In this document: positions 1 to 50,563 of the stretch, in pieces | How the letters are laid out: every line of letters begins with the position of its first letter | Position numbering within the stretch: position 1 is the stretch's first letter | Assembly: GCF_000768875.1 (NCBI RefSeq) | Contig: NZ_JRAO01000010.1 | Span: 280,352-330,914 of the forward strand | From: Porphyromonas sp. COT-239 OH1446 | Lineage (GTDB): Bacteria; Bacteroidota; Bacteroidia; Bacteroidales; Porphyromonadaceae | DNA length: 50,563 nt | Reading direction: 5' to 3' | The notes under the pieces: generated by a model | What the model saw: only the letters and a program-made list of their open reading frames with translations | What the model was told of the DNA's origin: nothing | Databases searched by the model: none | Position numbers and translations under genes: made by a program

Positions 1-136
1 TCCCTGCTTATAGAACCCTTTCCTCTTCCTCCTCCTCTCCGTAGGGGGTAGAGCCAACCCTAATACGTTTCTATGCTATGTGCCGCAATAGTCTCCAATG
101 ATTTTTCTGTCTATAGTCCCCACAGACACAAAGAGA

Positions 137-180
137 GCGGCAGCAGGGCCTACCCCTCGAGGGGGAAGCCCTGCTGCCGC
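137..180 (-). terminator. Hairpin downstream of pdxB
   Basis: A 13-bp perfect stem (GCGGCAGCAGGGC at 137-149 against 168-180) encloses a C/G-rich loop just beyond the pdxB stop. On the minus strand it is followed by TCTCTTTGTG, not by a clean T run, so termination is plausible but not certain. Nothing else recognisable is seen in 1-136. Confidence 0.6.
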
Positions 181-207
181 TGCATCCGTCTGAGGAGGCC
201 TGGCCTC

Positions 208-1329
208 TTAGCCGATCGAGAAGTCTAGCCTGCGCAGGCGATCCTCCAGCTCCCTCGGAGCTCCGACGATGGTGTAGGCTCGCATCTCTCGAGGGTAGTC
301 ATAGCCCTTGCGCAGCTCTTCGAAGGCTGTCGCATCTGCTCGTAGCCGATCTCCCACTCGCTTTGGGATCGAGAGGGTTTGGGTGAGGGCATAGAGGAGG
401 GCCTCCTCGCCACTCCTGCCCGAGAGATCTATCACGGGTGAGGCTGGGGCGGGCACTTCGTCCCAGTTCATCAGCCCCTCGAGCTCGAGTCCCCAGTGCC
501 TACAGATCGCCCCTAGGGCCATACGGCTACCGGCAAACTTCCCATCGGCCGAGAAGCCCGCAATATGAGGGCTGACAACCTCCGCTTCGGCGAGTAGCTC
601 GGCGGAGATATGTGGCTCTGCCTCCCAGCAGTCGATCATGAGGGCTCGTAGCGAGCCCTCTCGCTTGCCCTGCAGTAGGGCCTCAGTCTGCGTTACCCCA
701 CCTCGGCAGGCATTGATGAGGATGGGCCTACGGCGACACGAGCGCACGAAGGCTTCGCCCACCATCCCTCGGGTAGGGTAGGCCCCGCTGCTGCTCAGCG
801 GGACATGCAGGGTGATGATGTCGCTCTCTCGGCAGATCTCCTCGAGGGAGACAAACTCCCCCTCGTCGCCCCGCTCGGCCCTAGGGGGGTCGCACAGCAG
901 CGTCCTAAGCCCTAGGGCTGGGGCGAGACGCTCTACCTCTTGCCCGACATGCCCTACGCCTACGATGCCCAGCACTTTGCCGGAGAGCAAATATCCGCTC
1001 TGCAGGGCATAGCCCGAGAGGGCCGAGAGCACCCATTGGGCCACGGCCGTCGCATTGCATCCTGGAGCATTACTCCAGCCAATGCCATGCCTCTGGCAGT
1101 AGTCGGCATCAATATGGTCAAAACCCGCTGTGGCCGTCGCTATATAGCGCACTCGAGAGCCCTCTAGTAGGGCTGCATTGCAGCGGGTAATGCTGCGTAC
1201 CAGGAGCGCATCGGCCGAGGCAATTGTCTCGGGGCAGAAGTCCGCATTGTCGAGGTAGGTTACTCGGCCGACCCGCTCGGCGATCCCTCTGAGGTAGGGG
1301 ATCGATCGCTCAGCTACGATATGGATCAT
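208..1329 (-). CDS. pdxB: 4-phosphoerythronate dehydrogenase
   Basis: 373-aa D-2-hydroxyacid dehydrogenase family protein of the PdxB type, oxidising 4-phosphoerythronate in the DXP-dependent route to pyridoxal phosphate in the cytoplasm. The Rossmann nucleotide loop GIVGVGHVG is at about residues 121-129. The catalytic Arg, Glu and His lie in the INACRGG, DCWEAEP and SPHIAGFSADGK segments, and the C-terminus carries the extra region that separates PdxB from other family members. The reading frame stays open upstream to 1455, but homology begins at MIHIVAERS, so the ATG at 1329 is chosen. The upstream DUF3467 gene ends 22 bp away, so the two are probably co-transcribed. pdxH, the last step of the pathway, is at 46.7 kb in the same window. 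Confidence 0.93.
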   Translation of the reverse strand: MIHIVAERSIPYLRGIAERVGRVTYLDNADFCPETIASADALLVRSITRCNAALLEGSRVRYIATATAGFDHIDADYCQRHGIGWSNAPGCNATAVAQWVLSALSGYALQSGYLLSGKVLGIVGVGHVGQEVERLAPALGLRTLLCDPPRAERGDEGEFVSLEEICRESDIITLHVPLSSSGAYPTRGMVGEAFVRSCRRRPILINACRGGVTQTEALLQGKREGSLRALMIDCWEAEPHISAELLAEAEVVSPHIAGFSADGKFAGSRMALGAICRHWGLELEGLMNWDEVPAPASPVIDLSGRSGEEALLYALTQTLSIPKRVGDRLRADATAFEELRKGYDYPREMRAYTIVGAPRELEDRLRRLDFSIG

Positions 1330-1351
1330 GGGAGGTGTCTTGGGGTGAAGG

Positions 1352-1657
1352 CTAGGCTTCGCCTTGGGGATAGGCCTCGGCAGGCAGGGCGTCTTCGTTG
1401 AGGAAGATCTCTCCATACTCCTGCTCGAAGGAGTGGATATTCTGTTGCAGCACACGGATCAGTCGCTTGACATTGTCTGGGGTCATGATGATGCGGCTGC
1501 ATACTTGAGCAGATTGCTGTCCAGGCAAGAGGCGGACGAAGTCGAGGACGAACTCACTCTGAGAGTTCATGACGATGGCTAAGTTGCTATAGACTCCGCC
1601 TGCGACCTCCTCGGGAAGCTCGATGTTGATGGATTGGTTGTCTGATGTCTGTTCCAT
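1352..1657 (-). CDS. DUF3467 family protein
   Basis: 101-aa soluble protein. The pattern of an N-terminal NIELPEEVAGGVYSNLAIV stretch, then SEFVLDFVRLLPG, then a VCSRIIMTPDNVKRLIRVLQ helix fits the DUF3467 family, common in Bacteroidota and some archaea; its function is not established. The ATG at 1657 (MEQTSDN) is preferred to an in-frame start 45 bases upstream because family similarity starts here and a TATCTTTG -7 box lies about 30 bases upstream. It stands 22 bp ahead of pdxB and is likely in the same transcript. Nothing visible suggests a role in B6 metabolism. Confidence 0.85.
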   Translation of the reverse strand: MEQTSDNQSINIELPEEVAGGVYSNLAIVMNSQSEFVLDFVRLLPGQQSAQVCSRIIMTPDNVKRLIRVLQQNIHSFEQEYGEIFLNEDALPAEAYPQGEA

Positions 1658-1688
1658 TGTTTGTCTGTAAAAAGAGGGTAAATGCATC

Positions 1689-1696
1689 CAAAGATA
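1689..1696 (-). promoter_or_regulatory. -7 box upstream of the DUF3467-pdxB pair
   Basis: On the minus strand TATCTTTG fits the Bacteroidota sigma-ABfr -7 consensus TAnnTTTG, 32 bases before the ATG. No good TTTG -33 element is visible at 19-21 bp; the sodB terminator hairpin occupies that space. Confidence 0.5.
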
Positions 1697-1702
1697 CATC
1701 AA

Positions 1703-1740
1703 AAGCGGGTCAGCACCTAAGTTTAGATGCTAACCCGCTT
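1703..1740 (-). terminator. Terminator of sodB
   Basis: An inverted repeat with arms AAGCGGGT and ACCCGCTT, continuing through AGCA/TGCT and CTAA/TTAG, forms a long stem-loop. On the minus strand it is followed by TTTT. It lies 58 bp after the sodB stop. Confidence 0.85.
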
Positions 1741-1797
1741 GTGCGCGCTACTCTAGCTATGAGCCCTGGGAGGCTCAGCTACGAGCGTGATTGGGGC

Positions 1798-2373
1798 TTA
1801 GTAGCGAGAGGCTACCACATTCCAGTCGATGATGGCCCAAACGTCCTTGACGTGGTCAGCGCGACGGTTCTGATAGCTCAGATAGTAGGCATGCTCCCAT
1901 ACGTCGATACCCAAGAGGGGCTTGAGGCCGTGTACGACAGGGTTGCTACCATTAGGCTCCTTGGTGATCACCAGGTCGCCATTGGCGTCAGCTGCCAGCC
2001 AAGCCCAACCAGAGCCGAAGAGCGTCGTGCAAGCTGTGAGGAATTCAGCCTGGAAGGCCTCGAAGCTGCCCCACTTCTTCTCAATAGCAGCCAGCAGCTT
2101 GCCCGTAGGAGCACCACCAGCGTTGGGAGCGAACTGAGTGAAGTAGAGGTTGTGGTTGAGCGTCTGCCCAGCATTGTTGAAGAGAGGGCCTTCGCTATTG
2201 CATACGATCTCCTCGAGGCTAGCATCTGCCAGGGGAGTGCCCTCGATGAGCTGGTTGAGGGTGTTTACATAACCTGCCAGGTGCTTGCCGTGGTGGAAGG
2301 AGAGAGTCTCTGCGCTGATGGCAGGCTCGAGGGCGTTCAGCTCGTAAGGCAGCTGTACTAGTTCATGCTTCAT
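1798..2373 (-). CDS. sodB: Superoxide dismutase, Fe/Mn (probably cambialistic)
   Basis: 191-aa cytoplasmic superoxide dismutase converting superoxide to oxygen and peroxide. Metal ligands are visible as His27 (FHHGKH), His74 (LNHNLYF), Asp157 and His161 (GIDVWEHAYY). Gln70 sits at the position used in Fe-type enzymes. Residue 155 is Gly, the residue associated with mixed Fe/Mn use in the P. gingivalis enzyme, so cambialistic activity is inferred. The ATG at 2373 (MKHELVQLPY) is the family start; the open frame extending to 2517 crosses the rpsU terminator region. The gene is monocistronic, with hairpins on both sides and a Fur-like box upstream. It is an oxidative-stress defence gene in an anaerobe. 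Confidence 0.97.
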   Translation of the reverse strand: MKHELVQLPYELNALEPAISAETLSFHHGKHLAGYVNTLNQLIEGTPLADASLEEIVCNSEGPLFNNAGQTLNHNLYFTQFAPNAGGAPTGKLLAAIEKKWGSFEAFQAEFLTACTTLFGSGWAWLAADANGDLVITKEPNGSNPVVHGLKPLLGIDVWEHAYYLSYQNRRADHVKDVWAIIDWNVVASRY

Positions 2374-2404
2374 TGTTGAAGAGTTGTATTTGTAGTGAGT
2401 AATG

Positions 2405-2423
2405 GATAATGATAATCGTAAGA
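2405..2423. promoter_or_regulatory. Fur-like box upstream of sodB
   Basis: GATAATGATAATC at 2405-2417 equals the first 13 of 19 bases of the classical Fur box, with two further matches after it (15/19). It lies 32 bp upstream of the sodB ATG, where a repressor or activator of this gene would sit. Iron or metal control of sodB is inferred from this site only. Confidence 0.5.
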
Positions 2424-2515
2424 GCCTGCTGAGGCTCTCTGTCCTAATAACCTTCGGTGGGAGAGGATTGTTTAGCCTCCCTTGGCAGAGAGCCTCATCG
2501 CCCCTCTCTCGAAAC

Positions 2516-2551
2516 AAAACGCCCTAGGCATCTTCTGATGTCTAGGGCGTA
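2516..2551 (-). terminator. Terminator of rpsU
   Basis: The arms ACGCCCTAGGCATC and GATGTCTAGGGCGT (one mismatch) surround a TTCT loop. On the minus strand the stem is followed by a T-rich tract (TTTTGTTTC). It lies 70 bp downstream of rpsU. Confidence 0.85.
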
Positions 2552-2620
2552 GGATCTAGGCGAGCCTCATGGCTCTGCCGATAAGCGTTCCCTAATGGGG
2601 CTCCACTAGGCCTTCAAGGC

Positions 2621-2812
2621 TTAGTCCTCGTTCTGCTGAAGCTGCTTTACATAGACGGCCTTCTGCATCTTCTTGCGCTTAGCTACTGAAGGCTTGATGA
2701 AGGCTTGGCGTGCTCTCAGAGCCCTTACTGCGCCAGTCTTTTCAAACTTTCTCTTAAACTTCTTCAGAGCTCTTTCGATGTTTTCGCCCTCTTTTACTGG
2801 AACTACGATCAT
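2621..2812 (-). CDS. rpsU: 30S ribosomal protein S21
   Basis: 63-aa basic protein matching bS21, including the N-terminal MIVVPVKEGENIERALKKFK and a lysine-rich KPSVAKRKKMQKA tail. In the small subunit S21 sits near the 16S rRNA 3' end and anti-Shine-Dalgarno. In Bacteroidota it is reported to help sequester that sequence, which suits the weak Shine-Dalgarno sequences seen here. It has its own strong promoter (2880-2911) and terminator, so it is transcribed alone. Confidence 0.97.
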   Translation of the reverse strand: MIVVPVKEGENIERALKKFKRKFEKTGAVRALRARQAFIKPSVAKRKKMQKAVYVKQLQQNED

Positions 2813-2879
2813 GATTTCTTCTTACTTATATTATTGTTATTATTCTTCCTTGTTGCGTAGGCCTATAGCTACGGACGTG

Positions 2880-2911
2880 CAAATTTAGCTATTGTTTATC
2901 TAACTACCAAA
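2880..2911 (-). promoter_or_regulatory. rpsU promoter
   Basis: On the minus strand TTTG (2911-2908), a 20-bp spacer and TAAATTTG (2887-2880) reproduce the Bacteroidota -33/-7 consensus TTTG-N19-21-TAnnTTTG. The predicted 5' leader is about 60 bases and A/T-rich. Confidence 0.85.
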
Positions 2912-2942
2912 AGCACACACCTATGCCCCTCCGACTTGTCTG

Positions 2943-4253
2943 TTACTTCTCCCGAATGAAGATGTTGATCGGATTGCCCGAGAAGTCCCAATGTTCCCTA
3001 ATCTTATTCTCCAGGAAACGCTTATAGGGCTCCTTGACCCACTGAGGTAGGTTGCAGAAGAAAGCAAAGCTGGGCACAGCCGTTGGCAGTTGCATCACAT
3101 ACTTGATTTTGATGTATTTACCCTTATTCGAGGGTGGAGGGGTAGCCTCGATGATGGGCAGCATCACTTCGTTGAGCTTGCTCGTGGGGATGCGGGTGCT
3201 ACGTCGAGCGTACACCTCCTGGACAGTTTCTAAGACCTTGAAGATGCGCTGCTTGGTCAGTGCCGAGATGAAGAGAATCGGGAAGTCCGTGAAGGGAGCT
3301 AGTCGCTCACGAATGGCATGCTCAAAGGTCTTGATAACGATGTTACTCTTGTCTTCGACCAAGTCCCACTTATTGACACAGACGACTAGACCCTTGCTGT
3401 TGCGCTGGATGATGGAGAAGATATTCAGATCCTGAGCCTCTATACCTCGAGTGGCATCGAGCATGAGGACGCAGACATCGGCATTCTCAATGGCTCGTAT
3501 CGAGCGTATTACGGAGTAATACTCGAGATCCTCGTGCACCTTGCCTCGCTTGCGAATGCCTGCCGTGTCTACGAGGTAGAAGTTCATGCCGAACTTGTTG
3601 TAGTGCGTATAGATCGAGTCCCGTGTTGTGCCGGCGATGTCGGTAACGATGTTGCGCTCTTCACCGATGAAGGCATTCACTAGAGAGGATTTGCCTGCAT
3701 TGGGACGACCCACAATGGCGATGCGAGGGCAGTCGATCTCGGTCTCGACCTCGGTATCCTCAGGCAGGGATCGGACGATCAGGTCGAGCAGATCCCCCGT
3801 GCCACTGCCATTGACGGCTGAGATGCACTGAGGGTCTCCTAGGCCGAAGCTATAGAACTCTGCAGCCGCATAGTGCTGGTCGTAGTTGTCGGCCTTATTG
3901 GCCACGAGGATGACGGGCGTCTTGCTGCGCCGTAGCTTGGCTGCTACAGCGTCGTCAAGGTCTGTCGCACCATGCTCTATATCCACGACGAAGAGGATCA
4001 CCGAAGCCTCCTGCATGGCGATCTCAACCTGGCGGTTGATCTCCTCCTCGAAGACATCTTCGCTGCCCACGACCCAGCCCCCTGTGTCTACGATTGAGAA
4101 GTCTCGGTCGAGCCAGGAGACCTTGCCGTACTGTCGATCTCGGGTAGTCCCAGCAGCTTCGTTGACGATGGCCTGTCGGCTCTGTGTAAGGCGGTTAAAG
4201 AGTGTGGACTTGCCCACATTGGGCCGTCCGACTATTGCGACTAAGTTGCTCAT
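2943..4253 (-). CDS. der: Ribosome-assembly GTPase Der (EngA)
   Basis: 436-aa double GTPase needed for 50S subunit maturation. Two G domains are visible: the first P-loop GRPNVGKS at residues 9-16, with DTGG and NKAD; the second GRPNAGKS at 182-189, with DTAG and NKWD. A C-terminal KH-like domain covers about 355-436. Length and order are normal for the family. It follows era by 41 bp on the same strand, so an era-der transcript is likely; pairing of these two ribosome-assembly GTPases makes functional sense. Confidence 0.97.
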
Positions 4254-4294
4254 AGGATTTGTCTTTTGTTTGTGAATACTGCTCTGCTAGAGGG

Positions 4295-5194
4295 CTAATC
4301 TAGTTGATAGCCATAGCGGCGAAGTAGGTTATCTCGGTTGCGCCAGTCCTTCTCTACTCGGACGTACATCTCGAGGAAGATCTTCTTTTCGAAGAACCTC
4401 TCCATGTCTTTGCGGGCCATAGCCCCTACCTTCTTGAGAGCGGAGCCTCGGTGTCCGATGATGATGCCCTTCTGACTCTCACGCTCGACAACGATGAGCG
4501 TGCGGATGCGGATCAACTCCTCCTCCTCTTTGAATTCCTCGACGACGACTTCCACGGCGTAGGGGATCTCCTTCTGATAGTAGAGCAGGATTTTCTCTCG
4601 GATGATCTCAGTTACGAAGAAGCGGGCTGGCCTATCTGTCAGTGCATCCTTGTCGAAGTACGGAGGCGAGAGGGGGATAAGGCTCTCGATGCGCCGCCTC
4701 AGGGGCTCGACATTGAAGCGATTAAGTGCCGAGAGGGGGATGATCTCGGCCTTGGGCAGTCGCTCGTGCCAGAGCTCAACAAGCCTCTCGAGCTCTGCTT
4801 GGTTGCTGAGGTCTATCTTGTTGATGACCACGATGAGGGGACACTCGACACTGGCCACACGGCGCAGGAAGTCTTCGTTCTTGTCCTGTGCCTCGACCGT
4901 ATCAGTTACATAGACGAGTACGTCGGCGTCGCCCAGGGCACTCTCCGAGTACTCGAGCATGCTCTGCTGTAGCTTGTAGTTGGGCTTGAGGACTCCAGGG
5001 GTATCGCTGTAGACGATCTGTAGCTCGGGCGTATTGACGATGCCCATGATGCGGTGGCGGGTCGTCTGGGCCTTGGAGGTGATGATCGATAGGCGTTCGC
5101 CCACCAGTAGGTTCGTTAGGGTCGATTTGCCTACGTTGGGGTTGCCTACAATATTGACGAAGCCAGAGCGATGCTCTGCATTGCTTGTGCTCAT
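4295..5194 (-). CDS. era: Ribosome-assembly GTPase Era
   Basis: 299-aa GTPase acting on 16S rRNA maturation and 30S assembly. P-loop GNPNVGKS is at residues 17-24, followed by the TTRH switch region, DTPG and NKID. A C-terminal KH domain carries IIGHRGSALKKVGAMARKD. The ATG at 5194 (MSTSNAEHRS) precedes the first G-domain strand closely as in homologues; the frame remains open to 5311 but without family similarity. A TAGTTTTG -7 box lies about 130 bp upstream. Confidence 0.97.
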   Translation of the reverse strand: MSTSNAEHRSGFVNIVGNPNVGKSTLTNLLVGERLSIITSKAQTTRHRIMGIVNTPELQIVYSDTPGVLKPNYKLQQSMLEYSESALGDADVLVYVTDTVEAQDKNEDFLRRVASVECPLIVVINKIDLSNQAELERLVELWHERLPKAEIIPLSALNRFNVEPLRRRIESLIPLSPPYFDKDALTDRPARFFVTEIIREKILLYYQKEIPYAVEVVVEEFKEEEELIRIRTLIVVERESQKGIIIGHRGSALKKVGAMARKDMERFFEKKIFLEMYVRVEKDWRNRDNLLRRYGYQLD

Positions 5195-5319
5195 GACCGT
5201 TTGAATAATGATGATAACTAAGTAGATACTCCTGGCCTCGGGGCGAGGAGGGGAAGTCGAGAGCTTCAGACGAAGGAGCTTCGTCGAAGGTGTACCTGCC
5301 CAGTGGGGCAATTAAAGTG

Positions 5320-5327
5320 CAAAACTA
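5320..5327 (-). promoter_or_regulatory. -7 box upstream of era
   Basis: On the minus strand TAGTTTTG fits TAnnTTTG. No matching -33 element is seen. It would give a leader of about 120 bases before era. Confidence 0.4.
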
Positions 5328-5386
5328 ATCATATTTCAGCGGTTTACCGCCACCGGAAGGCAAATCTCTCTGCCGAAGGGCCTCTG

Positions 5387-5410
5387 AGAGCCTCCCTCTC
5401 GAGGGGCTCT
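5387..5410 (-). terminator. Possible terminator of the parC-queE cluster
   Basis: AGAGCC (5387-5392) pairs with GGCTCT (5405-5410), with inner CCCT/AGGG pairing, directly at the queE stop codon. There is no T tract, so confidence is modest. Confidence 0.4.
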
Positions 5411-6002
5411 AGCGAATGTGGATGAGCTTGTGGGTCTGTAGGCTTAGCCGCCACTCTGGGTGTGCTTTGATGTACTCGACACAGAGCTCTACAGCCTTGG
5501 GGTCAAGCTGCATGGCGTCCTCGCCCGAGAAGATAGGACTGAGGAGGTAAGCCTCAGAGTGGGGGAGCTCCTCGATGCTTGGGGGCAGATCCTCGGCCTT
5601 GCCGACAGGGAAGCGCAGCTCCGAGACTCCCTGGGGAAAGTTGCTCTTGAGCCTTTGCATGGCTGGAGCTTTGGGGCTACAGGTGATGTAGTCAATACCC
5701 TCGGGCACGGGGCGTGTCCCATTGGTCTCAATAGCCTGGGTGTATCCTAGGGCCTTGAAGTAGGCGACGCTCTCACGCTGGAGCTGTAGGGTGGGTTCGC
5801 CCCCCGTCCAAATGATGAAGCGTGCGGGGTAGGGGGCAATAGCCTTGGCGATGGCCTCGTCGCTCATCTCGACACCCTCGTCGAAGTCTGTGTCGCAGAA
5901 GGAGCAACACAGATTGCAGCGTGAGAGGCGAATGAAGATGGCAGCTCGGCCGACATTGATCCCCTCGCCCTGTAGACTATAAAATATCTCGTTGATTAGC
6001 AT
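5409..6002 (-). CDS. queE: 7-carboxy-7-deazaguanine synthase
   Basis: 197-aa radical SAM enzyme that makes 7-carboxy-7-deazaguanine for the queuosine tRNA modification. The N-terminal NEIFYSLQGEG signature is typical of QueE. The cluster cysteines follow CX3CX2C (Cys29, Cys33, Cys36 in CNLCCSFC), and WTGGEPTLQ supplies the SAM-binding GGE motif. It is the last gene of the minus-strand cluster and starts 17 bp after the S41 protease stop. No other queuosine genes are in the window. Confidence 0.95.
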   Translation of the reverse strand: MLINEIFYSLQGEGINVGRAAIFIRLSRCNLCCSFCDTDFDEGVEMSDEAIAKAIAPYPARFIIWTGGEPTLQLQRESVAYFKALGYTQAIETNGTRPVPEGIDYITCSPKAPAMQRLKSNFPQGVSELRFPVGKAEDLPPSIEELPHSEAYLLSPIFSGEDAMQLDPKAVELCVEYIKAHPEWRLSLQTHKLIHIR

Positions 6003-6019
6003 TCAAGTTGATGGTCTAT

Positions 6020-7090
6020 CTATTTGCGCCAGACCTTAGTCCGGCGATACTCTTCGAGCCGCTCCTTGAGGTAGCTCACGGCTCGTTCTATGATAGTATC
6101 ATAACCCCGTCTGAGGTCTGCTTGGTTCATGGCAACGAGATAATCGGGGTCGATACCTAGCTCGATATTATTGCCCTCGGCATCATAAGTCTGCGTACTG
6201 GAGAAGCGTACGGCCCAGCCATTGGGCAGCTCGCTGGTCATCGGTAGGCCGCCCCCACCGCCTGTCCGATCGCCCATGACGGTAACGAGCGGTAGCCCCT
6301 TCATCTTGAGGACGAAGTCATTGGCTGCGCTGTAGACCCCTCGGTTGGTGAGTAGGACGACGGGGCGAAGCCACTTGACCCCAACGGTGAGGGTCTCGAG
6401 GCGTATATCGACTAGGGGGGAGAAGTCGTTGTGCCCTGGGCCCGTCTTGTGCCTAGTTCGTCCAACCAATCTAGGCTGGTCCATGAAGTGACGAGTCAGG
6501 CGATCGGAGGTGGTTACATTCCCCCCTCCATTGTCTCTAATGTCGATGATGAGGGCTCGGCAGCGAGAGAGTCGTTTCAGAGCTGCATTGATGTTTCCCT
6601 CGCCTAGAGGGCTGGAGAAGCTCCCATAGCGGATGTATCCGATGCTGTCGGGTGTATGTCCGTGGTGTAGGAGTTGAGTGTAGTAGAGGCCTCCAGCGAT
6701 GCGATACTCCTTGCCGAGGTATTCCTCCATGAGGTCGAAGCTGAAGTTGCGAGGGTAATCCGTACGCCAAGCCCAGTAACGACCATAGTCAAAGGGAGCA
6801 ATGAGATTGACATGCCCGTCCTTGAGCTCCGAGAGCATCCCCGTCATGACCTTGAAAAGCTCGTCGCTGCTCATCCGAGGGGCGATGTGGGGGCGATACT
6901 CGTTGTAGATGTCTTGCCAGCTCTTGCCCTTGTCGAGCTTGAGGTCAAAGAAGGCGTACTGGCGATCCATGATGCGCCAGAGGGCATCGAAATTCTCTGT
7001 CGCAGAGGTCGTATAGTCCTCCTCGCTCGAGCAGGCTGGGAGGATGAGGAGGCTCGTAAGGAGGCAGAGCAAGAGGCGAAGTCTATTCAT
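6020..7090 (-). CDS. S41 family peptidase, lipoprotein
   Basis: 356-aa probable lipoprotein: a hydrophobic leader ends in the lipobox LPAC with Cys20. The body is an S41 (C-terminal processing/tricorn-core type) serine protease. DIRDNGGG is at residues 183-190, the predicted nucleophile is Ser254 in NRGVYSAANDF, and GDRTGGGGG is at 273-281. I see no PDZ domain between the N-terminal helical region and the protease core, so it resembles the Bacteroidota S41 lipoproteins more than CtpA. It is presumably tethered in the periplasm or to the outer membrane. It lies between a secreted protein gene (29 bp upstream) and queE. The substrate is unknown. Confidence 0.88.
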   Translation of the reverse strand: MNRLRLLLCLLTSLLILPACSSEEDYTTSATENFDALWRIMDRQYAFFDLKLDKGKSWQDIYNEYRPHIAPRMSSDELFKVMTGMLSELKDGHVNLIAPFDYGRYWAWRTDYPRNFSFDLMEEYLGKEYRIAGGLYYTQLLHHGHTPDSIGYIRYGSFSSPLGEGNINAALKRLSRCRALIIDIRDNGGGNVTTSDRLTRHFMDQPRLVGRTRHKTGPGHNDFSPLVDIRLETLTVGVKWLRPVVLLTNRGVYSAANDFVLKMKGLPLVTVMGDRTGGGGGLPMTSELPNGWAVRFSSTQTYDAEGNNIELGIDPDYLVAMNQADLRRGYDTIIERAVSYLKERLEEYRRTKVWRK

Positions 7091-7118
7091 AGTCTCGTGG
7101 TGGGGCTAGGGGAAGGGG

Positions 7119-8105
7119 CTAGAAGGGCAGACGCTCTCGCTGCCTGTGGATGCTACGTCGCCCCCCGATGCGTATCGAGTGGGTCGTGATCCCCAGCATG
7201 AGGCTGTGGCTGCTGATGCGGTGAGTGATGTGGTGGAGCTCTGAGGCCCGATGCTCCCACCGATAGCCCAGCGAGAGGGTGAAGTGATCCCATACGGGCA
7301 GATCCATCGAGACCATCAGCCGCTCGGCCCAGGCCTTGGTAGGCTGGGTGAAGACAAAGCGGCGGGCAAGCGAGCCCGAGAGATAGTAGAGCTCGTAGTA
7401 GCTCTCGCCGAAGTGCTGGGCGAAGTGTAGCCCTAGGAGCTCGGTCTGAGAGCTCAGGCGCAGGAGAGCGGGGAAGCTCTCCCATGGCAGACGATAGCTG
7501 TAGTGTAGAGCAAGGGTGAGGGAGAGGTCAGCCTTGAGTGTAGCGGGGTTGTTGCCATTGCGGGTACTGTAGAGCCCGCCGACGCCTGCACTCACTCCAG
7601 GGCCGACGTATAGCCGCCCCTGGGGAACGAAGGGGAGGCGCAGGGTATAGTGCCAGTCTCCCCGTGCCGAGAGCCGATAGATGGAGGCATTGCCTGCAGG
7701 GTTGTCGCTGCTCGAGAGGTGCACCTCCTGCTGTCGGTAGTACATCCGTGTCGGGGTCTCCTGCCGGGGTCTGAGGGCTAGGATGGAGGCCTCTCGAGGG
7801 GTAAGCGTATTGGCTCGATAGCCGAGCGAGGCCTGCTCGGAGAGGAGCATGAGGTCGATGCCTCCATAGCGAAGCGGCGAGAGGTAGCTCTCCCTAAGGA
7901 GGATGCCCCCGAGACCGAGCCAATTGGTTCGCCGTCTGATGCTATAGGTTGCCTCCTGGGGCTGTGGTATCCGCCACCAACCAGCTCCGAGATTGAGCTC
8001 GCTAGAGGAGGGGAGCAGCTCGCCCTGAGGCGGCTCGGCAGCGAAGGCCTCGGGGAGGATCGAGAGGCTCAGGCTGAGGTAGAGGAGTAGGGTGGTTAGT
8101 CTCAT
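7119..8105 (-). CDS. Secreted/outer-membrane protein of unknown function
   Basis: 328 aa with a clear signal peptide (MRLTTLLLYLSLSLSILPEAFA, cleavage near residue 22). The mature part is rich in alternating hydrophobic/polar strands and aromatic residues (for example YTLRLPFVPQGRLYVGPG and FTLSLGYRWEHRA), suggesting an outer-membrane beta-barrel. It resembles the DUF3316-type proteins of Bacteroidales, but I cannot confirm the family. It sits 13 bp downstream of parC and 28 bp upstream of the S41 lipoprotein, so it is probably co-transcribed with both. Confidence 0.7.
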   Translation of the reverse strand: MRLTTLLLYLSLSLSILPEAFAAEPPQGELLPSSSELNLGAGWWRIPQPQEATYSIRRRTNWLGLGGILLRESYLSPLRYGGIDLMLLSEQASLGYRANTLTPREASILALRPRQETPTRMYYRQQEVHLSSSDNPAGNASIYRLSARGDWHYTLRLPFVPQGRLYVGPGVSAGVGGLYSTRNGNNPATLKADLSLTLALHYSYRLPWESFPALLRLSSQTELLGLHFAQHFGESYYELYYLSGSLARRFVFTQPTKAWAERLMVSMDLPVWDHFTLSLGYRWEHRASELHHITHRISSHSLMLGITTHSIRIGGRRSIHRQRERLPF

Positions 8106-8118
8106 TGCTTGGGTAGGG

Positions 8119-10854
8119 CTAGGGCTGATCCTCTAGTGTCTGTGTCTCGTCGAAGAGGCCTCGCTCGAAGAGCTCCTCGCCGCCCTCAACCTCTTCGCCT
8201 TCGTCCGTCGCTGTGGCCTCGTCGAGGGGGGAGGGACGTAGGGGCTCTAGCTCCTTGAGGTAGGCGATCGGGTAGGGGGCGATGCGTTTGCCTCGGGCTC
8301 GGATGCCCTTGACCAGGGCGAAGCCCTCCACATCGATCTCGACGATGCGTTCCGCCTCGGGCTCGGCCTCTCGGCTGATCACTAGACGTGGATAGTAGGT
8401 GTCGGTGAGCAGCAGGAGGCGATTGCCTGGGTGCTCGCCGAGGATCTGCTCTCGCTTGCCCTCGGGCTCGATGGCGAAGCGTTTGATGTAGTGATAGCCC
8501 TGCTCAGCGTCGTAGTAGACGGCTGTCCAGAGCTTGCGAGGGTCATGCTTCTCGATGCGCAAGAGGTTGTCCTCGATATGATTGCTCTCGTCGAAGCTCG
8601 TCGTATAGCACTCGCCGCTCTGTAGGATGATGCACACCCGATCTCGGGCAAAGAACTCCCCTAGACGCTCGCCCTGACCTGCATAGTTGAGGCGCATCAC
8701 ATCTCGGTCGAACCATACCTCTCGCCCTCCGAGCGTCGAGAAGCCCTTGCTGATCATACGGATCGAGCTGATGTCGGCCTTGGTGATGAGGTTGCCCACC
8801 GTGCCCTTACCCTTGATGGCGATGTCGCTGAAGTCTCGCTCGAACTCGAAGAGACGCTGCTGGCGGTTGCGGATCTTGAGCTTGACAGCCACCCGCTCGG
8901 CCTCGCCATTGCTATTGGCCGAGAAGTAGAGCACACGAGAGCCCTTGGTGCCTCGGCTGAGGTCGTAGATGCGCTCTCGGACGATGCCTGTGAGGTTGAA
9001 CCGCTTGGCATAGGTTGCCCCATGCTGACCATCCCGATACATGACGTTGTAGATGGTGCGCTCGTCGCCTCGGTGGAAGCGGGCAATATGGATGACCTCC
9101 TCCTGCCCATAGAAGCGTTTCTCCTCGACCCTAGAGATGAAGTACCGCCCAGAGCGGAAGAAGATGATGATGTCGTCGAGGCTTGAGCAGTTGTCTACAA
9201 ACTCGGCATCCTTGAGCCCTGTGCCGAAGAAGCCCTCCTCTCGATTGATATAGAGCTTGGCATCGAGCTCGGCCACCTTGACCGCCTCGATCGTGCCGAA
9301 GCTCACGATGCGGCTACGCCTCGGATAGGCTGAGCCATAGCGGTCGATCAAGTGCTCGTACCAGCGGATGGTGTACTCGACGATGTGTTTGATGTCATGC
9401 TTCAGGCGGGCGATCTCCTGCTCGATCTCCAGCATCATGGCCTCGTGACGGGGGATGTTGAAGCGCAGGATGCGGCTCATGCGGATCTCCAGCAGTCGCT
9501 TCAGATCGTCCATGGTAATGGGGCGTAGGAGCTGCTCGAGGTAGGGCTGCATCCGCTGCTTGATGTGGCCGAGGGCCTCGGCCTCGCTCTTGGCCTCCTC
9601 AAACTCCCTATCCTTGTACATCCGCTCCTCGATGAAGATGCGCTCGAGCGAGGCGGCCAGGTAGGCCTCCTCCCGCTCGCCGAGCAAGAGTCTGAGCTCC
9701 ATGTCGAAGAGCCTCTTGGTGCGCTCGACGCTGTAGCGCAGCACCTCGCTCACGCTCGTAAAGAGGGGCTTGTCCTCGTAGATCACGCAGCAGTTGGGCG
9801 AGATGCTGACCTCGCAGTCGGTGAAGGCATAGAGGGCATCGATGGCCTTGTCCGAGGAGACCCCGCTGGCCAGCGTGATGCGGATGTCTGTCGTGGCGGC
9901 GGTCATGTCATCGACTCGCTTGATGCGGATCTTCCCCTTCTCGACAGCCTTGAGGATGGACTCGATGAGCGAGGTGGTGGTCTTGCCCGCAGGCAGCTCC
10001 GAGATGCTCAGTGTACGGGCATCGATCTTGTCGATCTTGGCCCGAGACTTGAGGCTTCCGCCTCGCTCTCCATCGTTGTAGCGGCTCACATCGATCAGCC
10101 CCCCAGTGGGGAAGTCGGGGTAGAGGACAAACTCCTCCCCACGCAGATAGGCACAGGCTGCCTCGGCCAGCTCGACGAAGTTGTGCGAGAGGATCTTGGA
10201 CGACAGCCCCACGGCGATCCCCTCAGCCCCCTGGGCCAGGAGGAGGGGGAACTTCACCGGCAGGGCAATCGGTTCGTCCGCTGTGCCGTCGTAGGTCTTC
10301 TTCCACTCCGTAATGCGCTCCGAGAAGACGGCCTCTCGGGCTAGAGGGGAGAGCTTCGCCTCGATGTATCGCCCTGCTGCGGCGGGGTCGCCCGTTAGGA
10401 TGTTGCCCCAGTTGCCCTGCGTGTCAATGAGATAACCCTTCTGCCCGAGCTGCACGAGGGCATCGTTGATCGAGGCATCACCATGGGGGTGATACTTCAT
10501 GGTCGTGCCAGCGATGTTCTGTACCTTGATCAGCTTGCCATTGTCCAGGAGGCGCATGTTGTGCAGGATGCGCCGCTGCACGGGCTTGAGGCCGTCGTCG
10601 ATATGGGGTACTGCACGCTCGAGGATGACGTACGAGGCATAGTCGAGGAACCAGGTGCGGTACATCTGGCTCAGGTGGCTGTATTCAGGTTTGTAGGCAG
10701 CGACCTCGGGGGGCAGAGCCTCGGAGGCCTCCTCACGGGGTGGCTCTACCGATGGGGTTTGCTCTTCGCTCTGCGTGGTCTCGGGGTTGGGGTTCAACTC
10801 GCCCTGAGGGGTTGCTTGGGGCTGCTGTTCGTCTACATCGTATTTGTCGGGCAT
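8119..10854 (-). CDS. parC: DNA topoisomerase IV subunit A
   Basis: 911-aa type IIA topoisomerase A subunit, which cuts and rejoins DNA to unlink daughter chromosomes. After a low-complexity acidic/Pro/Gln N-terminal extension (about residues 1-55) comes the core with PVQRRILHNM, the quinolone region YHPHGDASINDALVQ (121-135) and catalytic Tyr163 in AAGRYIEAKLS. The C-terminal pinwheel lacks the canonical GyrA box; the degenerate DIAIKGKGTVGN is there instead, which favours ParC over GyrA. The residue aligned with the usual quinolone-contact Ser is Ala127. The C-terminal tail is acidic. The partner parE is not in the window. A -7 box lies 26 bases upstream, and the gene heads the cluster down to queE. 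Confidence 0.93.
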   Translation of the reverse strand: MPDKYDVDEQQPQATPQGELNPNPETTQSEEQTPSVEPPREEASEALPPEVAAYKPEYSHLSQMYRTWFLDYASYVILERAVPHIDDGLKPVQRRILHNMRLLDNGKLIKVQNIAGTTMKYHPHGDASINDALVQLGQKGYLIDTQGNWGNILTGDPAAAGRYIEAKLSPLAREAVFSERITEWKKTYDGTADEPIALPVKFPLLLAQGAEGIAVGLSSKILSHNFVELAEAACAYLRGEEFVLYPDFPTGGLIDVSRYNDGERGGSLKSRAKIDKIDARTLSISELPAGKTTTSLIESILKAVEKGKIRIKRVDDMTAATTDIRITLASGVSSDKAIDALYAFTDCEVSISPNCCVIYEDKPLFTSVSEVLRYSVERTKRLFDMELRLLLGEREEAYLAASLERIFIEERMYKDREFEEAKSEAEALGHIKQRMQPYLEQLLRPITMDDLKRLLEIRMSRILRFNIPRHEAMMLEIEQEIARLKHDIKHIVEYTIRWYEHLIDRYGSAYPRRSRIVSFGTIEAVKVAELDAKLYINREEGFFGTGLKDAEFVDNCSSLDDIIIFFRSGRYFISRVEEKRFYGQEEVIHIARFHRGDERTIYNVMYRDGQHGATYAKRFNLTGIVRERIYDLSRGTKGSRVLYFSANSNGEAERVAVKLKIRNRQQRLFEFERDFSDIAIKGKGTVGNLITKADISSIRMISKGFSTLGGREVWFDRDVMRLNYAGQGERLGEFFARDRVCIILQSGECYTTSFDESNHIEDNLLRIEKHDPRKLWTAVYYDAEQGYHYIKRFAIEPEGKREQILGEHPGNRLLLLTDTYYPRLVISREAEPEAERIVEIDVEGFALVKGIRARGKRIAPYPIAYLKELEPLRPSPLDEATATDEGEEVEGGEELFERGLFDETQTLEDQP

Positions 10855-10879
10855 ACGTGGGGCAAAGTATTGTTTGCCG

Positions 10880-10887
10880 CAAAGATA
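10880..10887 (-). promoter_or_regulatory. -7 box upstream of parC
   Basis: TATCTTTG on the minus strand matches TAnnTTTG, 26 bases before the parC ATG. No -33 element is evident. Confidence 0.55.
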
Positions 10888-10948
10888 CCTTTTTTCGCTC
10901 GCTTCGCCCCCCTACGCCTCGATTCCCAGGGGAAGGTTCGTATGGGGC

Positions 10949-13720
10949 TTATTGCCCAGCCTGGCTCCCCCCTATGAGCTGCTCGATAATCCCTTGGAGT
11001 CCCCTTGCCTCAGGGTGCTTGGAGTATTTCATGAGGATTGTCCGTGCTGCCTCGAGCTCCTCGATCGGTCTCCTAAGCAGTGCTACACCCATGATGAGCG
11101 TCCTAGCATAAGCAAGTTCGTAGGCCGCAGGCTGCTCTTGGGCTAGTTTCTGTCGAATGTCTCGTGTCTCCCTATAGGCCTGCTCAGCCTCCTCGGACCT
11201 CTCGAGCTTGTTGTAGAGGAGCGCAAGGTTGTACTGCGTCATGGCGAGTTTGGGTTTGTATGTTTGTGGGTTCTTTAGCTCCAATTCTCTATATCTCTCT
11301 AGTGTATCCTCAAGGAGCTCCTTGGCCTCGTCGAGTTCCCCGATACTACCCAGCAAGATGCCCAAGTTATTCAAGGTCATGGCATGATCGGGCTTGTAGG
11401 CCTGTGGGTTCTTTTGCTCCAATTCTCTATATATCTCTACTGCCTCTTTATAGTGTTTCTTGGCCTTGTCGAGCTCCCCGATGTCTCTCAGCAAGAGCCC
11501 CAAATTATGCCATATCGCAGCCATATTTGCCTTGTATGTCTGTGGGTTCTTTTGCGCTAATTTGCGATAGATCTCGAGTGCTTCTTCGTAGCAGCCCTTA
11601 GCCTTGTCGAGCTCCCCGATGTCGCTCAGCAAGAGCCCCAAGTTATTCAAACTCATGGCTACATTGGGCTTGTATGCTTGTGGGTTCTTTTCTGCTAATT
11701 TGCGACGGATTTGTAGAGCTTCTTCGACGTGCTTCCTAGCTTCGTCTTGCTTTCCGATATTTCTTAGTAAACCTCCTAAGTGGTCTAAGCTTGCAGCAAG
11801 GTCGGGCATGTAGGCCTGTGGGTTCTTTTGCGCTAATTTGCGATAGATCTCGAGTGCTTCTTCGTAGTAGCCCTTGGCCTTGTCGAACTCCCCGATACTA
11901 CCCAGCAAGACCCCCAAGTTATTCAAGGTTTGAGCTACATCGGGCTTGTAGGCCTGAGGGATCTTCTTTGCCAATTCTCGAAAGATCCCTAGTGCCTCCT
12001 CGTAGTAGCCCTTGGCCTTGTCGAACTCCCCGATATCATCCAGTAAGTTCCCCAAGTTATTCAGGATTTTAGCCACATCGGGCTTGTAGGCCTGTGGGTT
12101 CTTTTGCTCCAATTCTCTATACCTCTTTAGTGCCTCCTCGTAGTGCTTTTGGGCCTCCCCGAGCTTCCCGATGTCGCTCATCAAGATCCCCAAGTTATTC
12201 AAGATTGCAGCTACATCGGGCTTGTAGGCTTGAGGGTTCTTTCGCTCTAATTCTCTATACCTCTTTAGTGCCTCCTCGTAGTGCTTTTGGGCCTCCCCGA
12301 GCTTCCCGATGTCGCTCATCAAGATCCCTAAGTTATTCAAGATTGCAGCCACATAGGGCTCGTAGATCTGTGGGTCCTTTTGTACTAATTTGAGAGACAT
12401 CTTGAGTGCTTCCTGGTAGTGGCTCTGGGCCTTCTCGAGCTCTCCGATGTTGCCCAGCAAGTTCCCCAGGTTATTCATGCTCGTAGCCACATTGGGTTGG
12501 TGAGTCTGAGGGCTCTTTTCTGCCAATTCGCGAGATATCTTTAGTGCCTCCTCATAGTGCTCCTTGGCCTCGTTGAATTCCTTGAGCCCATGCAGTAAGT
12601 GGGCATAGTTGGAGTGATGCTCGGCGGTTGGCTCTAGCTCTAGTAGACGCTCGTAGAAGTAGCAGGCTTCGTCGAAGGTGAACATCACTTGGGCCGCCTT
12701 GATGAGCTCCGTGAGGAGTCTCGCCTTATCCTGAAGACGCCTCACATCGTCTTGCTTTTCACGGTTGCTGTATGCATCGAGCACCCCTCTTAGGCTTTGG
12801 TTGCTCTCCCTGCCGACTACATCCCTGATGCCCTCCAGTGCTTCGGCTAGGGAGTTGTTGTCGCTCTGACGTAGTCTTTGGATCTCCGCCTGTAGCTCCT
12901 CGGTGTGCTCGAGGACGTAGCTCGCAATCTCTTTGATGAGGTCTCGGGCACTCTCTGAGTGGATGCGCCCTGCCTCGAGCATCTGATCGATGGCCCTCAT
13001 TGTAGCCTCTCGCCCCTCTCTAACGGGGAGCTCCCCAAGGATAGCTTGGATATACTGATCCGTCATCCCTATAGCACTAACCTGCTTCAGGAGTTCTTCT
13101 ATTCGGAAATTGGAGGCCGTTGGCTGCTCGGCCACTCGTGCGTCGAAGGCCTTGATCAATCTCTGCTCCTCTTCACTCTTTGCCCAGGACGAGTTCCGTG
13201 ATCTGTAGTATTCCCTGAGACGCTCGGAGTAGTGGGCATGTCTATCCCTCGGGATATCGACATCCGATAGGGCCGCTCGGATCGCCTCATCTACTTGCGC
13301 CCCAAGCTCTCGGTCTCCTCGATGACGTACCTCTTCAATCTGATTAGTTATGAGGTTAGAGACAATGTTCTCCGAAATGGCACCTATTATGGCGAGCACT
13401 GCAAAGCCTTTGAGCAACCTCTTTATCCGGGGCTTCCCGCTCTCCAGGATGGATTTGCTCCAGGCTACGGCACGGCTGCTTGCAGATCGCAGGAGACTAG
13501 GCCATTGTCTAGCCCGACTCCATAGGGTTTTCTTTGTCTCTTTCTCTTGCATGGCGGGGGAGGGGATGGGGTCTGTTTTTGGGGGTAAGAACCACTGCTG
13601 CAAAGGTAACGATTCCCCCTGGATGGGCATCGCTTCCTCTCTACAAAAATGGCACGGCCTCACCTCCCTCTCGGATAGAGGGGAGGCGGGGCTGCTGGTG
13701 AAGCACTGGGGGCACTCCAT
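10949..13720 (-). CDS. Membrane-anchored zinc-ribbon/TPR repeat protein
   Basis: 923 aa. In order: an N-terminal zinc ribbon (Cys3, Cys6, Cys23, Cys26; CxxC-x16-CxxC); a Pro-rich linker; a basic segment; one transmembrane helix at about 103-122 (LLKGFAVLAIIGAISENIVS); a charged helical region to about 365; then about eleven 46-residue TPR-like repeats (369-872) with consensus LNNLGxLLxDIGELDKAK and a KNPQAYKPDVA turn. Repeats 3 and 4 (DNA 12071-12346) are nearly identical. Such arrays usually bind proteins; the partner is unknown. Start: ATG 13720 is chosen because it includes the zinc ribbon. The frame is open to 13834, and an ATG at 13552 is possible because a TACCTTTG box lies in frame at 13601-13608. 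A 23-bp repeat array lies upstream. Confidence 0.82.
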   Translation of the reverse strand: MECPQCFTSSPASPLSEREVRPCHFCREEAMPIQGESLPLQQWFLPPKTDPIPSPAMQEKETKKTLWSRARQWPSLLRSASSRAVAWSKSILESGKPRIKRLLKGFAVLAIIGAISENIVSNLITNQIEEVRHRGDRELGAQVDEAIRAALSDVDIPRDRHAHYSERLREYYRSRNSSWAKSEEEQRLIKAFDARVAEQPTASNFRIEELLKQVSAIGMTDQYIQAILGELPVREGREATMRAIDQMLEAGRIHSESARDLIKEIASYVLEHTEELQAEIQRLRQSDNNSLAEALEGIRDVVGRESNQSLRGVLDAYSNREKQDDVRRLQDKARLLTELIKAAQVMFTFDEACYFYERLLELEPTAEHHSNYAHLLHGLKEFNEAKEHYEEALKISRELAEKSPQTHQPNVATSMNNLGNLLGNIGELEKAQSHYQEALKMSLKLVQKDPQIYEPYVAAILNNLGILMSDIGKLGEAQKHYEEALKRYRELERKNPQAYKPDVAAILNNLGILMSDIGKLGEAQKHYEEALKRYRELEQKNPQAYKPDVAKILNNLGNLLDDIGEFDKAKGYYEEALGIFRELAKKIPQAYKPDVAQTLNNLGVLLGSIGEFDKAKGYYEEALEIYRKLAQKNPQAYMPDLAASLDHLGGLLRNIGKQDEARKHVEEALQIRRKLAEKNPQAYKPNVAMSLNNLGLLLSDIGELDKAKGCYEEALEIYRKLAQKNPQTYKANMAAIWHNLGLLLRDIGELDKAKKHYKEAVEIYRELEQKNPQAYKPDHAMTLNNLGILLGSIGELDEAKELLEDTLERYRELELKNPQTYKPKLAMTQYNLALLYNKLERSEEAEQAYRETRDIRQKLAQEQPAAYELAYARTLIMGVALLRRPIEELEAARTILMKYSKHPEARGLQGIIEQLIGGSQAGQ
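11082..12592 (-). repeat. 138-bp coding tandem repeats of the TPR gene
   Basis: About eleven consecutive units of 138 bp (46 codons) encode the TPR-like repeats. Two neighbouring units (12071-12208 and 12209-12346) differ at only about eight positions and share a stretch of more than 80 identical bases. This indicates a recent in-frame duplication and a likely site of copy-number change. Confidence 0.85.
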
Positions 13721-13802
13721 GGCATGCCCGCCGAGGGCTCGGGGGCGATCCCTCCGCCTCCTCACCTGAGCACTCGGGAGGCTCTCGACCGAGGGCCCAT
13801 AT

Positions 13803-13909
13803 AGGACGCCGTAGAGACTCAGATAGGACTTCACTCGAGACTCAGATAGGAGCTCGATCGAGATCCAAGTAGGAGCTCCACTGCGATCCTACCTGGATCT
13901 CGGTATGAA
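13803..13909 (-). repeat. 23-bp intergenic repeat array, locus 1
   Basis: Reverse-oriented units start at 13803 (22 bp), 13825, 13848 and 13871, each beginning AGGA on the plus strand. A forward unit (TCCTACCTGGATCTCGG) follows at 13887. The last reverse and the forward unit form an inverted repeat: 13860-13874 pairs with 13887-13901 in 14 of 15 positions, with a 12-base loop. The array fills the gap between the TPR gene and dtd. Confidence 0.8.
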
Positions 13910-13977
13910 ACCCAGTTGTATTTGTATCTCTCTTGTAATAAGGTTGTTGTGTGGCTCTTGGGCTTTGGTCTGCGCAG

Positions 13978-14436
13978 CTAAAAATACGCCCTCATCTGAG
14001 AGTCCAGGATGATGGTTACTGGCCCGTCGTTGGTCAGCGTGATCTGCATATCTGCCCCGAAGACCCCATAGCTGATCGGACGGCCGAGCCGCTCCTCTAG
14101 AGCCTTGCCGAGGGCTTCGTATAGGGGGATGGCCCTCTCGGGTCGTGAGGCTCGGATATAGGAGGGGCGGTTGCCCTTCTTCGTCGAGGCCATGAGGGTG
14201 AATTGGCTCACCAGCAGCACCTCGCCGCCAGTGTCGATGAGGCTGCGGTTCATGACCCCAGCTTCATCGTCGAAGAGGCGCATCTGTGCGACCTTGCTCG
14301 CCAGGTAGCTGACATCTTCACTGCTGTCTCGGTCTTCGATGCCGACCAGGAGCAGCAGCCCTGGGCCGATCTCGGCATGCCTCTTCTTTTCGATCTCGAG
14401 GCTTGCCCCGAGGACTCGCTGGATCACGATGCGCAT
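13978..14436 (-). CDS. dtd: D-aminoacyl-tRNA deacylase
   Basis: 152-aa homodimeric enzyme that removes D-amino acids (and Gly from tRNA-Ala) mis-attached to tRNA. The family motifs are present: SQFTLMA (the SQxxL motif, at about residues 77-83) and the C-terminal NDGPVTIILDS (the NxGPxT motif). It starts at MRIVIQRVLGASLEI, as in most homologues. It follows uvrC by 21 bp and is the last gene of the mnmG-uvrC-dtd run. Confidence 0.96.
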   Translation of the reverse strand: MRIVIQRVLGASLEIEKKRHAEIGPGLLLLVGIEDRDSSEDVSYLASKVAQMRLFDDEAGVMNRSLIDTGGEVLLVSQFTLMASTKKGNRPSYIRASRPERAIPLYEALGKALEERLGRPISYGVFGADMQITLTNDGPVTIILDSQMRAYF

Positions 14437-14457
14437 AGCTTGGGTAGTTTGATGGGT

Positions 14458-16284
14458 TTATTCGTCTTCCCCCTCGCTCTGAGGGTGGTGTAGAGCGGTG
14501 TAGATGAGAGCCGCCTTGCTCGTGCCTACGACGCTGGCGATCTCCTGGCTCGTGGCCTCTAGGAGGCGATGCACCGAGCCGAAGCTCGAGAGGAGTCGCT
14601 CCTTCGTCTTCGGGCCAATGCCCTTGATGTAGTCGAGGCGAGAGGAGAGCTGGGCCTTGCTCCTGAGATCTCGGTGAAAGCTGATGGCGAAGCGATGTAC
14701 CTCGCTCTGGATCAGCTCCAGCAGCCGAAAGCTCGGGCTCTGGTGCTTGATCGGGATCACCTCGGGCGGTGTGCCGTAGAGGAGCTCCGTGCTGCGGTGG
14801 CGATCATCCTTGACCATCCCCGCCACAGGGATCTCGAGGCCGAGCTCCTCGAGCACGCTCTTGAGGGCATTCATCTGCCCCTTGCCCCCGTCGGCGATGA
14901 TGAGGTCGGGTAGGGGAGCTCCCTCGCTCTGTAGCCTGCTGTAGCGTCTCATGGCGACCTCTCGCATCGAGGCATAGTCGTCCGCCCCCTCGACGCTGCG
15001 GATGCGGTACTTGCGGTAGTCCTTCTTGCTGGGCTTGGCCTGCTTGAAGACGATGCAGGCCGCTACGGCCGAGCTGCCCTGTATGTTCGAGTTGTCGAAG
15101 CACTCTATGTGCATCGGCAGCCGCTCCAGCCCGAGGGCTTGGCGCAGCTCCCCCAGGGTCTGCATCATCCGCTGCTCGGGGTTGAGGCGTTCGGCCTGCT
15201 TGTACTTGTCCACCTTGTACTGTCGGACGTTGCGCTCCGAGAGCTCGAGCAGCTTGCGCTTATCCCCTCGCTGGGGCACGGTGATCGTCGTAACCTCTGG
15301 CAGAGGCCAGTCTATCGCCTGCGAGAGGATGACCTCACGGGCTCGGCTGCCGAAGCGTCGCCTGAGCTCGATGATCGCCGTGGCGAAGAGCTCCGTATCG
15401 CTCTCGTCGAGCTGCACCCGATACTCCAGCGTGTCGGCCTTGGTGATCATCCCCTGCGAGATGTGTAGGTAGTTCACATAGAAGCTGTTCCCATCACGCT
15501 CATAGCTGAAGACATCCACCTGGTGGATGTGCTGCGGGGCTACCGTATGCCGCACCTCATACTGCTCGAGCTGCTCGAGCCGCTCCTTGTAGATCTGCGC
15601 CTCCTCGAAGCGTAGCTCCTCGGCCAGGCGCATCATCTCCTCTCGGTAGAGCTCTATGACGTCCCTGAGGTTGCCCTTCAGGAGGCTGATGATCTCACGG
15701 ATATTGGCCTCGTAGTCCGAATGCTCTTGCCCCCCGATGCAGGGGGCTTTGCACTTCTTGATGTGGTACTGTAGGCACTCTCGGTACTTCCCCTCTCGGA
15801 TCTTGTGCTCGCTCAGGTCTAGGGCGCAGGTGCGCAGGGGGTAGATGTCCTGGATCATCGCCAGCGTCGCATGGGCCATCTGTACGCTGGGGTAGGGCCC
15901 GAAGCGAAGAGACCCATCCCTCGGAGCTCGCCGCAGCACCTGTACCCTGGGGAAGGGCTCGTTGCGTACGATGATCTCGGGATAGGTCTTGTCGTCCTTG
16001 AGCAGGACGTTGTATCGGGGCTGGTGCTCCTTGATCAGATTGTTCTCCAGGATCAGAGCGTCGAACTCCGTCTCTACGACGATGTACTCGATGGCTCTTA
16101 TTTGGCGAACCAGCAGGCGGGTCTTGCTGCTGGTCGTGTCGCTGTGGAAGTAGCTGCTGACCCTACGCCGCAGGTTCTTCGCCTTGCCCACATAGATCAC
16201 CTGCCCCTCGTCGCCTAGGTATTTATAGCAACCAGGGGCTTCGGGTAGGGTGGGGAGGATCTGCTTGATCTCTTCGCGGGTCAT
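14458..16284 (-). CDS. uvrC: Excinuclease ABC subunit C
   Basis: 608-aa nucleotide-excision repair nuclease making both incisions around a UvrB-bound lesion. Order: GIY-YIG nuclease domain (GCYKYLGDEGQVIYVGKAKNLRRRV, about residues 18-42); a cysteine-bearing region; a UVR UvrB-binding motif (MMRLAEELRFEEAQIYKERLEQL, about 215-240); the RNase H-like nuclease (IECFDNSNIQGSSAVA and LIIADGGKGQMN); and C-terminal helix-hairpin-helix motifs (IKGIGPKTKERLLSSFGSV). Length is normal. It begins 24 bp after mnmG; a parS site fills that gap. Confidence 0.97.
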   Translation of the reverse strand: MTREEIKQILPTLPEAPGCYKYLGDEGQVIYVGKAKNLRRRVSSYFHSDTTSSKTRLLVRQIRAIEYIVVETEFDALILENNLIKEHQPRYNVLLKDDKTYPEIIVRNEPFPRVQVLRRAPRDGSLRFGPYPSVQMAHATLAMIQDIYPLRTCALDLSEHKIREGKYRECLQYHIKKCKAPCIGGQEHSDYEANIREIISLLKGNLRDVIELYREEMMRLAEELRFEEAQIYKERLEQLEQYEVRHTVAPQHIHQVDVFSYERDGNSFYVNYLHISQGMITKADTLEYRVQLDESDTELFATAIIELRRRFGSRAREVILSQAIDWPLPEVTTITVPQRGDKRKLLELSERNVRQYKVDKYKQAERLNPEQRMMQTLGELRQALGLERLPMHIECFDNSNIQGSSAVAACIVFKQAKPSKKDYRKYRIRSVEGADDYASMREVAMRRYSRLQSEGAPLPDLIIADGGKGQMNALKSVLEELGLEIPVAGMVKDDRHRSTELLYGTPPEVIPIKHQSPSFRLLELIQSEVHRFAISFHRDLRSKAQLSSRLDYIKGIGPKTKERLLSSFGSVHRLLEATSQEIASVVGTSKAALIYTALHHPQSEGEDE

Positions 16285-16292
16285 GGAGCGGA

Positions 16293-16308
16293 TGTTTCAC
16301 GTGAAACA
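16293..16308. promoter_or_regulatory. parS centromere site (ParB binding)
   Basis: TGTTTCACGTGAAACA is a perfect 16-bp palindrome identical to the consensus chromosomal parS sequence; flanking A/T extend the symmetry to 18 bp. It occupies the 24-bp gap between the mnmG stop and the uvrC start. ParB loaded here would help segregate the chromosome. parS sites usually cluster near the replication origin, so this region is probably origin-proximal (inference). Confidence 0.92.
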
Positions 16309-18189
16309 TTATCGACCGCACAGCACCAGCAGGACGCTCACGTCGTGGGGCGAGATGCCCGGGATGCGTGAGGCTTGCCCGATCGTCCTGGGGCGGATGC
16401 GCTCGAGCTTCTGCCTAGCCTCTGTCGAGATGGAGGAGATCTCTTCGTAGTTCAGATGCTCGGGGATGTGGACGTAGTCCAGTCGAGAGATCTTCTCCGC
16501 CATCTCTCGCTCCCGCTCGATGTAGCCGCTGTACTTGATGAGGATCTCAGCGCATTCGACGATCTCTGCCCGACGAGAGGGAATCTCTCCTAATAGGCGA
16601 CCCAGGGCTGGGACGAGCCCCGAGAGTCCCTCGAGGGAGAGCTGAGGCCTCAGCACGAGGTCAAAGAGCTTACAGCCCTGGCGCAGCGGTGTGATGCCCC
16701 GCTCCTCTAGGGCGGGATTGATCAGCTGGGGCTTGATGGAGTAGGTCTTGGTAAACTCGATGATGCGATCCCTCCACGCCCGCTTCTCCTCCAGGAGGGC
16801 TACTCGCTCCTCAGTGGCGAGCCCGAGCTCTGCCGCCAGCGGCGTGAGGCGCATATCGGCGTCGTCCTGGCGTAGCAGGATGCGATACTCAGCTCTCGAG
16901 GTGAACATGCGGTAGGGCTCATCGACCCCCTTGGTAACTAGGTCGTCGATCAAAACCCCGATGTAGGAAGAGCTGCGGGAGAGGGTGAAGGGGGCTAGCC
17001 CTCTCGTCCTCTGATGGGCATTGATCCCAGCGATGAGGCCCTGCCCTGCTGCCTCTTCGTAGCCCGTCGTGCCATTGACCTGCCCAGCCAAGAAGAGGCC
17101 AGGGATGACCCTGCTCTCTAGCGTGTGGTGCAGCTGCGTGGGGTCGAAGAAGTCATATTCGATCGCATAGCCTGGGCGATAGAGACGCACATGGCGCAGC
17201 TGGGGGATCTGCCTTAGGGCCTCGAGCTGCACCTCGAGGGGCAGAGAGGAGGAGAAGCCATTGATGTAGTACTCATTCGTCGTCTCCCCCTCAGGCTCGA
17301 GGAAGAGCTGATGGCTGTCTTTGTCCGCAAAGGTTACGATCTTGGTCTCGATGCTGGGACAGTAGCGGGGCCCTATGCTTTGGATCTGTCCGTTGTATAG
17401 GGGCGAGCGGTCGAGAGCCTTGCGCAGGACCTCGTGGCAAGCCTTGTTGGTCATCAGTGTATAGCAAGGTCTCTGGATGAGGCTGCTACGGGCAGGTGTG
17501 TCCATGTAGGAGAACTTGTGATGGTCGTCCTCCCCCTCCTGTACACCCATCTCCTTGGGGTCGAACGAGCGGCCATCGATGCGAGGCGGAGTACCAGTCT
17601 TCATCCGATCGGTGCGCAGACCTGCCGCTCGGAGTTGCTCCGTTAGCCCGTGGGAGGCGGGCTCGGAGATCCGTCCTCCCTCGATCTGTAGCTCTCCGAA
17701 GTGCATCAACCCTCCGAGGAAGGTGCCAGCCGTTAGCACGACGGCCTTGCCCTCGAAGCGCACCCCGAGCCTCGTCTCGACCCCCTGCACCCCCTCCTCG
17801 GGGTCTAGGAGGAGACGCTCGACACTATCCTGCCAGAGGTCAAGGTTCGGCTCTTGGTCTAGCTCCTCTCTCCATGCCTCCATGAAGCGCATGCGATCGC
17901 TCTGGGCTCGAGGGCTCCACATCGCTGGACCTTTGCTGCGGTTGAGCATCCGAAACTGGATAGCTGTGCGGTCGGTAATCAGTCCCATCCGCCCTCCTAG
18001 GGCGTCGATCTCTCGGACGATCTGTCCCTTGGCAATGCCGCCCACAGCAGGGTTGCAGCTCATCTGACCGATCTTGTTCATGTCTTGGGTGATGAGGAGC
18101 GTATGCGAGCCAAGTCGGGCGGCGGCAGCGGCGGCTTCACAGCCTGCATGTCCTGCACCGATGACAATAATGTCGTATTGTAGCGTCAT
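16309..18189 (-). CDS. mnmG: tRNA uridine-5-carboxymethylaminomethyl modification enzyme MnmG (GidA)
   Basis: 626-aa FAD/NADH-dependent enzyme that with MnmE modifies the wobble uridine U34 of certain tRNAs. The FAD-binding motif IVIGAGHAGCEAAAAAARLG is at about residues 8-27; MSCNPAVGGIAKG and TAGTFLGG are family signatures, and the C-terminal helical domain has GISPHDVSVLL. The ATG at 18189 (MTLQYDIIVIGAG) is the family start; the longer open frame to 18270 runs through a promoter box and terminator stem. It is followed closely by uvrC. MnmE is not in the window. Confidence 0.97.
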   Translation of the reverse strand: MTLQYDIIVIGAGHAGCEAAAAAARLGSHTLLITQDMNKIGQMSCNPAVGGIAKGQIVREIDALGGRMGLITDRTAIQFRMLNRSKGPAMWSPRAQSDRMRFMEAWREELDQEPNLDLWQDSVERLLLDPEEGVQGVETRLGVRFEGKAVVLTAGTFLGGLMHFGELQIEGGRISEPASHGLTEQLRAAGLRTDRMKTGTPPRIDGRSFDPKEMGVQEGEDDHHKFSYMDTPARSSLIQRPCYTLMTNKACHEVLRKALDRSPLYNGQIQSIGPRYCPSIETKIVTFADKDSHQLFLEPEGETTNEYYINGFSSSLPLEVQLEALRQIPQLRHVRLYRPGYAIEYDFFDPTQLHHTLESRVIPGLFLAGQVNGTTGYEEAAGQGLIAGINAHQRTRGLAPFTLSRSSSYIGVLIDDLVTKGVDEPYRMFTSRAEYRILLRQDDADMRLTPLAAELGLATEERVALLEEKRAWRDRIIEFTKTYSIKPQLINPALEERGITPLRQGCKLFDLVLRPQLSLEGLSGLVPALGRLLGEIPSRRAEIVECAEILIKYSGYIEREREMAEKISRLDYVHIPEHLNYEEISSISTEARQKLERIRPRTIGQASRIPGISPHDVSVLLVLCGR

Positions 18190-18249
18190 AATATATCTTG
18201 GATGAATGCCCCTGGGCTCTCCTCGTGTCGAGGGCTTGGAGGGCTGGCA

Positions 18250-18257
18250 CAAAGATA
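18250..18257 (-). promoter_or_regulatory. -7 box upstream of mnmG
   Basis: TATCTTTG on the minus strand matches TAnnTTTG; the predicted leader to the mnmG ATG is about 55 bases. Confidence 0.5.
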
Positions 18258-18312
18258 CCGTCTCCGCCACTAATCTACAAGCCTTGAGGCCTGTGGGTCG
18301 TGGCGGAGGCGG
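18258..18312 (-). terminator. Terminator-like hairpin after hemW
   Basis: CTCCGCCAC (18262-18270) pairs with GTGGCGGAG (18300-18308), and an inner ACAAGCC/GGCCTGT pairing extends the fold. It lies 27 bp beyond the hemW stop and abuts the mnmG -7 box. Confidence 0.6.
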
Positions 18313-18338
18313 TAGCCTCTAGGCGAGCGAGGGGCTCT

Positions 18339-19457
18339 CTAGAAGAGGTCTGCGATGACCCCGTCGGAGACGAAGACCCCTGAGGGACTCAGGCGTAGCC
18401 TTCCCCCCTCGAGGGTGAGCGTCCCTCGCTCGAGATGCCCCCTCGAGCGATCGAGGAGGCTCTCCACCTCCTTGGCGGAGAACTGCTCGGCCATGGCCTC
18501 GAGGTCGATGCCCCACATCGTCCTGAGACGTGTCAGCAGATATTCGTGGAGCTTGTCCTCGGGGGTAAGGGTCTCGACCTCGTGCGCCCTACGCCCCTCC
18601 TCCAAGGCGAGGGCGTAGAGGGTGGTCGAGGCCACGTTGTGGCTGCGGCGCAGCCCATCATAGCTATGTGCCGAGGGGCCTAGGCCAATGTACTTAGAGC
18701 CGAGCCAATAGCCTGTGTTGAGGCGAGCATAGCAGCCTGGACGAGCGAAGTTGGAGATCTCATAATGCTCGTAGCCTGCCCTAGAGGTCTCGTCGATGAG
18801 TAGCTCGAAGAAGCTAAGACTAGCCTCTTCGCTGACCTCCTGCACTCGCCCTTGTCTGAGGGCGCGCATCATCGGCGTCCCCTCCTCGTAGATGAGATGG
18901 TAGGCCGAGAGGTGGGGAGGGGCGATCTCGAGCATTTGCATGAGGCTACTCCTCCACCCCTCGAGCGTCTGAGCTGGAAGGCCATAGATGAGGTCGAGGC
19001 TGAGGTTGTCGAGGCCGACGGAGCGCAGCAGCTCGACGGCTCTGAGGGCTTGAGCTCGGCTGTGCCTGCGCCCCAGCAGGCGCAGCTCTCCCTCGTCGAA
19101 GCTCTGGACGCCCATGCTCACTCGGTTGATCGGTAGGCGACCCAAGGCCTCGGCGTAGGCGGGGGAGATGTCGTCGGGGTTGGCCTCGAGGGTGATCTCC
19201 CCGCCTGGTAGGAGGTCGTAATGGCGGCGGATGGCCTCGAAGATGGCCTCCAGCTGCTTGATCGAGAGCAGCGAGGGAGTGCCTCCGCCGAGGTAGATAT
19301 GCTCGACGGTCTCGTCTGCCGCTTCGGGAGCGCGTAGCTCCAGCTCCTTGAGCAGGGCAGCATGGTAACGCTCCATCAGACGGAGGTTCGTTCGGGTGTA
19401 GAAGTCGCAGTAGGAGCAGCGTGTGGCGCAGAAGGGGACGTGCAGGTAGAGGTTCAT
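18339..19457 (-). CDS. hemW: Radical SAM haem chaperone HemW family protein
   Basis: 372-aa radical SAM protein. The cluster cysteines are Cys10, Cys14 and Cys17 (CATRCSYCDFY); IYLGGGTPS is the SAM-binding GGGTP motif, and GLPAQTLEGW and the C-terminal HemN-type domain follow. The absence of the extra N-terminal region of true HemN oxygen-independent coproporphyrinogen oxidase favours HemW, which carries haem to enzymes at the membrane. Older annotation would call it HemN-like. Its ATG overlaps the TGA of the upstream sirtuin gene (ATGA at 19457-19454), so the two are translationally coupled. Confidence 0.9.
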   Translation of the reverse strand: MNLYLHVPFCATRCSYCDFYTRTNLRLMERYHAALLKELELRAPEAADETVEHIYLGGGTPSLLSIKQLEAIFEAIRRHYDLLPGGEITLEANPDDISPAYAEALGRLPINRVSMGVQSFDEGELRLLGRRHSRAQALRAVELLRSVGLDNLSLDLIYGLPAQTLEGWRSSLMQMLEIAPPHLSAYHLIYEEGTPMMRALRQGRVQEVSEEASLSFFELLIDETSRAGYEHYEISNFARPGCYARLNTGYWLGSKYIGLGPSAHSYDGLRRSHNVASTTLYALALEEGRRAHEVETLTPEDKLHEYLLTRLRTMWGIDLEAMAEQFSAKEVESLLDRSRGHLERGTLTLEGGRLRLSPSGVFVSDGVIADLF

Positions 19458-20170
19458 CGCCCGAAGATCCCCCCCTCTGTAATGCGCCTCTTGAGCTCCT
19501 CTAGGCCCTTGCTCGCCCCGAGGGCAATATGCTCGATGTCGTGGCGATAGGCCGAGACTACGGGTTTGGGATCGATGAGGATGATGGGTGTCGTCCTTGG
19601 GGCATAGCCTACGAGGCTAGCGGCAGGATAAACCCCGAGCGAAGTGCCTACGATGACGAGCAGATCGGCCACCTCGACGAGTCTTGCCGCAGACTCCATC
19701 ATCGGTACTTCCTCTCCGAACCAAACGATGAAGGGGCGTAGTTGTGAACCATCGGGGGCTAGATCTCCGACCTTGAGGGCGAGGGTCTCGGGCGTTACGG
19801 GGTGGGTGATCTGCCGGTGGGCTACGGAGCAGTTCTTTGTGAGCTCGCCATGCAGGTGTATGACGGAGCTACTGCCTGCTCGCTCGTGCAGGTCATCTAC
19901 GTTTTGGGTGATGATGTCTACTCGATAGCCTGCCTGCTCGAGCTGGGCCAGGGCGATATGTCCTTGGTTAGGCTTGGCGGCAAAGGCCTCACGGCGGCGC
20001 ATGGCGTAGAAGTCGAGGACCAGCTGCGGATTGTGGTAGAAGCCCTCGATGGAGGCTACATCCTCGACACGATGCTTTGCCCAGAGACCGTCGCTGTCTC
20101 TGAATGTGGCCAGTCCACTCTCGGCACTCATGCCTGCGCCCGTGAGGACTACGATGTGGGGGGTACTCAT
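19454..20170 (-). CDS. cobB: NAD-dependent protein deacylase (sirtuin, class III type)
   Basis: 238-aa sirtuin. The NAD-binding loop GAGMSAESGLATFRD is at residues 11-25, QNVDDLH at 89-95, and the catalytic His107 in HLHGEL. Tyr55 and Arg58 (YAMR) match the Y-x-x-R pair that selects succinyl/malonyl-lysine in SIRT5 and CobB. The usual four zinc cysteines between the catalytic His and the FGE motif are absent; only Cys114 is seen. The ATG at 20170 (MSTPHIVVLTGAG) is the family start. It overlaps hemW by 4 bp. Confidence 0.93.
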   Translation of the reverse strand: MSTPHIVVLTGAGMSAESGLATFRDSDGLWAKHRVEDVASIEGFYHNPQLVLDFYAMRRREAFAAKPNQGHIALAQLEQAGYRVDIITQNVDDLHERAGSSSVIHLHGELTKNCSVAHRQITHPVTPETLALKVGDLAPDGSQLRPFIVWFGEEVPMMESAARLVEVADLLVIVGTSLGVYPAASLVGYAPRTTPIILIDPKPVVSAYRHDIEHIALGASKGLEELKRRITEGGIFGR

Positions 20171-20237
20171 TGTGCTTGTTGCTGTGATGTGGATGGAGAA
20201 ATGCTTGCTGCGCTCCCAGGGGGACGAGGGGGAAGGG

Positions 20238-21683
20238 TTAACGCCTTCTGCGTCGCTCGATCTCGGTGCGGTACTCCTCTGCCTTACGCTGCCCCTTCTT
20301 GTCCGAGCCGAAGCCATCGAAGGCGAAGATCTCGGGGATCTTCGTCGCAAGATCTTCTACTCGGGCCGGTGCGTCGGGCCGGTGGTGCAGGACGATCTCG
20401 TCGTAGAGCTCGCCGTTGTACTGACGGGACTGATAGTGCAGTCTATCGGCACGTACACGGATGCTCTGATAGAGCTGTAGCCCCGAGCCTAGGCGGTCGT
20501 GCCGCTCGTCCCAGCCATTGCGATAGGTTTTGGGCGAAGACGAACTGATCAGATATACGGGGCTAATGGCCTCGCCACTCTCGGTGTGAGAGCTGATGCG
20601 TGAGTAAGCGTGGTCGTGTCCCTGGAGGATGAGGTCTGCGCCCTCCTGCTCAAGGATCGGATTGAAGACATAGCGCATGACAGGGTGTGAACGCCCCTGG
20701 CGCACTGTGTAGACGGCATGGTGAAACATCACGATCTGCCAAGGTTGGGCCGACGAACGCAGGGCCGAACGCAGCCAGGAGCGATGCCGTTGGATGTCGA
20801 TCGGCCCGTTGATGCCGTTCGAGTCGATGACGATGAAGCGCATGAGGGGGAAGTCTATATAGTAGCTCCTACCCTCGAAGCCTTCAGGCCCATTCTTTGG
20901 ATAATTGTACTGGGCGACCCATCGAGGGTCAAGCTCTCGGAAGAAGCCTCGCTTGAGGTACTCATGATTGCCTGTAGAGAGTATCGTGGTGAGCTCACCG
21001 CTCCACGGGGCAAAGGCCCGATACCAAGCCTCCCAAAAGTGGTCGCATGGCCCCTCAATCTGATCCCCTGCGGCGGCAAGGAAGTCGGGCGAGGGGACTT
21101 GCTCCCTCAGGCGAGCGAAGAGCTCCTGACTCATCTCTCCACTAGGATCTTGCACATCGCCTAGATAGACGAAGTGGGTCTCCTCGTCGCTCGGGGGGAT
21201 GACGAAGCTGTATCGCTCCGAGGACTCCTGCCCCGTGTGCACCCGATAGCGATAGGTCTTACCCGCCTGTAGGCCGTGTAGCTCGGCATGGTAATAAGCC
21301 CCCTTACCCGAACGGCTGCTGGCGATCACGCCCTCGGCAGGCAGCCATCTGCGCTCGAGGATCACTGTGTCGCCCTCGGCCAACCCATACTCGAGCCAGG
21401 AGTCTTGCAGCAGGCTGTCGCAACGCCAAGAGATCGTGCGGCTCGAGGCGAAGTGTGCCCCTGGTACGATGCTCAGACGATCGATGCTCTGGGGTGGGGC
21501 GTAGGGGAGCTCGGGGAAGTTGCCGAACCATGCCCGCCAACGCCAGGTCAGTAGGCCTGCGCTGGCGATGATGAGCACGAGGGTGAGGATGAGGGCCCGT
21601 CTGAGGCCTCGCCTCTGCTTCTTGCCCGAGGGGTTGCTTCTTCTAGTGCTGTAGCTGGATCTCCTGCTTCTCTTGCGCTTCAT
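20238..21683 (-). CDS. Membrane-anchored metallophosphoesterase (purple acid phosphatase-like)
   Basis: 481 aa. A very basic N-terminus (about residues 1-27, many Lys/Arg) precedes one transmembrane helix (about 28-45, LRRALILTLVLIIASAGLL), giving an N-in orientation. Next comes a fibronectin-type domain like the N-domain of purple acid phosphatases (to about residue 155), then a calcineurin-like phosphoesterase with metal motifs YLGDVQD, AAGDQIEG, STGNHEY, MFHHAVY and GHDHAYSR. A basic C-terminal tail (EIERRRRR) ends the protein. Likely a periplasmic phosphatase; the substrate is unknown. It is apparently transcribed alone from a TAACTTTG -7 box. Confidence 0.88.
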   Translation of the reverse strand: MKRKRSRRSSYSTRRSNPSGKKQRRGLRRALILTLVLIIASAGLLTWRWRAWFGNFPELPYAPPQSIDRLSIVPGAHFASSRTISWRCDSLLQDSWLEYGLAEGDTVILERRWLPAEGVIASSRSGKGAYYHAELHGLQAGKTYRYRVHTGQESSERYSFVIPPSDEETHFVYLGDVQDPSGEMSQELFARLREQVPSPDFLAAAGDQIEGPCDHFWEAWYRAFAPWSGELTTILSTGNHEYLKRGFFRELDPRWVAQYNYPKNGPEGFEGRSYYIDFPLMRFIVIDSNGINGPIDIQRHRSWLRSALRSSAQPWQIVMFHHAVYTVRQGRSHPVMRYVFNPILEQEGADLILQGHDHAYSRISSHTESGEAISPVYLISSSSPKTYRNGWDERHDRLGSGLQLYQSIRVRADRLHYQSRQYNGELYDEIVLHHRPDAPARVEDLATKIPEIFAFDGFGSDKKGQRKAEEYRTEIERRRRR

Positions 21684-21742
21684 ATATCTCTACTATCTTG
21701 GTTACTAAGTGTATATCTATACTGGTGGGGCTTGCTTGTCCC

Positions 21743-21750
21743 CAAAGTTA
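21743..21750 (-). promoter_or_regulatory. -7 box upstream of the metallophosphoesterase gene
   Basis: TAACTTTG on the minus strand matches TAnnTTTG, 60 bases before the ATG. A TTTG lies only 14 bp further upstream, too close for a standard -33 box. Confidence 0.45.
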
Positions 21751-21982
21751 GCTCTTTCTATCCACAAATGTCTCTCTGTGAGTCGCTCCCTGCTGCTCTC
21801 CCAGCAGCTACCTCGTCCCCTGAGGCCCTCCTTCGAGTTCATGATGCCATGCTCCTTGTGGGTGAAGGCTCGGGAGGGTTGTGGCGGAGCTCTCGTCTCT
21901 TCGTCCGTTGAGTGCCTACCGAAGCCTCATCTGAGACCTCGATAGGGGCTCGTCAGACGAGAGGATAGGCCCTCGGTGGAGC

Positions 21983-22095
21983 TCCTACTTAGACCTCTCT
22001 TGCGATCCTATTTGGGTCTCGATGGAAGTCCTACTTAGATCTCTCTTGCGATCCTATTTGGCCCTCGGTAGAGCTCCTATCTAGATCGCTTGAGG
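21983..22095 (+). repeat. 23-bp intergenic repeat array, locus 2
   Basis: Forward units start at 21983, 22006, 22029, 22052 and 22075 with exact 23-bp spacing. Units alternate between TCCTACTTAGAYCTC-type and TCCTATTTGGG-type, giving a 46-bp higher-order period. The array lies just upstream of the operator and promoter of the export operon. Confidence 0.85.
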
Positions 22096-22145
22096 GTAGG
22101 GGATAGCCCTCCTCTCGAGCCCTAGAGCTCGAAGTGTACGCAGGC

Positions 22146-22174
22146 GGACAGTAAGTGTCCGTTATCGGACACTT
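22146..22174 (+). promoter_or_regulatory. Dyad operator (likely enhancer site of the NtrC-type regulator)
   Basis: A perfect inverted repeat with arms AAGTGTCCG (22153-22161) and CGGACACTT (22166-22174) and TTAT between. A third half-site GGACA at 22146-22150 overlaps to give a second, weaker dyad. It is centred about 77 bp upstream of the predicted transcription start, the normal distance for a sigma-54 activator. Binding by the regulator at 34040-35386 is inferred from linkage. Confidence 0.7.
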
Positions 22175-22214
22175 GATTCGAAAATAGTATTTGATAATCA
22201 GCGTGTTATGACTT

Positions 22215-22229
22215 TGGCACGATGCTTGT
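22215..22229 (+). promoter_or_regulatory. Sigma-54-type (-24/-12) promoter
   Basis: TGGCACGATGCTTGT fits TGGCACG-N4-TTGC with one change (final C to T); the GG and G-T elements have the required 10-base spacing. Predicted transcription start is about 22241, giving a leader near 26 bases before the adaptor ATG. The locus encodes its own NtrC-family activator. Confidence 0.72.
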
Positions 22230-22266
22230 TTCTCTACTAGGTAAACGAACAACATCATTACGCATT

Positions 22267-23514
22267 ATGGACAGAAACATCCCCCAAGCAACCCTTCGCC
22301 GTGAGAAGCTCATGCGCTGGAGCAAGGTCGGCATCGCTCTTCTCATTCTCTTCGTGCTGATCCTTGTCGCCATCAGTTATCTGCGTGCCAGCGTATCTCT
22401 ACAGGATCTCAGACGCTCTACCGTAGAGGTGGGGACGATCGAGGTCTCTGTAGGAGCTTCGGGCAGGGTCGCTGCGGCCTTTGAAGAGGTCATTACGGCT
22501 CCGATCTCGAGCCGAATACAGGAGGTCTACAAGCATGCAGGCGACTCCGTAGAGGCAGGTACACCGCTGCTGCGCCTCGACCTACAGAGCATCGAGACCA
22601 ACTATCGCAAGCAGCTGGACGAGCTCAAGGTGCGCTCGCTTCGCCTCCAGCAGCTACGCATTCGCTCCGCCAGCCAGCACAGCAACGCAGAGATGCAGAT
22701 TAAGGTCGGTGCGATGCAGCTCGATAAGATGCAGGTGGAGGTGCGCAACGAGCGTTACCTCGATAGCATTGGGGCTGGGACGACGGACAAGGTACGTGAG
22801 GTCGAGCTCCGCCACCGTGTAGCCGAACTGGAGCTCGAGCAGAGCCGTCGCCGACTGGACAACGATCGTCGTGTCGCCGAGGCCGATATTCGGGTGATGG
22901 AGCTCGAGCTGGAGATCTTCCGCAAGACCCTCGCCGAGACGAAGCGCATCCTCGAGGATGCACAGATACGAGCCCCCAGGGCAGGCGTCTTGACCTTCGT
23001 GCACGATCAGATCGGTTCGCAGGTATCTCCTGGGACCCAGATCGCTACGCTGTCGGATCTCTCCCACTTTCGCATCGATGCCGAGATCGCCGATAGCTAT
23101 GGTGATCGCATCGCTGTGGGTAGCCGTGTCGTAGTCAAGGTCGGCAAGGACGAGCTCGCAGGCGTGGTGAGCAACCTGACCCCGCTCTCTCGCAATGGGG
23201 TGATCCAGTTCAGCGTATCGCTACAGCAGAGCGATTACCCTCGTCTACGCTCTGGGCTGAGAACCGATGTGCACGTGATGCATTCGATCAAGGAGGATGT
23301 CCTGCGCATTGCCAACGGGCCTTATTACAATGGTAAGGGGAGCTATCAACTCTTCGTGCTCTCTGGAGGAGAATTGGTTCGCCGTGAGGTCGTCCTCGGC
23401 GAGAGCAACTACAAGTGGGTCGAGGTCGTCTCAGGTCTCGAGGTCGGCGACGAGGTCGTCGTCAGCGATATGAGCCAGTATCGGGACAAAAGCAAGCTCT
23501 CTATCAGTGAATAA
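22267..23514 (+). CDS. HlyD/MacA-type periplasmic adaptor of an export system
   Basis: 415-aa membrane-fusion protein. A basic N-terminus and one inner-membrane helix (about 17-40, VGIALLILFVLILVAISYL) are followed by a split lipoyl/barrel-sandwich region (SVGASGRVAAAFEEVITAPISS and RAPRAGVLTFVHDQIGSQV), with a long coiled-coil hairpin between (about 120-235, Glu/Arg/Leu-rich). Beta-barrel and membrane-proximal domains follow. It should bridge the inner-membrane permeases and the TolC-like channel encoded downstream. The ATG at 22267 (MDRNIPQ) is chosen because the upstream alternative at 22222 lies within the sigma-54 element. First gene of the operon, 21 bp before the first permease. Confidence 0.9.
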   Translation: MDRNIPQATLRREKLMRWSKVGIALLILFVLILVAISYLRASVSLQDLRRSTVEVGTIEVSVGASGRVAAAFEEVITAPISSRIQEVYKHAGDSVEAGTPLLRLDLQSIETNYRKQLDELKVRSLRLQQLRIRSASQHSNAEMQIKVGAMQLDKMQVEVRNERYLDSIGAGTTDKVREVELRHRVAELELEQSRRRLDNDRRVAEADIRVMELELEIFRKTLAETKRILEDAQIRAPRAGVLTFVHDQIGSQVSPGTQIATLSDLSHFRIDAEIADSYGDRIAVGSRVVVKVGKDELAGVVSNLTPLSRNGVIQFSVSLQQSDYPRLRSGLRTDVHVMHSIKEDVLRIANGPYYNGKGSYQLFVLSGGELVRREVVLGESNYKWVEVVSGLEVGDEVVVSDMSQYRDKSKLSISE

Positions 23515-23535
23515 CCCCAAGACAAACGACAGGAC

Positions 23536-24870
23536 ATGATGATACAGCAACATCTCAAGCAAGTACGAGAGCTCGTCAGGAGCAACAAGCTCTACAGCGG
23601 GATCTACATCGCTGGTACTGCCCTCTCGATCACGATGGTCATGCTCGTGGCCATTCACTTCTACCTCCGCACAGCCGATCTCTACCCCGAGACAGGGCGC
23701 AGGCGTATGCTCTATGTACAGGGGGCACAAGTGAGTCCCATGGACACGACTGAGCAGTGGACCTCGAGTGCCTTCCTCTCGCATCGTACGATGACCGAGT
23801 GCTTCTATTCCCTGACCAAGGCCAAGGCTGTCGCAGGCTCGATGCTCATCATGGGGCGAGGCTCGAATACCATTTCCTCTGCCGATGCTCCTCGGGACAA
23901 GAAGGTGTATGCCAAGTATGTGAGCTCGGGTTTTTGGCAAGTGTACGACTTAGAGTTCCTCTCAGGCAAGCCCTTTACTCAGGCAGACTTCGACGCTGCT
24001 CGCCCTGTGATGGTACTCAATCGTAGCCTAGCGGACTACCTCTTCCCCTCACGGGAGGCCGTTGGGCAGGAGGTGAACTTCATGGGGCATCGCTACAGCA
24101 TCATCGGGGTTGTTCGGGATGTTCCCTATCATATGGGAGGCTCGTTTGCTCATCTTTGGATCCCATATACCTGCCACGAGGGGTACAAGGATGCCTTCTC
24201 TCGAGGCGGTATCCTCGGGACGATCGAGGCAGCGATCCTCCCTCGAGATGGGGTCTCTCAGAGCGAAGTGATCGCAGAGCTCGAGGCGAACCTCAAGCGT
24301 CTAGAGGAGGCTACACAGATGAAGATCAACCTGATGGGCCAACCCGATACGAGCCTTCGGGCGATGTTTCGCCTGGGCAATCTAGAGATCGATCTCTCGA
24401 AGATCATTATTGGCCTAGTTATCATCTTTGCGCTTTTCTTCCTCGTGCCTGCCCTCAACCTCACGGCACTCAATAGCTCGGTACTCGAGGGACGTCTGGC
24501 CGAGCTGGGCGTACGCAAGGCCTTCGGGGCAACCAACCGCTCCATCATCATGCAGGTGCTGGTAGAGAACTTCGTCCTGACTCTTCTCGGAGCTTTGCTC
24601 GGGCTAGGGCTCGCCTACATCATCCTCTCCTCCTCGGTCTATGACTCCTTCGTCAGTTCGATGATTACCTACATGGCAGGCGGTACGACCTCGATCAAGC
24701 AATTCGCCCCAAGCATCTCGATCGGTATGTTGCTTCGGGTTGAGATCTTCGCCTTTGCCTTCGTTTCGGCCCTCCTGCTCAATACCTTCACCTCCCTCAT
24801 CCCTGCCTGGCGGTTTACCCAGAGGAGCATCGTAGATGCCCTCTCGGACAATCAGGCTAGCAAAAAGTAA
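23536..24870 (+). CDS. FtsX/MacB-like ABC permease, type A, pair 1
   Basis: 444-aa permease with the four-helix MacB/FtsX plan: TM1 at about 22-43 (GIYIAGTALSITMVMLVAI), a large periplasmic MacB-core-like domain, and three C-terminal helices (about 293-315, 340-370 and 400-430). The conserved VLEGRLAELGVRKAFGA coupling segment precedes TM3. The C-terminus ends RSIVDALSDNQ, characteristic of the A-type half here. It has no ATPase domain of its own. The partner type B gene starts 6 bp downstream. Closest within the window to the type A permease at 29746. Confidence 0.88.
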   Translation: MMIQQHLKQVRELVRSNKLYSGIYIAGTALSITMVMLVAIHFYLRTADLYPETGRRRMLYVQGAQVSPMDTTEQWTSSAFLSHRTMTECFYSLTKAKAVAGSMLIMGRGSNTISSADAPRDKKVYAKYVSSGFWQVYDLEFLSGKPFTQADFDAARPVMVLNRSLADYLFPSREAVGQEVNFMGHRYSIIGVVRDVPYHMGGSFAHLWIPYTCHEGYKDAFSRGGILGTIEAAILPRDGVSQSEVIAELEANLKRLEEATQMKINLMGQPDTSLRAMFRLGNLEIDLSKIIIGLVIIFALFFLVPALNLTALNSSVLEGRLAELGVRKAFGATNRSIIMQVLVENFVLTLLGALLGLGLAYIILSSSVYDSFVSSMITYMAGGTTSIKQFAPSISIGMLLRVEIFAFAFVSALLLNTFTSLIPAWRFTQRSIVDALSDNQASKK

Positions 24871-24876
24871 AGCTCT

Positions 24877-26076
24877 ATGATACGACACATCTTCTCCCTG
24901 ATATGGACGGGGCGCAAGCACAATGCTTGGCTCTTCGCCGAGCTCTCTATCGTCTTCGTGATTGCCTGGTATATGGTAGACCTGGGATTTCAACTGCTGC
25001 ACAACCGAAGCATCCCGATGGGCTACGAGCTCGATGGGGTCTACGTCCTCGAGCAGGTCTATATGACCAAGGAGGAGGCTGCTGAGGAACGTGATCGGCT
25101 GCTCGAGCGGGTGCGACACTTCCCCTCAGTGCGCGCCACGCACATGACCTCGAGGTTCGATGTCTTGCCCTTCTCCAGCTCCTTCAACGGAGGTCGCTAT
25201 CATGCCGACAGCACGACGGGCAAGGATCTGCATGCCCGCTACAGGGCGATCAATGACGACGACTACTTCGAGGTCTTCGACGTGCGCTCGATACGTACGG
25301 GAGAGCGAGCCCGCTTCGACCTCTCCGACCCCTCGGGGGTCATCGTCTCCGAAGACTTTGCTGAGAAGCTCTTTGGGAGCGTGGAGGCCATCGGTCGAAG
25401 GATCTATAGTGGCGAAGGGGCTCTGCGTATTGTAGACGTGATCCCTCGGCAGAAGGGGGCTATCTACGAGCTGCCCTACCCTGCGCTCTATCTCCGCTAC
25501 CCAGAGGAGGTGGAGCTCCTACAGCAGATCGTCTTCTCCGTCTCTAGGGACTTTGACCGAGAGACCTTTGAGCGTGAGGTGGGCCCCTGCAAGCCCCTCA
25601 TCGAAGAGAGTGATGTCCTCAGCCATCTCTACGGCGTGGGCAAGCAGGTGGTCTTGGCTCGGGCTCTGGCTATCTTCTTCGTCTCAAGCATTGCCCTGGG
25701 TATTGTAGGCTCGTTTTGGTTTAGGATGCGTAAGCGGCGCAGCGAGATCGGGCTGAGGATGGCCTTAGGCTCGAGCAGATTGCGCCTGGAGTGCCTCCTC
25801 GTCGGCGAAGCCCTCCTACTTCTCCTTATGGCCAGCTTACCAGCTCTTGGCGTCGCAGCCCTGATCGTGGACAATGACCTCCTGATGGGGATTGGTCTGT
25901 CGGGCTCTCGTGGCTCTGGCGATGCGATGTACCTCATCAATCAACCCTGGCTGCGCTATGTGATCACCGCAGGCTCTACCCTCGTTATCATGGCCCTAGT
26001 CGTAGGGCTGAGTGCTTGGATCCCAGCTCGCCAAGGAGCTAACCTCAACCCTGTCGATGCCCTGCGCAGCGAATAA
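24877..26076 (+). CDS. FtsX/MacB-like ABC permease, type B, pair 1
   Basis: 399-aa permease. TM1 at about 20-40 (AWLFAELSIVFVIAWYMVDLG), then a periplasmic domain (about 45-255), then three C-terminal helices, with RKRRSEIGLRMALGSSR as cytoplasmic coupling segment. It ends ARQGANLNPVDALRSE, the classic FtsX/MacB permease tail. Shares LLHNR and AWY-VD motifs with the type B permease at 31055. Translated with the preceding type A gene (6-bp gap), so the two probably form a heterodimer. Confidence 0.88.
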   Translation: MIRHIFSLIWTGRKHNAWLFAELSIVFVIAWYMVDLGFQLLHNRSIPMGYELDGVYVLEQVYMTKEEAAEERDRLLERVRHFPSVRATHMTSRFDVLPFSSSFNGGRYHADSTTGKDLHARYRAINDDDYFEVFDVRSIRTGERARFDLSDPSGVIVSEDFAEKLFGSVEAIGRRIYSGEGALRIVDVIPRQKGAIYELPYPALYLRYPEEVELLQQIVFSVSRDFDRETFEREVGPCKPLIEESDVLSHLYGVGKQVVLARALAIFFVSSIALGIVGSFWFRMRKRRSEIGLRMALGSSRLRLECLLVGEALLLLLMASLPALGVAALIVDNDLLMGIGLSGSRGSGDAMYLINQPWLRYVITAGSTLVIMALVVGLSAWIPARQGANLNPVDALRSE

Positions 26077-26127
26077 CCTCCATCCATCCCCTAATGAAAT
26101 CATCATCAACTTAATACTTACAAGACA

Positions 26128-26802
26128 ATGGAAACAATGATCAAACTAGAGCGAGTACACAAGATCTATCGCACCGACGAAATCGAGACCGTAGCCCTGG
26201 AGAATGTGAACCTCGAGGTGCACAAGGGTGAGTTCCTCAGCGTCATGGGCCCCTCGGGTTGTGGCAAGAGTACCCTGCTGAATGTGATGGGACTGCTCGA
26301 CACCCCCACCTCGGGAGAGATCACCATCGCAGGCAAGACCATCCACGAGATGAACGACAGCACACTTGCTCGCTTCCGCAATGAACATCTAGGCTTTGTT
26401 TTCCAGAGCTTTCACCTGATCAATTCGCTCAACGTACTGGACAATGTGGAGCTCCCCCTGCTCTACCGAGGTGTCGGGAGTAAGGAGCGCAGACGTCTGG
26501 CCGAGGAGGTACTGCGTCGGGTAGGCCTATCGCATCGCATGCGACACTTCCCCGCCCAACTCTCTGGGGGGCAATGTCAGAGGGTGGCTATTGCCCGTGC
26601 GATCATCGGCAACCCCCATATCATCCTGGCGGACGAGCCTACGGGTAACCTCGACTCGAAGATGGGGGCGGAGATCATGGGCCTCCTGCACGACCTCAAT
26701 CAGACGGATGGCCGCACGATCGTCATGGTTACGCACGATGAGAGCAAGGCCAAGGAGACCACACGCACGATCCGCTTCCTCGATGGTCGTCGCATCTCGT
26801 AG
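26128..26802 (+). CDS. ABC transporter ATP-binding protein (LolD/MacB family)
   Basis: 224-aa ATPase. Walker A GPSGCGKS at 41-48, Q-loop Gln93 (VFQSFHL), signature LSGGQCQR at 145-152, Walker B IILADE at 165-170 followed by PTGNLDS, and the H-loop in VMVTHDE. Family is the MacB/LolD/FtsE group that works with FtsX-fold permeases by mechanotransmission. It is the only ATPase gene in a locus with six permease genes, so it presumably powers all three pairs (inference). It stands 51 bp after pair 1 and 45 bp before pair 2. Confidence 0.95.
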   Translation: METMIKLERVHKIYRTDEIETVALENVNLEVHKGEFLSVMGPSGCGKSTLLNVMGLLDTPTSGEITIAGKTIHEMNDSTLARFRNEHLGFVFQSFHLINSLNVLDNVELPLLYRGVGSKERRRLAEEVLRRVGLSHRMRHFPAQLSGGQCQRVAIARAIIGNPHIILADEPTGNLDSKMGAEIMGLLHDLNQTDGRTIVMVTHDESKAKETTRTIRFLDGRRIS

Positions 26803-26847
26803 CCCTCGCCTCGATGGCAAAGTCCAACACTAGATAAGGATAAGGTA

Positions 26848-28125
26848 ATGATACGCTTATATCTCAAGCAGGCCTGGCGTCTCCTCCAGGATACGCCTGT
26901 GCTCAGTGCGATCTCGATACTGGGTACTGCGCTGGCTGTGTGCCTGATCATGGTGATGATCATGGCTCATGAGGTGCGCACAGCCCCTTACCCTCCCGAG
27001 GTCAATCGAGATCGGATGCTCTTCGTCTCGAAGATGGGGGCAGGGCCCAAGGGCGAGCAGAAGTCGAGCTCGCATGGCTCCATGTCCTATCTGTATGCTC
27101 AGAAGGCCTTCAAGCCGCTGCGTTCGGCCCAGCTCGTTAGTGCGGTCGGCTCGACCTACCCTGTAGCGGTGTCGAGACCTGGGAGCAAGGAGAACCTCTC
27201 GGTGGATCGGAAGATGGCGGATGCGGAGTTTTGGCAGATGTTCGCCTTTGACTTCGTCGAGGGTGCGCCCTACGATGAGGCGGATGTAGCCTCGTCTCGG
27301 CCCAAGGCTGTCCTGGTCGAGAGCGTGGCCCGCAAGCTCTACGGTACGACTGCGGTCGTGGGTGAGGAGATCCTCATCGACTATATCTCCTACAGGATCT
27401 GTGGGGTCGTGCGGGATGTCTCGACTCTAGCGAGCTCGTGCTATGCTCAGGTTTGGGTTACGATCACCTCTGTGGAGCAAGACCCTGGCTATGGGGGTAT
27501 CGTGGGCGATCTGAAGGCCTACATCCTGGCTCGCTCGTCGGAAGACTTCGACGCCATCCGTAGCGAGGTCGAGGAGCTGAGGCTCAAGTGCAATGAAGAG
27601 AATCCCGAGATGGATGCCTACTACCTCGGTCAGCCTGACACGCAGTTCACCCACATCAACCGCATCTGGTCCAATGTAGCCCCTGATATGGAGGGCATCG
27701 TGCGGCAGCTGCTGATCACCATCCTGGTCATCCTCCTCGTGCCAGCGATCAACCTCTCGGGCATGACCAGCTCTCGGATGCGCAAGCGTCTCAGCGAGCT
27801 GGGGGTACGCCGTGCCTTCGGGGCTAAGCGCAGCCAGCTGCTCATGCAGGTACTCTGGGAGAACCTCGTGCAGACGTCTGTGGGCTCTCTCCTGGGACTG
27901 CTGCTGGCTGTGGCCTCGACCTACCTGCTCAAGGGGCTGATCTATGGCTATCTAGCCTATTCGGAGACGGGAGCTAGACTGGAGATAGACCTCCTCTCGC
28001 TCCTTAGTCCCAGGATCTTCGCCATAGCGTTTGGGCTGTGCCTGGTGATCAACCTGCTCTCGGCCCTGCTGCCCGCCTATAGAGTCTCTAGGCGTAGCAT
28101 CGTCAGTTCGTTACTCTCCAAATAA
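26848..28125 (+). CDS. FtsX/MacB-like ABC permease, type A, pair 2
   Basis: 425-aa permease with TM1 at about 20-40 (AISILGTALAVCLIMVMIMA), a periplasmic MacB-core-like domain and three C-terminal helices. The coupling segment is RMRKRLSELGVRRAFGAKRS and the C-terminus is SRRSIVSSLLSK. It diverges more from the type A proteins of pairs 1 and 3 than those do from each other. Followed after 11 bp by its type B partner. Confidence 0.87.
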   Translation: MIRLYLKQAWRLLQDTPVLSAISILGTALAVCLIMVMIMAHEVRTAPYPPEVNRDRMLFVSKMGAGPKGEQKSSSHGSMSYLYAQKAFKPLRSAQLVSAVGSTYPVAVSRPGSKENLSVDRKMADAEFWQMFAFDFVEGAPYDEADVASSRPKAVLVESVARKLYGTTAVVGEEILIDYISYRICGVVRDVSTLASSCYAQVWVTITSVEQDPGYGGIVGDLKAYILARSSEDFDAIRSEVEELRLKCNEENPEMDAYYLGQPDTQFTHINRIWSNVAPDMEGIVRQLLITILVILLVPAINLSGMTSSRMRKRLSELGVRRAFGAKRSQLLMQVLWENLVQTSVGSLLGLLLAVASTYLLKGLIYGYLAYSETGARLEIDLLSLLSPRIFAIAFGLCLVINLLSALLPAYRVSRRSIVSSLLSK

Positions 28126-28136
28126 AATGCTGCCCT

Positions 28137-29405
28137 ATGATACGCCATATACTCAAGGTGATGCGCAATGAATGGCGCACCAACCTCTCCCTATGGATCG
28201 AGCTCATGATCGTGGCCTCGCTGCTCTGGGTCGTCGTGGATCAGCTCTATATTACCTATCAGATCTATCGTCAGCCCATGGGCTTCGATGTGGAGCATAC
28301 CTACTGCCTGCGCCTGGGTTACCTCGAGCCCAATAGTCCGCTCTACGACCACACGATCTCTGTCGAGGAGAACCGAGCCCAGCTGCTCACCATCCGAGAC
28401 CGCATTGCCCGCAATCCGATGATCGAGGTGGCCAGCACCTCGCTGCACTCTCGTCCGCATACGTGGAACAATCGCTCCATCTCGCTCACCCACGACACAC
28501 TCTCCTGTACAGCCCTGGAGCGTATTGTGAGCCCAGAGTTTTTCCGAGTGTACCGCTACCAGAGCATCGACGGGGATACCGAGGCGATGGTGGAGGCCCT
28601 GAGGCGTGGGGAGATCATCCTCAGCCAGGACTATGCCGAGCGTTTTTTTGGCAAGGGTAAGGCTCGTGAGGCTCTCGGTAGCGAGATCGTCCGAGGCGAC
28701 CCCAGCTCGGACAATGCCCAGAGGCTGCGTGTGGGGGCGATCAGTCGCATCGTACGCTATGACCAGTTCATCAACTGGACGGAGTACTTCGCCACCCCCA
28801 TGACAGATCCGATGATCGAGCGATACTTTGCCGACCGTAAGGATCTGTGGGGCTTGGAGCTCTCCATGAGGGTCAAGCCCGAAGAGGATCGAGACTTCAT
28901 CCGCCGCTTCCGAAGCGAGATGACCGAGCAGCTCACCCTGGGCAACTACTACATCGCCGATCTCTACTCTGTCGAGGAGAACCGAGATGCCAGCCAAGTG
29001 GACAACTTCAATGAGATCAAGACGAAGGGGATCATTGTACTCTTTCTCCTGGTGAATATCTTCCTCGGTGTCGTTGGGGTCTTTTGGTTCAGGACTGAGG
29101 CTCGCCGTGCAGAGATTGGTCTACGCCTCTCACTCGGAGACACTCCTCGGGGCATCCTGGGCAAGTACTACGCCGAGGGCCTACTGCTCCTGCTGCTGGC
29201 TATGCTCCCAGCCATGCTCGTCTTCTACGCCCTAGGGTACTGGGAGGTGATCCCACTAGGGTTTATGCAGCTCACCCTAGGGCGATACGCCTCGGGCCTC
29301 GTGCTGACCTACCTGCTGATGGCTCTCATGATCATCCTCGGGGTATGGGCACCAGGGCGTAGGGCCATTCGGGTGTCCCCTGCTGAGGCTCTGCGCAGCG
29401 AATAA
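28137..29405 (+). CDS. FtsX/MacB-like ABC permease, type B, pair 2
   Basis: 422-aa permease. TM1 at about 20-41 (LWIELMIVASLLWVVVDQLYI), a periplasmic domain, then three C-terminal helices with the coupling segment RTEARRAEIGLRLSLGDTP. It ends GRRAIRVSPAEALRSE. The opening MIRHILKVMRNEW parallels the other type B proteins. The operon is interrupted after this gene by a 340-bp gap holding a 23-bp repeat array. Confidence 0.87.
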   Translation: MIRHILKVMRNEWRTNLSLWIELMIVASLLWVVVDQLYITYQIYRQPMGFDVEHTYCLRLGYLEPNSPLYDHTISVEENRAQLLTIRDRIARNPMIEVASTSLHSRPHTWNNRSISLTHDTLSCTALERIVSPEFFRVYRYQSIDGDTEAMVEALRRGEIILSQDYAERFFGKGKAREALGSEIVRGDPSSDNAQRLRVGAISRIVRYDQFINWTEYFATPMTDPMIERYFADRKDLWGLELSMRVKPEEDRDFIRRFRSEMTEQLTLGNYYIADLYSVEENRDASQVDNFNEIKTKGIIVLFLLVNIFLGVVGVFWFRTEARRAEIGLRLSLGDTPRGILGKYYAEGLLLLLLAMLPAMLVFYALGYWEVIPLGFMQLTLGRYASGLVLTYLLMALMIILGVWAPGRRAIRVSPAEALRSE

Positions 29406-29458
29406 GTTTCGGGCCTCGGAGGAGGCTCGAGGGGTGAGGCTCTAGAGCTCGATGGCAC

Positions 29459-29619
29459 TCCTATTTGGGTCTCAATCGAGGTCCTACTTAGATCTCCATG
29501 GAGCTCCTATTTGGATCTCGATAGAAGTCCTACTTAGATCTCTGTTGCGCTCCTACTTAGATCTCTAGAGAGCCTCTACTTAGACCTCGATCACGGCCCT
29601 ATCTAGGAGCTCAGCTGCG
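29459..29619 (+). repeat. 23-bp intergenic repeat array, locus 3
   Basis: The longest array: forward units start at 29459, 29482, 29505, 29528, 29551, 29574 and 29597, all 23 bp apart. The first four alternate TCCTATTTGG- and TCCTACTTAG-types; the last two are degenerate (CTCTACTTAG, CCCTATCTAG). Confidence 0.88.
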
Positions 29620-29638
29620 CTCCCCTCGGGAGCGCAGC
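29614..29638 (+). terminator. Hairpin at the end of repeat array 3
   Basis: GCTGCGCTCCC (29614-29624) and GGGAGCGCAGC (29628-29638) form a perfect 11-bp stem with a CTC loop. No T tract follows. It may attenuate rather than end transcription between permease pairs 2 and 3. Confidence 0.45.
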
Positions 29639-29745
29639 CACGAGCCTAGTAGGAGCTCTCTACGCCCCTCGGGCCTCCCTCGCCCCACTATCTACAATCA
29701 TCCAGGTGCCTACCCCTGTAGCCATCTCTATAGTACTCTATCACA

Positions 29746-31047
29746 ATGAGACAAAACATTAGACAGGCTCTTCGCCTCATGCGAGAGCATCGCCTCTACA
29801 GCACTATCTACATCGCAGGGACTGCCGTGGCGGTATTGATGGCCATGCTCGTGGCCTTCTACCTGCACCTGCATCGAGGGCATATCTACCCCGAGCACGA
29901 GCGCGGGCGGACGCTCTACATGGATCAGATCTCCCTCGAGTGGGGGGATGAGGAGAACCGCTCGATGAGCATGGGGTCCCTCTCCCTGTCCTTCATCCAA
30001 GATTACCTCCTCCCCCTAGAGGGCGTGGAGCGTGTCTCCACGGAGGCTCTCCTATGGGGGGCGGAGGTCTCCTCGCCCGAGACCCCTAAGCCTCGGCCCA
30101 TGTCCGTTCGCCATGTGGATCAGGAGCACTGGCGGATCTTCGACTACGAATTCATCTCCGGTGAGCCCTTCTCCGAGGCAGATGTCTCTGCCGCTCGTCG
30201 GGTGGCCGTGGTGAGCCGTCGGGTAGCAGATTATCTCTTCGCTGGCGAGGAGGCCATGGGCCGAGACTTCTTCCTAGACGATAAGGCCTACCGCATCGTC
30301 GGCATCGTGCGGGACGTCCCCTACGTGCTGCCCAATAGCTTCGGGCATATTTGGGTGCCCCATACGTGCAGTATGAAAGAAGAGCCCCGTGAGGGAGCTC
30401 CCACCGTACTCGGGGGCTATCAGGCCAAGCTACTCATGAAAGGAGGCTATACCCCCGAGCAGATCCGCACGGCCCTAAGCCATCGCCTCGAGGACTATAC
30501 CAAGGCCACAGGCCAGCAGGTACGCCTCGACGGAGCTCCCTACACCACCCTGGACAAGATGCTCGCTGGGGGCGGCGATACCTCCCGCACGCTTGCGATC
30601 CTCATCGCTGTCGTGGCCCTCTTCCTCATCGTCCCAGCCCTCAATCTCTCGGGGCTCAACAGCACGATCCTCGAGGGACGACTGGCCGAGATCGGTGTGC
30701 GTAAGGCCTTCGGAGCGACACGCCTCGACCTGATGATGCAGTTCATCGTCGAGAACTTCCTCCTGAGCTTCATCGGGGCGAGTATCGGCTTCGTCCTAGC
30801 CCTCTTCGTTGCCAGCTCGCTGGAGCTGATCTATATCTACGATGCCGTTCCTGGGGTAGACCTGGCGGATCTCGGAGACCTAGCCTCGGGGCTCTCGCCC
30901 TCGCTCCTGCTCGATGGCTGGACGATGCTCTACCTCATCGTAGGAGCATTCATTATCAACCTCATCTCGAGCCTCCTGCCCGTCCTCCAATTCTCTCGCC
31001 AGGGTATTGTGAGCTCCCTGCTCGATCATCACGCCAACCAAAAGTAA
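29746..31047 (+). CDS. FtsX/MacB-like ABC permease, type A, pair 3
   Basis: 433-aa permease. TM1 at about 19-42 (TIYIAGTAVAVLMAMLVAFYL), a periplasmic domain with VKRVAVVSRRVADYLF-like MacB-core features, then three C-terminal helices preceded by TILEGRLAEIGVRKAFGAT. It ends SRQGIVSSLLDHHANQK. The IYIAGTA and LEGRLAE-GVRKAFGAT segments are shared almost word for word with the pair 1 type A protein, pointing to duplication of that pair. Confidence 0.88.
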   Translation: MRQNIRQALRLMREHRLYSTIYIAGTAVAVLMAMLVAFYLHLHRGHIYPEHERGRTLYMDQISLEWGDEENRSMSMGSLSLSFIQDYLLPLEGVERVSTEALLWGAEVSSPETPKPRPMSVRHVDQEHWRIFDYEFISGEPFSEADVSAARRVAVVSRRVADYLFAGEEAMGRDFFLDDKAYRIVGIVRDVPYVLPNSFGHIWVPHTCSMKEEPREGAPTVLGGYQAKLLMKGGYTPEQIRTALSHRLEDYTKATGQQVRLDGAPYTTLDKMLAGGGDTSRTLAILIAVVALFLIVPALNLSGLNSTILEGRLAEIGVRKAFGATRLDLMMQFIVENFLLSFIGASIGFVLALFVASSLELIYIYDAVPGVDLADLGDLASGLSPSLLLDGWTMLYLIVGAFIINLISSLLPVLQFSRQGIVSSLLDHHANQK

Positions 31048-31054
31048 CTCCTCT

Positions 31055-32311
31055 ATGATACGCCTTATCCTCAAGCAGCTCTGGACGCTCCGCCGCCGTA
31101 CCGCCTGGCTCTATGCCGAGCTGCTGCTCTGCCTCTGCCTCGCCTGGTACATCGTGGACTACGGGGTGCAGATCCTGCACAATCGATTTCTGCCCAATGC
31201 CTTCGACATCGAGGGGGTCTACACGGCTCGCTACCTCCCCCCTCGTGGCTCTCAGCCCTCCTCGGCCGTGGCCGATAGCTATCCCGAGCGCATCCGTCGC
31301 TTCCCTGGTGTGCGGGAGGTCTATGCCTCCTCGGGCCAAGTAGCACCCTATCTCGGGGCTCAAGCACTCCTAGGGCTTACACTAGACAAAACGCAATCCG
31401 CCGAGGACAAGAAGATCTTGGTCTACGAGAAGAGCATCGAGAACGACAGCTACTTCAGCATCCTGGGCATCCGCTCGATCTATACGGGAGAGCTCATTCG
31501 CCTCAACTACAGCGACCCCAATGCGGTGGTGATCTCTCGCTCGCTGGCCCGCTACTTCTTCGCTGACGAAGACCCTCGAGGCAAGCTCATCGACGAGGCT
31601 GAGCATCGCTTCGTGGCCAAGGGGCTTGTGGACTGGAGGGTCGTGGATGTGTGCGAGGACTTCAAGGTCGAGGACTATCGCCTGCCCGTGCCCCTGGCCT
31701 TCCTCCCCATGACTCGGGGCGAGAGGATAGCCAATCAATATATCTTCTCCACCGACGAGACCTTCAACGCCGCAGCTTTCTCCGAGGAGATCCTGCGCTG
31801 TAGCAGCCTCGGCGAGCTGCGTCAGAGGCGAGAGTTTTGGGAGGGGATCACCAAGAAAGAAATGATGGCCCGTACCGTAACCCTCTTCTTCGTCGTGAGC
31901 ATCGCCCTCGGGGTCATCGGCTCGTTTTGGTTTCGCACCCAGCAGCGTCGGGGCGAGCTGGCTCTCAGAATGACCCTCGGCTGTAGCCCACGCCGCCTCT
32001 CGGGGCATATCATCCTTGAGGCCCTCATCCTGCTCCTAGCGGCAGCCTTGCCCGCCCTCGTGATCAATTACTTGGTCTTCTCGGCCGACCTTACGCTCAC
32101 GCTCACCAAGAATTTCGATGAGTGGTGGATGGCCTCCAACGAGGTGATTTCACAAGACACCTACTACTGGATCAACCTCCCCTGGATGCGCTTCCTCGTC
32201 GGCAACCTCCTTACCCTGGCCCTTATGGGCACTGTCGTAGTGCTCAGCGTTTGGATCCCCGCTCGCAAGGCCGCTCAGATACAGCCTGTCGAGGCCCTCG
32301 GCAGCGAGTAG
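31055..32311 (+). CDS. FtsX/MacB-like ABC permease, type B, pair 3
   Basis: 418-aa permease. TM1 at about 20-40 (LYAELLLCLCLAWYIVDYGV), a periplasmic domain, and three C-terminal helices after TQQRRGELALRMTLGCSPRR. It ends ARKAAQIQPVEALGSE. The AWLYAEL and AWYIVDYG-QILHNR segments parallel the pair 1 type B protein. It starts 7 bp after its type A partner and ends 26 bp before the TolC-like gene. Confidence 0.87.
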   Translation: MIRLILKQLWTLRRRTAWLYAELLLCLCLAWYIVDYGVQILHNRFLPNAFDIEGVYTARYLPPRGSQPSSAVADSYPERIRRFPGVREVYASSGQVAPYLGAQALLGLTLDKTQSAEDKKILVYEKSIENDSYFSILGIRSIYTGELIRLNYSDPNAVVISRSLARYFFADEDPRGKLIDEAEHRFVAKGLVDWRVVDVCEDFKVEDYRLPVPLAFLPMTRGERIANQYIFSTDETFNAAAFSEEILRCSSLGELRQRREFWEGITKKEMMARTVTLFFVVSIALGVIGSFWFRTQQRRGELALRMTLGCSPRRLSGHIILEALILLLAAALPALVINYLVFSADLTLTLTKNFDEWWMASNEVISQDTYYWINLPWMRFLVGNLLTLALMGTVVVLSVWIPARKAAQIQPVEALGSE

Positions 32312-32337
32312 TCTCACGCCCTATTCTCCCCAAGACA

Positions 32338-33825
32338 ATGAAACGAATATCCCTCCTCCTCCTTCCCCTCTCGCTCCTCTTTGGCGATCTCTCGGCCCAG
32401 AGCGAGGGTAGCCTGCGCCACCTCAGCCTCGCCGAGGCAGTCGCATTGGCTCGAGAGCAGTCTGTCGATGCCTCCGTCGCCCTCGGCGAGCTACGATCGG
32501 CTTACTGGGCCTATCGCTCCCACAGGGCCGACCTGCTGCCCGAGATGACCCTGGAGATGACTGCCCCCGACCTACAGCGAGGCTTCAATCTCTATCAGAA
32601 TGCAGACGGATCGTACCAGTTCGTCCGTAACAACAGCCTGCGTACAGCCGCCCAGCTCTCCATCGAGCAGAATGTCCGCTTGACAGGTGGGCGGCTCTCT
32701 CTGAGCTCCTCCCTACAGTACATAGATCCGCTCTCGACCCCAGGGGCTCGGCGCAATTATATGAGCATCCCGATCGGCATCACCTACGCTCAGCCGCTCT
32801 TCGGAGTCAATCACCTCAAGTGGCAGAGTCGTATCGCCCCCATACGCTACGAGGAGGCTAAGGCGGCCTTCATCGAGCGTAGCGAGCGCATTACCCTGCG
32901 TACGATCTCCCTCTACTTTGACCTCCTGCTCTCGAGGGAGAACCACAAGATCGCCGAGCAGAACAAAACCAATGCCGAGCGCATCTACGAGATCGCTCAG
33001 GCTCGGCGCAAGATGGGCCAAATCTCCGAGAACGAACTCCTACAGCTCAAGCTCTCCGCCCTCAAGGCCGCCTCGGCCCTTACGCACCAGCAGTCGCAGC
33101 TACGAGGGGCGATGTTTCGCCTGCGCTCCTTCCTCGGCCTCTCAAGCGAGATCGATCTAGAGCCTGAGACGCCACAGCTGGTTACTTACCCCACGATGCT
33201 CTACCAGGAGGTGCTCGACAGGGCGATGAAGCACGGCTCCTTCGCCCGTAACCTACGCCGCCGACAGATCGAGGCCGACTACGAGGTCGCCCGAGCTAGA
33301 GGCGATCGCAGGCAGATCAATATCTACGCCTCTATAGGCTATACTGGCCGAGCCCAGGAGCTGGGCGCAGCTTACCGCAACCTCGCCGACAACCAAATCG
33401 TACAGATCGGGCTCAAGATCCCCCTGGTGGACTGGGGCAAGCGCAAGGGAAGAGTGAAGGTCGCCGAGAGTCATCGAGCCGTCGTTGAGGCTCAGACGAG
33501 GAAGGAGGAGATGGACTTCTCCCAAGACATCTACTTGCTTGTCGAGCAGTACAACAACCAGGCCGAGCAGCTCAATATCGCCCGAGAGGCAGACCTGATC
33601 GCTCGCAAGAGGTACGATACCTCGGTGGAGTCTTTTCTCCTGGGCAAGATCAACACCCTCGACCTCAGCGATGCTCAGCTCTCCAAGGACAATGCTCGGG
33701 CGAAGTATCTCTCCGAGATGCACCTCTACTGGCACTATTACTATCAGATCCGCAGCCTAACGCTCTACGACTATGAGCGGGGTGAGGGCCTAGAGGTAGA
33801 CCTCGAGCCCCTCATGCGCCGCTAA
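32338..33825 (+). CDS. TolC family outer-membrane efflux channel
   Basis: 495 aa with a signal peptide (MKRISLLLLPLSLLFGDLSA, cleavage before QSEG). The mature part contains two outer-membrane efflux protein repeats rich in long helices (for example RISEIAQARRKMGQISENELLQLKL-like and QYNNQAEQLNIAREADL) and a GLKIPLVDWGKRKGR strand typical of TolC-type proteins. It would complete a tripartite pump with the adaptor and permeases. The ATG at 32338 is chosen because the frame upstream overlaps the permease gene and lacks a signal peptide. Confidence 0.92.
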   Translation: MKRISLLLLPLSLLFGDLSAQSEGSLRHLSLAEAVALAREQSVDASVALGELRSAYWAYRSHRADLLPEMTLEMTAPDLQRGFNLYQNADGSYQFVRNNSLRTAAQLSIEQNVRLTGGRLSLSSSLQYIDPLSTPGARRNYMSIPIGITYAQPLFGVNHLKWQSRIAPIRYEEAKAAFIERSERITLRTISLYFDLLLSRENHKIAEQNKTNAERIYEIAQARRKMGQISENELLQLKLSALKAASALTHQQSQLRGAMFRLRSFLGLSSEIDLEPETPQLVTYPTMLYQEVLDRAMKHGSFARNLRRRQIEADYEVARARGDRRQINIYASIGYTGRAQELGAAYRNLADNQIVQIGLKIPLVDWGKRKGRVKVAESHRAVVEAQTRKEEMDFSQDIYLLVEQYNNQAEQLNIAREADLIARKRYDTSVESFLLGKINTLDLSDAQLSKDNARAKYLSEMHLYWHYYYQIRSLTLYDYERGEGLEVDLEPLMRR

Positions 33826-33894
33826 CCCCCATCCCTCGCCCCTCTCCCCCTCTTGCCCTGTCTCCATCTGGGTTAGAGGATGTGAAATATGAGC

Positions 33895-33902
33895 TATATT
33901 TG
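33895..33902 (+). promoter_or_regulatory. -7 box of the two-component gene pair
   Basis: TATATTTG matches TAnnTTTG about 138 bp before the regulator ATG. The -33 element is unclear. It suggests that the regulator and kinase have their own housekeeping promoter, separate from the sigma-54 promoter of the exporter. Confidence 0.5.
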
Positions 33903-34039
33903 TATGTCTAACGCTCTGTGCCTCCTAGGCCGATGCCCTTCACAGTCTCCGCTGCCTCTAGTAAGATCTCGAGGGATAGCCCAGGGTGAGCTCCCCCGAG
34001 GCTCAGACCTTACCCCATAATCAGTCCCAGGACGAAGAT

Positions 34040-35386
34040 ATGATTGCCATTATAGACGATGACGCTGCTGTGCGCTCGTCGCTCTCGCTGCTGCTCAGGC
34101 GCAAGGGCTACGAGGTCGAGACCTTTGCCTCGCCCCAGGAGGTGCTGGAATTCGTTCGCCATACAACGCCCGCTCTGATGCTCATGGACATGAATTACTC
34201 CGTCGATATACGGGGCGAAGAGGGTCTAGAGCTACTGCAAGAGGTGCGCATATTCTGCCCCCAAACGCCTGTGATCCTCATCACTGCTTGGGGATCTATA
34301 GCCTTGGCTGTAAGGGGGATGCAGGCTGGAGCTTTTGACTTCATCACCAAGCCCTGGGACAATATGCAGCTGCTCGCCTCGGTCGAGACGGCACTCAACC
34401 TGCGCAGCCGTGAGCGAGGGCAGATACCTGTACCCTCGAGCCGTACTGAGCTGGATGAGCGTTATGATCTCGAAGGGATCATTGGTCGATCGCCACAGAT
34501 GATCGAGGTGCTCTCGAGCATCGCTCGCATAGCAGATACGCAGGCATCGGTATTGATCACCGGTGAGAGTGGTACGGGTAAGGAGCTGGTCGCAGAGGCT
34601 ATCCATCGCAATAGTCGAAGACGTTCCAAGCCCTTCGTCAAGGTCAATCTCGGGGGGATCTCGCAGAGCCTCTTCGAGAGTGAGATGTTCGGTCATAAAC
34701 GAGGGGCCTTCACCGATGCCCATGCGGATCGGGTAGGGCGGTTTAGCCTGGCCGACCGAGGGACGATCTTCCTCGATGAGATCGGAGAGTTGGATCTGAG
34801 CTGCCAGGTCAAGCTGCTGCGGGTCTTGCAGGATCAGAGCTTCGAGGTGCTGGGCGATAGTCGCCCGACCCGGGTAGATGTACGTGTGATCAGTGCAACG
34901 AATGCCGACCTCGGGGCTATGGTACGTGAGAAAACCTTCCGTGAGGATCTCTTCTACCGTATCAATCTGATCCAAATCCATTTACCTGCCCTTCGTGAGC
35001 GTGTGGAGGATATACCCCTCCTGGCGCAGCACTTCGCCGATCGCCTCACGGAGCATCATGGGATGCCTCGTGCGACTTTCTCACGAGCGGCACTGGAGCA
35101 GCTCTCGAGCTACTCCTTCCCAGGGAATATCCGTGAATTGAAAAACATCGTTGAGAGAAGTATCCTAGTCTCGGGTAGTGGTTGCATTGAGGTCGAGGCT
35201 CTGCAGATCAATTCTCCAAGCTCTGTAATCCAATCCTCTGTGCCAGCCATGAGTCTAGAGGAGCTGGAGGAGCAAACTATCCGTCGAGCTCTCGAGCAGC
35301 ATCGGGGCAATCTGAGTCGTGCTGCTCGCACGCTGGGGATCAGCCGTGCGGCCCTCTACAGACGTATGGAGAAGTATAACCTCTAG
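34040..35386 (+). CDS. NtrC-family response regulator, sigma-54 activator
   Basis: 448 aa in three domains. Receiver: acidic pocket Asp6-8, phospho-acceptor Asp50 in LMLMDMN, Thr82 and Lys104. AAA+ sigma-54 interaction domain: Walker A GESGTGKE at 175-182, loop 1 GAFTDA at 222-227 (canonical GAFTGA, so Gly to Asp), Walker [11 protein letters not shown] at 241-250 and the arginine finger region. C-terminal Fis-type helix-turn-helix: [20 protein letters not shown]. The ATG at 34040 (MIAIIDDD) is chosen over a GTG at 33986 because receiver homology starts there. It precedes the kinase by 14 bp and probably activates the promoter at 22215. Confidence 0.93.
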
Positions 35387-35400
35387 CCCCATCCTTTCTC

Positions 35401-36696
35401 ATGCGCCTGCGTCATCACTTTACACTACTCTCTCTCTTACTGCTCTCCCTGCTGGTTGTAGCCTCGTTGAGCTTTGTCAGTGGAGAGGGCAGATACCGCC
35501 TTTGGCTGCTCATCCTCTCGGCCCTGTCGCTACTTTACCTACCCTTCTTCTATCGCTTTGCTATTCGCCCGATCAGGAGCATTGAGAGCGGGATGGATCT
35601 CCTGCGAGAGCAGGACTTTAGCTCTCGCCTGCGTTCGGTCGGGCAATATGAGGCCGATGGGGTGATCAAGATCTTTAACCGCATGATGGATCAGCTCAAG
35701 CATGAGCGTCTGCGGCTCAGGGAGCAGAATGAGTTCCTCGATCTGCTTATCCACGCCTCTCCGATGGGCGTGATCGTGCTGGACTATGACCGTCGGGTAA
35801 GCCTGGTCAATCCTGCTGCTCGGCGTATGCTCCAGTTGGAGCAGCACGAGGTCGAGGTCGGTTGGTCTGTGGAGGAGATCACCCGCACCACTCGCCTGCC
35901 GCTGGAGGAGATCCCGCTACACGAGACCCGTTCGCTTACGATGCATGATGGTTCGATCTATAAGTGCACGCTCGAGAGCTTTGTCGATCGAGGCTTCGCT
36001 CGGCACTTCTACCTGATGGAGAGTCTCACCGAGGAGGTGCGGCTGGCGGAGAAGAAGGCCTATGAGCAGGTCATTCGGATGATCTCGCACGAGGTGAACA
36101 ACAGCACGGCTGGCATCACCTCGACGCTCGATACGCTCATCTCTCTCCTGCCCGAGGGCGAGGAGAGCCTCGAGCTGGCCGAGGTCATGCGGGTGTGCAT
36201 CGATCGCTGCTACAGCATGAGCCGTTTCATCACCAACTTTGCCGATGTGGTACGCATCCCAGAGGCCTCGCTACAGCCTACAGACCTCAATCAGCTCCTC
36301 TCGACCTCGGCTCGCCTGATGGAGGGGCTGTGCCTCTCTCGCTCGATCGAGCTCTGCCTCGAGCTAGATCCTCTGCTCGAGCCTGTATGGCTCGATACGC
36401 TTCTCATCGAAGGGGCTGTGCAAAACATCCTCAAGAATGCCGTCGAGAGCATCGAGACCGACGGAGAGATCCGCATCCGAACGAGTCAGAGCAGCCGTAG
36501 TCTCGAGATTGCAGACAATGGGGTAGGGATCTCGAAGGAGGTTGAGGCTCAGCTCTTCCGCCCCTTCTTCTCCACCAAGCGCAGTGGGCAGGGCATTGGA
36601 CTGATCTTCATCCGAGAGGTCATGCTCAGGCACGGCTTCCGCTATAGCCTCAGCACACATCCCGATGGATGGACGCGCTTTGTGATCTACTTCTAA
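35401..36696 (+). CDS. Sensor histidine kinase with a minimal extracytoplasmic loop
   Basis: 431 aa. Two transmembrane helices (about 8-27 and 34-54) are separated by only about six polar residues (SGEGRYR), so there is no periplasmic sensor domain. A HAMP segment (about 52-100), a PAS domain (about 108-215, ASPMGVIVLDYDRRV), and the H-box VIRMISHEVNNS with His230 follow. The catalytic domain has N-box QNILKNAVESI, ADNGVGI and GQGIGLIFIREVM. It is the likely partner of the upstream NtrC-type regulator. The layout recalls intramembrane-sensing kinases. Confidence 0.93.
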   Translation: MRLRHHFTLLSLLLLSLLVVASLSFVSGEGRYRLWLLILSALSLLYLPFFYRFAIRPIRSIESGMDLLREQDFSSRLRSVGQYEADGVIKIFNRMMDQLKHERLRLREQNEFLDLLIHASPMGVIVLDYDRRVSLVNPAARRMLQLEQHEVEVGWSVEEITRTTRLPLEEIPLHETRSLTMHDGSIYKCTLESFVDRGFARHFYLMESLTEEVRLAEKKAYEQVIRMISHEVNNSTAGITSTLDTLISLLPEGEESLELAEVMRVCIDRCYSMSRFITNFADVVRIPEASLQPTDLNQLLSTSARLMEGLCLSRSIELCLELDPLLEPVWLDTLLIEGAVQNILKNAVESIETDGEIRIRTSQSSRSLEIADNGVGISKEVEAQLFRPFFSTKRSGQGIGLIFIREVMLRHGFRYSLSTHPDGWTRFVIYF

Positions 36697-36722
36697 CGCT
36701 TCGAGGCCTCGTCCTGCCTCAT

Positions 36723-36770
36723 AGCTCTCGGGCATACCCTCTAGGTGGAGGCTTGTCCGAGAGCTTTTTT
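36723..36770 (+). terminator. Terminator of the two-component operon
   Basis: AGCTCTCGG (36723-36731) pairs with CCGAGAGCT (36757-36765), followed directly by a run of T. It lies 27 bp after the kinase stop. Confidence 0.88.
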
Positions 36771-37033
36771 GTCCTCCTTGTAGGGCCTCGTAGGAGTGCC
36801 TCTCGAGGGCCGTGTTTTGCTCTTACTTATACCTCTACTGCGATCCTATTTGAGTCTCGATCGAAGTCCTACTTGAGTCTCTGTTGTGATGCTATTTGGA
36901 TCTCAGTTGAAGTCCTCCTTAGACCTCTACTGCGATGCTAGATGGTCTCTCACTCGAGCCTCTGCTGGTGTCTCATCTGCGCCTCAAGTCGCTCTCGAGG
37001 GGACATCCCTGGTTCTAGAGTAGTCGGTGCTCA
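36771..37033. other. Gene-free region with repeat array 4
   Basis: No gene is supported. The stretch consists of the terminator tail, the 23-bp array of locus 4 and about 75 bp of further CTC/GAG-rich sequence leading into the truncated transposase. Confidence 0.7.
36821..36958 (+). repeat. 23-bp intergenic repeat array, locus 4
   Basis: Forward units start at 36821, 36844, 36867, 36890, 36913 and 36936 with exact 23-bp spacing. Units ending in TGCGA or TGTGA alternate with units ending in GAAG, again giving a 46-bp period. Confidence 0.86.
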
Positions 37034-37049
37034 GTGGCTAGGGCGATAG

Positions 37050-37771
37050 CCTCCAAAGAACTTGTTTCTATTGCGCAAGTCTATATTGATAAGAAAGACT
37101 GCGAACTCAATGCCATTGAAATCCTGCTTGAAAAGCTTGATCTAGAGGGCAATCTCATCTCTATAGATGCCATTGCTACTCAGACCAGTTTAGCCAAGAC
37201 CATCACCGCTAGAGGAGGCGATTATCTCTTGCCTGTCAAAGACAATCAGCTACACAGCAAACAAGAATTGGAAGAGCTCTTCTGTCCTCACTTCGCCAAG
37301 CATATCGCTGTTAATAAGCAGACTGAGCTTGGGCACGGACGCATTGAAACAAGGCGTTATGAGAGCATATTGCATCCACTAGAGCTTGAGGCTTCCTCGA
37401 TACTCAGCCGATGGGCTGGCCTAGCTTCTGTCCATAAAGTGAGCCGTATTCGTGAGGATAAAAAGACAGGTAAGAAAAGCCAAGAGACGGCTTATTATAT
37501 TTCCTCCTCAACGGATTTAGAGGCTATACACAAGACTATTCGAGATCATTGGGCCATTGAAAACAAGCTACATTATTGCTTGGATGTCTTTCTCCGGCAA
37601 GATGATTCTCGTAAAAGGGTGCGCAATGTTCCTCAGATTATGGACTTAATACAGAAGGTAAATCTCTATCTACTTCAGCGAATTAAGCAGAAAAAGAAGT
37701 CCTCTATTAGCAGAATGATGTTGAATTTTGGATGCATGTCTCCCAGCCAAATAATCGACCTGGAGTTTTAA
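37050..37771 (+). pseudogene. ISAs1-family transposase, 5'-truncated
   Basis: An open frame encodes roughly the C-terminal 240 residues of an ISAs1-type DDE transposase: NAIEILLEKLDLEGNLISIDA, the GGDYLLPVKDNQ segment, HGRIETRRYESI and DHWAIENKLHYCLDVFLRQD are family hallmarks. Full-length proteins are about 370 aa, so some 130 N-terminal residues, including the DGK region with the first catalytic Asp, are missing. The frame is open from a GTG at 37034, but that is not a real start. Base composition is clearly more AT-rich than the neighbours, consistent with an acquired element. Inactive on its own. Confidence 0.85.
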
Positions 37772-37786
37772 TGCGTCAGCCCTGGG
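37771..37786. repeat. Probable right inverted repeat of the ISAs1 remnant
   Basis: ATGCGTCAGCCCTGGG directly after the transposase stop resembles the GGGCTGACGCA ends of ISAs1-family elements. No matching left end is visible upstream, in line with a truncated copy. Confidence 0.5.
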
Positions 37787-37825
37787 CTCATTGTAACCCT
37801 CGGGCAGTCGTCATTGTTATATGAG

Positions 37826-37833
37826 TACATTTG
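37826..37833 (+). promoter_or_regulatory. -7 box upstream of the DUF389 gene
   Basis: TACATTTG matches TAnnTTTG, 78 bases before the ATG; no clear -33 element. Confidence 0.45.
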
Positions 37834-37910
37834 CAGATCTAATCCCCATGGAGGGGTAGACAATCTGTTGTGATACTCGTCATATCTATAAGTTCACCAG
37901 TACAATAACG

Positions 37911-39302
37911 ATGAATACAGACTACCTACAGTCCTCTAACTCTGCCGAGAAACTCAGCATCGGCCAGCGCATCAAGAAACGCCTCCTGGAGCTCATCGAC
38001 CTGGGTTACCAGAGAGAGAACGAACACTTCACCATCGAGACCATCAAGGAAGATGTAGACTTCCGAGGCTCTCGTATTTGGATCCTCGTCTGCGCCATCT
38101 TGATTGCTTCGCTAGGTTTGAATGTCAATTCGACCGCCGTGATCATTGGAGCGATGCTCATCTCCCCCCTCATGGGCCCTATCATTGGTTTCGGGCTGGG
38201 GCTGGGGATCTCGGACTTCGAGCTGATCAAACGCTCCCTGCGCAACCTCGCCCTCATCACCCTCTTCAGCGTCCTAACAGCTACGATCTACTTCGTTCTG
38301 ACACCGCTGAGCAAGGCACAGAGCGAACTACTAGCCCGCACCACGCCCACTGTGTACGACGTGCTGATTGCCTTCGTCGGTGGAGTAGCTGGGATGGTGG
38401 CCATTGGCTCTCGCAACAAGGGCAATGTCGCCACCGGTGTCGCCATCGCCACAGCTCTGATGCCCCCACTCTGCACAGCAGGTTATGGGTTGAGTCAGCT
38501 CAACTGGTCTTTCTTCTTTGGGGCATTCTATCTCTACATCATCAACTCGGTCTTTATAGGTCTTGGAACTTATGTCATGGTACGTGCTCTCAAGTTCCCT
38601 CGCAAGGCCTTCATCGATAAGGAGCGGGAGCGTCATATCCGTCGCCTAGTAACCTTCATCGCAGTCTCCACGATCATGCCCAGTATCTACTTCGCCTTCC
38701 TGCTCGTGCAGGATAGCGTACGAGAAGATGGTGCACATCGCTTCGTAAGCGAGCATCTATCCTCCCCTAGGGTACAAGTCATCCGTGAGCGGCTTAGCAA
38801 GAGCAGGGACGGCTACAGTCTCGAGGTCGTGCTACTAGGTAAAGAGTTCGAGGAGACTTATATCGACAGTATTTCCACCCTGATGCCTCGCTACGGACTC
38901 GACGACACCAAGCTTATCATCAAGCAGGGCTTCGAGGATGGCAAGGGCCAAGAGCTAAATGTGGACGAGCTCCGAAGTGTCGTCTTACAAGACCTCTACG
39001 CCAATAGCGAGCGTATCATCAAACAGCAACAAAGAGAGATCGACTCGCTCAAGCAGGTACTCTCCCGACAGAGTCGTTACAGCCGCCTCTCGGGAGAGGT
39101 GAATGCCGAGGCACGGATGCTCTTCCCCGAAATCGACCGCATTACCTTCGCCCCGGCAGCCTCCGCCGAGAGCTATCAAGACTCTGTACTCATCGTCCTG
39201 GTCGATCGCTCCCGCAAGCTCTCGGCAATGGACGAAAAACGCTTCGACGGCTGGCTTCTAGAGAGATCCAAGGCCCCTAAGCTCAATGTTATCTACAAAT
39301 AA
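37911..39302 (+). CDS. DUF389 (TIGR00341-type) membrane protein
   Basis: 463-aa integral membrane protein. A cytoplasmic N-terminus (about 1-55) is followed by six or so helices; the conserved core NSTAVIIGAMLISPLMGPIIGFGLGLG (about 73-99) and GSRNKGNVATGVAIATALMPPLCTAGYGL (about 164-192) identify DUF389. The C-terminal about 200 residues are soluble with a coiled-coil segment (RIIKQQQREIDSLKQVL). Function is not established. The copper ATPase gene starts 12 bp downstream, so the two are likely co-transcribed. Confidence 0.88.
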   Translation: MNTDYLQSSNSAEKLSIGQRIKKRLLELIDLGYQRENEHFTIETIKEDVDFRGSRIWILVCAILIASLGLNVNSTAVIIGAMLISPLMGPIIGFGLGLGISDFELIKRSLRNLALITLFSVLTATIYFVLTPLSKAQSELLARTTPTVYDVLIAFVGGVAGMVAIGSRNKGNVATGVAIATALMPPLCTAGYGLSQLNWSFFFGAFYLYIINSVFIGLGTYVMVRALKFPRKAFIDKERERHIRRLVTFIAVSTIMPSIYFAFLLVQDSVREDGAHRFVSEHLSSPRVQVIRERLSKSRDGYSLEVVLLGKEFEETYIDSISTLMPRYGLDDTKLIIKQGFEDGKGQELNVDELRSVVLQDLYANSERIIKQQQREIDSLKQVLSRQSRYSRLSGEVNAEARMLFPEIDRITFAPAASAESYQDSVLIVLVDRSRKLSAMDEKRFDGWLLERSKAPKLNVIYK

Positions 39303-39314
39303 TTCCCAAATCCT

Positions 39315-41498
39315 ATGTCCAACAGCGTACAAAGAACCTTCACCATCACGGGACTGCACTGCGCAGGCTGTGCCGCTAGGGCTACCGAGGCCCTCAAGGG
39401 CTTCCCTGGGGTCGAGGATGCACAGATCAACCTCGTTAGCAAAGAGGCCCGCATACGCTACCGCCTCGACCTCTGTACCCCCGAGCGGCTACAGGAGCTC
39501 ATCTCCTCGCTAGGCTACCAGCTGCACATCGGCCAGTGGAGCAGTGCTGATGCCGATCTGATCGCCGAGAGAGAGTACCGCCGCATGCGCCGAGCCACGA
39601 TCCTCGCCCTCATCCTCGCCGTGCCGATTATGATCCTCAGCATGGGCTACATGCACGAGCAGTGGTCTGTCATCACCCAGGCGATCCTGACCCTAGTGGT
39701 GATGGGTTATAGCGGAGCCCCCTTCTACCGACGTGCCTGGCTACAGCTCAGGGGCGGCGGGGCAGGGATGGATCTCTTAGTCTCGCTCAGTACCCTTGTG
39801 GCCTATCTCTACAGCCTCTTCGGCCTCCTCTTTCCAGACCTATTGCGCTCCCTCGGACAGGAGCCTCATGCGTACTTCGAGGCCTCGAGCATGATCATCA
39901 CCTTCGTCCTACTGGGCAAGCTGCTCGAGATGAGGGCTGGGCGCACGGCCAACTCCGCCATTCGGGCTCTCATTGGCCTACGCCCCGAGACCGCCATGGC
40001 TATCACCCCTGAGGGCGACCGAGAGGTAGCCGTCGAGGCCATCATGCCCGACACCCTCCTACGTCTGCGCCCTGGCGAACGCATCGCAGTCGATGGCCTC
40101 GTCGAGGAGGGAGAGGCCTACGTCGACGAACGAATGCTGAGCGGAGAACCCCTGCCACGGCACAAGCAGCTCGGCGACGAAGTCTTTGCAGGGACGATCA
40201 ATACCGAGGGCAGCCTCGTCTATCGTGCCCTTAAGACCGGACAAGACACCCTACTCTCTCGCATCATCCGTCTCGTGCACGAAGCCCAGGGCTCTAGAGC
40301 TCCGATACAGAGCCTAGTCGATCGGGTGGCGCGTGTCTTCGTCCCTGTGATCGTTCTGGTGGCTCTTATTAGCTTTGTCGCATGGCTCTTACTTGCCCCC
40401 GAGGAGGGCTTCTCTCGAGGCCTCGTAGCACTCATGTCTGTGCTGATCATCGCTTGCCCCTGCGCCCTCGGTCTAGCAACCCCTATTGCCATCATGGTCG
40501 GCATTGGGAGAGCCGCCCGAATGGGCATCCTCGTCAAGAATGCCGAGAGCCTCGAGGTGGCAGCGCACATCAATGCCGTAGTCATGGATAAGACAGGAAC
40601 TCTCACCTACGGAGAGCCTCGAGTCTCATCTATCCAGTGGTACAGCACAGAGAGAGGCGAAGCCCCTAGCATCCTACTCGCCCTCGAGCAGCGCAGTCAG
40701 CACCCCCTCTCCAAGGCCATCGCTAGGACTCTCGAAGGCATATCGCCCGCAGAGATAGAGGACTTCACCTCCATCACAGGCCGAGGACTCAAGGGCTCAT
40801 TCCAGGGCGAAAGCTACTTCGTCGGTAGCCACCGATGGATGCAGGAGCTAGGGCACAGACCAGAGACAGCCGAGGCTGAGAGCAGCCTTATCCGCATCTA
40901 CATAGCCTCGGAGCGACAGTTGCTCGGGCATATCGACATCGATGATGAGCTACGCCCCAGCTCGCTCGATGCTGTAGCCTCTCTTCACCAAAGAGGGATC
41001 AAGGTTTACATGCTCACAGGCGACGAAGAGCGCGTAGCTCGTACCGTAGCCCAAAGGTTAGGGCTCGAGCATTGGCGTGCAGAAGTCTTGCCCGAGGACA
41101 AGGAGGCTTTCGTGCGTGAGCTTCAGCGCAGCGGCCTTCGGGTAGCTATGGTCGGCGATGGCATCAACGACAGTGCCGCCCTGGCCTCCGCTGACCTCAG
41201 CATCGCTATGGGGGCAGGTAGCGATATTGCGATGGAGAGCTCGATGGCAACCCTGCGCAGCAGTGATCCCGCACAGATTGTCCGCCTGATCGATCTCTCG
41301 GCAGCCACGCTGCGCACGATACGAGGCAACCTCTTCTGGGCCTTCGCCTACAACGTGCTGGCCGTCCCAGTGGCTGCAGGAGTACTCATCCCCCTTACAG
41401 GACACCAGATGAACCCTATGCTGGCAAGTCTGGCCATGACCCTCAGTAGCCTCAGCGTCGTAGGCAATAGCCTGCGCCTGGGCAAGGTGCGCCTCTAG
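39315..41498 (+). CDS. copA: Copper-translocating P-type ATPase
   Basis: 727-aa P1B-type ATPase exporting Cu(I) from the cytoplasm. One N-terminal heavy-metal domain has GLHCAGC (13-19). The actuator domain carries SGEPLP in place of the usual TGEP. The membrane metal site is CPC in IIACPCALGLATP, the phosphorylation site is DKTGTLT, the nucleotide domain has the HP pair (RSQHPLSKA), and the hinge is GDGINDSAALASAD. Helices 7-8 contain AYN and MTLSSLSVVGNS, which specify copper. It follows the DUF389 gene by 12 bp and ends at a strong bidirectional hairpin. Confidence 0.95.
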   Translation: MSNSVQRTFTITGLHCAGCAARATEALKGFPGVEDAQINLVSKEARIRYRLDLCTPERLQELISSLGYQLHIGQWSSADADLIAEREYRRMRRATILALILAVPIMILSMGYMHEQWSVITQAILTLVVMGYSGAPFYRRAWLQLRGGGAGMDLLVSLSTLVAYLYSLFGLLFPDLLRSLGQEPHAYFEASSMIITFVLLGKLLEMRAGRTANSAIRALIGLRPETAMAITPEGDREVAVEAIMPDTLLRLRPGERIAVDGLVEEGEAYVDERMLSGEPLPRHKQLGDEVFAGTINTEGSLVYRALKTGQDTLLSRIIRLVHEAQGSRAPIQSLVDRVARVFVPVIVLVALISFVAWLLLAPEEGFSRGLVALMSVLIIACPCALGLATPIAIMVGIGRAARMGILVKNAESLEVAAHINAVVMDKTGTLTYGEPRVSSIQWYSTERGEAPSILLALEQRSQHPLSKAIARTLEGISPAEIEDFTSITGRGLKGSFQGESYFVGSHRWMQELGHRPETAEAESSLIRIYIASERQLLGHIDIDDELRPSSLDAVASLHQRGIKVYMLTGDEERVARTVAQRLGLEHWRAEVLPEDKEAFVRELQRSGLRVAMVGDGINDSAALASADLSIAMGAGSDIAMESSMATLRSSDPAQIVRLIDLSAATLRTIRGNLFWAFAYNVLAVPVAAGVLIPLTGHQMNPMLASLAMTLSSLSVVGNSLRLGKVRL

Positions 41499-41528
41499 AG
41501 AGACTTCTACCCCCACCTTACAAGATGC

Positions 41529-41572
41529 AGCGAGGCCGTCCCCTACCCCACAGAGTAGAGGACGGCCTCGCT
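41529..41572. terminator. Bidirectional terminator between copA and clpB
   Basis: Two 18-base arms (41529-41546 and 41555-41572, one mismatch) beginning AGCGAGGCCGTCC form a long stem between convergent genes, so it can serve both. The flanks are only weakly T-rich. Confidence 0.8.
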
Positions 41573-41597
41573 ATTGTCATTCGTAGCTCGATGCCCT

Positions 41598-44204
41598 TTA
41601 GGCTTCGGAGCGGAAGAGGTAACCACTCTCGTCAGCATCCATCAGGATAGACCCTCCAGTCTCCACCTCGCCGCTGAGGATGCTTCGGCTAAGCTGACTG
41701 AGCAGCTTGCGCTGGATGACCCTCTTGACTGGACGAGCACCGAACTCGGGGTCGTAGCCCTCAGCCGCAACTCGATCCACCAAAGCATCCGTGTAGCGAA
41801 GGGTGATACCATTGGCAGAAAGAGTCTTCACTGCAGCGTCGAGCAGGAGGCGGACGATCTGACGAATCTCTTCCTCACCTAATGGAGTGAAGACAATGGT
41901 CTCATCGATGCGGTTGAGGAACTCTGGTCTGAGCATCGTCTTGAGCAGCTCGAGGACTTGGTTGCTCGTTCGCTCGAGACGCTCCTCTCGCTGTATCGGA
42001 CTCAGCCCCTTGAGCTCGCTGAGCTGCTGTCGAATAAGGTCGCTACCCATGTTGCTGGTCATGATGATGATCGTGTTCTTGAAGTTCACGACTCGGCCCT
42101 TATTGTCCGTTAGACGTCCATCGTCCAAGACCTGGAGGAGGATATTAAAGACATCGGGGTGCGCCTTCTCGATCTCGTCAAAGAGGACGACAGAGTAAGG
42201 CTTGCGCCGCACAGCCTCTGTGAGCTGACCTCCCTCGTCGTAGCCGATGTATCCCGGAGGCGCACCAACGAGACGAGAGGCGGAGTGCTTCTCTTGATAC
42301 TCACTCATGTCTATGCGGGTGATCATCGTATCGTCGTCGAAGAGCACCTCTGCGAGAGCCTTAGCCAGCTCCGTCTTCCCCACACCTGTGGAGCCGAGGA
42401 AGATGAACGAACCGATGGGTCGCTTGGGGTCTTGCAGCCCTGCACGGCTACGACGAATGGCCTCCGAAACAGCCACGATGGCCTCATGCTGTCCTACTAC
42501 TCGTCGATGCAATTCGTCCTCGAGGTGTAGGAGGCGTTCACGATCGCCCTGCATCATCTTGCCTACGGGGATGCCTGTCCAGCGAGAGACGATGTCAGCG
42601 ATATCCTCCGCCTCGACCTCCTCTCGGATCATAGCACTCTGTCCCTGAGTCTCGGCCAGCTGGCTCTGCGTTTGGGCAATCAGCTCTTCTTGAGCTCGTA
42701 TCTTACCATAGCGGATCTCTGCCACTAGGCCATAATCCCCTGCTCGCTCGGCACGCTCGGCTTCGTGGCTGAGTCGTTCGATCTCGATCTTAGCCTGCTG
42801 GATGCGATTAATGAGTTCCTGCTCGGCTCGCCACTTGGCCATACCAGAGGTCTCCTGCTCCTTGAGGGCAGCGATCTCTGCGGAGAGCTGCTCGACCTTA
42901 GCCTCATCCTGCTCTCTGCGGATGGCCTCTCGCTCGATCTCGAGCTGCTTGATGCGGCGAGCAATCTCGTCGAGATCCTCTGGCAAGGAATCGATCTGCA
43001 TACGCAGTCGAGCTGCAGCCTCGTCCATCAGGTCAATGGCCTTGTCAGGGAGGAAGCGATCGCTGATGTAGCGATCCGACAGGCGAACGGCAGCGATGAT
43101 CGCATCGTCTTTGATGCGTACCTTATGATGATTTTCATACTTCTCTTTGAGGCCTCTCAGAATGGAGATCGAGCTCATCTCATCGGGCTCGTCAACCATA
43201 ACCATCTGGAAACGTCGCTCGAGAGCCTTATCTTTCTCGAAGTACTTCTGATACTCGTCGAGGGTGGTTGCCCCGATGGATCGCAGCTCACCTCGTGCTA
43301 GAGCAGGCTTGAGGATGTTAGCGGCATCCATAGCACCCTCGCTCTTGCCTGCACCGACGAGGGTATGGATCTCGTCGATGAAGAGGATGATCTCCCCCTG
43401 GCTGCGGCTGACCTCACTGACTACGCTCTTGAGACGCTCCTCGAACTCACCCTTGTACTTCGCCCCAGCGATGAGGGCACCCATATCGAGCGAGTAGACC
43501 TGCTTGCTGCGCAGGTTGTCGGGCACGTCGCCTCGCTCGATGCGGTAGGCTAAGCCCTCGGCAATGGCCGTCTTACCGACCCCAGGCTCCCCGATGAGGA
43601 TGGGGTTATTCTTCGTGCGACGTGAGAGGATCTGGAGCACACGGCGGATCTCGTCATCTCGACCGATCACAGGGTCTAGCTTACCCTCTCGAGCTCTTTG
43701 GCAAAGGTTAATGGCATACTTCTCGAGAGCCTGATACTGCTCCTCTGCACTTTGACTGGTTACACGGTTGCCGCCGCGCAGCTCGGCGATAGCCAGGCGA
43801 AGGGCTTTCTCCTCAGCACCGAGGTCGCTCTTGAGGATCTTGCTGATGGGTGAGGAGGTAAGCAGAAGGGCGAGGAAGAGGTGCTCGAGGGCCACATATT
43901 CGTCTTTCATCTCGGTGGCCAGTCCCTCAGCACGCTCAAGCACCTCGTGCGAGTTGCGGCTCAGGTAAGGCTCAGCCCCCGATACACGGGGCATCTGAGC
44001 GATCTGCTGGGCGCAGGCCTCTTGCAGTCGCTGCTGAGGGATAGAGAGCTTGGCCAGCAGGAAGGGGATGGGGCTACCCTCGATGCTGAGCAGGCTCGAG
44101 AGTAGATGGGCAGGTTCAATAGCCTGTCCTCCGCTCTGTCGTACGAGCTCTACGGAGTTTTGCAGAGCTTCTTGAGCTTTGATTGTATAGCGATTGATGT
44201 TCAT
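41598..44204 (-). CDS. clpB: ATP-dependent disaggregase ClpB
   Basis: 868-aa Hsp100 chaperone that with DnaK pulls proteins out of aggregates. Order: N-domain (1-145, double Clp repeat); NBD1 with Walker A GEPGVGKT at 205-212 and Walker [11 protein letters not shown]; a coiled-coil M-domain (about 400-520) rich in Glu/Arg/Gln, which distinguishes ClpB from ClpA/ClpC; NBD2 with GSTGVGKTE near residue 603 and [13 protein letters not shown]; then the D2 small domain. The ATG at 44204 ([14 protein letters not shown]) is the family start. It is transcribed alone; an inverted repeat lies in the upstream region. Confidence 0.97.
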
Positions 44205-44451
44205 AGCAGTTGTTTGTCTTGTTGTTTTGTGCCTTGAATTGGAGTGATTGTTGTCTCTGAATGTCGGGCAAGTAGGCCTACGCACCGGCTTCGAAGGTCT
44301 CCCCTCGCCCTACATCTATGCCCCTGCAAATCTCATGCAAGGGGCTAAAAACGAGACATATTGACTGAAAATAGGGCTTCAACAGACCTCTCCACAGAGT
44401 TTATAAGCCATTCTGTCTCACTTCTCTGCCGAGGAGCTCCCTCTCAATACC
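44205..44451. promoter_or_regulatory. clpB upstream region with an inverted repeat
   Basis: No gene is seen. CCCCTGCAAA at 44321 and TGCAAGGGG ending at 44344 form an imperfect dyad that includes GAGATTTG on the minus strand, one base from the TAnnTTTG -7 consensus. It may be the clpB promoter with an overlapping operator; no CIRCE element is present. Confidence 0.35.
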
Positions 44452-44488
44452 ACGAGCCCACCCCCATACTTCGGGGATGGGCTCGTGC
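44452..44488 (-). terminator. Terminator after the sdaA-DUF4294 pair
   Basis: CACGAGCCCA pairs with TGGGCTCGTG, extended by CCCC/GGGG pairing around a short loop, 14 bp beyond the DUF4294 stop. Confidence 0.75.
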
Positions 44489-44502
44489 ACTCTCTCCTGG
44501 GG

Positions 44503-45093
44503 CTAGAGCATGCCTAGCTCGAGGAGTCGGATGATGCGCTCTGTCGTGGCATCGTTGGGATTGTTCTGCGGGTCATAGCCCACCTTGAGCGAAGCCCCCA
44601 TGAGGTTGGCGAAGGCATTCCACCACCAAGCCTTGAAGCCGCCGAGCACGGCCTTGACCAGCTCATAGCTCGTCTGCCCAGTCTGTCGGTAGACAAGCTG
44701 GATAAGCAATTGTCCCTGGCGCAGAGTCAAGCCCCTCATCTTGGGTTCCATATCTCGGCGCAGCTCTCGCTGCACCCGCCGAAGATGTTGCTCCTGCTCT
44801 CGCTCCGTGGGCAACGTCTCCATGTACTCGTACGTCTCGATAAGGGTCGCAGCGATGTAGCGCGCATAGGGCAGAGTCTTGCGCACGTCTCGGATGCGCC
44901 TGCGCAGTCGGTACTGCTCGAGCTCATTAAGCGGTCGGGGGAGGCTCTTGGCCTCGATGAGAAGCTCTGGCAGTTCGTCGCCCCAGACTGGGGGCTCGTC
45001 CGTCCCTACCTCTTGTGCTCGCAGCGACCCGAGGCCTAGGAGGAGGCCTAGGAAAAGCAATAGGGCTCTAGGGGTCTGCTCGAGCGAGATCAT
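44503..45093 (-). CDS. DUF4294 domain secreted protein
   Basis: 196 aa with an N-terminal signal sequence (LLLFLGLLLGLGSLRA, cleavage near residue 26 before QEVG). The body matches DUF4294 of Bacteroidota: RDVRKTLPYARYIAATLIETYEY, LTLRQGQLLIQLVYRQTGQTSYELVKAVLGGFKAWWW and a C-terminal LKVGYDPQNNPNDATTERII. Predicted helical, periplasmic, function unknown. It starts 3 bp after the sdaA stop, so it is translated from the same message. Confidence 0.87.
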   Translation of the reverse strand: MISLEQTPRALLLFLGLLLGLGSLRAQEVGTDEPPVWGDELPELLIEAKSLPRPLNELEQYRLRRRIRDVRKTLPYARYIAATLIETYEYMETLPTEREQEQHLRRVQRELRRDMEPKMRGLTLRQGQLLIQLVYRQTGQTSYELVKAVLGGFKAWWWNAFANLMGASLKVGYDPQNNPNDATTERIIRLLELGML

Positions 45094-45096
45094 GGC

Positions 45097-46320
45097 TTAG
45101 TCGATGTGCTGACCGTAGATGTTGTAGGTAGAGGCTAGGCCTCCCGTCGAGGTCTCTCGGTACAGGCTGGGCAGATCATGCCCCGTCTTGCGCATGACCT
45201 CGACGACCTGATCGAAGCTCACTCGGTGCTGCCCATCGCTAAACGTACCATAGGTATTGGCATCCAACGCCCGTGCAGCAGCGAAGGCATTGCGCTCGAT
45301 GCAGGGGATCTGTACCAGGCCGCATACGGGGTCGCAAGTCAAGCCGAGGTGATGCTCCAGGCCCATCTCGGCCGAATACTCGATCTGCAAATTAGAGCCG
45401 CCGAAGAGCTGACAGGCTGCGGCTGCCCCCATAGCACAGGCGACTCCGACCTCACCTTGACAGCCGACCTCTGCCCCAGAGATAGAAGCATTGGTGCGGA
45501 CTACATTGCCGAAGAGACCTGCCGTGGCCAAAGCTCTGAGGATGCGTTTGCGAGAGAAGTCTCGGCTCTGCTGTAGGTGATACAGCACAGCAGGGATGAC
45601 GCCACAGCTGCCGCATGTAGGGGCTGTTACCACTCGCCCGCCCGAGGCGTTGTGCTCGCTCACGGCTAGGGCATAGGCATAGACGAGGCCTTTGCTCTTG
45701 ATACTAGCCGCCCCATAGCCTTGCGCCTTGACTAGATAAGTCGAAGCCTTGCGCTTGAGGCCTAGACCACCGGGCAATACTCCCTCGGCCTCGAGCCCAG
45801 AGAGGATGGCCTCTTGCATGACCGTCCACACCTCGTCGAGGAAGTCCCAAATGTCGGAGTCCTCGTACTGCTCGACGTACTCCCAGTAGCTCATGCCGCT
45901 CTTGGAGAGTACCCGCATGATGTCGCGCATATTATGCTCGGGGTAGATCTCCTTGATGCGCTGCTCGTTGAAGTCTTCATTGGCCAGCGTCCCTCCGCCG
46001 ATGCTGAAGACGGTGAAGGTATCGATGATCTGCCCGTGGGTATCGTAGGCGTCGAACTTCATCCCATTGGGGTGGAAGGGGAGGATCACATCGGGCAGCC
46101 ACTCGATAGTCGTCGGGGCATGAGGCGTGAGGATGTTGAGCAGGGCGGTATCGGTCATGTGCCCCTTGCCCGTGGCCGCTAGGCTACCATAGAGGGTTAC
46201 TGTATAGCTACAGGCCTCGGGGCAACGCTCGAGGAACATCTGTGCGGCTCGCACAGGGCCCATGGTATGGCTACTGCTCGGCCCATAGCCGATGCGAAAG
46301 ATTTGCTTGATAGATTCCAT
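45097..46320 (-). CDS. sdaA: L-serine ammonia-lyase (iron-sulfur L-serine dehydratase)
   Basis: 407-aa single-chain enzyme deaminating L-serine to pyruvate and ammonia, feeding amino-acid fermentation. The N-terminal beta domain contains [12 protein letters not shown] (about 11-22). The C-terminal alpha domain contains the [4Fe-4S]-binding cysteines in [22 protein letters not shown] and [14 protein letters not shown]. The ATG at 46320 ([13 protein letters not shown]) is chosen over an open extension to 46407. A TACTTTTG -7 box lies about 85 bases upstream. Pyruvate produced here connects with the pyruvate kinase encoded at 48.8 kb. Confidence 0.95.
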
Positions 46321-46404
46321 AAGGATCGAAATAGGTGGATAAGGCTGTCGCAGCCACTCCCTCACCGAGCCCTCGGGGGCAAGATAAGGCCCTGCGACAT
46401 CATT

Positions 46405-46412
46405 CAAAAGTA
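46405..46412 (-). promoter_or_regulatory. -7 box upstream of sdaA
   Basis: TACTTTTG on the minus strand matches TAnnTTTG; the -33 element is not clear. Confidence 0.45.
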
Positions 46413-46551
46413 AGAAAAAACTTACATTTGTTCGACTAAGCTCTGTCGCCCTCAGAGAGGGCCTCAGCCGAAGGGCCCATAGGGCTTCGGATAAAGTCCT
46501 ATCAGGCCTCTCAATCGAGGGCCTAGATGGGATGTACCCAAAGTCCCAAGT

Positions 46552-46648
46552 AGGGGCTCATTGGAGACCTAAGTAGGACTTCACTTGAGATCCAAATAGG
46601 ACTTCATTGGAGACCTAAGTAGGACTTCACTCGAGATCCTATTTGGAG
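46552..46648 (-). repeat. 23-bp intergenic repeat array, locus 5
   Basis: Reverse-oriented units start at 46552, 46575, 46598 and 46621 with exact 23-bp spacing, and degenerate traces extend left to about 46495. A forward partial unit (TCCTATTTGGA, 46637-46647) is the exact inverse of 46591-46601, so the array ends in an inverted copy as at locus 1. Confidence 0.85.
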
Positions 46649-46729
46649 TGCAAGAGAGGTCTCAGTAGAGTTTCCTACGCCCCATAAGCGAGCCGAGACA
46701 GAGCAGGCAACAAAGACAATTCTTCGACA

Positions 46730-47377
46730 ATGGATCTACATCTAGAGCACATCCGTCGTGAGTACAGCTCACGACAGTTGAGTCGCAAGGACTTACCCAA
46801 AGAGCCCCTCAGCATCGTCGCCCAATGGCTTGAGGAGGCGATCGAGATGAAAGTGAACGAACCCACCGCCGTCATCGTAGCCACGGCTACGCCCGACGGA
46901 CGGCCGAGCATGCGTACCGTCCTGCTCAAGGAGCTCCTGGACGATCGGTTCGTCTTCTACAGCAATTATGAGAGTCGCAAGGGGCAACAGATCGCCCTCA
47001 ATCGGCATGTCGCCTTGACCTTCCTCTGGCATGAGTTGGAGCGTCAGATCCACATCGAGGGGACTATCGAGCGACTTTCTCCTCAGGAGAGCGATGCCTA
47101 CTTCGACCAGCGACCCTACAAGAGCCGTGTCGGTGCACGCATCTCCCCGCAGAGTCGCCCCATCCCCTCGAGAGAATACATCATGGGGCTTTTCGCTGCC
47201 GAGAGCCTGCGCTTCATCGGTCGCCACATCCCCCGACCAGAACACTGGGGCGGATGGGCCGTTACCCCTCAGCGCATAGAGCTCTGGCAGGGTCGAGATA
47301 GCCGCCTGCATGATCGCTTCCTCTACGAGAAGGATGAGACCACGGGCGAATGGACACTACATCGTATAGCTCCCTAG
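46730..47377 (+). CDS. pdxH: Pyridoxamine 5'-phosphate oxidase
   Basis: 215-aa FMN-dependent oxidase making pyridoxal 5'-phosphate. The N-terminal IRREYSSRQLSRKDLPKEPL is the typical PdxH lead-in. RPSMRTVLLKELLDDRFVFYSNYESRKGQQI carries FMN-binding residues, and the C-terminal dimerisation segment contains RLHDRFLYEKD with the substrate-contacting Arg and His. Its stop codon overlaps that of the convergent xerD gene by 4 bp (47374-47377). With pdxB at the other end of the window it indicates the DXP-dependent B6 pathway. Confidence 0.95.
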   Translation: MDLHLEHIRREYSSRQLSRKDLPKEPLSIVAQWLEEAIEMKVNEPTAVIVATATPDGRPSMRTVLLKELLDDRFVFYSNYESRKGQQIALNRHVALTFLWHELERQIHIEGTIERLSPQESDAYFDQRPYKSRVGARISPQSRPIPSREYIMGLFAAESLRFIGRHIPRPEHWGGWAVTPQRIELWQGRDSRLHDRFLYEKDETTGEWTLHRIAP

Positions 47378-48291
47378 ACGTGAGTCTTACGGTTGCGAGG
47401 ATGGTATCGCTCGATCTCCTCTCTTAGGCTCGAGCGGTCAATGTGGGTATAGATCTCGGTCGTAGATATATCTTCATGCCCGAGCATGAGTTGAATGGCT
47501 TGTAGACCTGCCCCTCCCTCGAGTAGCACAGTAGCGAAGCTATGGCGCAGCGTGTGGGGACTGATCTTGCGCTGACCAAGGCCAGCAAGGCCAGCAAGCT
47601 CACGCACTAGGACGAAGACCATGATGCGCGAGATCGCTCGCCCCCTGCGGCTAAGGAAGACATACTCCTCCTGCCCTCGCTGCGGCTGTGGACGAGGGGA
47701 GAGGAGGTAGCGACGCACCTCTTCGATGGCCGAGGGGCTCATCGGCACGAGGCGATGCTTACGCCCCTTGCCATAGACCCTAAGATAGGCTTCGTCGAGG
47801 AAGAGATCCCCCATCTTGAGACCGCAAAGCTCCGAGACACGGAGTCCACAGCTAAAGAGTACTTCGAGAATGGCCCGATTGCGCAACATCTCCGCCCCTC
47901 CTCGCTCCAGGCAGGCCTCCAGCATCCGATCTACCTCCTCAGTCGTGAGCACATCGGGCAGATGCCGCCCAATGCGTGGCGTCTCGAGCAACTCTGACGG
48001 ATCGGCCTCCATATAGCCCTCCAGCTGCAAGAAGCGACAGAAGCTCTTCGCCCCCGAGATGATCCGAGCCACTGAGCGAGGCTGTATCCCGATGTCATAC
48101 AGGCCCGCTACAAAGCCCTGCATCTGCTCATAGGTCAGCCCCTCAAGGCTAAGGCCCTCGTCCGAGAGATAGCGCACCAGCTTGCGGGCATCATCCAAAT
48201 AAGCTGAGCAGCTATTAGGGCTAAGATTGAGCTCAAAGCGCAGATAAGAGAGGTATCGCTCCAGTAAGGGCTGCATCATGCTGGGGAACAT
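47374..48291 (-). CDS. xerD: Site-specific tyrosine recombinase XerD-like
   Basis: 305-aa tyrosine recombinase of the XerC/XerD group that resolves chromosome dimers at dif. An N-terminal SAM-like core-binding domain (about 1-95, LERYLSYLRFELNLSPNS) is followed by the catalytic domain with Arg in SCGLRVSEL, Lys in VYGKGRKHRLVP, His-x-x-Arg in SPHTLRHSFAT, His in LGHEDI and the nucleophile Tyr in TTEIYTHID. Whether it is XerC or XerD cannot be settled without its paralogue; XerD is the closer fit. Diverges from aroQ. Confidence 0.9.
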   Translation of the reverse strand: MFPSMMQPLLERYLSYLRFELNLSPNSCSAYLDDARKLVRYLSDEGLSLEGLTYEQMQGFVAGLYDIGIQPRSVARIISGAKSFCRFLQLEGYMEADPSELLETPRIGRHLPDVLTTEEVDRMLEACLERGGAEMLRNRAILEVLFSCGLRVSELCGLKMGDLFLDEAYLRVYGKGRKHRLVPMSPSAIEEVRRYLLSPRPQPQRGQEEYVFLSRRGRAISRIMVFVLVRELAGLAGLGQRKISPHTLRHSFATVLLEGGAGLQAIQLMLGHEDISTTEIYTHIDRSSLREEIERYHPRNRKTHV

Positions 48292-48314
48292 ATCATTGAT
48301 AAATAATTTATACG

Positions 48315-48330
48315 TACCTTTGCAAAGGTA
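48315..48330. promoter_or_regulatory. Symmetric divergent promoter of xerD and aroQ
   Basis: TACCTTTGCAAAGGTA is a perfect 16-bp palindrome formed by two back-to-back TACCTTTG -7 boxes. The plus-strand one is about 37 bp before aroQ, the minus-strand one about 24 bp before xerD. RNA polymerase binding for the two genes should be mutually exclusive. Confidence 0.6.
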
Positions 48331-48358
48331 ACGAAAGGATTAGGTATTACTACACAGC

Positions 48359-48790
48359 GTGAAGCGAATAGAGATTGTCAACGGCCCGAACTTGGGTCGC
48401 ATCGGCCGCCGAGAACCAGAGCTCTACGGCAGCACCTCCTTTGACCTCTACCTCGAACAGCTTCGTCAGCGATACCCAGACCTCCAATTAGGCTACTACC
48501 AGAGCAACTGCGAGGGGGCACTGATCGATCACCTCTACCGCCTCGAGGACGAGGCCGCCCAGGGCGTGATCCTCAACGCCGGAGCCTACACGCATACCTC
48601 TATCGCCCTACTCGATGCCCTGCGGGCCATCCATCTCCCCGTCATCGAGGTACATCTGAGCAACATCCATGCACGAGAGAGCTATCGCCACACCTCGATG
48701 ATCGCCTCCGCATGCCAGGGTGTCATTACAGGCTTCGGGCTCGAGAGCTACGCCTTGGCCATCGAGGCCCTCAGGCGCAGCGATTATTGA
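48359..48790 (+). CDS. aroQ: 3-dehydroquinate dehydratase, type II
   Basis: 143-aa type II dehydroquinase of the shikimate pathway. IEIVNGPNLGRIGRREPELYG contains the catalytic Tyr23; LNAGAYTHTSIAL (about 72-84) and EVHLSNIHARESYR with His99 complete the active site. Length is normal for the dodecameric enzyme. The start is GTG at 48359, since no ATG precedes the NGPNL strand and the protein must begin MKRIEIVNG. Pyruvate kinase starts 36 bp downstream. Confidence 0.94.
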   Translation: MKRIEIVNGPNLGRIGRREPELYGSTSFDLYLEQLRQRYPDLQLGYYQSNCEGALIDHLYRLEDEAAQGVILNAGAYTHTSIALLDALRAIHLPVIEVHLSNIHARESYRHTSMIASACQGVITGFGLESYALAIEALRRSDY

Positions 48791-48826
48791 TGAGTACAAT
48801 AACCCTATTTTATAAGTAAGAACAAG

Positions 48827-50260
48827 ATGAAAAAGACTAAGATTGTAGCCACCATCTCGGATCTGCGTTGCAGCGTAGAGTTCCTTCGTCCTCTGATCGA
48901 GGCTGGTGTAAACGTAGTGCGTATGAACACCGCCCACATGACTAAGGAAGGGATCACCGAAGTGATCAACAATACCCGCGCTGTATCGCCCGACGTAGCC
49001 GTGCTACTCGACACCAAGGGTCCAGAGGTGAGAACGACCACGCTCGAGGGGGATCCCGAGCTCAAGAGAGAGTTCAAGGCTGGTGATAAGGTTATTTTCA
49101 TGGCCAACCCCGAGGGCAAGACCAATAACGAACTCATCAACGTAAACTACGTAAACTTCGTACACGACGTACCTGTGGGAGCTCGTATCCTGCTCGACGA
49201 CGGAGCACTCGAGTTTCACGTAGACGACAAGCAGGGCGATAAGCTCCTGACAACCTGCCAAAACAACGGCAAGCTCGGTAGCCGCAAGAGCGTAAACGTA
49301 CCAGGCGTACGCATCGACCTGCCCTCACTCACAGAGAAGGATCGTGGCAACATCCTGCACTCGATCCCTCAGAACATCGACTTCATCGCCCACTCTTTCG
49401 TCCGTAACCGCCAGGACATCCTCGACATCCAGGAGATCCTCGACGCACATAACAGCGACATCAAGATCATTGCCAAGATCGAGAACCAAGAGGGCGTAGA
49501 CAACATTGACGAGATCATTGAGGTAGCAGGCGGGATCATGATCGCTCGTGGAGACCTCGCTATCGAAGTTCCCGCTGAGAAGGTCCCCAGCATCCAGCGC
49601 ATGATCATCAAGAAGTGCATCGCAGCCAAGAAGCCTGTCATCGTAGCCACGCAGATGCTGCACACGATGATCGACAACCCACTGCCAACACGTGCAGAGG
49701 TGAGCGACATCGCCAACGCAGTCTACTACCGCACTGACGCAGTGATGCTCTCTGGCGAGACAGCAAATGGTAAGTACCCTCTCGAGGCCGTGCAGACCAT
49801 GGCTCGCATCATCAGCGAGGCCGAGGCTACCCTACAGTCAAACTACGACGACGAGGTGCCTCACTCCAACGAGGTCAGCACGACGACGGCCTTCCTAGCC
49901 AAGCAGGCTGTCCGCTCTGTAGACAAGATCGACACCGAGGTGATCATCACCGACAGCTTCACTGGGCGTACAGCTCGCTACCTATCTTCGTTCCGTGCTA
50001 CTGTACCTGTATGCGCAGTATGCTACAACGAGACTTTAGCCCGTCAGCTCGCCCTGAGCTATGGTGTACACGCACACTTTGCTGAAGAAACGACCTGTGA
50101 GAAGGCTCGCCTCGTTTCTGGCATCAAGTACTTCATCAACAAGGGTCTGATCACGGAGAAGTCTCAAGCTGCCTACATGAGTGGAACGATCGGGCACACC
50201 GGTGCAGCCCACTGCCTCGAGATCGAGACCGTCGATATGCTCATCGAGAAGAACAGCTAG
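48827..50260 (+). CDS. pyk: Pyruvate kinase
   Basis: 477-aa glycolytic enzyme converting phosphoenolpyruvate and ADP to pyruvate and ATP. Starts KKTKIVATISDLRCSVEFL; VVRMNTAHM supplies the substrate-binding Arg and Asn, LLDTKGPEVRT follows, the B domain covers about 70-165, and KIENQEGVDNIDEI with IMIARGDLAIEVP gives the catalytic Lys and metal ligands. VATQMLHTMI replaces the more usual VATQMLESM. A C-terminal regulatory domain begins near residue 340. It may be co-transcribed with aroQ and ends at a strong terminator. Confidence 0.96.
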   Translation: MKKTKIVATISDLRCSVEFLRPLIEAGVNVVRMNTAHMTKEGITEVINNTRAVSPDVAVLLDTKGPEVRTTTLEGDPELKREFKAGDKVIFMANPEGKTNNELINVNYVNFVHDVPVGARILLDDGALEFHVDDKQGDKLLTTCQNNGKLGSRKSVNVPGVRIDLPSLTEKDRGNILHSIPQNIDFIAHSFVRNRQDILDIQEILDAHNSDIKIIAKIENQEGVDNIDEIIEVAGGIMIARGDLAIEVPAEKVPSIQRMIIKKCIAAKKPVIVATQMLHTMIDNPLPTRAEVSDIANAVYYRTDAVMLSGETANGKYPLEAVQTMARIISEAEATLQSNYDDEVPHSNEVSTTTAFLAKQAVRSVDKIDTEVIITDSFTGRTARYLSSFRATVPVCAVCYNETLARQLALSYGVHAHFAEETTCEKARLVSGIKYFINKGLITEKSQAAYMSGTIGHTGAAHCLEIETVDMLIEKNS

Positions 50261-50293
50261 TTCGCCTCAGCAGCACAACCTATAGACAAGCAT

Positions 50294-50329
50294 CAAGGGC
50301 TGCCCTCCATACTCGGAGGGCAGCCCTTG
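50294..50329. terminator. Terminator between pyk and pntB
   Basis: CAAGGGCTGCCCTCC and GGAGGGCAGCCCTTG form a perfect 15-bp stem with an ATACTC loop, 33 bp after the pyk stop and 31 bp before the convergent pntB stop, so it can serve both. Confidence 0.88.
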
Positions 50330-50360
50330 GCACATTCAGCGGAGTGGCTGACGAGAGCCC

Positions 50361-50563
50361 CTAAGAGACGAAGCCGATGAGGCCCTTGAGGCTCTCCTTG
50401 GCATCGCCCAAACGGAGGAAGACCCCTTCGCCTCGACTGTAGAGCGGGTTGGGAACGCCTGCATAACCGGGAGAGAGGTCATAATTGCAGATGATCACAC
50501 GGGGGGCAGCATCGACACTGAGGATGGGCATCCCGTAGATCGGCGTCCCCTCGGCCTCTCGGG
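50361..50563 (-). CDS. pntB: NAD(P) transhydrogenase subunit beta, C-terminal part
   Basis: 67 codons run in from the window edge on the minus strand and end at TAG (50363-50361). The residues IYGMPILSVDAA, then PGYAGVPNPLYSRGEGVF and LRLGDAKESLKGLI, match the C-terminal NADP(H)-binding domain III of PntB, including the GYAG loop and GDAK motif. The proton-translocating transhydrogenase makes NADPH from NADH at the inner membrane. The rest of the gene, and probably pntA, lie beyond the window. Confidence 0.85.
   Translation of the reverse strand, partial: REAEGTPIYGMPILSVDAAPRVIICNYDLSPGYAGVPNPLYSRGEGVFLRLGDAKESLKGLIGFVS

Follow-up and report, generated by a model that had tools for sequence, protein, structure and literature searches.

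Tandem arrays of a 23-bp palindromic unit lie in the intergenic gaps of this Porphyromonas genome (G000), in strict phase and evenly spaced along the chromosome. We put at about even the chance that they are homotypic site clusters bound by a dimeric protein that reads their sequence, most likely an HU-HIG protein of the Bacteroidota. The arrays point to a little-known way for histone-like proteins to control the chromosome or its genes. A literature search found no description of them in the text available from the papers retrieved, the nearest being those on the BrickBuilt repeat.

The repeat unit and its phase

The unit consists of a 19-bp imperfect palindrome and about 4 bp of the form NATN, 23 bp in all. 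A relaxed profile gives the unit dyad as GAGRTCCTA-N-TAGGAYCTC, and two dyads are possible per unit. Because the dyad is imperfect, unit orientation is partly arbitrary. In the 50,563-nt window, i.e., the whole stretch of DNA analysed, the first-pass annotation placed head-to-tail 23-bp units in five intergenic gaps. A weight matrix finds units in all five, and Tandem Repeats Finder (TRF) calls a period of 23 and/or 46 at each (Table 1). The 23-bp head-to-tail phase holds; the uniform orientation does not, as the gaps starting at 13803 and 46552 contain mostly minus units and the strand switches without loss of phase.

Table 1. Arrays and an adjoining gene, in window coordinates (unit centres from the weight matrix)
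Feature	Position	Strand	Unit centres	Description
Array 1	13810..13905	-	13823, 13846, 13869, 13892	3 minus units and 1 plus unit in one 23-bp phase; matrix and TRF (13814-13878, period 23)
Array 2	21979..22093	+	21988-22080 (5 units)	5 plus units, subtypes mostly alternating; divergent flanking genes; two steps upstream, at 21942, a weak minus unit; matrix and TRF
Array 3	29455..29592	+	29464-29579 (6 units)	6 plus units; flanked by two MacB/FtsX-type permease genes; matrix and TRF
Array 4	36817..36931	+	36826-36918 (5 units)	5 plus units; gap between histidine kinase gene and DDE transposase reading frame; matrix and TRF (period 46 only)
Array 5	46560..46674	-	46573-46665 (5 units)	5 units in phase, three minus followed by a weak plus and a weak minus; flanked by the serine dehydratase and pyridoxamine-phosphate oxidase genes, which diverge; matrix and TRF
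Serine dehydratase gene	45097..46407	-		Adjoins array 5; Pfam SDH_alpha/beta

The census covered 850,563 bases of G000 (43% of the genome), with genes called by a custom script, not a standard gene caller. The matrix finds 388 units there, against 15 in the reversed sequence; 375 are intergenic and 13 fall in called coding sequence, in keeping with the earlier description of the repeats as non-coding. Among 295 consecutive unit steps, 274 are exactly 23 bp, one is 22 bp and none is 24 bp. Weaker in-phase units run on for 3-4 steps beyond the arrays on average. At the six most variable positions, the unlikeness of adjacent units (0.375) is that of units from different arrays (0.373). Thus, spacing is kept while these positions drift, which bears out the proposal that spacing is under selection. 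Simple tandem copying fails as an explanation, because at variable positions a unit resembles its neighbours no more closely than it does the units of other arrays. Higher-order copies do occur, as 46-bp and 69-bp duplications, and some arrays have 24-mers in common, most of them between C2:244873 and window position 36675. The two unit subtypes do tend to alternate, as first described.

Distribution along the chromosome and among relatives

Units occur outside the window too, as the wider scan called for by the first reading makes clear: with up to two mismatches, TCCTAYTTRGRTCTC matches 626 times in the whole genome and the reversed pattern 34 times. The 850 kb contain 75 arrays of at least three units, which scales to about 170 per genome. 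With the weight matrix their spacing is even (mean 11.4 kb, minimum 5.1 kb), which is unusual against any bacterial repeat known to us. The evenness is weaker with a sequence-agnostic detector (69 G000 arrays), for which the share of null draws with a spacing CV no greater than that observed is 0.385, 0.021 and 0.107 for the G000 contigs and, among relatives, 0.005 (G001), 0.035 (G002), 0.178 (G011), 0.458 (G013), 0.154 (G006) and 0.215 (G025).

Long intergenic gaps are the usual array sites, and among gaps of at least 300 bp there is little bias towards divergent ones. Most arrays are upstream of TAnnTTTG promoter boxes, at a distance of about 160 bp. Array position at orthologous genes gives an odds ratio of 4.6, which drops to 2.2 (P 0.15) when both gaps must measure 200 bp or more; long upstream gaps account for most of the effect. 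Across the stretches sampled, too few gene pairs were shared for orthologous gaps to be compared by synteny.

The genus sample comprises 26 genomes, G000 and 25 others. The unit sequence is enriched in G000 only and stands at background level in the other 25; what recurs among relatives is the kind of array. That is, many relatives have 22-24-bp palindromic arrays of other sequences, with a core common to many loci and a free spacer. For the most part the families differ from one species to the next, and a genome may hold several. A sharp 22-24 period, with little signal at other lags, marks most Porphyromonas samples, the exceptions being G001 and G025, with lags 21 and 14; simulated sequence shows almost none. 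Palindromic 22-bp arrays are present in G006, which we take to be P. gingivalis ATCC 33277. In G014, the closest relative in the sample, 100 kb contain one or two arrays; dense arrays are therefore not essential to the genus. At serine dehydratase loci of relatives (L152-L172), TRF finds upstream arrays of other sequences (21-24 bp) in 5 of 21 (L154, L155, L160, L169 and L170), and the same arrays are found at loci L177, L178 and L184.

Candidate readers of the arrays

HU/IHF and HU-HIG proteins are candidate binders. HU-HIG, a histone-like family of DNA-binding proteins, corresponds to PF18291 (NCBIfam TIGR01201, HU_rel), which has 3 to 17 matches per Porphyromonas genome, classic HU included. 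Arrays stand upstream of 9 of the 10 HU-HIG genes examined, compared with 1 of 4 classic HU genes taken as a control. The link was first noticed from coordinates and tested afterwards, after ArgR and Lrp had been tried. Three minor array families have a copy lying upstream of an HU-HIG gene of their own genome. With such HU-HIG-linked 22-24-bp arrays, those of G000 share tandem palindromic units, intergenic location and a position upstream of TAnnTTTG boxes.

The prediction that the dominant family would also lie upstream of an HU-HIG gene failed. Dominant-family units are found upstream of none of six HU-HIG/HU loci in G000 (L277-L282; a further HU-type locus lies at C8:88948-89361), and in G001 the dominant CCACGTGG family, scored as exact pairs, is absent upstream of the sole full-length HU-HIG gene. 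This result counts against an HU-HIG reader, as do the scarcity of arrays in G014 and the part played by long upstream gaps at orthologous genes. By elimination, the HU-HIG protein encoded at C2:277934 (L277), whose predicted model has an HU fold, is the best, though weak, candidate for the binder of the dominant family. The link between period 23 and an HU-HIG subgroup involves two proteins, one of which has a long branch; L278, with period 22, falls on their side of the tree. HU proteins are noted above all for a weak sequence preference, and we know of no sequence-specific tandem array for HU-HIG. HU-HIG is not named in the available text of the papers found by one literature search, and crystals of HU with 19- and 20-bp DNA are on record.

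In the proposed arrangement, one dimer would sit on the dyad GAGRTC-N7-GRYCTC of every 23-bp unit (about 2.2 helical turns), and contacts between neighbouring dimers would keep the spacing while the spacer sequence drifts. One array family has come to occupy about one locus in every 11 kb, on the upstream side of ordinary promoters. When bound, the arrays, perhaps as filaments, would be stiff or bent nucleoprotein segments that could influence promoters 130-220 bp away, and they may divide the chromosome into loops about 10 kb long. The first-pass suggestion of protein binding is supported indirectly, by features of the sequence: a conserved dyad with little covariation (see below), promoter geometry and sister families near HU-HIG genes.

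We also entertain, tentatively, a chromosome-wide code in Bacteroidales. Each HU-HIG paralogue would read its own phased 22-24-bp palindrome, control its own gene by such an array, and be able to expand its sites to about one per 10 kb, which would set nucleoprotein anchors at even intervals upstream of housekeeping promoters. The dominant paralogue would change from species to species, so that sequence turns over while spacing and architecture persist. If each paralogue reads a phased array, what the paralogues do can be tested directly, and the arrays would map target promoters and possible loop anchors in Bacteroidales of the mouth and perhaps of the gut.

A conventional global regulator outside the HU family, reading several helically phased palindromes per promoter as at ArgR, MetJ or Lrp operators, is unlikely but deserves serious weight. 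It would give the same anatomy and promoter-proximal position, and it fits both the common core with free spacer in relatives and a dominant family without a link to HU-HIG genes. ArgR and Lrp themselves were rejected, as their distribution does not fit: the ArgR domain PF02863 has no match in 13 of the 26 genomes (G000, G002, G006, G011 and nine others), and AsnC/Lrp PF01037 is present in one copy or none per genome, although several array families may coexist. Ordinary operators, moreover, are not known to be evenly spaced along a chromosome, unlike the arrays. Plasmid iterons and ArgR, MetJ and NrdR operators also set tandem sites about two helical turns apart for an oligomeric reader, but at one or a few loci per replicon and without known even spacing. 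BIME/REP arrays and matS of E. coli are dispersed palindromic or protein-bound sites with architectural roles; they are not known for a fixed 23-bp phase of many units, and REPs lie mostly downstream of genes.

BrickBuilt and explanations without a reader

The nearest described relative of the arrays is BrickBuilt of P. gingivalis, a minisatellite/MITE with a 23-nt intergenic repeat, as described by Klein 2015 (PMC4596501). It is, like the arrays, free of spacers, always intergenic and dispersed, and it belongs to the same genus. The BrickBuilt unit, AGAYCATARTATCCTCTCRTRTG, shows partial dyad symmetry and can be aligned with the G000 unit as GAG-N11-GTCTC-N4. A selfish repeat of this kind, spread by duplication, conversion or transposition and without a host role, would suit the higher-order copies, the shared 24-mers and the differences in family among species; we nevertheless think it improbable. 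BrickBuilt has 19 elements in ATCC 33277, compared with about 170 arrays in G000, and a leader and tail with IS5-like terminal repeats (PMC4596501). No such repeats (GAGACCTTTGCA/TGCAAAGGTCTC, at most one mismatch) occur in the 75 array gaps. BrickBuilt units are near-identical within an array (TRF 91% match), unlike those of G000.

Homology to BrickBuilt is not significant: one BrickBuilt unit (TRF consensus from G006) scores -6.2 on the unit matrix, and 8.6% of 3000 shuffles do at least as well (P 0.086). The window has zero Rfam matches at gathering score. The match to a known repeat family that would have told against the first reading was thus not found in these comparisons. Neither do the flanks show a common leader, tail or end: the commonest 12-mer is in 4 of 148 near-flank pieces, where common words resemble degraded units, and the commonest 10-mer of the far flanks (first 110 bp skipped) is in 7 of 132 and matches the promoter box. 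Of the earlier idea of self-spreading, then, the duplications and a few shared segments stand, and common ends do not. The unrelatedness of adjacent units at variable positions, the near absence of 22- and 24-bp steps, even spacing and promoter geometry also speak against it. Origin from phages or plasmids was rejected: one array had no match in phages and plasmids, and one strict two-unit pattern was not found in viral contigs.

A chain of stem-loops, as transcribed RNA hairpins or DNA cruciforms, is very improbable. The two possible dyads per unit would allow it, and at positions 0/10 T-G combinations are common, though not in excess of expectation. A hairpin fails, because dyad positions hardly covary (mutual information 0.00-0.09, complementary fraction at most 0.06 from expectation); structured RNA is further opposed by the Rfam result and by the position of most arrays upstream of promoter boxes. 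Neutral slippage in long gaps, which the location of the arrays would suit, merits hardly any credence given the conserved cores, the even spacing and a sharp 22-24 period across most Porphyromonas samples that simulated sequence almost lacks.

Tandem repeats in P. gingivalis W83 reportedly go back to Nelson 2003. The passage of PMC4596501 that cites them lists 22-, 23- and 41-nt repeats, says that their locations had been left out, and makes no mention of palindromes, spacing or a partner protein; the 22-nt length is that of the palindromic arrays in G006.

Anatomy and phase of the repeat unit

The five 23-bp arrays that the first-pass annotation described in the window (C2:280352–330914 of a 1.96-Mb draft in 37 contigs) are real, and their units are not confined to it: the whole genome holds 626 matches to TCCTAYTTRGRTCTC with at most 2 mismatches, against 34 with the reversed pattern. 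The arrays are a real, genome-wide and unusual feature. In 850,563 bases of the genome, a weight matrix built from 176 seeds (score >8) found 388 units, against 15 in reversed sequence; 375 are intergenic and 13 fall within called coding sequence, which bears out the earlier description of the arrays as non-coding. The units form 93 clusters; 75 of these have at least three units, with four or five the usual number. The relaxed profile consists of an imperfect dyad of 19 bp, GAGRTCCTA-N-TAGGAYCTC, and a spacer of 4 bp, NATN.

The exact period also held. Among 295 steps of up to 120 bp between units, 274 are exactly 23 bp, six are 46 or 69 bp, one is 22 and none is 24; 14 steps, mostly of 47 or 70 bp, are out of phase. 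The 23-bp phase is maintained through runs of units in mixed orientation, and spacer length is far better kept than spacer sequence. The latter is read, as initially proposed, as selection on spacing.

Simple tandem copying does not account for the arrays. Where the unit varies most (six positions), neighbours of one orientation (221 pairs) agree at 0.375, against 0.373 for units of different arrays, and are not recognisable as mutual copies. Agreement is 0.519 two steps apart and 0.430 three steps apart, so two- or three-unit duplications do occur, and some arrays contain higher-order copies of 46 or 69 bp. Nor does a hairpin account for them: across the 388 units, complementary pairs on either dyad are about as frequent as expected from column composition, and the excess is greatest inside the spacer (0.30 observed, 0.24 expected).

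BrickBuilt, the nearest described relative, is a 23-nt minisatellite within a MITE of P. gingivalis (Klein 2015, PMC4596501). That paper mentions 41-, 23- and 22-nt repeats noted earlier in W83, locations not given, and PMC5771137 annotates BrickBuilt and states that it leaves short repeats unannotated. The terminal repeats of BrickBuilt are absent from the array gaps here (0/75), and no common end was found among the arrays; their near flanks resemble degraded units.

Placement along the chromosome and at genes

The 69 within-contig gaps between the 75 arrays have a mean of 11.4 kb, a median of 10.4 kb, a minimum of 5.1 kb and a CV of 0.44. Eight null pools of intergenic gaps (minimum 200 to 500 bp; any, or gene-upstream only) gave mean CVs of 0.57–0.80 and on average 6.7–17.9 gaps below 5 kb; the observed CV was reached by 0 of 3000 draws in each. 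With a sequence-agnostic detector, even spacing is weaker and often not significant per contig or genome. For the dominant family of another Porphyromonas genome, G001, 50 loci from the first pairs listed gave a CV of 0.70, where uniform placing gives 0.97 (P 0.007); three of the gaps were below 5 kb.

Arrays lie upstream of genes, at a median of 241 bp from the start codon; 7 of 75 are in convergent-gene gaps. The motif TAnnTTTG, the Bacteroidota -7 element, occurs between array and gene 80 times in sense and 6 times in antisense orientation; 73 of 102 segments contain a box, the gene-nearest one being a median of 163 bp from the array. Boxes are nearly as frequent at genes without a nearby array (66/111), so the promoters adjoining arrays are ordinary ones. 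Twenty downstream genes, picked by hand for family look-up, include those for a ClpP-type protease, a pyruvate formate-lyase-like protein and phosphoglycerate mutase, and pheS, gyrB, dnaN, topA and purA; five had no family match. At orthologous genes an array was present in both this genome and relatives in 21 cases, here only in 41, in relatives only in 29 and in neither in 259 (odds ratio 4.6); restricting the comparison to genes with an upstream gap of 200 bp or more on both sides lowers the ratio to 2.2 (P 0.15), a point against the binding-site reading.

Arrays of other sequences in relatives

Judged by serine dehydratase, the closest relatives with names are Porphyromonas-type records: COT-290 (84%), a Porphyromonadaceae MAG (82%), oral taxon 278 (80%) and P. 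pasteri (78%); records of this genome itself may be absent from that comparison. Scanning related genomes, as the first-pass annotation suggested, recovered the architecture and not the sequence. In 25 other genomes of the genus, TCCTAYTTRGRTCTC matches were close to reversed-pattern controls; among 247 genomes sampled from the order (one per species), a 19-bp version of the unit was enriched in this genome only (419 matches, control 2), every other genome having two or fewer. TRF and a lag scan did find intergenic arrays in other Porphyromonas genomes; their period is 22, 23 or 24 and their sequences differ from the one here. Simulated sequence gave almost no gaps at the peak lags.

Lag-scan counts in genomes (gaps at peak lag) and at named loci around one gene (number of loci in brackets)
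Source	Count	At other lags
This genome (G000)	58 at 23	
G002	27 at 23, 8 at 24, 6 at 22	
G011	18 at 22	
G006	9 at 22	
G012	7 at 22	
G261, sister genus	4 at 22 in 40 kb	
Parabacteroides (33)	18 at 21–23	5
Bacteroides/Mediterranea (13)	4 at 22	1 at 28
Tannerellaceae (6)	2	5
Massilibacteroides (2)	1	
Prevotellaceae (2)	2	1
Other Bacteroidales (7)	1	

G003 and G004 had one gap each at lags 21–24, and G005, G144, G168, G246 and G136 none in 35–40 kb each. The nearest genome by gene identity, G014, had one or two arrays in 100 kb. As exceptions, G001 and G025 also carry 21- and 14-bp repeats, and G013 and G253 have one gap each scoring at every lag. No matches were seen at the named loci of Rikenellaceae (2) or Muribaculaceae (4), and no such arrays in 100 kb of E. 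coli.

A palindromic core, not the spacer, is often common to several loci of one genome, and such cores are almost wholly intergenic (CCACGTGG in G001, 61 intergenic to 4; CTATATAG in G011, 41 to 1). Dyad scores of array consensuses are clearly above shuffled in G011, G013, G002, G006, G001, G025, G261 and the single G014 array. The excess is less clear in G245, G012 and this genome taken one array at a time, and G003, G004, G169 and G078, with one or two arrays each, show none. Arrays of 21–23 bp, palindromic by eye and mutually unrelated in sequence, were seen at loci of Parabacteroides (L180, L199, L205), Bacteroides (L250) and Hoylesella (L234). In G001 (L071, L073, L074 and other loci) and G025, compound elements in which 22-bp CCACGTGG arrays flank the 21-bp repeat TTCCTCCGAAGTTTCATTTGA are repeated many times; they resemble a mobile element more closely than this genome's arrays do.

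Candidate binders and neighbouring features

Against an HU-type binder, of seven HU-HIG or HU-type loci in this genome the six examined (L277–L282, the seventh being on C8) have no dominant-family units upstream. Near the one full-length HU-HIG gene of G001 its dominant family is likewise absent, the nearest exact pair among those listed being about 6.8 kb away. The link to HU-HIG genes, which encode HU-related DNA-binding proteins (PF18291), therefore holds for minor families; we infer its extension to the dominant family from shared anatomy and elimination only. The arrays are most likely phased binding-site arrays, and their putative binders are most likely HU-type proteins. Searches of open-licence papers listed no account of evenly spaced, species-swapped 22–24-bp palindromic arrays, nor of an HU-HIG link to them.

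Counting both strands, 90 24-mers are common to the region of the window's fourth array and an array elsewhere on C2, so that a segment was seemingly copied between the two loci.

Coordinates of individual features
Position	Feature	Remark
Window 11265–12573	138-bp (276-bp) tandem repeat	Encodes TPR repeats in a 736-aa protein
Window 37034–37771	DDE transposase-like reading frame (PF01609)	Adjoins fourth array
C2:244873	Array	Shares 24-mers with fourth array region
C2:263000–294000 (includes window 1–13800)	31 kb without dominant-family arrays	Holds HU-HIG gene L277; window part holds a gyrase/topoisomerase IV subunit A gene
C24:76310–76540 (L070); C20:33352–33550; C7:106390–106550	Arrays in which higher-order copies of 69 or 46 bp are clear	Strands alternate unit by unit in one of the three
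C23:9016–9198; C23:57177–57548 (L051, L053)	Near-perfect 91–92-bp tandem duplications	Two lie side by side; the duplications may be assembly artefacts
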